Source of the DNA: Chloranthus sessilifolius
Taxonomy: Eukaryota; Streptophyta; Magnoliopsida; Chloranthales; Chloranthaceae
Assembly: GCA_021018995.1 (NCBI GenBank)
Contig: CM037597.1
Location: 34,846,936-34,910,935, forward strand
DNA: 64,000 nt
Reading direction: 5' to 3'
The stretch's first letter is position 1. Each line of letters opens with the position of its first letter. A model generated the notes under the pieces. The model saw nothing but the letters and a program-made list of their open reading frames with translations, searched no databases and was not told where the DNA came from. Shown one piece after another: positions 1 through 64,000 of the stretch. A program made the translations under genes and the position numbers.

Positions 1-1578
1 GTGCAATGGCTGTAAAGGGAGAGGTAGGTAAGTGAGTGAAATGATGAGGGTCAGGTATAGGGATAGGTTCAAGCCCCATGGTTTCAAAAATAGATCCCAT
101 TAAGGAAGAATAAGCCTCTGTAGTGAAAGGCTCAGGGTCAGGTGTATGGGATACTTCAGGTGTGTGGGCTGAATGAGCAGGTGAATGTGAGGGGCTTTGG
201 AGCAGAGGAGTACGGGGAGATGGGGCACAAAATGCAGAGCTAAATCATGGGCATTGGGGGGAGAAATTGGTGGGGTGAGTATGGTTGGAGTGATTGGTGT
301 AGAGGGGGAATCTATAATTAGAAAAATGGAGGGTATGGGGGAAGGGACAGCTGGGATAGGTGAAGTGGCAGGGGCTGGAATAGGGGAGGGGGGTGAAAGG
401 CCAACTTCCTCAAAAATTGGTGCAGCTGAAGAGCTGGTCACCATGGGAAGGAAAGTTTCTTCAACAATGGGTGCAAATTTGGTTACCACAGGTCTGGCGA
501 GTTGCTTTGAAGTGGTGCATCTAAAGAGTGGTCACCAGTTGCCAAACTGGTTCTAAAGGGAACTGCAGGTTCAGTTGAGTTCATTACCTGCTGCGGGAGG
601 CAGTCGAGTTCATCTTCTTCTCTCATTCATCTCAGCATGGCTTGGCTTGTAGTCCAAGCCTTTTTCCCAAAATTGTGAGGAGCAATGACTTCAAATGGCT
701 CCTCATTATCAATGTCAAACTTGGCTCTGAGGAGGGCTGTGATCAATCTACCAAATGGGAGGCCAGCTAATTTTTGCTCCTTTTTCAACTTGGCACTAAT
801 ATCAGCCATGGTTTTAAAAATTAACATAGGGGCATTGAAAAACTGCCCCTTAGAAAAGTGAAAGAGCGCCTCCAAAATTGGTGTTCTCCTCTCTTGGCTG
901 TGCCCGGTAACATAAAAACTTCCCCTCAAAATGGAGTCCATCAATAGAAATTGGGGGGCTAGGTCTCTCCTCATGATGGACTGTCCAGCGCCCACACTTC
1001 CTTGGGTCAAATGTGCAGCCATTTCTTTAAAGGAGGCCAGCAGGATCAAATTGGAAGGGTATCCCCAAAGCATTCCCTATGTCTTCAAATGTGACCATAA
1101 GATCGCAATCATCAATAAAGATAACCAGGGTAGGGACATCAGCATCACTTTCAGTGACCTTGATTAGGTTTTGGTACCATAACTTCACCATTCGTGGGTA
1201 AATTTTCTCTGGCAAAGGGGTAAAGATATTGCTTAGTGCGGCATCCCTTATGTATCTTAAAGATAACAGGCACTCCGGTTTGTTGACGAAAAAAGTTTCG
1301 TACACAATCAGCTCAGGAATTAACTTCTAAGCTTCAATGAATGGATTTGGCAGTACCAAATGTATAGGTAGAGGAGGAAGCTCAGGCTCAAGACTAGCAG
1401 CAGCAGAGATGGGTTCCTCATGTCTCACTTTCTTCCCTTTCTCCACCCTATCCGCTTTATCCATAGATAGTTTTCTTTTGGCTGAAGTTTTGGCTTTTCC
1501 CTTTGGGGTAGGTTTGCTAACTTTCTTAGCAGAGGATTTTGGGAACATGGCAGCCAACGATTTCTCTGCTTTTCCCAT
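1..1578 (-). pseudogene. Extra 3' gene of element A, putative plant transposon protein (broken)
   Basis: The likely start is the methionine at 1578 (MGKAEKSLAAMFPK). A lysine-rich basic N-terminus (about residues 10-55) follows, then a conserved central domain whose marks include LVKLWYQNL-like and DDCDLMVTFEDIGNALGIPF segments (1027-1305) and RRTPILEALFHFSKGQFFNAP (inside 627-1073). The far part (100-489) is proline/serine rich. The same domain is found in elements C and D here. I recognise it as the putative plant transposon protein that often follows pol in Athila-type elements; its function is unknown. One TAG stop at about 1327 and a frameshift near 1060 break the frame. An upstream in-frame methionine at 1806 is less likely because the 76 extra residues do not resemble the relatives. 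Confidence 0.72.
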
Positions 1579-1849
1579 TCGAAATTGATGTATGAAAATG
1601 CCCACAACAGATGCTGACACAAATTGAAAATTTTCAAATGATAAACAGAGAGAATGTGCAGAGAAATACCGAGATCTAGGGTTTTTAATTGAACGAGTTG
1701 TTTGCTTGCAGAAATCCCCCAGACTAGAAGCTAAAATCCTTCTCTGAAAACCCAAATGATCGAACAAAGGTGAAGAAAAATGAAGCAAGCTTCTCAAATT
1801 GCGCAAGGAAAGAACGAAGTAGGGTTTCCGTGGAACAGGTCGCTCTTCA

Positions 1850-2215
1850 GAAAGCCTTCGAATATGAAACCCCTACTTCGAAAGGGTTTAAATATACTCA
1901 GAGTTAATTTCGCAAAGTTCTTTATAAGTTTTCGAAAAGTTCCAAAATAGACCTTTAGACAACTGTGAATGGCATCAGTACCATTCGAAAAGTTAAGAGC
2001 TTCAGAAACATCTTTTCGAAAAGAAATTAGCTTCAGAACTATCTTTTCGAAAAGAAAATAGCTTCAGAACCAACTATTCGAAAAGCAAATCTTTGCTTTC
2101 GAGCAGTTCGTTACATATCCAGAGTCTTTTCGAAAAGTAAATTGAACTTTGCGAAACGAGAATTATTACTTTGCGACTTAACTTGGAGCATATTTAAACC
2201 ATGCGAAAAGAGACA
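1850..2215. repeat. Iterated TTCGAAAAG motif array, pol to extra-gene spacer of A
   Basis: About ten copies of a short palindromic motif, best form CTTTTCGAAAAG, are spread roughly every 30 bases (for example near 1930, 1984, 2014, 2044, 2077 and 2128), with decayed TTTGCGAAA forms toward 2150-2205. The spacer carries no reading frame of note. The same motif family recurs in the A-type LTRs (about 9150-9300 and 60905-61170), so it belongs to this element family. Confidence 0.8.
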
Positions 2216-2292
2216 AATCATGAATAAAAACAGAAACAAAGAAACTAAGCAAAAACTATGAAATAAAAAACATAATGTACAGTTATCCACCA

Positions 2293-3460
2293 TCAAATTT
2301 TTGGAGGTTCGTGATGACAGATGGGCAGCACAGGCTCCTGGGTATTTTCAATGCATGGTTTGAGCCTCTGACCATTTACTTTCAGGATTCTTCCATTACT
2401 TGGATCTGAGTCATGAATGATGATATGGCCCTTCCCATCTGGATCTCAGCTTTTCTGGGAAAAACTTGAGTTTTGAGTTAAATAACCATACCGTAGAGCC
2501 AGCTGTGAACTCTTTTCTCAATAAATTTTTATCATGGAAAGTTTTGACTTTCTCTTTGTACAATCTTGAATTTGTGTACGCATCCATTCTCAGCTCCTCC
2601 AACTCAGCAAGTTGCAGTTTCCTGTCATTACCAGTAGTAGTTAGATCCACGTTCAATGTTTTAATGGCCCAAAAATCTTTATATTCTAACTCTACTGGTA
2701 AATGGCATGCTTTTCCATAGACCAACGTAAATGGGGACATACCAATTGGGGTTTTATAAGCTGTCCTATATGCCCATAATGCATCATTCAGCTTAAAGGA
2801 CCAATCCTTTCTGTCCTTCTTCACAGTCTTTTCCAAAATATGTTTGATTTCTCTATTGGAAATCTCCACTTGTCCACTGGTTTGTGGATGATATGGAGTG
2901 GCTACTCTATGAGTCACAGAGTATTTTTTCAATAAAGTTTCAAAATGTTTATTACAAAAATGGCTTCCCCCATCACTTATAATGGCTCTGGGAAAACCAA
3001 ACACGGAAAAATGTGATCCTTAAGAAATTTAAGAACCACTTTGTGATCATTTGTTTTAGTGGCTGTGGCTTCAATCCATTTGGATACATAATCCACAGCT
3101 ACTAAAATGAAATTATTCCCATTGGAAGGAGGAAAAGGACCCATGAAGTCTATCCCCCAAACATCAAACAACTCAACTCCAAAATAGGCTGTAAAGGCAT
3201 TGAGTTTCTCTTGGAAATGCTGCCCAATTTTTACTGATTTGGCAAGACTTACAATCTAGAGCATCTTTGAAAAGTGTAGGCCAATAAAATCCGCACTGCA
3301 AAACCTTTGCAGCAGTTTTGTTTCCACTAAAATGACCTCCACAAGCCTGTTCATGGCACATAGAAAGTATTCTATGAAATTCTTGGTCAGGGACACATTT
3401 TCTTATTATTTGGTCTGCACAACTCTTGAACAGATGAGGATCTTCCCAGATGAAATGTTT
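2293..3460 (-). pseudogene. Element A integrase
   Basis: This is the end of the pol polyprotein; it would insert the cDNA copy into chromosomes. The HHCC zinc-binding region lies near 3300-3450 (ACGGHF, then CKSCQ). The catalytic core shows GIDFMGPF (first Asp, about 3140), IISDGGSHF (second Asp, about 2970) and [11 protein letters not shown] (Glu, about 2860), so the DDE triad is visible. The C-terminal region has the [14 protein letters not shown] and RWEGPY segments typical of Athila integrases. Frames change near 3173, near 2990 and again near 2411; homology with element B then runs to a stop at 2293. No chromodomain is apparent. Confidence 0.82.
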
Positions 3461-5247
3461 AACCTTTGCGAAGAAAAGATCTTTATCCATTTTATTCCAA
3501 TGTTGAGGAATTCTTCCAGTAGCCAAAAAGTTGACTATGTTTGCAAACCAAGGAGTGTGTATACTAATGGCAAAAAGTTGCTCATCAGGGAAAGATTCAT
3601 TGATAGGCAGCCTATCAATATCAGTTAAAATTCTAGACAGGTGATCAGCCACCACATTCTCCACCCCCTTTTTATCTTTGATCTGTAAATCAAATTCCTG
3701 TAATAGGAGAATCCACCTGATTAATCTTGGTTTGGTGTCCTTCTTAGACAGAAGGTATTTCAAAGCAGAGTGGTCAGTGAACACCACTATTTGTGAACCC
3801 AAGACATATGACCTGAATTTTTCTAAAGCAAAAATAATTGTCGGCTCTCCTTCTCGGTTGTTGTGTAATTGAGTTGTGCATCAATCATTGATCTCCGGCA
3901 TAAGCTATGACATGAGGCGTTTTTTCTTTTCTGTCCCAAGGACTGACTCCCAAAGCATAATCGATGCATCACACATCGATTCAAAAGGTAGAATAATAAC
4001 TGAGACTGCAATATTGGAGCTGAAATCAAACAGTTTTTTAGGAATTCAAAAGCCTTCATGCATTCATTATTGAAAACAAAAGGGACATCTTGACACAGCA
4101 AATGACAAAGAGGTTTGGTTATTTTACTGAAGTCCTTGATGAACCTTCAGAAATCCGATGTCCCGAAAACTTGATTTGTTTAATAGCTTTTGGGAGGTGG
4201 TAAATGTGCAATTAAATCAATTTTGCTCATCCACCTCAATGCCCCTGTGGGAAACAACATGGCCAAGGACAATGCCTTGGGTGACCATGAAATGGCTCTT
4301 TTCCCAGCTCAGAACTAGATTGGTTTCTTCACATCTCTGTAATACCAATTTGAGATGATGTAAACACTGGGAAAAACTGTCTCCATAGATTGAAAAATCA
4401 TCCATAAAAATCTCCATAAATTGGTCAATCATATCAGAAAAAATGGAATACATGCATCTTTGAAAGGTAGCAGGAGCATTACAAAGACCAAAAGGCATTC
4501 TCCTATAGGCAAAAGTGCCAAAAGGGCAAGTGAATGTGGTCTTTTCCTGATCTTGTGGGTACACAGGAATCTGATTGTACCCAGAGTAACCATCAAGAAA
4601 ACAGTAATAAGCTTTTCCTGCTAGCTTATCTAAAATCTGATCAATGAATGGGAGGGGGAAATGGTCTTTTCTGGTCATTGCATTTAATTTTCTGTAATCA
4701 ATACAAACCCTCCATCCAGTTGTTTGTCTAGTTGACATAAGCTCACCAGAATCTGAGGTTACAACAGTGATCCCAGATTTCTTAGGTACCACCTGTGTAG
4801 GTGCCACCCAAGCTGAATCTGAAATGGGGTAAATGATGCATCCAACAACTTAACAACCTCTTTCATGACCACTTCTTGCATATGAGGGTTCAGCCTCCTT
4901 TGCATTTCCCTAGAAGGCTTTGCATCTTCTTCCAAATGGATTTTGTGCATGCAAATAGCTGGACTGATTCCTCCCAAATCAGCAATAGTCCAGCCAATTG
5001 CCCTTCTATGTTCTTTCAAAACTATCAACATCTCTTCTTCTTGCTCCTTTGTGAGGGAGGAAGAAATAATTGCAAGCAATGATTTATGATTTCCTAAAAA
5101 CACATATTTCAAATTTTTACTTAATTCTAAATCGAAATTTGAGAAAAGAAGGTAACAAAGGTACCTTAGCTGTTTGTGGAAGGGGGAGAGTAGCAGGTTT
5201 CCAAGAAGAGAAACTTGCTGATTGATTATGAGTTCCTTGCACAACAT
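3461..5247 (-). pseudogene. Element A reverse transcriptase and RNase H
   Basis: This segment would copy the element RNA into DNA in the cytoplasmic particle. The RT core (4217-4807) shows WRVCIDYRKLN, FLDGYSGYNQ, MPFGLCNAPATFQRCM and the catalytic FMDDFSIYG with both aspartates kept. The RNase H region (about 3620-4101) shows [25 protein letters not shown] and NVVADHLSR. The upstream linker (4759-5247) includes the conserved REMQRRLNPHMQEVV. A frameshift near 4800 separates linker and RT core, and others fall near 4150 and 3820, so the gene is dead although the RT box is intact. Confidence 0.85.
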
Positions 5248-5995
5248 TTATTTCCTCAGAATTTGAGATACAAACTGTTTCTTCTTCAGAATTTCCCCAA
5301 GCATCTTCAACATTTGTGGTGAACTCTTCACACTGCAGAAACTGTTGAAAAGTCCCTTCTACCAGTTCATCCAATAAATCAACATGAAAACATTCTTCAT
5401 AACTGAATTGAGGCTGTGTGACTGCGTTATAAACATTTAATTTTACCTTCATGTTTCCAAAAGAGACTTCCATAATTCGGACTGCATTGGATGCAAGCAT
5501 TTGTAGAGCTGTGAATGGTCTTCCCAAAATGATGAGGATGGAAGTTTTACTTTTGGTTGGTTCCATGTCCAAAACTAGAAAATCAGGATAGAAAAATTTA
5601 TCTACTCCTACCAATACATCTTCAATCATTCCAACTGGCTTCCTTCGGATCTCGCTAGTTGTAACACCACATGAGTGGGTTTTAATTCTCCCAAACCTAG
5701 TTTCTCATAATATGGAAGTAGGTTGACACTAGCACCAGATCTAATAAAGCCTTTTCAATGGTATGTTCCCCAATAATGCAAGGGATTGTGGGGATTCGGG
5801 ATCTTGAAGTTTAGGAGGTGTGGCAATGGATAACACGATTAATTCTTTCCACAAAAAAGACCTTCTTGGACAACTGTATCCTAGGCATCTTTTGTGAGTG
5901 CAAACATCTTTCAAAAATTTTGCATATGATGGAATTTGTTTGATTGCCTCAAGCAAAGGTAGATTTATCTTGACTTGCTTAAAAATCTCCATCAT
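5117..5995 (-). pseudogene. Element A protease and post-protease linker
   Basis: The aspartic protease that would cleave Gag-Pol. The conserved EDVLVGVDKF, FLVLDME and ILGRPF segments lie in 5470-5629. The catalytic loop, ALLDLGA in relatives B and C, falls near 5735-5750, but a missing base there shifts the frame and removes it. The segment at 5741-5995 (KINLPLLEAIKQIPSYAKFLKDVC) is the usual linker between gag and protease. The MEVSFGNMKVKLNVYNA segment after the protease is shared almost word for word with element C. Confidence 0.75.
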
Positions 5996-6398
5996 TTCAT
6001 CTATTTTTGTATTCCCTTTATCAAAAGGAATCTGATTTCATTGCATGAGGAAATGGTAAATGAGGAACTAGTCCTTCATCTCTGATTTGGAAGCATTTTG
6101 AAACTTTTTGGATTTTTGTTTTCATTTTTTGATTTTTTGCTATCACTATCTTTGCTCTTCGCATATCTTTATCATTTTCTCATTTTTTCTTCTTGATTAC
6201 CCACTTTGTTATTTATGATTCTTCCACTTCTCAAAGTGGTACAGTTTTACTTCTTCATGTGAATTAGACGCTTCTCCAACCATGAACTCCTTTGGGATTG
6301 TTCAAAGGTTGGCGGGTAACTTTCCTTCCTCTCTTTTGCCAAAGTATTTGAAAGTCGTCCCAATGTTTCTTCAATCTTCTTTATGCTCTAGTGAAAAT
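5996..6398 (-). pseudogene. Degenerate gag-protease linker of element A
   Basis: No open frame of useful length. By position and by comparison with elements B and C this is the low-complexity charged linker between the gag knuckle and the protease. It is T-rich on the plus strand and shows no separate gene or structural repeat. Confidence 0.5.
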
Positions 6399-7676
6399 TC
6401 ACGCCTGAGTTAAAGATCCTAAATTCTGGAGTGAATTTAGGACTTGATCTTCAAAAGAAGGGGGGAAGGAAGGGTTTGAACTAGGCATCTTGTGCGGTTG
6501 TTGTGGAATGGAATTTGAAAATTTGGTTTGGCATAAAAATTCTGCTGATAAGGCTGTGCAGTTTTGAAAGGCATTTGGTTCTTTGGTTGTTGCTGCTGTT
6601 GGGATTGATAATTCCCTTGGTTCCACCTCAAATTGGGGTGTCCTCTCCATGGATATTCATTTGACTGCATCTGTCCAAATGATTAAGCAGCATGAGCTTG
6701 TTCCACCATTAAATCTAGAGCGTAGTGCGGGACATTGGTCAATTGAATGAGTGGGGGACTGGCATATCAGACATGCCTCCTCTACTCTTACAACATTTGG
6801 ATTTTTAAGTGAGTCCATCAATCTATCAAACTTTGTGGTTAAATTGTCCTTCTTTCTTTCCAACTCATTCACCTCATAAATCTTCCCTTTGGTGGGTTGG
6901 TGATTGTTCAACCTAGCAGGATTTTCAATATCTCTTGACAGAGATTCCTGTTGAGTTGATTTTTCACCAATTACTTCAAACAAGTCCCAAACCTCCTCAA
7001 CTGTTTTTTGCAAGTAAGTGCCTCCACAGGAGGCATCCACCATATTTTTGCCTTTTTGATCAATTCCTTGATAGAAGCTTTGAACCAGCTGCCATCTGGG
7101 AATTTGATGATGAGGACATTGCCTTAAAAGTTTCTTAAATCGTTCCCATGCTTCATGGAAAGTTTCAGTTGAGTTTTGTGAGAAGGAAATGATACTTTGT
7201 CTCAATTGACTTGTTTTAGACATTGGGAAATATTTGGCTAAAAATTGACATTGCAAATCATTCCAAGAAGTGATACTATTTGGTGCTAACATAGATAACC
7301 ATGCTCTAGCTTTATCCTTTAATGAAAAAGGAAAGAGCCTAAGCTTGGTTGCTTCTGGACCAAGTCCAGCTATGTTGAATGTGGTGCAAAGAGCCAAGAA
7401 TTCATCCACATGTTTGTATGGATCTTCCTTACTCAACCATTGGAAGGAAGGAAGCATTTGGATAGTTGATGATTTGATCTCATAATTTCCTTCAACAGTA
7501 GGAAATTGAATGTAAAAGGGAGAATTATAAGCACCAGGTGCAAAGTAGTCCCTCAAAAGTCGAGGTTCTTCACCCATAGTAGCAGAATTCTGTGTTGTTT
7601 GTTTGGTTCGTAGTAGCCTTTCAACTTCTAAATTCAGTGGGAAAATCTCAGGGCTGAGAGTCCTCCTACCAAACAT
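6399..7676 (-). pseudogene. Element A gag
   Basis: The structural capsid-nucleocapsid protein. The preferred start is MFGRRTLSPE at 7676, because elements C (MFGRRTL) and B (HGRRSLNP) align from there; an upstream ATG at 7706 adds ten residues. The retrotransposon gag domain (about residues 60-215) shows WLSKEDPYKHVDEFLALC, FPFSLKDKARAWL, FLAKYFPMSKTSQLR and FHEAWERFKKLLRQCPHH. A nucleocapsid knuckle C-x2-C-x4-H-x4-C (CLICQSPTHSIDQC) lies near 6755-6800. After 6657 the frame shifts into a glutamine-rich tail ending near 6399. The first 340 codons are open, unusually good preservation for this window. Confidence 0.87.
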
Positions 7677-7851
7677 ACAACTCAGAACAAAAATCTGATT
7701 ATTCACAGCAAACCTTAAGAATTTCTTTTTAAGTAGTTTCCCTTCTTCAAAAATTGGACATGAATAACTGCACAGGTATAAACAATAGAATAGTTTAGTA
7801 ATGATATAAAAATAAAAGTAAAAACATAGGTCTACCTATTTTAAAACAAAT
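7677..7851 (-). other. Element A untranslated leader between primer site and gag
   Basis: About 175 bases with no reading frame beyond the alternative gag start at 7706. In transcription sense it lies between the tRNA primer site and gag. No clear hairpin or repeat was seen here. Confidence 0.5.
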
Positions 7852-7869
7852 TCCCCGGCAACGGCGCCA
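7852..7869 (-). other. Primer binding site of element A, tRNA-Asp
   Basis: On the minus strand these 18 bases read TGGCGCCGTTGCCGGGGA. That is an exact complement of the 3' end of plant tRNA-Asp(GUC), the usual primer for Athila and Tat elements. It begins six bases inside the LTR edge at 7876, the expected position for starting minus-strand cDNA. Confidence 0.92.
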
Positions 7870-8388
7870 AAAACTTGTTGTTGCTTCTTAGTGTGCTTGA
7901 TTTATGTGTGTTTTGAAAACAGGTTTGCAACTACTAAATTATACTAAAAAAATAAAGAAATATCAGCACAGGTAGAAGTGAATTAGCCTGCAAGATCAGG
8001 GCCAATTGTAGCAAGTTTTAAATGTAAGTGAGTGAAAGATCGTCCACAGAGAATTTGTCTAAAATGCAAGATAAACCTCCAGATCTGAGCTACCAGATCT
8101 GGCCTCTTATCCTATCTAGAAAGCACATAAGATGGGAGGTTGAATTTGTCACATTAACTAAATGATAAAAGTAAAAATTAAACTAAGTGATCCAGATCCG
8201 AGTTGGGGAAACGTTTGTGGTAAACTTATATAAAAAATGGAGAAGTAATATCTAACTTTGATTTGGTCCTTGAAAACTAATGAGAACGACTCTGACTCAA
8301 GCGAGAGATGATCCAATCTTCATCTGGCTACAAGCACAGATGTAAGAGAAATAAATCTAATTTAAGGATTAGGTTTAAGCTTATGGCT

Positions 8389-8420
8389 ATGGTCTGTCCA
8401 CTTTAATGGCCACAAACCAT
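8389..8420 (-). other. Conserved 32-nt leader hairpin, A copy
   Basis: On the minus strand, left-arm core ATGGTTTGT pairs with right-arm core ACAGACCAT around a TTAAAG-containing loop. It lies about 440 bases downstream of the TATA box, so in the transcribed leader. Elements B and C carry the same hairpin with paired substitutions. Confidence 0.65.
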
Positions 8421-8854
8421 CCAATAGTCTTTAATCCAAAGCCTTAGTTTAGAACAAGAAGCATCACTACAAATGCCGTGAGAGATTAGGTTACCAACAC
8501 TAATTCTCACAGGATTAATGAATCAAGGGAAGTTGCATGAAAAACAGTAAATCTAAAGGAGTCTAATGCAATAAGGAGATAAGAGGGAACCCTTAACATG
8601 AGTCCAATTGAGAATATAGGATTTACAGCAACCTTTTCAAATCCACCATTACAATTACAGAGCACAACTTAAACAGCTCTTAGATTTGTAGTCTTGAATA
8701 CAACTCTCTTTTGAATTACAGAAATGTCTCACAGCTCCCAATTTCAAGTCAAAGTGAAGCTATTACAGGGATTTCAGACAGACTATCTGGTTTGGAAATG
8801 GGGGAATAGGAATGAAACTCAAAATCTGGATGCCCCAATTGGGAAAATGGTTCG

Positions 8855-8865
8855 TCTATTTATAG
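8855..8865 (-). promoter_or_regulatory. TATA box of the A LTR
   Basis: On the minus strand this reads CTATAAATAGA, a strong plant TATA box. The same box is present in the solo LTR at 60568-60578. It is the probable core promoter of element A, transcribing toward gag. Confidence 0.75.
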
Positions 8866-8897
8866 TTTTCCCCAAGTCCAGCTCAGATGTGTATCAA

Positions 8898-8998
8898 CCA
8901 ATCAGAGGTGCTCAGATCTGTATTGACCAATGGTGGTCGAGCACGAGGATCCAGATCTGTTCTGGCCAATCAGAATTCCTCGATCTGGTTCAGCCAAT
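8898..8998. promoter_or_regulatory. Cluster of four CCAAT boxes upstream of the A TATA box
   Basis: CCAAT occurs at 8898, 8927, 8966 and 8994 on the plus strand, which is ATTGG in the direction of transcription. The boxes start about 35 bases upstream of the TATA box and are spaced about 28-39 bases apart. The solo LTR keeps the same set near 60610-60715. CCAAT is read by NF-Y in either orientation; a role here is inferred from position and repetition. Confidence 0.5.
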
Positions 8999-9585
8999 CA
9001 GGTAAAAAAGGCATCAATTTTGTTATGCAATCTGTTAGAGTTTCTAGAAGTTCCCGCCAAGTTATTTCATCTCTAGGTGCTCACATGGGGTGGAATATGC
9101 CTTCGCAAGGTGTTGTAACTCCTGAAGCTCTTTTCGTAAGGTTCTGGTTCTGTTCGAATTGAGTTTTCTTCTTTTCAAAAAGGTAAATCATCTCTTCGAA
9201 GAGTTCAAATGCTCTTCGAAAGCTAAGCCTGGAGTTTTTGTTCTTTTGAGTTTGAGTTCTTCTTGAGCGATTCAGTTCTTCTTGAAAAGTACTCTGTAGT
9301 GCATTTTTCTGTTTGAATTGCTCCATACTTATTTTCTGGTTTGAGACCACGTCTTTGCCTCTTCAATTCGGACCTTTAAACAGCTAGTGAGGTTGTTTCT
9401 TCTTCTTCTTCCTTTGGATTGACATGGAATGTCATCTTTTTGGCACTTTTGAGCTACTTTCAAGGTTAAGCCTGCCTTTATTGTTAGCTGTAAAACAAAC
9501 ACTTAAAACACTTATTTAGTTCTCTCAAGAGGTCTATTAAGGCCCAGATTAAGGGGTGAAAAATGGTATTTTCTAGTTCTCAACA

Positions 9586-10820
9586 CCTAGCTGCTTACCA
9601 AAAGGATTAGCCAACCAATGTTGGGCTAAGAGAGAAGAAAAATAAGAAAAAAAGATTATCAAACCCTAACCCTAGCCTATTGGAACTCTCAGCCGACAGA
9701 GGATGAAGGAAAGATGAAAATACTAAGCTCTAAGTACATCCTATTTACTCTATCCATAAGGCCTTGGCTCAAAAGAGAGTAACCCTAATTTTTCTAGCAT
9801 ATGTGGCACTATTACAACCCTTGAATGCCTTGAGATGTGCACCTCGAAATCCACACCTCGGGAAGTGTGCCCTTGCCTTAGGAAATTCCCAAAAGGTCCT
9901 TGAGTTAGGATTGAGAAGTGGAGAGCTCGAGCTTCGCGGGACTAGCATCTGCATTAATTCACTGGCGCAGTTGTAGAGCCTTCGTGGAGGAGCATTTGGC
10001 TTAGGAGGATTGCTCAATTGCCCAGTAGACTCTCAATGGATCACGCAGTTGGTTTGTGTTGCAATGTGGTCGCTGTGGTGATTTGAAACACCTAGATTTC
10101 TCGCGCAGTAGAGCTTCAGAGGTTCTCTCTCATTGGATACTCGCATAGGTAGGCTCCTGCGCTCGTGTAGTAACTGGTTAGGCTTCAGAGTGCACGAGAG
10201 CTGCTTGAGGAATATTCTGGGCATCTCTCTCTTCCAGGGCTTCGCGAGAACTCCGCGAGGTGATAAATTGTTCTTTATGCATATGGACTCGCTATGTTTA
10301 GCGCGCGACTGCTTTAAGGCTCGATCTCCGTGAGAGCTTCGCGAGCACAAATTCTAAGGGTTTTAAGACGCGAGATCTTCACGAGGTCTCTACTATTCTC
10401 TTCTTGACTGCGCGTCCCATCTGCATGAGGGCAGCTTTCACTGCATGCTTAGCTTCGCGAGGGAGCTCCTCAACTCTGCGAGATGATTCTTTTGATCCTC
10501 TGATGCCTTGCACTTGCTATTATTGCAGCTTCCTCCATTCTTAGCTAACTTCTTTCATCTGCTAGACTTTTTAATCAATGATGACCAGCAAATTGGTCAC
10601 CATGGTGAGCACTACCAAGGTGTTCCATTTGGCTTTGGCTCAGCTGTCATCTTTGCATATTTTCTTTCTCTTGTTTTGACCAAAAAGCAGGGATTTTGTA
10701 TTTAGCTACACAGTTTATTACTAACTACAAAATACACTTAACAAATGATTATTAGTGAGCTTCAAGGTCCAGCAAAGGCTAGGTTAAGAGGTGAAAAGTG
10801 GTACTTTTCAGTGAATAACA
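9586..10820 (-). repeat. 3' LTR of element B, interrupted by element A
   Basis: It is nearly identical to 21490-22724 over its whole visible length (for example the segment with CTTCGCGGGACTAGC near 9930 and 21835). It ends in AATAACA at 10820. Homology with the full LTR begins about 9590, directly beside element A's terminus, so the rest lies outside the window. The region 10090-10480 is dense in CTTCGCGAG-like motifs. Confidence 0.87.
10090..10480. repeat. Iterated TTCGCGAG motif array in the B LTR
   Basis: Roughly a dozen copies or near copies of CTTCGCGAG, CTCCGCGAGG, CTGCGCGAG and GCGCGCG sit about 30 bases apart. This makes a CpG-dense island in otherwise AT-rich DNA. The array is repeated in the 5' LTR (about 22000-22400) and, as shorter related motifs, in the B spacer at 13460-13690. 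Confidence 0.72.
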
Positions 10821-10836
10821 CACCCGCAAACCTAAT
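10821..10836 (-). other. Polypurine tract of element B, LTR-proximal
   Basis: On the minus strand this reads ATTAGGTTTGCGGGTG and ends exactly where the 3' LTR starts (TGTTATTC). That is where plus-strand cDNA priming is expected. Element C has GCTTAGGTTTGGGAGTG in the same position, preceded in both by GACTAGCAAA. Confidence 0.75.
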
Positions 10837-12484
10837 ATTTGCTAGTCCCCGAGCAACGAAAAAATTAAAACAACTACTCTAAGAATTTTAATGTCACTTT
10901 TGTAGGGAACACAGATGCATTTAGCTTATGCATCAAGCCTTTTAAACACCTAGGTGATCCCTAGTGGAGGAGTGAAGTCTCCTGAGGGTTTTCAGTGAAG
11001 ATACCCACAAACTTCCCAATAAAATAGTTAGCAAAAGTGCAAAATTATCAAGTCAGCTATCAAGAAACAGAGCATCAGTTCACCTTTGATTCAACAAAAA
11101 ATGTGAGGAATTTGAACATATGATATGCACAAACATTTAATCAGTACAACTTTTACATAGATGCACATCATTTTCAATTAGCTCACAACAAGGGAAAACA
11201 TCACATGTAGGTCAGTACTGAGCTCATCATTAATTCAAAAATTAGGTTATAGGCCATGCCAATACATTCAACATCAGACCCAATGCTCACCAGGGCAGAC
11301 TCTCACAAGTAACTTTGAGGGTTTTCATTTTCTCTCAAGCTCAAGAGCAATTACAGGCCCCAAATGGGTCTGTAAGTATGAGCATAGGCAAAGCATCTAA
11401 GTTCTAGCATCATTGGCTAAACCTCACCATAGATTGGACAACTCATTGTCTCTGCATGACAGCTCATTCAACTTTGGATCACAGGATCTTTTGACTGGAT
11501 TGTAATGTGGCTTATGGGATAGGTTATAAAGAATGGAAGGCTGAAAAGGGATTCAAAATTGAGAAATCAATAGATGAAGGAGGAGATTCATGACTTCACC
11601 TTCTTTAGTTCAGCACCTTTCATTTTCTTTAAAATTCTTCAGACTTGAAGTGGCCAGCTTCTTCTCTTGTTTTTTATTTTTCCAATGAACTTTTCCTCTT
11701 GACTCCTCTCTTATTCCTCTTCATTATTGCTTTTCTTTCTTTTAGGTGCATTTTTCTTTTTGTTTTTGTTTTTTATTTTCTGAATTGCCACCTCTCTCTT
11801 CAGCTGCTACACTGCTAAGCTTTAGGTCTCTCTTCTTCATTCACCCAAATGTTGACCCTATCTTGTCCATCTTCAGCTCCTTCTCCTTTACCTTCTAAAT
11901 TCTCAGAGTGAGGGTAGGTTTAAATCAGGTCCATAGGTTCAGGTACAAGTACTCATGTGTATTTTGAAGAAAAATTGAAAATTAAGGCTCAAAAGGTGTG
12001 TGCACAAGGGCAGATGATTAGGGTTTGGTCTGTTTAAGCTCAAATTGTCCAAGAGAAGGCCTTAATCCTTTCCTAGGTGTCATGAGTGTTGTCATTTGTT
12101 TCAACTTGGAGGTGCCTAACTTCTAGTGAGAGCATTGACTTAACCAGTCCTTAAAGCTAAAAGAATTGCCTCAGTCACTCCTTAAAGGAAGGAAAAAAAA
12201 AATGTGTAGGCTCCAAATCTCACTAGTTATGGTCTTCCATTGAACTCTTAGGCATGTCCTTACCTTTTTCTCTCTTTAATGATTCACTAAGTACTGATAC
12301 AAGTGAGTTTTCTTGGTGTTCACATCATGGAAATACTAAAATTTAAAAGGTTGTAATGCCTAAAGGTTTGCAAAATTTTTAATTTTCTCATTTTTTATGA
12401 TTCTTAAGTGAACATGGCTCCATTTCTATCTTACTCACTTGATTCTGCTGCACTTAAGTTAACTATTTCATTGGCAGGTCCTAC
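10837..12484 (-). other. Conserved noncoding 3' region of element B
   Basis: There is no credible reading frame. In transcription sense this 1.65 kb lies between two polypurine-like tracts and resembles the equivalent part of element C (32339-33970). Shared features include a block around AGGAGACTTCACTCCTCC and CTAGGGATCACCTAGG (B 10940-10990, C 33835-33875), and a block with GAGCTGTCATG and GATCTATGGTGA-like sequence (B about 11420-11480, C about 33360-33400). The T/C-rich stretch at 11650-11800 is low complexity. Confidence 0.62.
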
Positions 12485-12500
12485 TACACCCCCAAACCTA
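12485..12500 (-). other. Internal polypurine-like tract of element B
   Basis: On the minus strand this reads TAGGTTTGGGGGTGTA, preceded by GAGGACACTG. It closely resembles the true LTR-proximal polypurine tract and the internal tract of element C at 32321-32338. It sits about 375 bases after the end of the small extra frame and about 1.65 kb before the LTR. Confidence 0.6.
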
Positions 12501-12874
12501 TGAGGAGCAGTGTCCTCACTGATTCAAAGGTAGCTGTGGATGTGCAGCAAGCCCAAGATAGAGATATTAAAAGAAAAGAAACCAGAGGAAAGAAAAACAC
12601 ACAATACAAAACAAACAAAAATAAAGAAAGACAGTGAAGTAATCAACACATAACAAAAAGAAATTTCATTGAGATGCAAAAAGATTACTACAAGGTGTTA
12701 CGAAGAGATCCTAACTAAGTACATAAAAAGTATAAACCTAAGAAAAATCTAGACACACATTAGCAAAACATCCTTTCAAAAACAAAATGGTTCTCCCTCA
12801 TGGGTCCGGGAAATCCTCAACCTGCTGCTTGTGGAAGAGGAACTGCAAGCCAGGAGAGGGGGGGAGAACAAAGA

Positions 12875-13123
12875 TCAAGGAGAAGGACGCTGAGCAGGTG
12901 GTGGAGGGATTGAAGTGGATGGGGGAGAAGATGTAGGTGGTTCTATCTTCTGTTTCTTCTTCTTTCGCTTGTTCTTTTTCTTTTCCTCCTTGGCCAAGAT
13001 CTTTTGGACCTCCTCGTATTCGTCCCATAAGAATTGTAATGGGTCGGGTTCTGGTGGTGGCGGTGGATCCCCCCAAACTGGTTCGAATTTGATCAGGAAC
13101 TCAAAGGGTTTGTCATCCGCCAT
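12875..13123 (-). CDS. Short extra 3' frame of element B, lysine/proline-rich, 82 residues
   Basis: A small open frame starting MADDKPFEF at 13123, in the position taken by the extra gene of elements A, C and D. The first 45 residues are acidic and proline-rich (GDPPPPPEPDP, then FLWDEYEEVQ). A strongly basic stretch follows (KKKNKRKKKKQK, about residues 49-61) that could act as a nuclear localisation signal, then a proline/serine tail. I see no similarity to the plant transposon protein domain. It may be a remnant of a deleted longer gene or a distinct small protein; expression is unproven. Confidence 0.42.
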   Translation of the reverse strand: MADDKPFEFLIKFEPVWGDPPPPPEPDPLQFLWDEYEEVQKILAKEEKKKNKRKKKKQKIEPPTSSPPSTSIPPPPAQRPSP

Positions 13124-14173
13124 TGGTTATGGGTAGGGACAGACTGTTGAGGTTAAAGGAGAATGAATGTGAAGAAGGCAAATTACCCTTGTATTTAAAG
13201 TGCTTGGACTGCAGAATATGAATCAGCATATTAAATTTCGCCTCCTTCCAACCTTCATTTCTATAAAGAACTTAAGGTTAGTTGGCAATAAATTGTGATT
13301 ATTATTGGAAATGGTAAATCGCATAATTTATTATGGGAAATGAAATCGCACAATAAATGTTGGTATATTTTTAGCACTGGGAGTTAAAGCAGAGGGACAG
13401 AAAATGAAGAAATTGAAGAAATCCATCAAGCGTAAAAGGGCCAATCCCGTGCTTCACACAGCTTTCCATAGGGACTCGCGGAGTAGATGTCGCGCGCAGT
13501 ACAAATGTAAATTTGCGAGAAGGATAATCGTGCAGAAGAACATAGCTCTGCAAAAACAGAATTAGATGCTTTGTGTGCTTTGCAAAGTTACTTCGCAGTG
13601 TTGACATTGGGCCTAAGCGCGCGAAGCAGTTTCTCATTTCTCATACGGCTTAACTGGTTATCCCTGCGAAGAACAACCACTTGGAGTTTTAGAGACCTCG
13701 CGCAATAAAATATTTTGAATTCTTCTTTTTGCGCCCTCAAGACTCCATGAGAAAACCTTGAAATGGCTCATGATTATGAAAATTAGGCCATTTAACTCCT
13801 CGAGAAAGCAACACTTAACACATTTCTTCAGTTTGAGCCCTGGCCTATGCATGTACAATGTCATGCACCCATTCAGTGGTCATTAGCACCAACCCTTTTA
13901 CATGTACCCCATTCTCTAATGACAATGTCCTCCCCCCTACCAGCACATGCATATCAAAATTTTAGAATGATAAAAGCTTTTCATGGAAGCAAATTCTTGG
14001 CAATTACAGTGTCAGTACTTCAATCACCTAACAGCAATAGGCATGCATTTCCCATGGTAGATATGAAAACAAACAAGCAAGTCTCCCTTAAAAAAAAAAA
14101 TGACATGTTCCTAGACAAACTAAAACACACACAAGTTTCAACGGATATGGTACATATATTATAAAGTTGTGGA
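13124..14173. repeat. Spacer of element B with TTCGCGAG-type motifs
   Basis: About 1 kb between pol and the short extra frame. The part 13460-13690 contains CTCGCGGAG, TCGCGCGCAG, TTTGCGAGAAGG, CTTCGCAGTG, GCGCGCGAAGC, CTGCGAAGAAC and CCTCGCGCAA at short intervals, the same motif class as the B LTR. The remaining parts (13124-13380 and 13840-14173) hold no gene; short frames there look accidental. Confidence 0.65.
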
Positions 14174-15363
14174 TTACTGAGCAGTGGAAGGTTCATGTAG
14201 GTGAATGGTCTTAGGAGGCTCTACTAAATTTTGTACACAAATATTAAGCCTTTGACCATTCACTTTCATAATCTGCCCTGTCTTTGGATCCAAGATCTCC
14301 ACAGCACCAGATGGAAAGGCTTTGATAACAGTGTAAGGTCCATCCCATCTGGATTTCAACTTCCCTGGAAAAAAAATTAAGTCTGGAGTTAACAAGCCAA
14401 ACCTTAGTGTCAGCATTGAAGTCCTTCCTTAATATCTTATTTTCAAAGAATGCCTTTGATCTGTCCTTGTACATTCTAGCATTTACATAGGCTTCCAGCC
14501 TCAGTTTATCATGTTCTACCATTTGCAACTTCCTGTGAGAACCAGCAAAAGTTAGGTCTAAATTCATTGCTTTGATAGCCCAATAGGTTCTGTTCTCTAA
14601 CTGCACTGGTAGGTGGCAGGCCTTGCCATACACCAGCCTAAATGGGGACATGCCAATAGGGGTCTTATAGGCAGTCCTATAAGCCCACAAATATCATTCA
14701 GCCTTTGTACCCATTCCTTTCTGTCAGCCCTCACAGTCTTTTCCAGAATATGCTTAATCTCCCTATTGGAAATTTTAACTTGCCCACTAGTCTATGGGTG
14801 GTAGGGAGTTACAATTCTATGTGTAACAAAATACTTTTTGAGGAGGTTCTCAAAAGGTCTATTATAGAAATGGCTCCCCCCATCACTAATGATAGCTCTG
14901 GAGATGCTAAATCTTGAGAAAATATTGTCCTTCAAGAATTTTAGGACAACTATGTGGTCATTGGTCCTTGTGGCAATGGCTTTCACCCATTTGGACACAT
15001 AGTCCACTGCCACAAGTATGAAATTAAATCCGATAGATGTAGGAAAGGGACCCATAAAATTAATGCCCCATATGTCAAAAAGTTCTACTTCTAGGATGGG
15101 CTGCAAGGGCATGGAATCTCTCTTGGAAATTCCTCCCATCCTTTGACATCTCTCACAGGCCTTGCAATGCAAGTAGGCATCTCTGAACAAGGAAGGCCAA
15201 TACAACCCCCATTAGAACACTTTTGCTGCAATCTTTTTGCCACTGAAATGACCTCCACAGGCTTACTCATGGCACATTGAAATAATACTGTGGAAGTCAC
15301 TTTCAGGCACACATCTCCTAATACTGGTTTATACAGTGCTTGTAAAGGTAGGGATTCTCCCAC
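14174..15363 (-). pseudogene. Element B integrase, catalytic residues lost
   Basis: The HHCC region includes CKACERCQRM (about 15150). The core shows GINFMGPF where relatives have GIDFMGPF, so the first catalytic Asp is Asn. IISDGGSHF keeps the second Asp. [11 protein letters not shown] has Lys in place of the catalytic Glu. Both losses fit single G-to-A changes on the coding strand. The C-terminus (14174-14416) has the expected [20 protein letters not shown] segment and ends at 14174. Frames shift near 15200, 14790 and 14400. The enzyme could not integrate DNA as it stands. Confidence 0.85.
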
Positions 15364-16894
15364 AGAAAATGTCTAACCTAAGAGAAGAATAGGTCTTTGT
15401 CCATCTTAGACCAGTGTGGAGGGATCCTACCAGCAGTAAGAAAGTTGACAATGTGTGTAAACCAGGGTACACTAGACTGTAAAGTAAAAAGCTGCTCATC
15501 AAGGAACAACTCATTAACAGGTGTTGCTGCACATTCTTCCAAAATAATTCTAGAGAGGTGGTCAGCCACCACATTCTCCACTCCCTTCTTGTCCTTGATC
15601 TCAATATCAAACTCCTGTAAGAGGAGGATCCATCTGATCAACCATGGCTTTGCATCCTTCTTAGCTAATAGGTATTTCAGGGCTGAGTGATCTGTAAACA
15701 CTATAATCTTAGACCCCAACAAGTAGGGTCTGAACTTGTCCACAGTAAATACTACAGCAAGCAGCTCCTTCTCAGTTGTGGTGTAATTGAGCTGAGCTTC
15801 AGCTAGTATTTTGCTGGCATAATAGATCACTGCAGGCAGCTTGTCTTTCTTATGTCCTAAGATAACACCTATGGCCAAGTCTGATGCATCACACATCAGC
15901 TCAAAGGGGAGTGAGTAATCTGGGGCCTGGATTATAGGGGCAGTTGTAGGGTACTTCTTCAAGGCCTCAAAGGCCTCAAGGCACTCAGCAGAAAATACAA
16001 ATGGCACATCCTGGCAAAGTAGGTGGCACAATGGTTTAGCAATCTTGCTAAAGTACTTGATGAACCTCCTGTAAAATCTAGCATGTCCTAAAAATGATAT
16101 GATCTGCTTGACAGTCCTAGGTGGGGCAGATGTGAAATCAAATCTATTTTAGCCTTGTCAACCTCAATTCCTTTGTGAGAGACCACATGGCCTAGTAAAA
16201 TTCCTTGTGTCACCATAAAGTGACTCTTTTCCTAGCTTAGGACCAAATTGGTCTCCTCATACACTGAGAAATCATCCATGAAGATTTCCAGGAATTTGTC
16301 AATCATATCAAAAAAAATTGCATACATGCACCTCTGAAAAGTGGCTGGGGCATTGCACAGTCCGAAAGGCATCCATCTGTAAGCAAAGGTGCCAAAGGGA
16401 CATGTGAAGGTAGTTTTCTCCTGATCTTGAGGATCCACAGAGATTTGGTTATACCCTAAGTATCCATCAAGGAAACATTAAAATACCTTCCCAGCCAACT
16501 TATCTAGAATTTGGTCAATGAAAGGGAGGGGGAAATGGTCCTTTCTGGTTTTTGAGTTGAGTTTTCGATAGTCGATGCAAACCCTCCAGCCAATGGTCTC
16601 TCTGGCTGGCATCAACTCCCCAGAATTCATAGTGATAATTTTGATGCCTGACTTTTTAGGTACCACTTGGATAGGTGACACCCATTCAAAATCCGAAATG
16701 AGGTAAAACACTCCTGCATCCAACAGTTTCACTATTTCCTTGAGGACCACCTCCTGCATGTGAGGATTTAATTTCCTCTGCATCTCCCTTGAGGGTTTGG
16801 CACCCTCATCTAGATGAATTCTGTGCATGCAAACTGAGGTATCAATGCCTCCAAGGTCAGATATTTTCCACCCAATTGCTTTCTTGTGCTTCAT
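15364..16894 (-). pseudogene. Element B reverse transcriptase and RNase H
   Basis: The RT part shows REMQRKLNPHMQEVV, WRVCIDYRKLN (16478-16894), MPFGLCNAPATFQRCM and FMDDFSVY (16232-16438). A deletion of roughly 20 codons follows FMDDFSVY and joins it to EETNLVLS. A TAA stop breaks the segment before the FLDGY box near 16478. RNase H (15378-16031) keeps [27 protein letters not shown] and NVVADHLSR and is open for over 200 codons. Several stops look like C-to-T changes. Confidence 0.84.
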
Positions 16895-16918
16895 GAGAAC
16901 ATTCAGTAGTTTCTCCTC

Positions 16919-17900
16919 CTACTCACTAGTGAGAGAGGAGGAGATAATCACGGGAAGCTTACTGTCCTGCCCCAAGAAGGCATATTTCAATGTGGCTAGG
17001 AGCTGCTTCAGCTCCAGCTCAGGGAGACTTTCAATTGAAGGCAATATAGGTGCCTTAGTGGTTTGAGAAAGAGGCAGCAATGTATGTTTCCAATTGGAAT
17101 GATGCACGAGGCCCACAAAAGACTCTATTATGGTGTTGTCTTCTGTTATGAAAACTTGGGCCTTCTTCTCAAACAATCTCCAAATATTTTCCAGGTGATC
17201 AACAACATTATCCCAATCCAGTAGATTGGATAATTCCTCTTCCACTAGGCCATCTAGTACATATACTGCCCAGCAATCCTCAATGTCAGTCTGAGGCACT
17301 GTAGCAGCATGGTACACATTCAAATGGGCCTTCATGTTCCCAAAGGTAACCTCCATCACCCCTTACCTACATTGTATGCAAGCATTTACAGTAGCCAAGA
17401 ATGGCCTGCCAAGGATAACAGGAATTGGGGCTTTGCTTTTGCAAGGGTCCATGTCCAAAACAAGGAAATCTGTTGGATCAGATAATTTGTCCACCCCCAC
17501 CAAGACATCCTCCACCACACCCATAGGTCTCCTCTCAGACCTGTCAGCCAGTTGGAGCACAACTGATGCAGGTTTAAGCTCCCCCAAACCTAGCTCCTCA
17601 CACACTGAATAAGGGAGTAAGTTCACTCCGGCCCCTAAGTCCAAGAGGGCTTTTCCAATGGTGTGGTTTTCGATTATGCAGGAGATAGTAGGTACCCCTG
17701 GGTCCTGTAATTTTTCTAGTGTGGCAATGGATACGATTGACTCAACATGCTCAATAGCAAAAACTCTTTTAAACAACTGCACCATTGCTTTCCTCTTTTG
17801 TGTACAGAGGTCCTTCAAAAACTTAGCATAGGCAGGGACTTATTTTATGGCATCAAGCAAGGGCAAATTAATCCTGAGTTGCTTAAAAGTCTCTAGTATT
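16919..17900 (-). pseudogene. Element B protease region
   Basis: The protease frame at 17363-17818 is open and retains the catalytic loop ALLDLGAGVNLLPYSV, plus VVEDVLVGVDKL, FLVLDMDP and VILGRPFLATVNA. This is the Athila-style DLGA active site rather than D-T/S-GA. A second frame (16919-17359) begins MMEVTFGNMKAHLNVYHA and is the usual post-protease linker. Between the two is one frame break at about 17361. Confidence 0.82.
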
Positions 17901-17943
17901 TCCTCCATCTGAGCATTCCCTTTATTAAGAGGGGGTGGGTCAG

Positions 17944-18294
17944 CTAGTGCTTGAGGAAATGGTAGCTGTGGCACTGCTGGTGCCACTGCTGCATGCCTAT
18001 TAACATCATGGTCATATTTTTATCTTTTCTTTTATCTTCATTTATTGTTTGATATTGGGACTCAACATCAGCCCCATTATTTTGCCGTAGCTGATCCACA
18101 GCAGGGGGTACAATCCTTGGCTCTTCAACACTAACAATTTTTTCATTTTCATTTTCATTTTCCGTAACCTCCTCTGTTACCTTGCCCACACAATTATCAA
18201 CCACTCTCCCACTCCTAAGGGTAGTGGTAGCATTAGCATCCTTATTGGTAGAGGCTGCTTCTTCAATCAAATACTGCCCTTTAGGGTTGGTCAA
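17944..18294 (-). pseudogene. Element B gag-protease linker
   Basis: A charged, low-complexity frame (TTLRSGRVVDN, then ENENENEK) between the gag knuckle tail and the protease. Element C has the same ITLRSGKLVDN segment at about 27256-27290, which identifies it as part of the Gag-Pol polyprotein rather than a separate gene. Confidence 0.65.
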
Positions 18295-18399
18295 CGCTAA
18301 CTACGCAAATTACCCATCTCTCTTTTGTTCAAAGCATTGCAGATTTGACCCAATTGGTCCTCAATCTTCTTAATGCTCTGTCCATGAGAATTGATAGTC

Positions 18400-19709
18400 T
18401 ATACCAAGTATCCCAAATTTTATATTGAAGCCAGCATCTACTCTTCAAATGAAGAGGATCTGGGCTGTTGTGGGGGCATGGCCAACTAGTTAGACTATGA
18501 GGCAGGAAATAAAAAATTTTGCCTTAGTGGGTAACCTTGATTAAACTGGTGCTGGGGTCTGTAAGGAGCTACCACTTGCTGTTGCTGGGGTTGAGGATAT
18601 GAATCTTGTCTCTACCTTAGGTTTGGGTGGTTCCTCAAAGAATACCCAGCAAGTTGTTGCCCAAAAGTTTGAGTAACATTGGCATGCTCCATAACAAAAT
18701 TAGGAAACTGATTGGCAGATAGACAATCATGAATAGAATGTGTAGGAGATTGGCATATCAGACATGCTTCCTCCACCTAGGCCACCATCCGAGGCTGCAT
18801 CACGTTCATTAATTTATCAAATTTTAAGGACAAATTGTCTACCTTCCTCTCCAACTCACCTTGCACCTTAACTTCATATATTCCACCTCTAGGGGTGGCC
18901 TCTTTCACCATCTTAGCTGGGGTCTGGCTATCATTGCATGACAGAGACTCCTGCTGCATGGAATTTTCTCCTATTATGTTAAATAGCTCTCAAGCTTCCT
19001 CAGCTGTCTTGTGGAGGTAGCTACCACCACAGGAAGCATCCACCATATCCTTGCTCTTGCAATTAATTCCTTGGTAAAATACTTGCACTAGTTGCCACAT
19101 TGAAATTTGGTGGTGGGGGCATTGTTTTAACATCTCCTGAAATCTTTCTCAAGCTTCATAAAAATCCCTAGTTGAGGACTGAGTAAATGACAGAATACTT
19201 GTCCTCATCTAGTTGGTTTTGTTCATGGGAAAGAATTTGATCAGGAATTTAGTTTGAAAGTCACTCCATGACTGTATGATGTTGGCTGGGAGCTTTGACA
19301 GCCATGTGTTGGCTTTGTCCTTTAGTGAAAAAGGAAAAAGCCTCAGTTTAGTAGCCTCAGGTCCCAAGCTAGCAATATTGAAAGTAGTGTAAAGTGCCAA
19401 AAATTGGTCGATATGCTTGTTGGGATCTTCTTTACTAAGCCCATGAAATGAAAGCAGCATATTAATGGTGGAGGATTTAACTTCATAATTCCCCTCAACA
19501 GAGGGGAATTGAATGCAGAAGGGAGAGTTGTACTCTCCAGAAGCATTATACTCCTTTAATGTTCTCTGCCTCTCAGTCATGATAGCTGGTTCAGTTTCAA
19601 CAGTAGGACCCTGTGTGGTGTGTCTAGGTCTAAGGATCCTTTTAACCTCTAGATTTTGAGGTTCTAACTTAGGGTTTAAGGACCTTCTACCATGTATATA
19701 CTCACCCAC
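18400..19709 (-). pseudogene. Element B gag
   Basis: The gag domain begins at 19709 (MGEYIHGRRSLNP) and is open to 19209, with FPFSLKDKANTWLSKLP and FLIKFFPMNKTN. Downstream it continues through several stops to KVDNLSLKFDKLMN (about 18800-18870) and a nucleocapsid knuckle C-x2-C-x4-H-x4-C (CLICQSPTHSIHDC, about 18730-18770). A glutamine-rich tail follows to about 18400. It would form the particle and package RNA. Inactivated by several stops and frame breaks. Confidence 0.82.
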
Positions 19710-20014
19710 AGTAAGTACAAAGAATGCTCACAAGCACACAAAAAAGAATTTTATACAAAACTTAACAACTACATAGATTTATACTAAACAAATAATAAGG
19801 AATTAAACATAAATGGATTGAAATTTAGGAGAAAGGATGTGCAAACAGAGCTAGCTACACTCCAGCTGCAACTCTAGCTTTTCCCATCTTCTGCTGTCCA
19901 TTTCTATAGAATTCTAAAAAATATCAGTAGTACTTTATTCTAGATTAGACACAGCTACAAAGAATTTGGAAGTCTAAATTATAGTACAACTCAGGTCTAC
20001 TAAAAAGATCAATA
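19710..20014 (-). other. Element B untranslated leader
   Basis: About 300 bases between the primer site and gag. AT-rich, with no coding potential and no repeat that I can support. Confidence 0.45.
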
Positions 20015-20032
20015 TCCCCAGTAACGACGCCA
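20015..20032 (-). other. Primer binding site of element B, degraded tRNA-Asp type
   Basis: On the minus strand this matches 15 of the 18 bases of the tRNA-Asp complement found intact in element A. It sits in the same position relative to the LTR edge (six bases from TG at 20039). The three differences fit post-insertion transitions. Confidence 0.8.
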
Positions 20033-20563
20033 AAAACTTGTTGCTCCGGATGTGCTGATTTATTATGTGGTGTTGGAAGAGAATTAAAATCAAAGTGAAA
20101 CAGAGCATAAAGATATGATGAAAACAACAATCCTAAAACATCCTAGACCTACAAGATACAGGGCCTATTGTAGCAAGTTTTGATAAGTAAGAGTTTGTCC
20201 CATAGAGAAATTGATCTAGAACTCAAAATGGGCTATAATAGTAGGCCTCTAGATCTGGTTACATATCTAACAATCCTAAAGAAAGGAAGTTGGGTGTCAC
20301 GGCTACACTAGATTAACCCTAACAAAAGAGAAATAAAGTGCAGCCCTATCCTAAAGAAAGGGTTAAGAAGAAGATGGTGTTGGTGTGTGCCAAAATAAAA
20401 TACACAAATAATGGGAAGTAAGGAGGTTAAGCTAGAGTTAATGCAGTAATGTAACTCAGATTTAGACTGTCTCTGTAGTGGTCCTTGCTGAGATGTTATT
20501 ACTAACCTCAATAAGGTAAAAATATCCAACTTAACCCATACCATTTTGGGTGCTCTTAAGGCT

Positions 20564-20595
20564 ATAGGTTGTCCACTCAAATGGCCACAGCCTAT
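20564..20595 (-). other. Conserved 32-nt leader hairpin, B copy
   Basis: On the minus strand left-arm core ATAGGCTGTGG faces right-arm core ACAACCTAT around a loop containing TTTGAG. Relative to element A both arms changed (ATGGT/ACCAT to ATAGG/CCTAT), so pairing is kept. Confidence 0.62.
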
Positions 20596-21643
20596 CCTAT
20601 AGAGTTTGTCAAATCCCATTGATCAAGCCAGAAGTTGCTAATGTAATCCAGATGAGTAGACTGATCATTTCTCCAACCACTGGACCAGATCAGGCCATGA
20701 ATATTATTGCAGACACTATGTAATGCCAGTGCTACAAGCTCCCCAGATCTACACACAGATCTAGCTGACATCCATAGGTATTCTAACCCATAAAGTCCTA
20801 AGTTCTTTGCCAAGGCCAATGGCTCACTGTGCCCATAAAAAGGACCAGCAACAGGTTGAATAAAGATTTAGATTTAGCTGGTCATTGCTATAAAAGGCCT
20901 GTAATATCTCAGCCTCAAGCTGTAATTACTACAGAGAAATCAGATCTAACATCTGATATCGATCAAGTAAAATAGAGGGGAGCCAGTTCCTGCATAAACC
21001 TCCTCACAAGGCTCTAAAAGGTCATATACAGAAGAGAAAAATTCTTCTCAGACATGTGGCTAGACACCACCTTAGGGTTATACTCTACCCACTCAAATGG
21101 TCACAGGATATCCGATTGGTCTATCCATGCCACAAAGATCTGAGAAATAACATGTAAACTGTTGTTGCCACTATGGAGTCCTAAGGCTACGAGCTCTCTA
21201 GATCTGACTACAAATCCGGCTTGCTATCCATGGGGCTATTAAACCAAGGGAAATTAGATGAAAAATAATAGATCTTCTAGAAACTGAATGGGCTAGTCCC
21301 AAAGCATGGATCCTATAGACATCTAAGGAAACCATAAGATCTATAGATTTAATTAGTCATTAAAACAGCAATCCATTGATAAAAGTAAAACTCACAATGA
21401 ACTGTCTCAAGGCTGCAACTTGTACACAACTGCTCATCCAAAAGATCCCAATGTATACAAGGCCTATTACAAAACTGAAATAAAACTAACGTAACTGCTT
21501 ATAAAAAGGATTAGCCAGCCAATGCTGGGCTAAGAGAGAAGAAAAATAAGAAAAAGAGATGATCAAATCCTAACCCTAGCCTGCTGAAACTCTCAACTGA
21601 CAAAGGATGAAGGAAAGATGAAAATACTAAGCTCTAAGTATAG

Positions 21644-21652
21644 CTTATATAC
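21644..21652 (-). promoter_or_regulatory. TATA box of the B 5' LTR
   Basis: On the minus strand this reads GTATATAAG, a plausible plant TATA box. The matching place in the 3' LTR (about 9740) has diverged. The hairpins lie about 0.6 and 1.1 kb downstream, so inside the transcript. Confidence 0.5.
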
Positions 21653-22724
21653 TCTGTCTATAAGGCCTTGGCTCAAAAGAGAGTAACCCTAATTTTTCCA
21701 ATAGACGATGCACTATTACAACCCTTGAATGCCTTGAGATGTGCACCTCGAAATCCACACCTCGAGAAGTGTGCCCTAGCCTTAGGAAATTCCCAAAAGG
21801 TCCTTGAGTTAGGATTAAGAAGTGGAGAGCTCGAGCTTCGCGGGACTAGCATCTGCATTAATTCACTGGTGCAATTGTAGAGCCTTCATGGAGGAGCATT
21901 TGGCTTAGGAGGATTGTTCAATTGCCCAGTAGACTCTCAATGGATCACGCAGTTGCTTTGTGTTGCAATGTGGTCGCTGCGGTGATTTGAAACACCTAGA
22001 TTTCTCCCGCAGTAGAGCTTCAGAGGTTCTCTCTCATTGGATACTCGCGTAGGTAGGCTCCTGCGCTCGTGTAGTAACTGGTTAGGCTTCAGAGTGCATG
22101 AGAGCTGCTTGAGGAATATTCTGGGCATCTCTCTCTTCCAGGGCTTCGCGAGAACTCCGCGAGGTGACAAATTGTTCTTCATGCATATGGACTCGCTATG
22201 TTCTGCGTGCGGCTGCTTTAAGGCTCGATCTCCGTGAGAGCTTCGCGAGCACAAATTATGAGGGTTTTAAGACATGAGATCTTCATGATGTCTCTACTGC
22301 TCTCTTCTTGACTGCGAGTCCCATCTGTGCGAGGGCAGCTTTCACTGCATCCTTAGCTCCGCGAGGGAGCTCCTCAATTCTGCGAGATGATTCTTTTGAT
22401 CCTCTGATGCCTTGCACTTGCTGCTGTTGCAGCTTCCTCCATTCTTAGCTAACTTCTTTCATCTGCTAGATTTTTTGGTCAATGATGAGCAACAAATGAG
22501 TCACCATGGTGAGCACTATCAAGGTGTTCCGTTAGGCCTTGGCTCAGCTATCATCTTTGCATGTTTTCTTTCTCTTCTTTGGAACAAGAAGTAGGGATTT
22601 TGTATTTAGCTGCATAGTTTATTACTAACTACAAAACACACTTAACAAATGATTATTAATGACCTTCAAGGTCCAGCAAAGGCTAGGTTAAGAGGTGAAA
22701 AGTCATACTTTTCAGTGAATAACA

Positions 22725-23428
22725 ACGGCGTAAAGAGCCGCCACACGATTCTTGGTTCTCTTGCTTTTTTTTCCACGGGGAAGTAAATTGTTGGATATAA
22801 CGATATCCCAAAACAAAATATCTCTTGGCAAAGCTGATCGGGTGTTGACATCCCTGATCCTTGTCTACCACCACACATGTTGATCATGGCATCTTGGCTT
22901 AAAACGACAATCAGGTCAATATGATGGTCGATAGGTTAGACTACAAAGAAATTAAACGGCCTAGCAATATCAGCGGCGTGCACTTGGTAGGTCCAATTAT
23001 CAATTTGAATGTTGATGTATGCAAAGCCTGATGGAGAGCGCAATGCGGCCACCCATTTCATGTTTTGGTAAAACAGTCGTATGATACACGGCGAGACGTC
23101 AATCGGCGGAGGTGCAAGTAGCATTTCGAGATGCATGGCTTAGATGTATTTGATTGATCGCGTGGCCTCCGAAACTTGGTGGAACTTTGATAGATCAAAG
23201 AAATTTTTCGTTTGGATCTCACGGTCTGCATAGTCATCATTCAGCATTCTCATCGAGTTATTGGCAGGACGTGGTGGACGGTAGATTGCGCAGCCCGCTT
23301 CAACCATTTCGAAGATACGAGGAAGGAAGAAAATTAGTACGAGGAGGTGGTATTTGAGTGACAGAGAAATGAAGAGAAAAGGGACCACGGGTGTCCCTTA
23401 AATCTAATAATTATCGTAGTTGGAGACG
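22725..23428 (-). pseudogene. Extra 3' gene of element D, putative plant transposon protein (fragment)
   Basis: The likely start is MVEAGCAIYRPPRP at 23307. The frame continues through a TAA stop (CAA to TAA type) near 23138, then SPCIIRLFYQNM, INIQIDNWTYQVHAADIARPF (22936-23136), which aligns with the WYQKL and DDWQLTIDYRDIRMALGVPY block of element C. The remaining part toward 22725 is frame-shifted. Element B is inserted at its 22725 end and element C at 23428. Its promoter-side continuation, a CAATCGATTGA-rich spacer, resumes at 36071. Confidence 0.7.
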
Positions 23429-23699
23429 TGTTAAGTGGTAAAAAATGCCACTTTTCACCCTATAATCTGACCATTGATAGACCTGTGAGCACACTAATAA
23501 GCTCTTGGCAAGTGCATTTTGTAGACAGCAATAAAAGAAGGTACTAATGCAGAAAACCACTCAAGAATCCTCAAAAAGGAGCTATCTCTCAGCAAAGGAC
23601 AAACCTAGCAATAGCACACCAGAGGGTAGCACATCACTAGACCCTTGGAGCGCGTGGCTACAACAGGGCAAGGTGAAGGAAGTGAAAACAGGCTAAGAA

Positions 23700-24190
23700 C
23701 GTCCTATCGATTGGTCACCTTAAGACATCGATAGGAGATGAAAGCAAAGAAAGGAAGAATTCGTGCAGTTGAAGAGGTCTTCGATAGGATCTGAAGGCAG
23801 AAGAAGGATGAATTCGTGTGGATTAAGGAGTTCGATAGGATCTCAAAACCTATCGAGCAACTGAAAGGAAAGAAGAAACCATCCTATCGAAGACCTGCCT
23901 GAACAGTGAAAGGAACCTATCGAATGGTTTCTTGAACCTATCGAGATGAGAATGCTAGAATAGAACCTTTCGAAGGGTGATTGAGCCTTTCAAAAAGACT
24001 GAAAGCAAACCTATCGAAATAGTTTTCCAACCTATTGAATACTCCAAACCAAGAACTGAGAAAGCTGGAACTCCAAGTGAAGATTCATCCTATCGAAACC
24101 TATCGAATGGATCTGAGAACCTAGCGAAAGGACCAAAATGCATGATTCCAACCTGTTGAAAGCTTCCTAAACCTATCGAAATCGTGTGCA
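23700..24190. repeat. Iterated CCTATCGA motif array in the C LTR
   Basis: By eye there are about twelve exact CCTATCGA or reverse TCGATAGG octamers in under 500 bases, plus near copies such as CCTTTCGA, CCTAGCGA and CCTGTTGA. Spacing is commonly 20-45 bases and both orientations occur. The 3' LTR carries the same array at 34260-34745. Confidence 0.85.
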
Positions 24191-24390
24191 GAACTTCTCA
24201 GAAATTCAACTAAACACATATTGTACTTCAGTGACCCACTGCACGTAACCCGAGGCACTTGTTGATTGACACGACGGTTCCAGAAGATGCCCTAGAAAGC
24301 CCTAACCGACCCACATGCTTTAACAGAACACTAACAAACTCTGACGGCCTTCTAGGAGGAATTTTTGGCGGGAAAAATAGAGGAGAAAGC

Positions 24391-24399
24391 TATATATAG
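24391..24399 (+). promoter_or_regulatory. TATA box of the C LTR
   Basis: TATATATAG follows AGAAAGC, 960 bases into the LTR and just after the motif array. The 3' LTR keeps it at about 34947-34956. Transcription would run toward gag, putting both hairpins in the leader. Confidence 0.68.
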
Positions 24400-24885
24400 A
24401 GATCCCCAATTGTCATTGGGGGGGATCCAGATCTGAGCCAAATTCTGGAGATTAGCGCCTGCAGAGCAATTCCATTTCCCTCCTTTAGCCCAACCATGGT
24501 TGGCTAAGTCCCTTAGAGTAGCGAGGAGCGAAGTTAGATCTGTAATTGGGTGAGGTTAAGAGTGCTATTGTAGGTTCCTAACTGCACTGACTACAGATCT
24601 GAGAGTATTTCCATTGTAAAGTAACCTTGTTTAAAATGATAATATTGTTTTTAATGCTTTAATTAGATTTAAATTTCCTTTGGTTCCATTTGGTGATCGA
24701 TCGGATTTGTGTAGAGGAGTTGTAGATCAGCTCACCCACTTAACTGATAGACCTCTTCGATACCATCTGATCTCCCTGGATCTGATGCTCCTGTGATTCC
24801 TTGAGTCTGTGACCTGGGAATTGCAGCATCTGTAGTGGTTTTAATTATTCTAATTGAGGCTCTGGCTTTGTAGGAGATCCCTAGG

Positions 24886-24917
24886 ATGGTCTGTGACTAT
24901 TAAAGTGGACAGATCAT
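24886..24917 (+). other. Conserved 32-nt leader hairpin, C copy 1
   Basis: ATGGTCTGT and ACAGATCAT form a nine-pair stem with one G-U pair; the loop contains TATTAAAG. The 3' LTR copy is at 35437-35468. Confidence 0.65.
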
Positions 24918-24994
24918 AACCTTAAGATAAATCTAAGCTCAGGCCTCAATTGGATTCATCTGTTGCAATCCATGGATTTGATAAAGTCTATAGG

Positions 24995-25026
24995 ATGGTT
25001 TGTGACCATTAAAGTGGATAGATCAT
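24995..25026 (+). other. Conserved 32-nt leader hairpin, C copy 2
   Basis: A second copy 109 bases downstream of the first: ATGGTTTGT against ATAGATCAT, all nine positions pairable if G-U is allowed. The 3' LTR copy is at 35546-35577, with the same 109-base spacing. Confidence 0.62.
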
Positions 25027-25525
25027 AGCCTTAAGATCAGGTGGATCCTGTGATTTGGAGTGGAATTTATACCCTGCAGCTGTGCTTATAGCCAGCGAGG
25101 GAATTGTGTGCTCTGAACCTCTATAGCATGATTAATTAAATCTGATTTCAGTGAAAACCAACCTCCAAGCTACTCTTCTCCATTTTCTATATTTTTACTC
25201 TTTTCCCCTGTAAGATCTAAGCTCCTAAACTCGATCCAATTTAGCTTATATTTAATTGTAGCTTAGTATAAGTGACAATCCATTTCAAAACTCTCCCCTG
25301 TCTTTTAGCTAAATTAGTAATAGTTAAGGTGCCAGATCTGACACAGATCTGGAGATTTGTCATATTTTTAAACAACCTCCCTATGGACATTCCCTTACTC
25401 ACCATTCTTTTAAAGCTTGCTACAACAGATCATGAATACTTGCAGGTCTGTATGAGTGTGTCTGCCTAGTTTTATTGATGATTTTAGACCTCATATGAGG
25501 GAAGGCAAACACGCCAATAAGTTTT

Positions 25526-25543
25526 TGGCGCCGCTGTCGGGGA
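25526..25543 (+). other. Primer binding site of element C, tRNA-Asp type
   Basis: TGGCGCCGCTGTCGGGGA matches the tRNA-Asp complement at 16 of 18 bases and starts six bases after the LTR end at 25519, as in the other elements. Confidence 0.88.
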
Positions 25544-25840
25544 GGCAGTTTAGAAATTGATAGATCTAAGTTTTGATCATAGATTTATAGTTTTTGTTTG
25601 ATTTTACTAACTGCAATTGTAAGTTGTGTTATTTTTTCAATAGTTTGTGTGCAGTTCATCAGATCTAAGGCTACCAGTGAGATGAGAATCATGCTGGAGA
25701 CTGCTTTGTAGTTTGCATCCCTCTACTTCCCTGTTATTTTTCAGATCTGTTGATAATTTTTGTTAGAATAGTTAGAAAATTTAGTTGATTCTATTTGTTG
25801 TGTGTTTGGATCTGTTCTGCATTTGGAATCTGAGTGTTGT
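25544..25840 (+). other. Element C untranslated leader
   Basis: T-rich sequence of about 300 bases between the primer site and gag. No reading frame and no repeat seen. Confidence 0.45.
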
Positions 25841-27200
25841 ATGTTTGGTAGGAGAACTCTGCAACCTCAGATTATTCCACTAAATCCAGAGGTTGAAAGA
25901 CTTCTCAGATCCAGACCAACTACACCCACTTCTGTTGCATTTGATTCTGTAGAAATGGGTGAGCAACAGTAGCCGAGAACCCTTAAGGAGTTTAATGCAC
26001 CAGGGATCTACAATTCCCCCTTCTACATTCAATTCCCAGCTACTCAGGGAAACTATAAGATAAAATCATCCATCATTTAAATGTTGCCCTCATTTCATGG
26101 CCTAACCAAAGAAGACTCCTATAAGCACATTGATGAGTTCTTGGGACTGTGCACTACATTAAATATCATAGGTTTGGGGAGGAGGCCACCAGGATGAGAC
26201 TCTTTCCTTTTTCATTGAAGGATAGAGCCAGGACCTAATTGTCCTTGCTTCCATCTAACAGTATTCAGTCCTGGAGTGATCTCCAATGTCAGTTTCTGGC
26301 CAAATTCTTTCCTATGTCAAAGACCAGCCAGTTGAGGAAGGGTATCATCTCTTTTATCCAAGATCCAACTTAAGACTTTCATCAATCCTGGGAGAGATTT
26401 AAGGAACTCCTCAAGAAATGCCCCCACCATTAAATCTCTGAATGGTAATTGGTTTAAAGTTTTTATCAGGGAATTGATGCTAAAAGCAAAGATATGATAG
26501 ATGCCTCCTATGGTGGCACCTATCTCCATAAAACTGCTGAGGAGGCATGGGAGCTCTTTGACATCATTAGTGAGAACTCTATGCAAAGGAAAATCTTAGC
26601 AAGAGATCTAGAGCCTCCTAAATTGATGAAAGAGAACACCTCAAGGGGAAAGATATATGAAGTGAGTGTGTCAAGTGAGTTGAAAAGAAAAGTGGACAGC
26701 TTAACTCTGAAATTTGATAGGCTGATGGGAGCAATGCAATCACCTGTGGCTGCTAGAGTGGAGGAGGCATGTGCCATATGCCAGTCCCTTGCTCATCCCG
26801 TGGAAGAATGCTCATTTGCTGACCAATTTCCTGATTTTATAACAGAGCATGTGGCTGCAGCTTAGTCCTATGGGCAGCAGCCTGCTGCTGGGTATCAATG
26901 GAGGAACCACCCCAATCTGAGGTGGAAACAAGATGCATACCCCAGCCAATAGCAGCAGCAACCCCAGTAGCCCATGGCCCAACCTATAGCTCCTCCTATG
27001 CAGCAAGCTGCACCCCCTCCAACTCTGAGAGTACCATCCTTTGAGGGACAAGTTCTATCCTCACTACAGAGCTTGAACACCTTAACCCAAACTGTGCACT
27101 CTCACAATCAGAGCATCAAAAAGATAGAGGACTTTGGTCATGCGATGCTCTGGCCCGAAGAGAGGGGGGAAGGTTGCCTAGCCAATCACAGGACAATCCA
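25841..27200 (+). pseudogene. Element C gag
   Basis: Starts MFGRRTLQPQ at 25841, aligned with A and B. The gag domain is recognisable throughout: NSPFYIQFPA, FPFSLKDRA, FLAKFFPMSKTSQLRKG, then DASYGGTYLHKTAEEAWELFD (26494 onward). The knuckle CAICQSLAHPVEEC (C-x2-C-x4-H-x4-C) is near 26770-26812. At least nine in-frame stops interrupt it. Most sit where relatives have Gln or Trp (for example three in a 12-codon stretch near 26430-26460), the signature of C-to-T or G-to-A change. Otherwise the frame holds well, with one frame slip near 26180. Confidence 0.85.
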
Positions 27201-27215
27201 CGAAGGTAGTTTGTA

Positions 27216-28369
27216 GTGGGTAAAGTTTCCTCCACTTATGAGGAAGTTAAATCTATTATAACTTTGAGAAGTGGTAAGTTAGTGGACAACCAAGTGGGCT
27301 GTGAGCCTGTGAGGAACTTGGAGGAGGAAAATGAGGTAATTTCTACCAGCACACAACCAAGACCACCAATGGTGGATTTGCAGGAACAATCAGCTGTGAA
27401 TAAAGAGGATAATGAGGATCCTCAAGAAAAGAAAAAACTTAAAAAGAAAGAGGCCCCATTGGCTAAGGCTGCAAGTGAGGGAGCAATCCCACACTTGCCA
27501 TTTCCTAAGGCACTATAGGCACCTTCCCCTTTTGATAAAGGGCAAGGAAAATTTGAGGAAATGATAGAGACTTTCAAGCAAGTAAAGATCAATCTGCCTT
27601 TACTTGATGCCATTAAACAAGTCCCAGCCTATGCCAAGTTTTTAAAATAACTATGCACCCATAAAAGACAATCCAGGATACACATTTCCAAGAAAGTCTT
27701 TTCAGCAGAGAAAGTGAAAAAAAATTGTCGATTGCAACCCCAACCAAATTCCAAGACCCTGGCACCCCCACAATCCCCTGCATCATTGGGGATCACATCA
27801 TTGACAGAGCCTTATTAGATCTAGGAGCCAACGTAAATTTGTTTCCATATTCCCTATATGAGAAGCTGGGCTTGGGAGAATTAAAGCCCACCCATGTGGT
27901 CCTACAGCTGGCTGACAAATTTGAAAGAAAACCTGTGGGATTAATTGAGGATGTTTTAGTTAGAGTTGACAAATTCTTCCATCCTGCTGACTTTTTTGTA
28001 TTAGACATGGAACCAATCAAAGGTGCTTCTTCCATTCCTGTGATTCTAGGCAGGCCCTTTTTGGCCACAGCCAATGCCCACATATAATGCAGGTATGGGA
28101 TCATGGAAGTGTCATTTGGAAACATGAAGGTTAAGCTTAATGTGTATAACACTGGCTATCAATCGTCTCCTGATGAGGCTTGTTTTTCCATTAATGCCCA
28201 AAAAAACGTGATGCATAATAATTCACATTGGTTGGTGCAGGAAAATGCTTGGTTCACAGATGGAAAACTGCACCCAGGGAATGGACACTGGCTGAGAAAA
28301 AGATCTATGAAAAATGCCAAGTTTGATGAGCCCGAGGAAACCATGGGCCTTCCAGACCCTCCAGATTAA
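27216..28369 (+). pseudogene. Element C protease and truncated pol
   Basis: The linker (ITLRSGKLVDN, about 27256) leads to the lysine-rich KKKLKKKEAP and then KINLPLLDAIKQVPAYAKF. The protease (27725-28087) is open with the catalytic RALLDLGANVNLFPYS, EDVLVRVDKF, FFVLDMEP and VILGRPFLATANAH. MEVSFGNMKVKLNVYN (28103) starts the post-protease linker as in A. After about 40 residues the sequence ends in FDEPEETMGLPDPPD, which resembles the extreme C-terminus of element B pol (LVEPPKTIHLHEP). The simplest reading is that RT, RNase H and nearly all of integrase were deleted between about 28190 and 28325. Confidence 0.75.
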
Positions 28370-29297
28370 CCCCCACAGTCAGTATGTATCATATGTACAA
28401 TACTCTGTTTTTGTTTATAGGTGTTTACTTAGTTGTTATTTGATTCTTTGTATTTCTTTGTAATAGTAAAAAGAAAATAATAAAACTACCATGCTCAATA
28501 CTAGACCGTCATTCTCAGCTGTCCTAAGGTAATGGGAGCTGTTCATAAGAGAATCTAATCATGGGGCACCACATCAACTGAGCCTGCTGAGAACTGAGAC
28601 TGTGAATGCTCAGAAATACAGCTTTATTTGATTTTAGAAGTCTTCGATAGGTCACGCTCACCTTTTGATAGGTCACTTGGTGATTTCAGCAGGATGATAG
28701 ATGGTTTCAATAAGTACTGCACCTCTCGATATGTAAAACTAACTTTTCGATAGGAAAAACGGAGATTTCGATAGGTTCTAGATACCAATCGGAAACCTAT
28801 CGAAATGAAGATTCAGCTATCGTTTAAACTAATCGAAAGGATAGTTCCACCTATCGAGATCCTATCGAATCACCCGCTTTTAAAGTTGTGTCTGCTATGC
28901 TTTCGACAGGACACATGAACCTATCGAAACCATCCAGTTCATCCTATCGGAATCGTATTTCACCTTTTATATACCTGTCGATAGGACATTTGTGCCTCAT
29001 TACATATCTTCTGCAAAACCCTAGTTTTCTTTCTCTCGCAATCGCCTCCCTCTTCCTTCACTAATTCCTCATAGAACCTCCAGCTGTTCAGTCTGCCTTT
29101 TTGTCAGAACATTCAGCTTGCACATAGGAGTATTTTGCCCCTAATTTTGGAATTTTTGAAGCTGGGCAGTGCGATTTCAGTTAAACCCTAGGTATTTTGA
29201 GGTCAGTTGCCTTCCCCCCATCAATCTGTTGATCCTCTAATTTTTAAACCTAAAACTCCGCTTCAAGTTGGTGAATGCTTAATTTCTTAAGAGTAAA
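28370..29297. repeat. Element C spacer with CCTATCGA motif array
   Basis: No gene. The part 28640-28990 holds about eight exact CCTATCGA/TCGATAGG octamers plus near copies (CTATCGTTT, TCGACAGG, CCTATCGGA), in both orientations, at 20-50 base spacing. It is the same motif as in this element's LTRs. The rest (28990-29297) is the untranslated lead-in to the extra gene. Confidence 0.82.
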
Positions 29298-32157
29298 ATG
29301 GATGAGTCGGAGGAAACTCTCGCGAACATACGTCGGAGAATAACTGCTTCCACCCCCAAATCTGCCAAGAAGTCAAAGCCAACCAACACACCACCTGTCA
29401 AGAGGAAGCTCACTGAGATGTCACCCAAAAAGACTCCTAAAGCTAAGAAAGCCAAAGCTATTGAAATTCAGGAGCCTAGAGCTGCCCCTCCAGTAGAGCT
29501 ACCGGTGGGGTTAACTACCCCCAATGAGTTTGTAGAAAAATTGAGTCTTGTGCCTAAAACGGATTTTGATCCGACATATTTTGCCAACATTGGGGAGTGC
29601 TAAGGGACATTGGAATATTTAAAAAAAGAAGGTCTACTACACCTGCTTTCACCCTTGAAGGAAAATGTCTATCCCAGGTTAGTGAAATTATGGTACCAGA
29701 AATTGACAAAGAAGGTGGTCCCTGGAGCTGAGGATACACTAGAAATCTCGATTGATGATTGGCAGCTGACTATCGATTACAGAGATATTAGGATGGCTTT
29801 GGGAGTCCCATATCAATTTGACTCCACCAGAGCTGAGGGAGCACCTACAGGGGCCACCTTTTGGGAAATGGCTAAATAGCTTACTAATGGAATAGTGGGC
29901 TCTGGTGAATCCTTGATGAGAAGACCTCCATCCTACCCTCTGACTCATTGACACCATTCTAAGGAAAAATGTCTGTCTCTGGCCATTTGCAAGAGAGAAG
30001 GACCCCTTTAGTGGATGCACTATACTTTTGTTTAAAGGGGCAATTTGTGAATGCACCTTAGCTGATTTTTGATACAATGGTGGACATCAATGACAAGGTG
30101 CTTAAGAGGCAAGCTTTTGCTAAAGGAGGTGGGCTGCCTTTTTACAGACTCATCACATGTCTGCTCAGGACTGGAAAATATGCGATTAAGCAATCTGAAC
30201 CAATGGAGAAGCTGAATTTTGAATTATATGGTAAGCGAGAATGGTCAACCAGCCTCACTTTGATTAAGAAAGGCCAACCAGTTGGAAGGGAGGAGGCTGA
30301 GAAGACAACCACTACCGTGGCAGCAGAGATTCCTGCAGAGATACCCTTATCCACCCCTCCACCTACCGCACCTGTCCCTTTACCCACCCCTCCACCTACT
30401 TTGCTTTTTCCATTTGTATCAGCCCTCCCACCCATCTCTGAACCTGTTTTACTTCCACCCACCTCCCAGGTTTTCCACCCTGACATCCTGGAACCTCCCA
30501 CATTATCCGAGCTTACCCCTACCATCCCTTCTCCACCCAGTACCCAACCCATTTCTACTTCTCCCCCATCTCCAACCCCTCTGCATCCACAGGGTGTGGA
30601 CCTGTTCACCACTACTGGGTTCACAGCCCTCATGATCTCAATTGTGGAGGATGTCACTCATGAGTACACTCCACTTCCTGACTCCCCACACCCCACTCCT
30701 CCTCATTTTCACCATCCACCATCCACTCCCTTCCAATATGTCCACGCACCAGCCCCTTCTACTCCCACCAGGCCTGACACCCTCACTCAAATCCTTTCCA
30801 TCCTCCAATCCATTCAGTCCCAATTAACCATCAACACCGACACTCAGACCCTCATGAGCTCATGTCTCCAATCAATTCAATCCACCCTTATCCCATCCTC
30901 TTCTGCTCCTCAACCCCCTCACCTATCCCCTCCTATTTCACCAATACCCACTCCACACCACGCAACTACCCAGCCTGAGGAAGTAGCCGCACCCGCTCTC
31001 CCCATACTTTCCTCACCACAGGCCACTTTACCCTCATCCTCAGATTTACTAGCCTCCCCAGCAACTGAATCCCCTATACCCTTCGCCACCCCCCCACCTA
31101 TTTTCCAGGATGCCTCCACCCAAACTGATCCATGGGAGGATCTGGTTCTTTCCACCCCCTCCTCTTCATCCACTACACCCTTGTCCTTGCCTATTGTCCT
31201 TCGACAATCCATGTACATACCCCCTTACCTAACCCTCCTGCATGCAATGAGGGACAACCCTTACATCCATAGGGATGTCTTGAGAGGTATGGCTACACTT
31301 CGAGCTTCCATTGAGGCCCCTTATGAGGAGAGGATTGCCAACATCGAATTGGAACACCGAATTCAACTCCACGATATCTCTCAAGGGTGGTCTAAAATCC
31401 TGACTCGTTATGAGTCAGCAAAACAAGTGGTAGCGGCTGAGAGTCTCATTGCCAAATATGAGAAGAATTCTGAGCTTCTCAAGAAAAAATTAGCTAATGC
31501 TCAGGAGATTCTCAAGGCCACCAAAGAACTATCTGATGCCAACCTGCTCTACACTACCAAATAGATTGACATATTGGAGAAAAAGGTTGCTTCGCTTACC
31601 TCTCGACCATTCGAACCCACCCCTCTTGCCACTGCACCTACTGCCTCGCAATCCTGCCCCCCCTACAATTCAACCTCCTCCCACCCCCCTGTGGATGTGC
31701 ACCCTCCTCCAGCCCAGGAACCCTCCCCCCCCCCACTCAACCTGCCCCTCAAAAACCCAAAAGGGCTCCCCCCAAGAAGAAAGTCACTTCCAAAAGATCT
31801 GCCCCCTCTGCTGCCCCTGCCAATAAAGGGAAGAGGCTTGTTGCCCAGTCTAAAACAACCTCTTCCACCCAGCCCCCTACCCAACCTGCTGCCCCTTACA
31901 TCTTAATGACAAAGGAAGAATGAAGGAAGACTGCTGCAGCTCTTGGATTGGACCCCACTGCCCTTTTTCCTTCCTATTCAGATTCTGATTCTTCTATTGC
32001 TATCGACCCCAAAGGAAAATAGCTCGCTGCCCAGTCTGAGGAGGCACCAAAGAGACAGCAACCGAGGGCTAAATCTAAAGGCAAAGCTCCCTTATCCAAG
32101 GATGAGCTGAAAAACTTGGCTGACTTCTACGATTGGCCAGATGACACCTACAAATAG
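29298..32157 (+). pseudogene. Extra 3' gene of element C, putative plant transposon protein
   Basis: Starts MDESEETLANIRRR. Residues 15-60 are lysine-rich (KSAKKSKPTN, KKTPKAKKAK), likely nuclear-targeting. The conserved domain contains YPRLVKLWYQKL and DDWQLTIDYRDIRMALGVPY (29610-29879); a frame change leads to 30077-31564 with LPFYRLITCLLRTGKY. A proline/serine/threonine-rich region of about 250 residues follows, then a coiled-coil-like helix rich in Glu, Lys and Leu (about 31310-31560). After a TAG at 31562 a basic tail ends in NLADFYDWPDDTYK at 32157. At least three frame breaks occur. Function unknown; the family accompanies Athila-type elements. Confidence 0.75.
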
Positions 32158-32320
32158 CTATGGCAACTTGTTGTTTTAGTTTCTTCCTCCTTTTCTCATG
32201 TATATATTTGGAATTATAATACATTTTGTCTTCATGTATATTTTCTGTATCTCTCTTCCCCCCCCCCCCCCCGTACCTCCCCCTAATTTCATGTTGTTCA
32301 CAGTGGGGACACTGTTTAGT
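32158..32320 (+). other. Short noncoding stretch after the extra gene of C
   Basis: T-rich DNA with a 12-base run of C near 32261-32272. No gene. Confidence 0.4.
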
Positions 32321-32338
32321 TTAGGTTTGGGGGTATGG
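32321..32338 (+). other. Internal polypurine-like tract of element C
   Basis: TTAGGTTTGGGGGTATGG, preceded by GGGGACACTG. It matches the internal tract of element B (12485-12500) and resembles the LTR-proximal tract at 33971. It lies 165 bases after the stop of the extra gene. Confidence 0.62.
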
Positions 32339-33970
32339 CTTGTAGGTATGCCAATAAATTAGTTACTTTTAGTATAGCTAGGCTACAATGAAGTGTTTGG
32401 AATTAATTAGAGTAAATCCTCACTGGAATTTTTGTAAAAAGAGGATATTAAGAAAACAACTTTTTAAAACTGAAATGAGCTGTAGTTTTAACATGTTTCA
32501 TGAGGCAAATGTCAACAATTTGTGAAAAATAATTTTTGATGTGCAGTAAACCTGAAATGAGAGGAAATTGTGAAGACACACCCCTGAAAATGAGATGGAA
32601 GGCCATACCCAGTGAGATTTGGGCCTGAAAAAGTTTCCTTGAAGAGTGCCTTGGCAATTTTTCTGCTCTTTAGACTGATTGGATCTAATTCTAATCACTA
32701 GAAGTTAGACAATTCCAAATTGAAACAGCTTGACAGCACTCATGACATTGAGGACATGAAGTAAGGCCATCCCTTGGACAGTTTGAGCCTAAAATTTTCC
32801 CACCTTTGAACTGCCCTTGATACACACCACTTGAGCCTTAAAAGTCTCAATTTTCCTTGATGAAAACCAGAAAATTTGAACCCAAAACCCTTTGACCTAT
32901 TTTAGTTCACCCTCAATCTGAGTAATTCAAGAAATAGGAGGAGAAGTGAGGTCTGAGGTGCAAGGTTCGATGTTTGGTTAAAAAGAAGAACAAAGTATAT
33001 TTGAAGGCCAGTGTAATGAATAGTTGTGGCATCCTAATCCATAAAAAAAAATAATAATAAATATAAATAAATAAAAAAATAGAAAAGCAAAATAAAAAGA
33101 AAATCAAAGAAAAAGAATGAGAAAGAGAAGTCATTTCATTGAAAGATTGAAATGAGGATTAGAAATTGATCACCTCAAATCTGAAAATTCAAGAAGTAAA
33201 TGGAATTGTGCTGAAATGAAGAAGCAACAGCTGCAAATCACCTCCTTACCTTGTTGATTTCTCAATTTTGAATCCCATTTTACCCCTATATTCTTTTACC
33301 AATTTCACCCCTAAGCCACATTACAACCAAATAAAAAGACCTTACTGACCTGAAATGGATTGAGCTGTCATGTGGAGATGAGAATTTGTCTGATCTATGG
33401 TGAAAAGAGTTAGAAAATTTCAGAAATTAGAGCAATGCCTATGCTCATGCTTGCTGTCCTATTTGAGGGCTGCAATTGCTCTTGAGCTGTGTGAAATGAT
33501 TCACCCTTCTACTTTTATTGTGAGCTACAACCCTGGTAAGACTTGGGTCTAAAATCTGATTTGAATGGGGTAGTATCAAACAAAATTCTCAAGTGAAGGG
33601 TGAGCTATGCATCAATCCTTAGACACAATGCCTTGACATAAACCAATTGATGATGAAGGAATTACTGCAAAAATTCATGTTTTAAGTTGGGGATTTTTTT
33701 CTGCTGAAAACCCTCTAGAATTGAAAAGACATGATGAGAACTTATTCTAATTTACTGAAACTCTGTTTAGCAGGATGTACTACTATTAACTAACCTTATT
33801 GGGGAAGTTTGTAGGTACCTTCACTGAAAACCCTCAGGAGACTTCACTCCTCCACTAGGGATCACCTAGGGGTTTAAAAGGCTTGGTGCATATATGAAAT
33901 GCACCCGTGCTCCCTACGAAAGTGGCATTTTTATTTTCTTTTAATTCTCCTTTGCTCAGAGACTAGCAAA
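32339..33970 (+). other. Conserved noncoding 3' region of element C
   Basis: 1.63 kb with no credible gene, matching the orientation and length of 10837-12484 in element B. The downstream end (33360-33970) is the better conserved part. An A-rich stretch with ATAATAATAAATAT at 33040-33080 is low complexity. Confidence 0.6.
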
Positions 33971-33987
33971 GCTTAGGTTTGGGAGTG
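33971..33987 (+). other. Polypurine tract of element C, LTR-proximal
   Basis: GCTTAGGTTTGGGAGTG directly precedes the 3' LTR (TATTAAGTGG, mutated from TG). It is preceded by GACTAGCAAA as in element B. Confidence 0.75.
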
Positions 33988-36070
33988 TATTAAGTGGTGA
34001 AAAATGCCACTTTTCACCCTATAACCTGACCATTGATAGACCTGTGAGCACACTAATAAGCTCTTGGCAATTACATTTTGTAGACAGCAATAAAAGAAGG
34101 TACTAATACAGAAAACCACTTAAGAATGCTTAAAAAGGAGCTATCTCTCAGCACAGGACAAACCTAGTAATATCACACCAGAGGGTAGCACATCACTGGA
34201 CCCTTGGAGCGCGTGGCTACAGCAGGGCAAGGCGAAGGAAGTGAAAACAGGCTGAGAACGTCCTATCGATTGGTCACCTGAAGACGTCAATAGGAGCTGA
34301 AAGCAAAGAAAGGAAGAATTCATGCAGTTGAAGAGGTCTTCGATAGGATCTGAACGCAGAAGAAGGACGAATTCATGTGGATTAAGGAGTTTGATAGGAT
34401 CTCAAAACCTATCGAGCAACTGAAAGGAAAGAAGAAACCATCTTATCGAAGACCTGCCTGAAGAGTGAAAGGAACCTATCGAATGGTTTCTTGAACCTAT
34501 CGAGATGAGAATGCTAGAACAGAACCTGTCGAAGGGTTATTGAGCCTTTCGATAAGACTGAAAGCAAACCTATCGAAATGGTTTTCCAACCTGTCGAATA
34601 CTCCAAACCAAGGACTGAGAAGGCTGGAACTCCAAGCGAAGATTCATCCTATCGAAACCTATCGAACAAAACTGAGAACCTAGCGAAAGGACCAAAATGC
34701 TCGATTCCAGCCTGTCGAAAGCTTCCTGAACCTATCGAAATCATGTGCAGAACTTCTCAGAAATTCAGTTGAACACACGTTGTACTTCAGTGACCCGCTG
34801 CACGCAACCCGAGGCACTTGGTGATCGACACAACGGTTCCAGAAGATGCCCTAGAAAGCCCTAACCAACCCACGTGTTTTAACATAACTCTAACAAACTC
34901 TGACGACCTTCTAGAAGGAATTTTTGGCAGGAAAAACAGAGGAAGCTATATATAAAGATCCCCAATTGCCATTGGGGGGGATCGAGATCTGAGCCAAATT
35001 TTGGAGATTAGCGCCTGCAGAGCAATTCTATTTCCCTCCTTTAGCCCAACCATGGTTGGCTAAGTTCCTTGGAGTAGCGAGGAGCGAAGTTAGATCTATA
35101 TTTGGGTGAGGTTAAGAGTGCTATTGTAGGTTCCTAGCTGCACAGACTACAGATCTGAGAGTATTTCCATTGTAAAGTGACCTTGTTTGCAATGATAATG
35201 CTATTTTTAATGCTTTAATTAGATTTAAATTTCCTTTGGTTCCATTTGGTGATCGATCGGATTTGTGTAGAGGAGTTGTAGATCAGCTCACCCACTTAAC
35301 TGATAGACCTCTTCGATACCATCTGATCTCCTCAAGATCGATGCTCTGTGATTCCTTGAGTGTGATGCAGGAATTACAGATCGTAGTGGTTTTAATTATT
35401 CTAATTTAGGCTCTGGCTTTGTAGGAGATCCCTAGGATGGTCTGTGACCATTAAAGTGGACAGATCATAACCTTAAGATAAATCTAAGCTCAGGCCTCAA
35501 TTGGATTCATCTGTTGCAATCCATGGATTTGATCAAGTCTATAGGATGGTCTGTGACCATTAAAGTGGATAGATCATAGCCTTAAGACCAGGTGGATCCT
35601 GTGATCTGGAGTGGAATTTATACCCTGCAGCTGTGCTTATAGCCAGCGAGGGAATTGTGTGCTCTGAACCTCTGTAGCATGATTAATTGAATCTGATTTC
35701 AGTGAAAACCAACCTCCAAGCTACTCTTCTCCATTTTCTGCATTTTTACTCTTTTCCCCTGCAAGATCTAAGCTCCTAAACTCGATCCAATTTAGCTTAT
35801 GTTTAATTGTAGCTTAGTTTAAGTAACAATCCATTCCAAAACTCTCCCCTGTCTTTTAGCTAAATTAGTAATAGTTAGGATGCCAGATCTGACACAGATA
35901 TGAAGATTTGTCATATTTCTAAACAACCTCCCTGTGGACATTACCTTACTCACCATTCTTTTAAAGATTGCTACAACAGATCCTGAATACTTGCAGGCCT
36001 GTATGAGTGTGTCTGCCTAGTTTTATTGATGATTTTAGACCTCATTTGAGGGAAGGCAAACACCCCAACA
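33988..36070 (+). repeat. 3' LTR of element C
   Basis: 2083 bp, collinear with 23429-25519, starting TATTAAGTGG and ending CCCCAACA. It contains the motif array (34260-34745), TATA (about 34947) and both hairpins (35437 and 35546). Followed by AGATG, the probable target duplication of AGACG at 23424. Confidence 0.92.
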
Positions 36071-36075
36071 AGATG

Positions 36076-36850
36076 GTTTAGATTTGAATTTCAATTGATT
36101 GAATCTAACAATTCAATCGATTGAGATTAAGGAATGATATTTTTGTACAGGGCTCATAAATAACACGCCATTTTTGTAATCAACCGTCAGGTGCATACTC
36201 AAATCAATCAATTGAATTGTCAGAGTCAATCGATTGGCATTAGTATAGCAACGCATCGTATGTGCAATTTCAAAGACATGATGCTTAACACTTTTGGGAC
36301 ACACGGGATGGTCAGACTGTTCATAATGTCAATCGATTGAAATTTTAAATCGTTCGATTGACTTCAATGATGCGCCGATTTGAAAGTCGGTTGAAAAGAC
36401 GCAGTTAAGTCGCTTGGGAGATAGAACCGTCAGATACATTGTAATGTCAATCGATTGAAATAGGTTAATCAATCGATTGACATTAATACATGCAAACATG
36501 AATGACAACTGAAAAGACATGAGGAATGATTCTTGGCTATCGGGTATTGTGATTCTCAATCGATTGACATGCAATTGATTGATAGAGAGGTGCGCATGTG
36601 CATTTCCATCAATCTATTAAAAGGATTGTCACATCAATAGATTGGGGAGGAATTAACCATTTTGCAGCACGAGACACATTCACAGCATTCGATCGATTGA
36701 GTTGATTTCCAAATCAATCGATCGAGGTGCAAGTTCCTAGTCTAGTTATGGAAATTACTTTTCATGGTCAATCCATTGATTAAGGAAAATCAATCGATTG
36801 ACCTAGACACACTTATCCTATGACACAAAAGAAAGAACAAAATTAATACA
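36076..36850. repeat. Iterated CAATCGATTGA motif array, element D spacer
   Basis: About eight exact or one-off CAATCGATTGA palindromes and as many weaker forms (CAATTGATTGA, CGATCGATTGA, CAATCTATT) are spread over 750 bases at about 30-60 base spacing. There is no gene here. The array ends about 120 bases before the end of pol. Confidence 0.85.
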
Positions 36851-36967
36851 TACCAAAATCTAATTAACTGGGTTGCCTCCTAGGAAGCACAGAGTTTAAA
36901 CGTCGACAGCTCGACCATTCAATTTTCAATTCTTTGGATCAATGAATTCTGTTGATTCAATCAACAA

Positions 36968-38028
36968 CTAGGTCTTTGGCTTGAACATTGGCTTAAGGCG
37001 CTGACCATTGACCTTCAATATCCGATTGTCCTTCATATCTCGAATCTCCGTCGTACCGTGCTCAGAGGTAGAGATGATCTGAAAAGGTCCTTCCCATCTT
37101 GATCACAATTTTCTTGGATGGAATTTTAACTTCGAATTAAAGAGCCATACATTTTGGCCCGAATGAAATACTTTCCTGAAAATTAACCGATCATGTAGGT
37201 TCTTGGACCGTTCTTTGTACAATTTTGAGTTTTCATACGCATTGTGGCGTAATTCCTCGAGCTCGCTTAATTGTAAGCATCGATTTGATCCAGCCACCGG
37301 CATGTTGAAATTAAACTGCTTGATTGCCCAGAACACCTTGTGTTCTAATTCAATTGGGAGATAGCAAGCCTTCCCAAACACAAGCCTAAAGGGAGACATT
37401 CCTATCGATGTTTTAAATGTTATTCTGTATGCCCAGAGAGCATCAGAGAGCCGAAGAGACAAATCCTTTCTGTCCGAACGAACAATTTTTTCCAGTATCT
37501 GTTTGACTTCACGGTTGGTGACCTCGACTTGGTCACTTGTTTGCGGATGATACGGCGTTTCCACTTTGTGAGTGACACCATATTTCTTCATTAATATCGT
37601 AAAATAGTGGTTGCAAAAGTGCAATCCACCATCGTTGATGATGGCCCGAGGTGCCCCAAATTGATTAAATACATTCTCTTTCAGAAATTTTACCACCACC
37701 TTGTGGTCGTTCGATCGCGTTGCTACAGCTTCCACCCACTTAGACACATAGTCTACAGTGACCAAGATATAAACATGCCCAAAAGATGGGGGAATGGTCC
37801 CATAAAATTGATTCCCCGGACATCAAATACTTCAACAACTAAAATTAGGTACAGTGGCATCATATCTCGTTTAGAAATATTTCCTAATTTCTGGCATTGT
37901 ATGCATTCTTTGGAGTGGGTCATCGCATCACGAAAGATCGTAGGCCAATAAAATCCACTTTGAAAAAATTTTAAGGCGGTTTTTCTTCCAAAATGCCCTC
38001 CACACGCTCCCGAGTGACAAAATTTCAT
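36968..38028 (-). pseudogene. Element D integrase
   Basis: The HHCC region shows ACGGHFGRKTALKFFQSGFY and CIQCQKL (about 37880-38000). The core has GINFMGPF, with Asn for the first catalytic Asp, INDGGLHF with the second Asp, and DQVEVTNREVK with the Glu kept. [27 protein letters not shown] follows. The C-terminus runs through IISTSEHGTTEIRDMKDN to a stop at 36968. Frames change near 37750 and 37103. Inactive as it stands. Confidence 0.83.
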
Positions 38029-39435
38029 GATGCTTGACTATTCCTTCCGACACACATCATCGGATTACCTGGTCTGAGAAAAATTTAAACAAATGTGGGT
38101 CATCCCAGAAGTAGTATTTCACTTAGGAGAAAAACAAATTTTTATCATTTCTACTCCACTGTAAAGGGATTTGCCCGGTGACCATGTAATTGACGATGTT
38201 TGCGTACCAAGGAGTTCTATTTGGAGCCGCATGGATAGCCATCAATTGTTCATCAGGAAAAAAATCTCGAATATGTTCTACAGAGGATGTTTCTTCAAGA
38301 AGTATACGAGATAAGTGATCTACAACCACATTTTCAACTCCTTTTTTGTCTCGTATATTAAAATTGAATTCCTGCAATAGTAGAATCCATCGGATCAACC
38401 TCGGTTTCATATCCTTCTTCGACAACAGGTACTTTAATGTTGAATGATCTGAAAAGACTACAATCTTAGACCCAAGCAAGTATGAATGGAATTTGTCCAG
38501 TGCGTAAACTACAGCCAATAATTCTTTCTCCATGGTGGTGTAGTTTAATTATGCATCGATCAATATTTTACTTGCATAATAGATTACATGAGGTAATTTA
38601 TCTATTCGTTGGCCTAGCGCAGCACCAATTGCGTAATATGAGGCATCACACATAATCTCGAAAGGCAGTGAATAGTCTGGTGGTTTGATTATGGGAGCAT
38701 TCGATAGCAATTCTCGTAACTTCACAAAAGCCTTCATACCTACATCAGCGAAGTTCAACCGGACATTCTTCCCCAACATGTTACACAACGGCTTAGCCAC
38801 CTTGCTAAAATCCTTGATAAATCTCCTGTAGAAACCTGCATGCCCCAAAAATAATCGTATTTGACAAACAGTCTTCAGGGGTCGCAAATTGGCGATCAAA
38901 TCAACCTTCGCCCTGTCGAATTTGAGTCCTTTCTTGGATACGATGTGCCCCAAGACAATTCCTTGTTGAACCATAAAATGGCTCTTTTCCTAGCTTAAGA
39001 TGAGATTAGATTCTTCACAGCGTTGTAGCACTTGTGTCGAGTGATGCAGACACATTTCAAAGGTCTTCCCAAAGAGTAAGAGGCCGTCTATGAATACGTC
39101 GATGAATTTATCAACCATATCGGAGAATATGGCTAACATACAACGCTGAAAAGTGGTAGGTGCATTGCAAAGACCGAATGGCATTGTACGATATGTAAAT
39201 TTGCCATACGGGCAAGTAAAAGTTGTCTTTTCTTGGTCTACAAAAATACTAGCACTTGGTTGTACCCAGAATATCCATCAAGAAAGCAATAAAATTATTA
39301 TCCTGCCAAGTTTTTAAGAATTTGATCAATAAAAGGAAGGTGAAAGTGATCCTTCCTTGTGGCGGCATTTAATTTACGTTAATCGATTCTCATGTGGGCA
39401 TCAATTCTCCTATGCAACCATAGAATTTTTTATGA
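38029..39435 (-). pseudogene. Element D reverse transcriptase (3' part) and RNase H
   Basis: The RT segment shows MPFGLCNAPTTFQRCM and then FIDGLLLFG at the catalytic box, where FMDDFS is expected, so the second Asp is lost (38990-39184). Upstream, CID-RKLNAATRKDHFHLPFIDQIL (about 39300-39390) is readable with a stop inside and a small deletion. RNase H (38123-38974) shows [27 protein letters not shown] and [11 protein letters not shown]. The RT start, protease and linker are missing, removed at the junction with E. Confidence 0.82.
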
Positions 39436-40120
39436 TCTCATCGCGACGATGCACACTCCCTAAATGATATAGATTCACCACTCGAAGCTTTTGGTGTCCC
39501 AAGAAACCTAAATCAATTTTATAAGCACCGAAGTGCCAAAAATGTGACTCTGATTCACTGGTCTACGCCAAAGGCTCTTGGGTAGGGGCTTCGATTATTG
39601 ATCGGGAAGGTGTTAAGCACCCGATCAACCCGCTCTAAAGCGGTCTCTACTTATGGCCAAAATAAAAAGAGCACTTCCACTTTTCCCTAAGGCACTTGGA
39701 TCCTATTTGTCCCCCTCCGCACTTGCCGAGATTTCGACGGTGTAACGGCACAAATTAGAGGATAGGAGAAAAGATAAGATGGTAGAGGAGTAGAGGGGAG
39801 AGCCAGAGCTCTCGGGCCCTTGTAGCACCAGTGTATTCCTTCGCATGAGGGCGCTTTGGTGAGCTTCTGATAGCTTGGATGATGGAATAGGGGGATTCTC
39901 ACCTCTAAAGCTTGCTAGCAAAGGGGTAGGAGAGGAGGGCTAGGGGGTATCTCTCACCTAAACTAAGAGACCTATGGTGGAATATAAGGCTCAAATGAAG
40001 TTTTGAAATTCTGGAATTTGTATGAAGAAAAGGTGCACCAAAGGGGAGGAAAGCTCTCTCTCTTAATCTCTTCTCTCTTAGGAATTTTTTTCAAGCCTTT
40101 GTAAAGGGAGGGGTGCCTCT

Positions 40121-40130
40121 CTATTTATAG
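40121..40130 (-). promoter_or_regulatory. Probable TATA box of the E LTR
   Basis: On the minus strand this reads CTATAAATAG, followed by a CTCTCCCTTT-like context. It supports the assignment of this region as a minus-strand LTR. Confidence 0.5.
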
Positions 40131-40410
40131 GAAAAGAGAGGGTTAGGGGGGTTCTTAGAGGCTAATTAGGGTTAGCAATTAGGTAATCCTAGCATCTAAA
40201 GTTTTCTAGGATTTCAAAGGTTTATAAAAGTGGGCAATGGTCATCAATGGTAGATGATAGGTTGATATTTCAAATGACCAAAGGGTTGCAAATAGGGTAA
40301 GCATGGGTGCAACAGTCCTAATGAAACCCATCCTACACTTTGAGATGGTCAACAAGTAAAACCCCAAAAGTAAAATTTGAGCTAAAAACCCACAGTTACT
40401 GTAGCTAAGC

Positions 40411-40560
40411 CTGGCACATGTATTAGATGCACCAGGCAAAAATACAGTCTCTGAAAGTTCAAAGCTCGCGGGGGGACCCACTGGTGCTTGGTGCAACTAT
40501 TAGTTGTGCCAGGCCATTTCTGGGGAGAAATGGCTTGGCTCAAGTATTACTTGTGCCAAG
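40411..40560. repeat. E hairpin motif, three copies in the probable LTR
   Basis: About 27-base imperfect palindromes at 40411, 40487 and 40534. Arms are of the type TGGTGCA and TGCACCAGG around a core TATTA. The last two start 47 bases apart, the same pair spacing seen at 42264/42312 and 46519/46566. Confidence 0.7.
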
Positions 40561-41559
40561 TACACAGGAGTTTCTCGTGAAGTTCTCGCGTGGTTGAAGG
40601 CAGACCTCGCGAGGTTCCAATGTTGCCCATTTTTGTGCCCAAGCTATGGATCACCGTAACTTTTGATGCGTAACTCGAATCGAGGCAATTCTTGGCTTAT
40701 TGGAAAGAAGGAAACCTCTACTTTTCAATGGTATATGATCTAATCTCAGTAGAGGTCTCTACCAGCTCTAGTTCATCTCTCTATAACCACTGCCCGGAAG
40801 GATTAACTATGAGTCCGGAGGGGTTTCTAAAGGTTGGGATTGGTTCCTAAAGGTTTAGGGAGGGTTTATAAGGATCTGGGGTGATTCCTAAGGGTTCGAA
40901 TAATGCTATCGGAAGCTCAAAGGTGCGCCTCTCTCCAAGTATGTTTCGATCGAGCCTTGGGCCAAATTTGAGTGTCTATAAATGCCCCTCTTTAGTATCC
41001 GATCACTAATGATCGAACGCCAAAGATAAGAGACATCTGAAGAGGCCCAAGGCATCACTGACGAGTCCGTTGTATTCAGAATGAACCTCAAATATCATAT
41101 GATAACATGGTGAGTAAACGAAAGCCCTGTATGTCGGGAAAAACGTCTGTTTCTCAAGGTTATCGGTCCCCAAGCGCTTAGCGACATTACTGGGCATAAC
41201 CGAGATGAGCGAGTTGCGAAAGCCCAATATGCTGGAAAAAATATTCGCTTCTCGAGATGATTGAAGTTGTTTGATGTTAAAGTTTCATTCTGAATCCAAC
41301 AGCTCCGTAAGTGAGAGGGTGATCGACTCGTACTTAAAGATAAGCGCGAAGCAACTACGCGAAGGTCCACAGTTTGTGTCCAATCATGTGAGGCGTTAAT
41401 TACCCCATTTGACCGGCCACGGGTGTCCCTGCGTGAAGCAAGGTTTGAGGTCTTTGGGCGAACCCATCGGTCTCAAAATTGATATAGCACAACTACCCAA
41501 GTGGAGCGAATAAATGTCACAAAGCTTTTTGGGAGTACATGCTGTTTTTTGTTATTATT

Positions 41560-42066
41560 TTATGTAGAATTTTTTGTTATTTTATGTGGAGATTTTTTTT
41601 ATTTTATGTGGATTTTTATATGGGATTTTTTAATAATTTCATGTGGATTATTATATGGGATTTTGTGTGATTTCATGTGGATTTATGCATGGGATTTTTT
41701 GTGATTTTATGTGGATTTATGCATGGGATTTTTTGTGATTTTTTGGGGATTTATGCATGGGATATTTTGTGATTTTATGGGGATTTATGCATGGGATTTT
41801 TTCTGATGTTATGGGGATTTATGCATGGGATTTATTGTGATTTTATGGGGATTTATGCATGGGATTTTTTGTGATTTTATGGGGATTTTAACATGGGATT
41901 TTTTTGTGATTTTATGGGGATTTATGCATGGGATTTTTGTGATTTTATGGGGATTTATGCATGGGATTTTTTGTGATTTTATGGGGATTTTTACATGGGA
42001 TTTTTTGTGATTTTATGGGGATTTATGCATGGGATTTTTTGTGATTTTATGGGGATTTATGTTGTT
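41560..42066. repeat. 34-bp minisatellite in fragment E
   Basis: Tandem repeats of a 34-base unit built from TTTATGCATGGGATTTTTTG and TGATTTTATGGGGA, about 14 copies, with early diverged copies (ATGTGGATTTATATG) at the low end. It lies between the probable LTR and the extra genes, where Tat/Ogre elements are known to carry hypervariable 3' tandem repeats. Confidence 0.85.
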
Positions 42067-42263
42067 CGGGATTTTAACCAAGCTCACCGATCCGGAACCA
42101 TTTATTTTAGCACAGCTGCTCGAGTAGGTCAAATGGAGATCGACGCGCTGTTTAGGGAGGCATGTGCACCTCGGATAAGTCCAAGGAAGACTAGGCTTGG
42201 TTTGTGCAACACACCAGCCAAGCCAAAAGAGGGGGGGCAGGGGTAGTCTGGCCAAAAAAAACA

Positions 42264-42338
42264 GCCTAGCGCATCTATTAGTTGCGCCAGGCAAAAACGG
42301 GGCCAAAATGGCTTGGCGCGTGTATTAGTTGCGCTAAG
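42264..42338. repeat. E hairpin motif, second pair
   Basis: Two copies at 42264 and 42312, arms GCGCAT and TTGCGCCAGG around TATTA. They start 48 bases apart and lie between the minisatellite and the PMD gene. Confidence 0.7.
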
Positions 42339-42724
42339 TAAACTTGGGGGAGGTTTAAACACCCGAACTCGAGCCAAAGGGGTTTTTCTCCTTTTTTTCA
42401 AAATTTTCTCTCTCTCCCTCTCTAAACCGAAGCAGGACTCCTTCCTAGGGTTCCCTCAGATCGATCCCAAGCGTGCTTCATTATCGGTGTTCACTCGCGC
42501 CGATTAAACACCCACTCTATGCCGAATCAAGGACCTAATTTCTTTTGAAAGTAATCACTTTAAACCCATCTTTATTTGATTTTTCTTGAAATCTTTTGCA
42601 ATGTGGTTATAATTTCTTGCTTTTCTAGATGATAAATGAAGGATATTTCTTGCAAGTGTGATTATCCATGATTGGTTTGATCTTATTCCGTACAAATGAT
42701 GCCCTATTTTCCTCTCTTTTTTCT

Positions 42725-42730
42725 TGAGTT

Positions 42731-42800
<70 letters not shown>

Positions 42801-43510
42801 TTTTCTTTTAATTAGGGTATTCCTTCTCTTTTTTTTATTTTTTGATTGGATAAATGCTCACACATGTATTTTTTTATTTGATTTTGACTTTTTGATGATT
42901 ATTTTTTTGGATTTTTGGTTGCATATATATATATATATATTTGGATCTTTTTGGTTACATAAATGCACACACACACATATATATGTGTTGTTTGTTGTTG
43001 TTTTTTTTGGATTTTTTGGCTGCATAAATGCACACATATTTTTTTTTGGTTGGATTTGCTTTTTTTGCTTTCTTTTTTTTGGATATATTTTATTTTATGG
43101 CACAAATGCATATGTATGTATTATTATTATTTTTTGGATTTTTTGATGGCACAAATGCATATGTACATATTATTATTATTTTGATTGGATTTGCTTTTTC
43201 GGATTTTTTTGATGGCACAAATGCAAATGTATGTATTATTATTTTTTATTAGATTTGCTTTTTTTGGATTTTTTGATGGCACAAATGCATATGTATGGAT
43301 TATTATTGCTTTTTTTTATTTTTTTGATGGCACAAATGCATGTATGGATTATTATTGCTTTTTTTTTTTTTTTTTTGATGGCACAAATGCATGTGTGGAT
43401 TATTAGTGCTTTTTTTGATTTTTTTGATGGCACAAATGCATATGTATGGATTATTATTGTTTTTTTTTTTTTTTTGATGGCACAAATGCATATGTATGGA
43501 TTTTTGTTTT
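42725..43510. repeat. Microsatellite and second minisatellite upstream of the PMD gene
   Basis: A TTA run then (AT)n at 42728-42782 and long T runs lead into tandem copies, roughly 50-60 bases each, of a unit containing GATGGCACAAATGCATATGT and ATTATTATT plus T runs. About eight good copies lie at 43085-43505 and weaker ones upstream from 42840. No real gene: frames here are low-complexity Ile/Tyr/Phe translations. It may be a transcribed 5' region of the following gene, as GTTGTCTCAG at 43681 looks like a 3' splice site. Confidence 0.8.
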
Positions 43511-43691
43511 TGTGTTGTTTTTGTTCTCTCCTCTTTTTGAAAATGCGAATGATTTGATGATGATTTTTCTTTGAAAATGATGATGATGATTAGGAAAGAA
43601 AAAGGTCCTATTTACCTCCCTGCCAGCCTGTTTGGCAAATGATTTCTTGCTACAGATGTGACCTGATTTTATTGCTTGTTGTTGTCTCAGA

Positions 43692-46073
43692 ATGTCGAGC
43701 GAGGATGAGCATGTGCAGGAGGAGGGGCAGGAACAAGAAGAGGGGTCGGACGTGATCTATGGTTCCCGGGGAGCAAATTTTCGTGGTGCAACACTCTTCC
43801 CGCACCTAGTTTGAAATGCAAGGCGAGGCCGCCCGTACTGGCCTCCTTCATCTTCAATACACTCATATCTCCAATTTTGGGATCGCAGGAAGGTAAAAAA
43901 GGTTTGAGATTGTTCGTTGTGCGAACTTGCAATACCTTTAAGATCTGATGCCCCTTTATTTGGATGCAGGACTTGCCTCCCATCACCTTTCGAGGAGGTT
44001 GGTTGGACCTCCAGCGCTTCTACCTCTACCTCCCTTCGATCAGAGGTTCCTTCTCACATAGGCTGGTTTTGGGGACTTCCTCTTGTGCCTTGCTATGCAG
44101 GCTGACTCGGCTTATCTGAAGGCCCTGATTGAGAGCTTTCGTCCCGAAACTATGACATTCCTTATGGCCACGGCGGAGATGACTCTTACCCCGTCGATTG
44201 GGCGATGATTACGGGGATTCAGATAAGAAGGCTACTGGTGGATAACATTCGCGTCCTTAGTCGGGATGAGATAGTTAAACTGATCAGAGATTACCCCACT
44301 TCTAAGAATTTGCATGCCATTGAAGTTAAAATGTCCTGGTTGTCTAATCTGTTTGCGGTGAATGAATTGGTGGAACGGGGGCAGCCACATGCAGATATTT
44401 TCATTGAGCCTGAGCGTGCCCTGTAGTTGGCTCGTATTTCGCTCCTTTTCCTACTAGATAAGACCCTCTTTTCGAATGCCAGTGGTGGGTGAGTCTCATT
44501 GCTCCTACTCAGCATTATCGGGAATTGGGACGAGGTGTATAGATATGACTGGGGTGGGGTCGGATACCGTTCTGATGTCTAGCCTAGCCCGAGCCTCATT
44601 GGGGCACTCGGTTTCTGTGGTTGGCTTTTGGTTGGCGATTGAGGTAACCACTGATCCCTTTTCTTTCCTTTGTTTATTGGTTAGTCATCATCCTATTTCT
44701 GACATACCCTTCTGTATACTGTTCTTTTCAGATTTGGGGCTATCTGCACTTCCTGCCTGGTCGCCCCCTCCTTCACTCTTATGTACCCTCCTATCCGCTT
44801 ATGAGTAATTAGAATATGCACTGCTGCAGGGACGTTGGTATGAAGAATCTAGAGATGGGTCTGAGGTCCCAGTTCGACCTACTAATCCCAGAGTAGGTAT
44901 GGCTATCTCTCTTCCTTCCTTCTCGGGGCTTCCCCTTTGTTATATTGCACGTTTAGCTGATGAGACACCTTTCTTCCTGGGTAGATCATCCACTATCCTT
45001 ATGTTGGCTCCCCCTTTTGGGATCGAGCAACTGCGGGTTTGTCCCGCCTCTTCGTTGATCATCATGTCATCTTCTTTTATGGGGATTGGGCCAGGGCCTA
45101 CTACCTGGGAGAGCGAGTGGTCCATCAGTACTGAGACCACTTCGTTGTACCACAAGCTCCTCTTGCGGATGTTATGATACCTGTGGGTACAATCGAGGAG
45201 CTCATTGCCAGATTTCTTCATCATGGAGTCCCTTTTAATGATCTTCTCATGCCTGGGAGTTATGAGTCGCGATATGAGTCTTTGCCCTACTGGTCCATCC
45301 TGCCACATTTCGTCCCTGGCACCAACTTTTTGGCTTTTGGCGGTCCGAGATCTCAGGTAATTCCTCTTTCTCTCTAGGCACCTTTTTAGCGGTTCTGATT
45401 CAATTTCGACTTCTACTGACTAAAACTCTGCTCCTTTTCATAGTTCAAGCATGGAGGTAACTCCGATGATGATGACAAGGCGGCGACGGGTACTGCTGAT
45501 GCTACCGGAGCTGGTCCCTCAGGTGCCTCTGGTACTGGTGCCTCGGGTAGTTCAACTGTGGAGGTCCAGGGGACCTTTAGACGCCTCGATGATGCCTTCC
45601 TTGGGAGTTTATGTAAAGTCGTAGAGGAGCGGGCCTGCATATCTATTGAAGCGATCCGGATCCCCCCTCTTGAGTTGGTTCCTGGGGTAAGTCTTTCTTT
45701 TTCTGCATGATTGCCTTTAGAGAAAATGCTTGTGTCTACGCATGTGGCTCTTGTAGCTGATGCCTCCCTCTTTCGTGTGCAGGACTACGAATCGGTTGTG
45801 AACCAGGCCGAGTACTACCGTAACATTGTCGGCCTGCGGGATACGAAAGTGGTGAGTATCATACTGACTAATTATGATCATTGCTTTGTCGTCTTTCTCT
45901 TTCGATCGATCCTGATTGATGTCTTTGGATATGACTTGCAGCGTGCTCGTGAGAAGGAATCACGCTCTTTGCTTAGCCGGCTTTCTCAGGCATGGGCCCG
46001 AGTGGGGGATGTCCGAACATATCAGAGTTCTTCGCACCAGTGTAAGAAGTCCAAGGGTGCTGCCAGGGATTAG
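43692..46073 (+). pseudogene. Plant mobile domain (PMD)-type gene with candidate introns, antisense to E pol
   Basis: Starts MSSEDEHVQEEG at 43692 with an acidic N-terminus. PMD-family marks follow: RPETMTFLMATAEMTLTP (44130-44190), WAMITGIQIRRLLVDNIRVL, LARISLLFLLDKTLFSNASG and RYDWGG (44420-44570), then ARASLGHSVSVVGFWLAIE. Clear GT-AG introns occur: GTAACC(44644)-TTTTCAG(44730), GTAATTCC(45357)-TTTTCATAG(45443), GTAAGTCT(45688)-TGTGCAG(45782) and GTGAGTAT(45852)-CTTGCAG(45942). Exons join in frame around FKHGGNSDDDDKAATG, DYESVVNQAEYY and REKESRSLLSRLSQ, ending RD-stop at 46073. Frame breaks near 43810, 44195 and 44480-44570 suggest decay or missed introns. PMD proteins occur both as host genes and inside transposons; the role here is unknown. 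Confidence 0.65.
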
Positions 46074-46518
46074 GCTCCGTTTTTTAGAATTTTGAGACCT
46101 TTTGGGACATATTTTCTTTTTGGATTTTGGATATATGTACTGAATGATGTGACATGGTTATTTTCGGATGGTTTTTTTTCAGTTTCTTCAAGTGAATGTT
46201 GGCGCCCTTTTTTTTTTAATTACATGCTCTATCTTTCCTTTGCTTTGATGTAGTGTATCAAATTGCTTGCAGGTTGATTTTAAAAAAAAGGATTGCCTCC
46301 GGGGCCACATACGTTGTTAGCACTTGGCCCTTATTTCCATGCCCGTGCGGGTCTTTCCTACACGAAGATTTATATAAGTTAGATGTGCCCAAAAAATTGC
46401 CCTGTAAGTGTGCTTTTTCAGGTAAAAGGCAGTATATGCATGTAAGTAGGCCAGGAGACCAGTAAGAACAACCCCCCTCAATCCTCATTCATTGTTTACT
46501 TGTGTGGGGGGGTATTGG

Positions 46519-46592
46519 TCTGGCGCATGTATTACATGCGCCAGGCCATTTTAGAGAGATTTTTGCTTAGCGCATGTATTACATGCACCAGG
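46519..46592. repeat. E hairpin motif, third and best pair
   Basis: Copies start at 46519 and 46566 (47 bases apart). The first is a near-perfect hairpin with arms TGGCGCATG and CATGCGCCA around loop TATTA. The pair lies between the two extra genes of E. Confidence 0.78.
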
Positions 46593-46750
46593 CAAAACCT
46601 GAGGATGGTGGGGCCTTTATAGTCCGAGACAGCACTGTTTTCCTTCTCTTTTGGCTCAGGTTTGGTATTTTTTGCTACTGTTTTTCCTTTTGCTTTCCCA
46701 AGGGTGGGTCCATCATCCTACATTGAATTTATATCTTTGGAAAAATATTT

Positions 46751-48277
46751 GTATGACAATGGACCCGCTTTCCGACCCCACCTCTCTTGGAGGGTCCGAG
46801 ACCACTATACTCCCCTCTTTGGGCCTGGGACCTAGTTTTTAAAGAAGTGTCTTGAGAGCTTGAATGAAAGCGAGCTCATGGATTTGGATCGGCTTGGGTT
46901 GACCCGTCTCTCCTCATTTCTTGAAATTCCTCCATGGTGGGACCTTCTCCGCGCGGCAGTCTTTTTTTAGGAAGTGGATACCCACGTCTTCCGTTTTGGG
47001 AATCATGAGTTGTCTCCCACACTTGAAGAACTCTCCAACCTATTGGGTTTGAAGCTTCATAGAGGTCTTGCCAAGGCAGTGCCAAAACCGGGCTATGCTA
47101 ATGCCGTCCAAGCGGTTCTGGGATTGAAGAAATCCGATTATGAGAAAAGTCTCATTGGAGGGCCCACCAAGTGTTCGACGAAATTCCTGAGATAACTTTT
47201 TGGTGCCGAAAGCCTGTAAAAATTGTCGGTTAGAAATATTTATAACATGAAGGCTTTTACTCTTGGTCTCATCTCCGAGGTCCTTTTCTTCACTGGGGGA
47301 GAAAGTTTCTCCCTCGCACTCTGCGATGTTTTAATCGAATTGGATGGAGGTCATTCCGTGATGCATCTAGTCCTGGCGGAGCTTTACCGTTGCCTCGATG
47401 CTTTTGCCTTGGGCAAGGTGGCATGACTTAGGGGATGCCCGCTTCTCTTTCAGGTTTGGCTAGGGGAGCATCTTTCCATTTTGGGACCCATGCCTCGCTT
47501 TTATGCTGCTCGTGGTGAGGTGGTCAGCAGGTTTTTAGGCAGATGTCATATCCTTCCATAGAGAGACATGTAGGGGTTGAAGCTTTGGCTGGACGATGTT
47601 GAGTTAGTGTGGAGGCTTCCTTGGTTAGACCGGACTTTCCCTGTGGTCCGCTCCTGAGATCTCAAGGGTATCATCCTTCTTGAGTTGACTGACAATTCTT
47701 ACTACTTCCATTTCAAGTGTTGCGCCAATTTGGTTGTTCTTAGCATGTGCCATGTGCGGCAAAGCCCCCTCTATGTGATTTGATCTTTTCTAGGGGGTCC
47801 TCTTGGAACATGGATAGGATAGCTGCCCTCTGGGAAACGCGTCAATCAACACTCATGTGTGATCTGGAGCAAGGGAATTCAATTCTATCCTCTCCCGAGT
47901 ACGAGACTTGGCTACTATATGAGGGGTGTTCCATTGGTCACTTGGCTCAAGCCAAGAGTGATGATATGGTGGGGCCTTGGCCAAAGAAGGAGTCGGCACT
48001 TCAATCCCGTATTGAGTTGCCGATAGATGGGAAGCAAGTCCTGCAAGAGCATTCAGAGAAATACAAAGTTAGAGCAGAGGTGGCAGAGGTCAGGGCTGAT
48101 GTAGCTGAGTGCGAGGTCCTTCGTCTAAAAAGGGCTTTGAGTGATACTCTTGGCGCTACTGATGCTTCCCAGAAGCAGTATAAGAGTCTTCATGGCCCCT
48201 AGATGACAGAGCGGGACGCATAGCAGGATTCTCTACATGAAGAGATTTGCGCCTTGAAGCGTGCGCTGGGTCATTGA
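46751..48277 (+). pseudogene. DUF7745-like gene with C-terminal coiled coil, antisense to E pol
   Basis: The best block is DTHVFRFGNHELSPTLEELSNLLGL (46974 onward), then GGPTKCSTKFL, and after two stops MKAFTLGLISEVLFFTGGE and VMHLVLAELYRCLDAFALGK (47223-47426), then GCPLLFQVWLGEHL in another frame. These match my recollection of the plant DUF7745 family, found in many transposon-linked proteins. The last segment (47747-48277) holds WETRQSTLMCDLEQG and a heptad-like Glu/Arg/Ala coiled coil (KVRAEVAEVRADVAECEV). The stop just before DTHVFRF is TGG to TAG, and another is CAA to TAA type. Broken; function unknown. Confidence 0.6.
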
Positions 48278-49039
48278 CTCCCTCCTGCACATACTTTTTT
48301 ACACAAATCAAACCATAGAAAGGGGCATAAGAAACCCCTAATTAGATATATCTTTTTAGTATACATATTTTATTTATGTTTTTTTTTGTTTTTGTACTTT
48401 TGTAAGAAATAAAGAAGCTAGATAAAAGCTAGACATCACACACATTATCTTTTGGGATGTGGTGTCAGTCAGGTACAGACTTGTAAGCGGAACAGAAGGA
48501 AATCTATATTTTTTTTTTACAAGGATTTTATCTTCTCTATTTTTTTTCGTAAAATGTGGTGACAGCACACAGTGTGGGTGTGAAAATGGGAAAGGAAAAT
48601 GTATTAACTTTTACAAAAGTGGCCTTTCCGATCATCGAGCCAATCATCCCAGAGTGGGGCGCGCACAGTGCTAGGAAAATAAAATTATTAACTCTTTTTG
48701 TGGTTTTTTCTTTTTCTTCCTTTTTTTTTGGTGCCTTAAACATTGGTGAGATGATGGGTTCCCTTTTGAGCATGGTCGATCCCCCTTTACGTGATTGGGT
48801 CCTGAGTGAAGTTTAGCAATTTCTAACAAGGTCGGAACACCTATCCCTTTGGATCAAATCCTCATTTTATCCTTACCCCGGGTTATACGTTTGACGGTGC
48901 GGCCTATGAAGACATTGTTGATTGGGACCCTGATTTGAGCTAACATGAGCGGCCGAGTCGGGAATCGGGTAATGCGAGGAGGAAACCAAGGGGATTCATT
49001 CTTATCTTCTTTCGACCTTTTCTCCTTTTCCCTTACTCA
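48278..49039. other. Noncoding stretch in fragment E
   Basis: T-rich with poly-T runs near 48370 and 48510-48545. Short frames exist but none resembles a known domain or shares homology with another part of the window. Confidence 0.4.
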
Positions 49040-49225
49040 CAACGCCTAAGGTGGGTTTTCGTCATGCCCGTTGTTTTCCTCTTTTTACCCGTAGCGCCCT
49101 CTTGGGTTTTCACTACGTCTATGGGTTTGCATTTTTACCCCCGGTGCCCTTTTGGATTTTCACCTGGTCCGCACAAGCTCGTTGTTTTTACCTGTGGCGC
49201 CTTTACGGGTTTTCACCACGTCCTT
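49040..49225. repeat. Short tandem repeat with GGCGCC/GGGTTTTCAC units
   Basis: Four diverged units of about 45-60 bases, each containing a form of GTAGCGCC..., GGGTTTTCACTACGTC and GTTTTTACC, between 49040 and 49225. No gene. Confidence 0.65.
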
Positions 49226-49956
49226 TTTGCTTTGAACTTGTATTATTTTATTTTATTTTTTTTTCTTTTATTTTATCAAAAGCCATGACACAGGTGTCGA
49301 TTCCGTCATAGCCGGCTGGATGGAAGTCATTTGATTCTCTCACAGCTTGGCTTGTGCTGACTCGAAAGATACTGTGACTGCTCGTAGACCTTAAAGAGGG
49401 TCTTTTCTTGAAATGTATCGTGGCCAAGGGATAGGTTAGGATTTTTGAAGGTATTCTGGATTTAAAAGGTTTTCTTGATAGAGTTCCAGTTTCTATAATA
49501 CACTTATTCCTTGGGGGGATTTTGACTGTACATTCTCCACTTTTCTTTTCTATTTTTTATTCTTTTTGACATCCCCTTTTTGGGATTTTGCTTTTCTGAT
49601 ATTTTTGGGATTTGATAGCAACTCTTTTTCTCTTTTTTTTGTTTAGTATATACACTTTCACATTTTTCTTTTAGGAGTGGTTATGAAGGAAAGGCTCATG
49701 GCACAAAAGGTGTAGCAAAGGATATAATTGTTCAGGGATGCTTTTTGGCTACTTAGCTTTGAAATGATGGCCTCTTTTACTGGGTCCTTAAGTAGTCACG
49801 CAACCATCTTGTCAATACTTACCTTGCCGCGGAGACCTAGGAGTAGAATCGTCGGACATATCCAACGTTGATGGGCTCAGGAAAGTGATCTCCATCCATG
49901 GTGGTGAGGAGGATCGCGTATCCCGGAAGCACTTCTCGAATGGCATAAGGTACTTC
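49226..49956. other. Region between the E repeats and the end of integrase
   Basis: No complete frame. The part 49750-49956 is probably the decayed end of integrase on the minus strand or its 3' untranslated region. The part 49550-49680 is T-rich. Confidence 0.4.
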
Positions 49957-50940
49957 CTAGTTGGGCTTGAATTTTCCTCTCGGATCAGCGTGGAGGGATG
50001 GGAAGATTTTCTTAAGTACGGTGTCTCCCACCTTCAAATCTCGACCACGGACATGTTTGTTGTAAGCGCGTGCGATTCGCCCTTGATAAACCTGGGTATG
50101 ACACAAAGCTAGGAGCCTTTTCTTGTTTAGCAAGTTCAACTCCTCAAAGTGAGATCTCTCTCTCTTTCAGCCTCATGTAAGCAGGACTCCATGAGGATAC
50201 AAAGCGACGGTACTTCAACTTCAACTGGCAAGACGGGCTCAGTCCCATACACAAGGGAGAATGGTGTTGCCCCCGTAGTGGTACGGATTGACGTTCGATA
50301 GGCCCATAACGAATGGTAACATTTCACTCTAATCTTGATAAGTGATGACCATCTTCTCAAGGATACAGACGACTGTCTTATTGGCGGCCTCCACAGCCCC
50401 ATTGGTTTGCAGCCGATAAGGCGACGAGCGATGGTGCTTGATTTTGTATTACTCACAGAATGCCCTGATGCGCTTGTTCGCAAAATTAGTGTCGTTATTA
50501 GTGATGATATCCTTGGGCATGCCAAACCGGTAGACTATGTTGCTCCTGATGAATTTCTCGACGTGATCGACGATGATGTTTGTGTAGGATGTCGCCTTTA
50601 CCCATTTGGTGAAATACTCAATGGCGACAAGGATGAATTGATGTCCGTTCAAGGCATTTGGATTGACTTTTCCAATGGCGTCGAGGCCCCAAGTGACGAA
50701 GGGCCATGGAGTGGTCATGCTGTGCAGATCTATAGTTGGAGCGTGTATCAGACTGGAGTGCTCTTGACATTTGTAGCATTTCTGAATGTGCTTGCAACAA
50801 GATTCCATAGTGGTCCAGAAGTATCCTTGGCGTAAAATCTTCTTAGCAAGCATATGGCCATTGGCATGGGCACCGCATACTCCCTCGTGAATCTCCTTCA
50901 TGATGTTCACTACTTCGCTTTCAGTTAGGCATCGGAGCAA
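49957..50940 (-). pseudogene. Fragment E integrase
   Basis: The HHCC zinc region shows HEGVCGAHANGHMLAKKIL and CYKCQEH (about 50780-50900). The core shows GLDAIGKVNPNALNGHQFI (first Asp) and IITNNDTNF, where relatives in the family read ITDNGTNF, so the second catalytic Asp and a Gly are changed by G-to-A events. The Glu region falls in 50136-50450, which is frame-shifted. [22 protein letters not shown] and LKVGDTVLKK identify the C-terminal part. Inactive. Confidence 0.82.
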
Positions 50941-51199
50941 GATATTGTTATATGATCGCTTGTAGAGACACTCGTCACAGATGACGTAGTTTGCTGCTAA
51001 ATGTTGAATGGTCTGTCTATCTTCTCTGGCCGTCCCCTCTGAGAAAGTGTGAGTCTCGAGGAAATTCTTGATATCTGAGAACTATGATGGTTCATAATCT
51101 AACCCTGGGGGTTCCTCAATCTGGAGGCAAAAGGTCGGCTCTTTCCTCTGTTCAATCATGATCGGCTTCATCTTGACACCATACGAAATTTCTACCATT

Positions 51200-51535
51200 A
51201 ATGCCAAAGTTACTAACGCATCGGCGAAGCGATTCCTTATCCGTGAGATGTAGGAGAATGTGAAGTCCTCAAAGTAGGCAATTAGATCCTCAAGATGTTC
51301 ATGGTAAGGGATTAGTTTCTAATCCTTCATCTTCCAATCTCCATTCATCTGGCATGTGATCAGTTGCGAATTGCCAAATACCCTGAGGTGAGTTACTTTC
51401 AAGTCAAGTGTCGCTTGCAGTCCAGCAACACAGGCCTCATATTCAGCCATGTTGTTAGTACAGGGGAAGTTGAGTTTGATGGAAATTGGTACGTGAGATC
51501 CTCTTGGCAAAATTAGAATAGCGCCGACTCCTTGG
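51200..51535 (-). pseudogene. Fragment E second (archaeal-type) RNase H
   Basis: Shows NNMAEYEACVAGLQATLDL, FGNSQLITCQMNGDWKMKD (51319-51510) and, after a TAG stop, YHEHLEDLIAYF and RNRFADALVTLALM. This extra RNase H between RNase H and integrase is the hallmark of the Tat/Ogre lineage and supports placing E apart from the Athila-like elements. Confidence 0.8.
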
Positions 51536-51859
51536 CCTCGGCATTAACTGCCCCGTCGAAGTGCATTACCCAGAATTCTTTTGTCTCTACTGTATTGTCC
51601 TCTGTCATGAACAGGATGTCTTCATCTGGGAATTCGGTTCTTAAAGGCTCATAATTGGGTAAAGGATTCTCGACAAGATGATCAGTGAGTGCTTGCCCCT
51701 TAATTGATTTTTGAGTGATGTATGTGATATCGAATTAGGACAGTAAGAGCTACAGCATGCAGTCTGCCTAGTAAGAGCTAGCTTTTCGAACAGGTATTTC
51801 AATGGATCCATTCGGGCTAAAAGTAGAGTGGCTTGGGATAAAAAATAATGGCGGAGCCT

Positions 51860-53316
51860 CTATGTAGCCCACACGAGTGCTGGGCATGCCTTCTCTAGAT
51901 GAGAAAAGTGTGTCTCGTAGTCAGTAAATTTCTTGCTCAGATAGTAGGTGGCATGCTCTCTTCTTCCTGTTTCGTCATGCTGCCCTAAGACACATCCCAT
52001 CGAAACTTCAGTCATGGAGAGGTACATTAAGAGCGGTCTCCCTAGCTCGGGTGGTACTAAAACTGGTAGGTCGAGAAGGTAGCCCTTGATTTTATCGAAT
52101 GCTGCCTGAGAGTCGTCGTTCCATTCAACGGGAGAATCCTTTCTTAGTAGTTTGAAGATCGGTGTGCAGATAGGAGTGAGTTTTGCAATGAACTGACTGA
52201 TATACTGTATTCTTCCCAAGAACCCTCTGACCTCTTTCTCAGTAGATGGTGGTGGCATTTTTGTGATGGTCTTCACCTTGACTGGGTCAACCTCGATGCC
52301 TCTCCTGCTGATGATGAATCCTAGCAACTTTCCTGATATGGCACCGAATGCGCATTTCTGAGGATTCAGATGCAACCTATATTTTCTCAGCCTCTGAAAT
52401 AGTTTTTAGAGGTTTATCAGATGGCCACTCCTCTCTGGTGACTTAGATATCATGTCGCCGACATATACTTCAATCTCTCGGTGCATCATATCATGAAATA
52501 GTATTGTCACAGCTCTCTGATACGTTGCCCCGACATTCTTTATCCCGAATGGCATGACACGGTAGCAGAAGGTTCCCCAAGGGGTGATGAATGTTGTCTT
52601 CTCTCGGTCCGCCTCTGCCATCCTGATTTAATTGTATCCGGAGAATTCATCCATGGACGAGAGCATCCCGTGCTTAGCAGTGTTATCGACCAAGATGTCG
52701 ATGTGTGACAATGGGAAATCATCTTTCAGGCTCGCTTTGTTGAGGTTTCTGAAATCAATGCACATGCACACCTTTCCGTCTTTTTTGGCACTGGGACGAT
52801 ATTGGGTAACCACTGCAGGTACTTGGAGACCATGAGAAACCCCACATCGTATTGCTTGATGACTTTGTCTTTCACTTTCAGCATCCACTCGGGTCAGAGC
52901 CATCTCAATTTCTGCTTGACTGGCTTGATATCAGGATAGAGTGGCAACTCATGCTCGACCAAATCAGTGTCCAAACCAAGCATGTCCTCGTATGACCGTG
53001 CGAAGACGTCTCGGTATGATCGAAGGAAATCAATCATGATTTTTCTTTCCTCAGGAGACAGTGATGTTCCGATCATGGTAATTCTAGGAACCTCCTCAGT
53101 CCCTAGGTTGACGTCCTATGTTTCTTCAACAATGGGGGTACGGTCGTGCTCAAAATTGGCAAACTGCTCAAGGAGTTTATTGGGGAGCTCCTCAGTAGGG
53201 ATTTTCTCATCCAGACTCGTGGCTCCTACCTCTTCTTGTATTCCTACAAGGAAGGGGTCAATTTCACATGGGACAAGATTTTCGATTAAGGCATCCTTTT
53301 CTTGAACTTTATTCAA
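51860..53316 (-). pseudogene. Fragment E reverse transcriptase and RNase H
   Basis: The RT part shows CIDFRNLNKASLKDDFPL (52628-52903), a TAA stop after FSGYN where Gln is expected, EKTTFITPWGTFCYRVMPFG, and YVGDMISKS at the catalytic box instead of the usual YVDDM, so one catalytic Asp is lost (about 52460). The connection and RNase H part (51860-52375) shows KCAFGAISGKLLGFIISRRGIEVD and EHATYYLSKKFTDYETHF. The N-terminal arm (52894-53316) contains FARSYEDMLGLD. Confidence 0.84.
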
Positions 53317-53543
53317 AATTTTAAAAGATAATATTTTTGGATTTTATATTTTTTCTATGTTTTTAGGATTTTTATTTTCTTCGAAAATGGGCTCTTGGCA
53401 AAGCGAGTCCTTATATATACACGGTGTTGCCTGTCAAGGGCTTATCTCACTTTTTATAGATTGTTTTTTTTTTGGAAACGGGTGTCATATTTCAGGCCAC
53501 TTGCCACTTCCAGAGTTTGAGACACAGATGCCCAATTACGTAC

Positions 53544-54720
53544 CTAGGGTGCTGCACCTTTACCTTTTTGGATGGAGGTGGTTGCTTGATAGGATTCCTC
53601 GGAGTCAGCCTCCATCATATTAATCATGGGTTTGTCTGGGATCCTGTCCTTAAACGTCAGTAAAGTCCTATGGTGGTTCACCACAGGGAGAGATTGTGCA
53701 GGTATGGAACATTGCTCCTTAAATAGGGATAAAGCGGCTAGGTCTATTTCCAGGTTGGGAGGGATGATCTGAGGATTGGTAAGGTGGACAGGGGGTGTTG
53801 GCTTGTGCTGGGTTAACTGCATGGCCCCATTCCGATCTATTTTTATGATCCCACCAGCACTTACAAAGGTGATTCGAATGTGAGGTCTAGGACGGGGCTT
53901 CTCTTCTAAATTGATTCCCCGAGCTCTAGCAGCTGCTGTGGCTCGAGCTTTCTCTTTAGCCTATCGAACCTCTTCTTCTGTGGGCTTGTACCCTAACCCA
54001 AATCTGACTTGCGGCCCGCCTTTGGCCTTGACCGGTTCCCTCCTTCCTTGTAGTCAGGGTCCTAGTCCTTTACCCTTTTGATAACCCCATTTCTGGAGCA
54101 TGCCCACTGCCGCTATATTCTGCCTCTGATTTTTGGAGTGATGCTTTCTAGGGGATCCGGGACTACAGCTAATACCTCGTATTCAAAATTGTAGAGGTCG
54201 GTATCCTCAGTTGTATGTGGCACATCCAACACTTTTGGGTTCTCAATGATGTGGGTGGCATTTTCCTTCTCATTGTGTCCCTCACCTATGATGGTGATAA
54301 TTTTCTGCCTGGACACAAACTTGAGCTTCTGATGTAGCGTCGACGGTATCGCCCCAACTTCGTGCAACCTTGGTTGCCCTAATAATAAATTAAAGGAGGA
54401 TTTGATGTCCATTACTTGAAATAGTATGGAGAAGGTCATTGGCATAATTACTAGCTCAAGATCAACTTCTCTCATTATTTCTCTTCTTGTATATCAAAAC
54501 CTCTAGCACTGGTTCTTGTTGACCTCAACATGCACGGATCTATCCCTATTTTGCTGGCGGTTCTCAGAGGGTATACATTCAGAGCAGACCCATTATCAAT
54601 TAATACCAAGGGGATTATCATGTTTTTAGATTCCACAGTGATGTTGAGGGATTTGGAATGACTATTTCCCTCCTCTGGTAAATCCGCATCCGAAAAGGAG
54701 ATGGCATTGGGAGCCATCAC
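53544..54720 (-). pseudogene. Fragment E protease region, truncated at its start
   Basis: The protease (54475-54720) shows ISFSDADLPEEGNSHSK and the active site VLIDNGSALNVYPL, followed by SFNLLLGQPRLHEVGAIPS (54113-54475). The piece 53544-53822 is part of the linker to RT. Coding homology begins abruptly at about 54716, where D gag ends, so everything upstream of the protease is lost. Confidence 0.8.
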
Positions 54721-55600
54721 TTGTCCAATTGGTCCTGCATCTTGACTATGGACTGCTGGACAACTTGCATAGTTTGTTGTTGAAAAGCTTGCATCTTTTG
54801 TATCATTTTTTCTTCAAAATCAGAATTCCTTGAACTTGAAGTATTAGATTTATTGAAATTTTTATTTTGACGGTACTCAGAATTTGGGTGATGATAATTC
54901 AAATTTTGTTGGAAATTAGAATTCTGTTGAAAGTTAGAATTCTGTTGTCGACAAAATCCTTGTTGTCCGCTCGGTGCATTTGATCTATACTGTTGGTTTT
55001 CCTGTCCAGTCTAGTTTGATCCTCCCCATCCTAGGTTAGGATGGTTTTTCCACTCCGGATTGTAGGTGTTGGAATAGGGATTTCATCTTACCATTGATAT
55101 GACTAAGTCACATTGACCTGTTCCTGAGGGTTAGGCTCTTTAAGAAAAACGAGCAAAGTGGTTGGACACTCGTTAGCCGTGTGACCTTGATGTTCACAAA
55201 TTAAACAAACAGTAGAAGTAATGGGATTTTGAGTTTGTTTGGTTGCTGCCAACAACATATTCATTTGTTTTGACAACATATCAACTTTCGTTGATAAATC
55301 AAAAGTAGTATTGTTGACATCAAAAAGCCCTCCTTTTGTCAGTACATGAGATTTTGCCGACATATCATGGTTAACACGTCCCAGTGTTTCGCTTTGCATT
55401 GAAGGTTGACTTAATCTTTTGAAAAGAGGCCAAATTTCTCCCTCCTCCTTTATGGCATAGGATCCTCCACACAATGTTCGATATCTCGATTTGTTCTGCA
55501 AGATCTTTCGATCTCTCGATTCAATGGTTGTAGATTTGGGTGATGAGATCGGGTAAAGCTCATGCACCAATGAACCAAGACTAGGATCAAAGAACACAAA
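54717..55600 (-). pseudogene. Element D gag, C-terminal part
   Basis: Shows STKVDMLSKQMNMLLAATKQ and the knuckle CLICEHQGHTANEC (C-x2-C-x4-H-x4-C) near 55160-55205. The asparagine/glutamine-rich tail (FQQNSNFQQN, HHPNSEYRQNKNFNK) follows, then EEKMIQKMQAFQQQTMQ, the counterpart of EDQVLNSLQNL in A and FEGQVLSSLQSL in C. The N-terminal gag domain upstream of about 55600 is not seen; motif-array DNA is found there instead, which suggests a deletion. Confidence 0.72.
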
Positions 55601-55609
55601 GACAGCTAC

Positions 55610-56224
55610 AGTTCAGGGTCAATTGATTGATTTGTGAAAAATCGATCAATTGATACAAAACTGAGAACGGTACTCAGACAATTCACCTTATCATTCAATT
55701 AATTGAAGATGGAAAATCAATCGATTGAGATAGTAAGCATTGTTTGGGCAGAACAGAAAACACCGACTGGAATGGTAATAGTTTTTGCTTCTTCAATCTA
55801 TTGAGACAGACTGATCGATTGAGGAAAATCCGAAAGTAAAATTGGTTGACTCAATTCTCTGCCTGGTCAATCGATTGAATTCAGACAATCAATCGTTTGA
55901 AATGACTCAGAGAGCAGAGTTAACCAATTTGGTATAATTCAGAATCAATCGATTGATTTAGAAACATCGATCGGTTGACTGACAATAGTGAATGATTTTT
56001 CGATTTCGAGCAGAGAAGAATTTTCAATCACAATAGAAATTTATTTGGTTTTTTTTTTCGATTCACTTTGATCGATTAATTTTTACAAATCAATTGATTG
56101 AGGTGAAACAATAAGTGTAACACAAATCTCTACTTTTCAGTCAATCGACTGAATCTGAAAATCAATCGGTTGACTAGCAAAACAGAGAACAAAAATCTCT
56201 AAAAATTAATAAAATTTCGATGCC
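55610..56224. repeat. Iterated CAATCGATTGA motif array next to D gag
   Basis: Many CAATCGATTGA, TCAATTGATTGA, ATCGATCAATTG and related palindromes about 30-60 bases apart between the truncated gag and the primer site. This is the same motif as in 36076-36850 and in the D LTR. No gene. Confidence 0.82.
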
Positions 56225-56242
56225 TCCCCGGCACCGGCACCA
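56225..56242 (-). other. Primer binding site of element D, tRNA-Asp type
   Basis: On the minus strand it matches the tRNA-Asp complement of element A at 16 of 18 bases. It begins six bases from the LTR edge at 56249. Confidence 0.82.
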
Positions 56243-56248
56243 AAAACT

Positions 56249-57533
56249 TGATCAGTTTTTAAAGTGTACCCTTGCAAGTGCACAAGATCTATCTTGGTAA
56301 GGCAAGAATATGAGTGTCGAATCCATAGGGAAGTATGAAATTTAATTAATTTTTAAAAGAAAGAAAAACTTAAGAAAGTACCAAAGGTGAGATTTGTTAT
56401 TACGATTTACCACTACAGAATGCAATAATAATTATAATTAAAATTAAGCTATGCAAGGATGAACTCTGACAAATAAAATTATGATGATGAGATGATCAAG
56501 GACTCCTCTAAGATGTGTAACTTTTTCTACTAACAATCCAAATAATTCAATGTCAAATTATTTTACCATCATTTTACTACAAGCAAACAAATCGATAAGA
56601 CCGCGATTATTGACTCGGCATACAATATCCTAACACTCTGACGCATTCAATCACGACATGAATCATGCGAAAGGCATAATGTATCTCAAATACGAAATCA
56701 CAACAGTAAGATCCAATCATACGACATCCTACATTAGTCTATAAGATTGATCTAGGTAGAATAACTCTCTTATTATCGCTAATAACCAAGATCGACGCTC
56801 ATTTAGTTACTCATCTAGAGCTCGCTTCATCCTTGAACGAGGGGTTTAGCCATCTCTGATCCACACGCGATGCACAGAATCGAAGCCATTTAAATGAACA
56901 TTCTTTTTATTATCAACTGTTCGATCTTTTGAAAAAGATCGGAACCTTACAATGTCTTAATTCCTAATTACAAACTACAACTAAAAACACTAAAGAAAAC
57001 TTGGAAAAACCCTCAGAAAATCTGCCAAGAGGAAGTCCTCAAACCCTAAACAAAGCATTCTTTTTATAGGGTACGGATAGGAAAACTTCCATAAAAAGGC
57101 TCAATCGATTGATTTTCAAATTTCAATCGATTGACTTCAAAATTGAATTTTGGCGAATTTCTTTGAATTTGAATTCAATTGATTGAATTATAAATCCCAA
57201 TCAATTGAATTAGTTCAAATTCAAGAGGGAAAAGGTTGTCATCCAGATCAATCGATTGATTCATGAGATTCAATCGATTGATGATGACATGCAATATCTT
57301 CATTCTATTGGTTGTGGCTGAACCAATCAATTCTTTTCACGAATTTCAGTGCTTTTATTGGCTCCCTGGTCTAATGTTCTCATGTAACCCTTAATTATGC
57401 TCAATTACGCTCTTTTCAGATCCAACGGTCAAGAATACCTAAAACCACTGAAACTCCATAATAACTATCAGATAGCTTTCATTGGATGGCTAAGTGTCGG
57501 TATTTGGGTATGAAATATAGTGATATTTTGGCA
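56249..57533 (-). repeat. 5' LTR of element D
   Basis: 1285 bp from TG at 56249 to CA at 57533. In transcription sense it starts TGCCAAAATATCAC, comparable to the AAAATGCCACTTTTCACC start of the other LTRs. It contains a TATA box at 57061, CAATCGATTGA motifs (57100-57290) and a CTTCCCTATGGATTCGACAC segment near the end (about 56315), the counterpart of similar segments in A, B and C. Confidence 0.78.
57061..57069 (-). promoter_or_regulatory. TATA box of the D LTR
   Basis: On the minus strand this reads CTATAAAAAG. It lies between the motif array and the transcribed leader, as in element C. Confidence 0.55.
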
Positions 57534-58640
57534 TAGATTAGTTATCGAGATAGTGATAAAAGAGATTTGACATGTTCATGGTAGGCCAAAACTATATTCG
57601 AAGTGAATACGATAACTGTGTTTACTTCAAGAGGCTAGCAGATGGCTCATTTATTTACCTTCTCTTGTATATTGATGATATGTTTATAGCTACAAAGAGT
57701 ATGGTGGAGATCAATAAGTTGAAATCTCAACTTGGCATGGAGTTTGAGATGAAGGATCTTACCGTAACGAGAAAGATTCTTGGGATTGAGATTCAGAGAG
57801 ACAAAAAGACAAAAAGAAAGGACAGTTGTGTCTGGCACAGAAGAGTTATCTAGAGAAGGTACTCTCATGGTTTAAGATGGAGAACTCAAAGGTTGTGACT
57901 ACTCCACTAGCAGCTCACTTTTATCTTTCGGCTAGCATGTCTCCTACTACAGATAAGGAGCGCGAGTCTATGACTTGTGTTCCTTACGTGAGTGTGGTTG
58001 GTAACTTGATGTACGCTATAGTATGCACTTGATCGAATATTTTACAGACCGCTAGCGTGGTCAGCAGGTATGTGGCTAATTAGGGCAAGGAGCATTAACA
58101 AGCTGTGAAATGAATTATGAGGCATATACGTGGTACTAAGGATGTCGATTTGGTTTTTCGCAGTGGTACAAGTCATCAATCACGTGGATACATAGATTCA
58201 GATCACGTGAGTGATTTGGATAAGCGTCGGTCTACAACAGGATATGTATTTACACTATTAGGAGGTTCGATTAGGTGGAGGTCAATGTTACAGGATACAG
58301 TGGCTTTGTCTACTACAAAGGCAGAGTATATAGCAGTAATAGAGGCAGTGAAAGAAGCATTGTGGCTTCATGGCTTAGTTGGTGACTTAGGAATCGCACG
58401 TGAAAGTGTCGATGTATTCTGCGATAGCTAGAGTGTTATTTACTTAGCAAAAAATCACTTATATCATGCTCGTACCAAACACATTGATATTCGGTATCAG
58501 TTCGTACAAAAAGTAATCGAAGATGGTGAGATATCTTTGAAGAAGGTGAGTACGAAGGTAAACCTGCAGATATGATGACAAAGTATCAGTGGTCAAGTCT
58601 AAACATTATTTAGATTTGATCAACGCTTAGCATGTTTGAG
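57534..58640 (+). pseudogene. Ty1/copia pol fragment, reverse transcriptase and RNase H
   Basis: Begins at KRFDMFMVGQNYIRSEYDNC next to the D LTR. It shows LLLYIDDMFIA (the YxDD box as YIDD, about 57665), YVSVVGNLMYAIVCT, then the RNase H segment DVDLVFRSGTSHQSRGYIDS, RRSTTGYVFTLLGGSIRW and STTKAEYIAVIEAVKEALWL, ending in KHIDIRYQFVQ. This order and these motifs are typical of plant copia elements. Stops and frame breaks near 57850, 58030 and 58430 inactivate it. Its 5' part (gag, integrase) is not in the window. Confidence 0.85.
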
Positions 58641-59195
58641 CACCCTTGGGGTGCTGGTGGCGATAGTGATACGAGTATAGCGTTGATTGGAAGAAAGAGT
58701 ACATGGTGAAGCTTAGAGCTAGGTGAAAAATTATTGTTTGGCTCTAACTTAGAGGTTAATTATTGTTTGACTCTAACTTGGAGGACCTACGAAGGCCCAG
58801 TTACACTCAGACTCTATATGAGGCTAGTTTCTCTTAGATTAGAAGTAGGATTTAGATCTTATATATAAGGCTAGTCTCTCTTGGATGAGAAGTAGGATTT
58901 GTGTCTTCAATATAAATGAAAAGCTCTTGGTCGAATATAGAGTTGAGATATCATTGTAAAGCTTTGGAAAACCTATCTAAGGTTTTGAGGAGAGCATTGG
59001 TGAGACTTGAGTATTCGTGTATTCTTTTGTGATCATCAATATAGTGAATCATCGTTGCCCATGGAGGTAGGCATTATGTCGAACCACGTAAATATTGTCT
59101 CCTATGTGATTGTGTTTGATTTTCTTCTATTTTTGCGTTATTATTTGATCGCTCATCGTGAGATCGTTGGTTAGTTTGTGAGCTTCCGCGCAACA
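58641..59195 (+). repeat. Probable 3' end and LTR of the Ty1/copia element
   Basis: Follows the end of copia RNase H. It contains a TATA box (CTTATATATAAGG, 58858-58870) and ends GCTTCCGCGCAACA at 59195, a typical LTR end; the start is uncertain. It includes a short duplication of the segment TTATTGTTTGACTCTAACTT at about 58730 and 58760. Confidence 0.55.
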
Positions 59196-59591
59196 ATTAG
59201 TTGGTCCAATTTACGTGACAAAACGTCAACTTTACTCGACAACTCCGTTGTTTAGCTCACCTCATAGGCACTGCCTTTCTCTGTGGCATTCAGAGGTTCC
59301 CAAACCTCATTGCGACACAAACCAATGTGTTGTAATGAATTATCACTGAGATTCTCAAACAATTCTCAGGCCTCATCCTCACTCTTCATCAAGAGCGTAT
59401 CTCCACAAGAAATATCAACCGTCTGTCAGCTATGCTCCGTCAACCCCTTGTAAAAATTGTACACTAATTGTCACTTAGGGACAGCATGGTATGGGTATTG
59501 ACGACATAGGTCCTTAAGTCTCTCCCAAGCCTCATAAAATTATTCGTTATTGAGTTATGCAAAATTTATAATAGTTTTTCTCATCTGGTTC
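59196..59591 (-). pseudogene. Element F gag remnant, downstream part
   Basis: On the minus strand this reads EAWERLKDLCRQYPYHA, QLVYNFYKGLT and GDTLLMKSEDEA-like segments with stops, an older Athila-like gag. It is separated from its upstream part (61436 onward) by the solo LTR inserted at 59592. Confidence 0.72.
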
Positions 59592-61435
59592 TGTTGTTGC
59601 TTCTTAGTGTGCTTGATTTATGTGTGTTTTGAAAACAGATTTATAGTTGCTAAATTACAGTAGCTCTAGACTATAAAAAAAAATAAAGAAATATCAGCAC
59701 AGTTAGAAGAGAATTAGCCTGCAAGATCATGGCCAATTGTAGCAAGTTTTAAAAGTAAGTGAGTGAAAGATCGTCCACAGAAAATTTGTCTAAAATGTAA
59801 GATAAACCTCCAGATCTGAGCTACCAGATCTGGCTTCTTATCCTATCTAGAAAACTGATAAGATGAGAGGTTTGAATTTGTCACGTTTAACTAACTAAAA
59901 ACAAAGAAAAATTTAAACTAAATGATCCAGATCCGAGTTGGGGGAATGATTGAAACAAAGATGGAGAAGTAATATCTAAATCTGATTTGGTCTTTGAAAT
60001 CTAATGAGAATAACTGCAGCTCAACAGAGGTGATCCAATCTTCATCTGGCTACAAGCACAGATGTAAGAAAGATAAATCTAATTCAAGGATTAGGCTTAT
60101 ACTTATGGCTATGGTCATCACTTTAATGGCCACAAACCATCCAATAGTTTTAATCCAAGTCCTCAATACAGAACAAGAAACATCACTACAAATGATGTAA
60201 GAGACTAGGTTACAAACACTAATTCTCACAGGATTAATGAATCAAGGGAAATTGCATGCAAAACAATGAATCTAAAGGAGTCTAATGTACTGAGGAGATC
60301 AGAGGGAACCCTTGACATGAGTCCAATAGAGAATGCATAGTTCTGACAACCTTTAAAATTCATCCTCATAATTTATGAGAGCACTTAATGTACTTCTCGG
60401 ATTTTCTTGGATGCAAACTCTCCCTTGAGTTACAAAGCAGATCTCTCACGCCTCAAATGCAAGTACAAAGTAGGCCATTACAAGGATTGCGTATGTCGTC
60501 TGGCCGGGAAATGGGGGATTAGAAATGAAACTCAAAATCTGGATGCCTCAATTGGGCAAATGCTTCATCTATTTATAGCTTTCCCCAGGTCCAGCTTAGA
60601 TGTGTATCAACCAATCAGAAGTTCTCAGATCTGTATTGACCAATGGTAGTCGAGCACGGGGATCCAGATCTGTTCTGGCCAATCAGAATTCCTCGATCTG
60701 GTTCAGCCAATCAGGTGAAAAGGGCATCAATTCTGTTATGCATTTTGAAAGTTTGTTAGAGTTTCTAGAAGTTCCCGCCAAGTTATTCCCTCTCTAGGTG
60801 CTCACGTGGGGTGGAATATTCCTTCGCTTCATGCTTAGAACCTCTGAAATGTCCCTAGGTTTTAAAACGCATTGGGACGCATGCAATAGATTACTGAATT
60901 GCCCTTGTTAAAGCTGCGAATCTCTAGAATACCTTTTCGCAGAGCTTAGGGGCCTTTTCGCAAAGTGCTGTGACTTCTGAAGCTCTTTTCACAATGTTCA
61001 ATCTTCTCTTCGAATTGTGTTTTCTCCTTTTCGCAAAGTTCAATCTTCTCTTCGAAGAGTTCAAATGCTCTTCGAAAGATAAGCCTGGAGTTTTAGTCCT
61101 TTTCGCAGAGTTCCAGGTTCTTTACGAAAAGTGCAGGTTCTTTGCGAAAAGAACTCTGTAGTGCATTTCTCTGTTCGAATTGTTCCCTGCTTCTCTTACA
61201 GGCCTTTGCCTCTTCGATTTAGACCTTTCAACAGCTGATGAGGTTGTTCCTTTACTTCCTTCCTTTGAATTGACATGGATTGTCATCTTTTTGGTACTTT
61301 TAAGCTGCTTTTATGGTTAAGCATGTCTTTATTGTTAGCTGCAACATAGGCACTTAAAACACTTATTTAGTTCTCTCAAAGGTCTATCAAGACTTAAGTC
61401 TAGGGGTGAAAAATGGTATTTTTCACTTGTCAACA
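59592..61435 (-). repeat. Solo LTR of the A family with perfect target duplication
   Basis: 1844 bp beginning TGTTGTTGC and ending CTTGTCAACA. It has the same sequence order as the element A LTR (7876-9585), including CCAAT boxes, TATA (60568-60578) and a decayed leader hairpin (60111-60140). It is flanked on both sides by GGTTC (59587-59591 and 61436-61440), a perfect 5-bp target duplication. The TTTTCGCAAAG/CTTCGAAGAG array at 60905-61170 is better kept than in A and adds about 130 bp. Confidence 0.92.
60905..61170. repeat. Iterated TTTTCGCAAAG/TTCGAA motif array in the solo LTR
   Basis: About twelve copies or near copies (CCTTTTCGCAGAG, TCTTCGAAGAG, TTTGCGAAAAG) in 265 bases, in both orientations. 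Same motif class as the spacer of element A. Confidence 0.75.
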
Positions 61436-61945
61436 GGTTCATCTTACCAATTGGAAAATGTTTCTTTAGGAATTCAGTTTATAACTTTGCTCAGGTGGTA
61501 ATCGAACTAGGTGTTAAGGGCATGAGTCACTCTTTGGCTCTATCCTTGAGCGAGAAGACAGAAGTTTTAGATTAACGACATATTCATTAAGGTTCTGTAA
61601 TTTGAAAGTAGTGCACATTTCCAAGAAATTATTGAGGTGGCTGTATGGTTCTCATTAACACACCCATAAAAATATGGTAGTATTTGAATTGTTGTGGGCT
61701 TAATCTCAAAGTCCCTGATAGTCATAGTTGGAAAAGTAATACATGAGAGGGACGCATAAGCAGTAAGTGTGAAGTACTGCTTCAACGTTTTTTCGAGTAT
61801 CCGGTTCTCCAGCCATATTTTATAGTGATTGATTTCAAATTAATATTCTTTAACAAGAATCAGACTCGGTGCTTTCTAAGAGTGCGGTCTAGTTTGTTGT
61901 CCAAGGGTTCCAGGTCAGGATTCTAGGACTGTGTACCAAGCATAC
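61436..61945 (-). pseudogene. Element F gag remnant, upstream part
   Basis: On the minus strand the gag start region (DLEPLDNKLDRTLRKHR) is near 61870-61930. MKQYFTLTAYASLSCITFPT and IRDFEIKPTTIQILPYFYG (61600-61785) correspond to YNSPFYIQFPTVEGNYEIKS and STIQMLPSFQ of element A. Many stops and frame breaks: this is the most decayed gag in the window. Confidence 0.72.
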
Positions 61946-62735
61946 AACACACAAAAGGAAACTAAAAAAAAATTGATTTTTTTTTTAAGATAGTTTTTTA
62001 AGAACCATTGCATGAACAATATCCCTAAATCACAGGTTTTACATCCAAAGAGAAGTGTAACCACATAAGAAATCAAACATCAACAACAATAATTCAAAAC
62101 TCATGTAATTAAATAATTCTATTAAAACCAATCGTGCTCACATCATGCAATCACCATCAATAATTACAATAAAAAGAGTTAAAGTACGGAAGAGAGATTA
62201 CAAAATCTAGGATTTCATCAAATCCCCAAACCTAGGAATTAGTCATTCGTGATTGAAGATAGAACGATCGTGTTGATGGAAATTACCACAGTCACTCTAG
62301 AATCAATCTTTGAAGCCTCTTCTCCGATCTCTAATCCTTCTTCTCTCTCTAAGAAAACTAAAAACAAAAGCCTAAGATCCTGAAACTAAGGACCTATGAG
62401 TTTATTTATATAAGCCTGGATAAATTAGGGTTACAAAAGGACTAAAATTTGACTAAAATGTGTCCAATTTCGGCCCATCGGTGTTTTTTTGTCCTCGGGG
62501 CGAGCTTGACAAACACAACCTCGATATTTTGGACATAACTTTTACCTTTAAATTTGGTTTAATACGATTCTTGTTGCATTGGAAGGATAACAAAAATATT
62601 TATAACTTTACAAGAAATAGAAATTTCATGAATCTAACATTTTAGGGGTAAAAATTGAGTTGTAAGTTAAGATAAGTTTTCAAAAAATAGGAATCACTCT
62701 TTTTTTGGTAATGCTCTTCCTTTAAGCCATTTTTA
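61946..62735 (-). repeat. Probable leader and 5' LTR remnant of element F
   Basis: No gene. A minus-strand TATA box (TTATATAAATA, about 62402-62413) and a CTTCTCTTTGGATG segment (about 62042-62054), similar to the LTR-end segments of A-D, support an LTR. No primer site could be recognised and the edges are unclear. Confidence 0.38.
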
Positions 62736-62743
62736 CTTGCATC

Positions 62744-63269
62744 TAGGGGTGTATTCGGTTCAGTTTGGTCGGTTTTAGACCAAAACCATAAACCAAATCG
62801 GTCCTAATCGGTTTCTAGATTTTCAAACCAAACCAAACCTTCCAACTCTTAAACCAAACCAACCCAATTCGATTCGGTTTGGTCGGTTTCGGTTTTCCTA
62901 TAAGTTCTACTTGCACATCAAAATTTTCTCAACTTCTCAACTGATTTTCCTATACGTTCTACTTTACCGCTTTAAGATTTAAGAATAGGCTAAAGATAAG
63001 GGTAGGATTTTATATAAAAATATGCATTTCACTTAAATACCCTTTAAAATTAATCAACCCCCCCCCCCCATATATATATAATTACTTACAAACTACATTC
63101 GGCTCGATTCGGTCGATTTCGGCTCAAGGAGGCTTGAAACCAAAACCAAATTAAACTTTTTGGTTTTCATTTTTACCAAACCAAGCCCAAACTAGTACCC
63201 GTCCAAACCGGACCAAACCTGGCGATTCGATCAATTTGGTTAATTCGGTCCAAAAAATGCACAACCCTA
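62744..63269. mobile_element. Non-autonomous hAT-like MITE, 526 bp
   Basis: Starts TAGGGGTGT and ends ACAACCCTA, imperfect terminal inverted repeats of the hAT type. Flanks are CTTGCATC (62736-62743) and CCTGCATC (63270-63277), a 7 of 8 match to an 8-bp target duplication, as hAT transposition makes. The interior is rich in GGTTTGGTCGGTTT and its complement in both arms, and has a C run followed by (AT)n at 63059-63080. No transposase frame. Confidence 0.78.
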
Positions 63270-64000
63270 CCTGCATCGAACATAAAATCATGTTAATTAA
63301 ATATCTAAGGGACTACTAAGGTCCTGATAGAGTTAGATTGAGAGTCTAATTAGTATAACAAATTAGCCCGATCAAACCTCCATCTCCAAAAACTCATGAA
63401 TCCAATAAAAAGCACAAATTGAACTCTGATTTGGAGCAAGGACGACAATGGGCACTAGAGGAGGGTAATGGAAGCCATCTATTGTGCCCAACTATGGTAG
63501 TAAAATCACCTCTTGGATTTTTGCGATCTCTGCAATAGCTTGAATAGTCACCTCCATTTTCAACATTCATACCTTCCGTAGTCATTCAATGCAGCCAAAT
63601 TAGAGGATTGATCTACCATGGAATTAGGGTTTCGTACATGTTCAACTCCATTTACAATGGAGAAATATTTGAGGGAGATAGCTTAGTGGCTTGCCATCAA
63701 TTTTATTGGGAAGGAGGAGGCTTCGAATCTATTTTAAATGACAAACAATGAAGAAGACGAGTGTAGAGGACTGTGGGCTCTTTATGAGAATTGAAGCCCC
63801 GACCCTTCGCGAAACATGTAGTGTCCGAAACGTGTAGTGTCGGGAGCATACGAGGGTCGGGCCTCGTATCCATAATTAAAGATGCGTACATAATGCCGTA
63901 GGAAACAAGCCATAATTAAAGATGCATACATAATGTCATAGGATACAAGTAAGATCAAAGTAGCAAACAAACAACCAAAAGATGTTTGACTCATATCCAT
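63270..64000. other. Unassigned DNA at the window end
   Basis: No recognisable gene. Short minus-strand frames (63394-63585, 63703-63891) resemble nothing I know. A direct duplication of about 41 bases around CCATAATTAAAGATGC occurs at about 63869-63909 and 63911-63950. Confidence 0.4.

What the first reader, a model, noticed from the sequence alone, without database searches (positions are those of the whole stretch)
1850..57290. Each retroelement family carries its own iterated palindromic motif, in LTR and spacer
Seen: arrays of a short self-complementary, CpG-containing motif occur in the LTR and again in a noncoding spacer beside the extra gene, and the motif differs by family. A: TTCGAAAAG (1850-2215, about 9150-9300, 60905-61170). 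B: TTCGCGAG (10090-10480, 22000-22400, 13460-13690). C: CCTATCGA (23700-24190, 34260-34745, 28640-28990). D: CAATCGATTGA (36076-36850, 55610-56224, 57100-57290). E: TGGCGCA/TGCGCCA hairpins. Known: VANC proteins of Arabidopsis VANDAL transposons bind family-specific short motifs in noncoding regions and block silencing. Inference: these arrays may be cognate sites for an element-encoded protein, perhaps the extra-gene product, or methylation-sensitive promoter sites, diverging as each family escapes cross-regulation.
Basis: partly seen in the sequence, partly recalled or inferred. Interest (0 to 1): 0.86.

Follow-up and report, generated by a model that had tools for sequence, protein, structure and literature searches.

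The report
Paired palindrome arrays in plant retroelements
Plant jumping elements of several families each carry their own short, repeated, mostly palindromic DNA word in front of their main promoter and again in front of an unexplained extra gene, in most families set in pairs two turns of the DNA helix apart, which makes it testable whether that gene is a self-switch rather than an envelope.

Summary
The arrays are real for families A-D (B weakly); E is not (5 sites, 2.5 expected). A, C and D words exceed all 200 shuffles in their own LTR and spacer, and are near expectation in gag-pol, extra gene and other families; B's word does so in its LTR only. In copies sampled from the host genome the motif recurs in the spacer: C 20 of 20, A 20 of 20, D 16 of 20. 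The extra gene is sense, PF20167-like (Transposase_32), with a basic N-terminus in A and C. Of eight other PF20167 loci, six have an upstream array: CGGACGTCCG-cored in four, some proven Ty1/copia; CTCGCGAG in a Ty3/gypsy one; GTCGATTAATCGAC in one. The two without have no spacer left. New: sites pair 20-23 bp apart, two helical turns, in A, C, D and two further motif groups, not in B. Closest precedent: repeated motifs of Ty1/copia Sireviruses, in LTR and before 'ENV' (PMC2829016). Best reading: operator arrays at two promoters, most likely bound by the element's own PF20167 protein. Binding is untested; a host factor remains possible.

The parts
7876..9585 (-). Element A 5' LTR (A lies inside B's 3' LTR; TSD CCTAG)
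   Evidence: Self-blast, TG..CA ends, PBS at 7852-7869; 3' LTR about 96% identical at about L129:5540-7367 and the rest of B's LTR beyond it
9130..9290 (.). A array in LTR (CTTTTCGAAAAG-type, no exact half-site left), upstream of TATAAAT at 8864
1878..2210 (.). A array in spacer, 11 centres with gaps of 21-22, 30-32 and 52-53 bp
1..1578 (-). A extra gene (broken; basic N-terminal part; PF20167-like piece at 630-1076)
59592..61435 (-). Solo LTR of family A, TSD GGTTC on both sides; array about 60933-61180, TATAAAT at 60577
20035..22724 (-). Element B 5' LTR (left end approximate); PBS at 20015; array about 21760-22390 (CTCGCGAAG/CTTCGCGAG), TATATAA at 21651
9586..10820 (-). Element B 3' LTR part with array about 9857-10480
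13470..13705 (.). B spacer array, weak in this copy
   Evidence: a gypsy element elsewhere with the same motif type has a stronger one (L195)
23429..25519 (+). Element C 5' LTR; array 23703-24179; TATATAT at 24391
33986..36070 (+). Element C 3' LTR; array 34262-34738
28644..28985 (.). C spacer array, 13 centres, five of 12 gaps exactly 21 bp, upstream of the extra gene ATG at 29298
29298..31561 (+). C extra gene (broken by a stop and a frameshift in this copy)
   Evidence: unbroken 553-aa relative in L135 with PF20167 E 2.4e-5
56247..57480 (-). Element D LTR (both ends approximate); array 57101-57281 as three 22-bp pairs, the middle pair with mismatches; TATAAAA at 57068
55619..56173 (.). D array in the leader between PBS (56225) and gag, 12 dyads, five gaps of 21-23 bp
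36091..36801 (.). D spacer array, 16 dyads: five gaps of 21-22 bp, two of 25, one of 15
22725..23307 (-). D extra gene start, across the C insertion (C TSD AGACG/AGATG, 4 of 5 bases)
   Evidence: profile of the A and C pieces finds 22939-23139 at E 2.3e-5 among all six-frame fragments of 30 aa or more

Best explanation
The arrays are double-stranded DNA operator sites. Each family has its own 8-16 bp, usually dyad-symmetric, CpG-containing site. In A, C, D and at least two further motif groups the sites are set in pairs two helical turns (20-23 bp) apart, as expected for a dimer-of-dimers. One array lies in the LTR upstream of the TATA box; a second lies upstream of the extra gene, where it would serve an internal promoter. 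The factor that binds them is most likely the element's own extra-gene product, a PF20167 (Transposase_32) type protein. It would drive or keep open both its own promoter and the genomic-RNA promoter, a self-activation loop like foamy-virus Tas or an anti-silencing loop like VANC. Shown: the arrays, their places, their family specificity, pairing, recurrence across sampled copies, and association with PF20167 genes in both Ty3/gypsy and Ty1/copia. Inferred: binding, the internal promoter, activation versus anti-silencing.
For: Own-family enrichment in LTR and spacer for A, C, D. Recurrence in spacers of other copies: C 20 of 20, with at least 4 exact sites on the 3' LTR side in 19 of 20 and none in the extra-gene stretch in 20 of 20; A at least 2 exact half-sites in 20 of 20, at least 3 in 18 of 20; D at least 8 half-sites in 16 of 20. 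A full dyad counts as two half-sites in A and D. Pairing: D in the window 13 of 31 adjacent gaps at 21-23 bp, random mean 2.7, maximum 9; in 18 of 20 sampled D spacers (two with under 5 sites left out) 82 of 182, random 12, maximum 24, 70 of them exactly 22, 23 more at 24-25, while the remaining gaps vary widely, mostly 38-135; C exactly 21 in 64 of 215 gaps over 20 related copies (no random control); 10.5 bp is the best period for A and C. Flanks of paired C and D sites are no more alike within than between pairs. Six of 8 PF20167 loci have arrays; the two without have no spacer; host elements include copia (L191; L194 via L199, RVT_2) and gypsy (L195 via L200). One TATAWAW lies within 300-400 bp downstream of each of 5 LTR arrays, 0.27 expected per 300 bp. 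Motif CpGs are retained in 235 of 299 cells against 137 of 237 elsewhere, over 21 C spacers. The extra gene shows no stretch of transmembrane-grade hydrophobicity (maximum Kyte-Doolittle 1.43) and is K/R-rich at its N-terminus in A and C, not in D.
Against: No strict TATA box in the A, B or C spacers (0 of 3) nor before D's gag. No DNA-binding assay; the fold model was poor (pLDDT 52.5). PF20167 scores of the A and C proteins are below Pfam's cut-off (20.4 and 24.8 against 45 bits). L151, whose extra-gene piece is closest to D (81%), has mainly a different word (TAATCGAA 13 times, TCAATCGA 5), while pieces at 64-70% share D's motif, so motif and gene do not change in step there; L153, L154 and L162 have few D sites (3, 3, 1). 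D also has an array before gag, not only before the extra gene. D's motif resembles that of tobacco Tnd-1, which has no ENV gene (PMC2829016). B shows no pairing, nor does L195. The window's own B copy has no recognisable extra gene. D's best overall period is 25, not 10.5. Copies of one family are not independent observations.
Confidence: 0.58

Rival explanations
1. Host transcription factors, different ones or paralogues for each family, bind the arrays; the extra gene is merely one of the two genes so regulated.
For: Tobacco Tnd-1 (Ty1/copia, no ENV) carries ACAATCGATTGT, nearly D's motif, and Sireviruses without ENV keep LTR motifs (PMC2829016 Table 3). U3 repeats bound by host factors are known for Tnt1 (recalled). 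L151 shows motif and extra gene out of step; D has an array before gag too.
Against: Five different motifs share one 20-23 bp pair geometry, and outside the LTRs and D's leader the arrays examined lie before PF20167-type genes, in both superfamilies (the window's B copy has lost its gene). But the sampling started from that gene, so elements without it were not surveyed.
Confidence: 0.27
2. The repeats act at RNA level (dimerisation, packaging or hairpins) or as small-RNA hotspots, as reported for palindromes of maize Sirevirus LTRs.
For: The arrays lie in U3, leader or internal sequence that would be part of genomic RNA, and D has one in the leader; maize Sirevirus palindromes are sRNA hotspots (PMC5311732 passages).
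Against: C's mostly asymmetric site occurs in both orientations (LTR1 12+/4-, spacer 7+/8-, a few sites counted on both strands), and 10.5-bp phasing in A and C is a property of B-form DNA recognition.
Confidence: 0.08
3. The arrays are passive products of slippage and tandem duplication.
For: A's spacer contains a 31-bp tandem repeat; within-pair flank identity in A is slightly raised (0.39 against 0.34).
Against: C and D flanks are unrelated within pairs (0.31 and 0.29 against 0.32 and 0.34), both orientations occur in C, the places are restricted, and D pairs stay at 22 bp while other gaps drift.
Confidence: 0.03

Closest known systems
Repeated motifs (RMs) of Ty1/copia Sireviruses (Bousios et al. 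2010, PMC2829016; passages, section 9 and part 1 of 2 of the discussion read)
   Same: Element-specific palindromes in high copy number, upstream of the LTR TATA box and clustered just before the extra (ENV) gene; the authors suggest an internal promoter for ENV.
   Different: That paper calls RMs a Sirevirus-specific feature, absent from classic Ty1/copia; here they are in Ty3/gypsy elements, without the CGG-CCG core. In the parts read, no pair spacing is described and no link to a PF20167 gene. The CGGACGTCCG-cored loci sampled here look like ordinary RMs.
VANC and its target motifs in Arabidopsis VANDAL DNA transposons (PMC5735166; abstract, part 1 of 2 of the results, sections 9-11 read)
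   Same: Related elements have different short motifs in non-coding parts and carry a fast-evolving extra gene.
   Different: DNA transposons; VANC has DUF1985 and DUF287, not found here; VANC targets grow as tandem repeats, whereas C and D pairs do not; binding and hypomethylation are shown there, not here.
3' additional ORF of sunflower Athila 14 (487 aa, PF20167 at 133-312, nuclear signal; PMC11728184, passages read)
   Same: Same place, sense and domain position (L135: 128-301).
   Different: No arrays are mentioned in the passages read; a nuclear signal is predicted there, here only K/R-rich stretches were counted.
Retand (Ty3/gypsy) TRP28 antisense ORF with family-specific tandem repeats (PMC11963269; passages and discussion read)
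   Same: Extra protein proposed to bind DNA and regulate; family-specific repeats after pol.
   Different: Antisense gene of another Pfam family; tandem repeats rather than dispersed short dyads; not said to recur in LTRs in the parts read.
Foamy virus Tas with LTR and internal promoter (PMC8670036, start of abstract in a search listing only; otherwise recalled)
   Same: Two promoters served by an element-encoded activator is the logic proposed here.
   Different: Unrelated animal virus; the activator is established there, only inferred here.

Membership tests
Athila lineage (Ty3/gypsy) | gag-PR-RT-RH-INT order of Ty3/gypsy | tested here: met
   A: gag, RVT_1, RNaseH and rve in gypsy order; B: gag, protease, RNaseH; D: RNaseH and rve, its gag ORFs had no Pfam hit; C by DNA similarity to A and B
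Athila lineage (Ty3/gypsy) | tRNA-Asp-type primer binding site | tested here: met
   Matches (up to 5 mismatches) at 25526, 7852, 20015 and 56225 to an 18-mer typed from recall; tRNA-Asp PBS of Calypso and Diaspora in PMC1142308 passages
Athila lineage (Ty3/gypsy) | sense extra ORF with PF20167 between pol and 3' LTR | tested here: met
   A piece and open relatives of C, bit scores below the Pfam cut-off; D by a profile of A and C
Athila lineage (Ty3/gypsy) | reverse transcriptase phylogeny | not tested
   no lineage reference set was at hand
Sirevirus repeated motifs | palindromic element-specific motif, many copies, upstream of LTR TATA and before the extra gene | tested here: met
   C is only half palindromic, B's spacer weak
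Sirevirus repeated motifs | host element is Ty1/copia | tested here: not met
   Window elements A-D are gypsy; the other loci L191 and L194/L199 are copia
Sirevirus repeated motifs | CGG-CCG core | tested here: not met
   A TTCGAA, B CGCG, C TATCGA, D ATCGAT; met by the CGGACGTCCG core in L192-L194 and L196
VANC / VANDAL | DUF1985 or DUF287 in the extra protein | tested here: not met
   Pfam scans up to E 10 of pieces and up to E 1 of two open copies show only PF20167
VANC / VANDAL | sequence-specific binding and loss of DNA methylation | not testable with these tools
   needs protein and bisulfite data
Foamy-virus-like two-promoter activator | core promoter behind the internal array | tested here: inconclusive
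   no strict TATAWAW in the A, B and C spacers (0 of 3; D's not scanned); TATA-like stretches seen by eye only

The most novel reading that the evidence does not exclude
PF20167 (Transposase_32) proteins, so far filed as env-like or unknown additional ORFs, are a family of fast-switching, sequence-specific DNA-binding regulators shared by Ty1/copia Sireviruses and Ty3/gypsy Athila-type elements. Each recognises its own family's dyads, set in pairs two helical turns apart, at the LTR and at its own internal promoter.
Probability: 0.5. Interest if true: 0.92.

Novelty: new variant of a known kind. Interest (0 to 1): 0.78.

Why it matters
What the extra, 'env-like' genes of plant LTR retrotransposons do is an open question (PMC7264820, part 1 of 3 read; PMC2829016). 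The sites before the gene, their family code and their helical pairing give a direct test: does the protein bind its own array? If so, a large number of retroelement copies in one genome carry self-regulatory switches that diverge by family, a retrotransposon counterpart of VANC, and a source of new specific DNA-binding proteins. It would also link the unexplained repeated motifs of Sireviruses to a gene.

Tried and rejected
Motif E as a family code: rejected by counts of TGGCGCA. Protein database search with the C extra gene: no hit at E 0.001 in two searches, although gag finds plants. Structure prediction of the extra-gene piece: too poor to use. Pairing in B: none. A missed test: comparing a gene tree with the motifs, since only 60 bases of coding DNA were fetched for the eight PF20167 loci. 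LTRs of the sampled A and D copies were not fetched.

The held-out logic (word from LTR, tested in spacer) holds for C and D; A's word came from the whole element, and B's LTR word failed in the spacer. CpG retention in LTR pairs: C and B together 27 of 35 against 26 of 59 (p 0.002), but A 4 of 11 against 6 of 17, no difference; with A included 31 of 46 against 32 of 76 (p 0.009).
Full report
WHAT WAS CHECKED. The window (plant DNA by its named gag relatives; bases 34,846,936-34,910,935 of contig C14 in a 2.17-Gb unnamed assembly) holds nested LTR retroelements. A (minus) sits in B's 3' LTR: A's other LTR and the rest of B's LTR lie left of the window, with TSD CCTAG. C (plus) has LTRs at 23429-25519 and 33986-36070 and lies inside D (minus), whose extra gene continues at 22725-23307 beyond C. 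A solo LTR of family A with TSD GGTTC lies at 59592-61435 (scripts used 59594). Another minus-strand gypsy element apparently occupies roughly 40-54 kb inside D.

ARE THE ARRAYS REAL? Yes for A, C, D and B's LTR. An unsupervised scan of 317 windows of 700 bp returns C, D, A's spacer, A's solo LTR and B's 3' LTR, besides tandem repeats and a few other clusters; it misses A's own LTR array and B's spacer. The cross-table of motif against region is nearly diagonal: A, C and D words exceed all 200 shuffles in their own LTR and spacer and lie near expectation in gag-pol, the extra gene and other families; B passes in its LTR only. Similarity between LTR and spacer is limited to short stretches of at most 51 bp, seen in A and D, so the spacer is not a copied LTR. 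E fails.

A NEW FEATURE: PAIRS TWO HELICAL TURNS APART. Centres of sites are not random. In D, 13 of 31 adjacent gaps are 21-23 bp (random mean 2.7, maximum 9 in 5000). In C, 10 pairs lie at 20-22 bp against 2.5 expected, all exactly 21; A has 13 against 6.5, counting its LTR and the related solo LTR. A's spacer and solo-LTR gaps are only 20-22, 30-32 and 52-53 bp; its own LTR has one gap of 66. The best period is 10.5 bp for A and C; for D it is 25, and only the pair spacing is tight. B has no signal. Bases around paired sites are not more alike within than between pairs in C and D, so tandem duplication does not explain the pairs; in A it may contribute. In 18 of 20 sampled D spacers (two with under 5 sites dropped; L151 scored with its own word), 82 of 182 adjacent gaps are 21-23 bp (70 exactly 22) against 12 expected; 23 more are 24-25, and the rest vary, mostly 38-135 bp. 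These copies are related, so the p-value is not that of independent events; the contrast between fixed and drifting gaps is the point.

OTHER COPIES. Using 67-99-residue pieces of the extra gene as probes in the same genome: C gave 30,655 first-look candidates (150 scored, 87-100% identity), A 31,898 (150 scored, 88-100%), D 2,959 (150 scored, 64-100%). First-look candidates are not confirmed matches. I fetched 20 of 150 for each. C: the motif or a shifted form is the best spacer 8-mer in 20 of 20, present on the 3' LTR side in 19 of 20 (none in L135), and absent from the extra-gene stretch in 20 of 20. A: at least 2 exact half-sites in the spacer in 20 of 20, at least 3 in 18 of 20; in L176 the best 8-mer is another word. 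D: at least 8 half-sites in 16 of 20; L153 and L154 have 3, L162 has 1, and L151 has mainly a different word. For A and D only spacers were fetched.

THE GENE. A and C extra genes are homologous (E 1.6e-18 between pieces), and a profile of both finds D's among all six-frame fragments of 30 aa or more of the window (E 2.3e-5; the next at 1.3), with nothing in B. Open copies exist; one of 553 aa hits PF20167 over residues 128-301 (E 2.4e-5, 24.8 bits, below the cut-off of 45), another of 525 aa at E 5.7e-4, the same layout as sunflower Athila 14 (PMC11728184 passages). The N-terminal part is K/R-rich in A and C but not in D, and no stretch is hydrophobic enough for a membrane helix by a simple scale.

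THE SAME GENE IN OTHER ELEMENTS. The Pfam model PF20167 gave 13,856 first-look candidates, 150 scored, all over the cut-off; I fetched upstream DNA for 8, picked for different match ends. Six have arrays: CGGACGTCCG-cored (CACGGACGTCCGTG in most) in four, CTCGCGAG (B's motif type) in one, GTCGATTAATCGAC in one. The two without have no spacer left: in L191 a reverse transcriptase fragment runs up to the extra ORF, and L198 has a gag-like zinc knuckle in one open frame with it, the latter by eye. L191 and L194/L199 are Ty1/copia by RVT_2; L196 ends in a copia-type RNase H tail by eye; L195/L200 is Ty3/gypsy by integrase (rve E 0.008, below cut-off, and sequence by eye); for L192, L193 and L197 the superfamily was not determined. 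Gaps of 20-23 bp are again in excess: 16 of 33 in L192-L194 and L196 (random 3.9, maximum 12) and 7 of 12 in L197 (random 1.2, maximum 6; two outlying sites left out), but 0 of 8 in L195. So what joins these elements, across two superfamilies, is the PF20167 gene, an array before it, and in most groups the pair geometry.

PROMOTER ANATOMY AND CpG. Each of five LTR arrays is followed by one TATAWAW within 300-400 bp (0.27 expected per 300 bp); the A, B and C spacers and D's leader have no strict one. Motif CpGs are kept more often than other CpGs: 235 of 299 against 137 of 237 cells over 21 C spacers (cells of related copies are not independent). This could reflect selection before insertion or less methylation after; A's LTR pair shows no such difference.

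MECHANISM AND RIVALS. The simplest account is an operator array for a dimer-of-dimers at two promoters. That the binder is the element's own PF20167 protein is inferred from association and shared geometry. A host factor is the main rival, supported by tobacco Tnd-1 (ACAATCGATTGT, no ENV), by L151 and by D's array before gag. RNA-level roles are made unlikely by both-strand use in C and helical phasing in A and C.

NOVELTY. Sirevirus repeated motifs (PMC2829016) already showed family-specific palindromes before the LTR TATA and before ENV, so the architecture is known in Ty1/copia. My ten full-text searches of open-access papers did not show a report of it in Ty3/gypsy elements, of the paired spacing, or of the link to PF20167; I judged most hits by listing only, most subscription papers are not held, and the 2016 maize Sirevirus palindrome paper could not be read.

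Noticed in passing
window 40000-54000: Minus-strand gypsy element, apparently inside D, with plus-strand (antisense) ORFs weakly matching DUF7745 (46971-47192, E 0.0025) and plant mobile domain (47220-47423, E 0.38) and tandem repeats at about 41557-42061 and 43086-43523; resembles Retand-type layout.
   Followed up: partly
window 7876-9585, 59592-61435 and 23429-25519: A second palindromic word, CAGATCTG, occurs 4 times in each of these A, A-solo and C LTRs (0.04-0.07 expected), shared by both families.
   Followed up: no
L151 24-381 (sense orientation): Closest D relative by extra gene (81%) carries a TAATCGAA/GATTAATC array further upstream, similar to L197; a possible motif switch.
   Followed up: no
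window 62601-63500: Cluster of ACCAAACC (5 copies in 700 bp) outside the described arrays.
   Followed up: no
P0043: A plant-type gag fragment is filed under Streptomyces plicatus, probably contamination.
   Followed up: no
window 12878-13120 (-): B copy has a short proline- and lysine-rich ORF after its spacer in place of a recognisable extra gene.
   Followed up: partly
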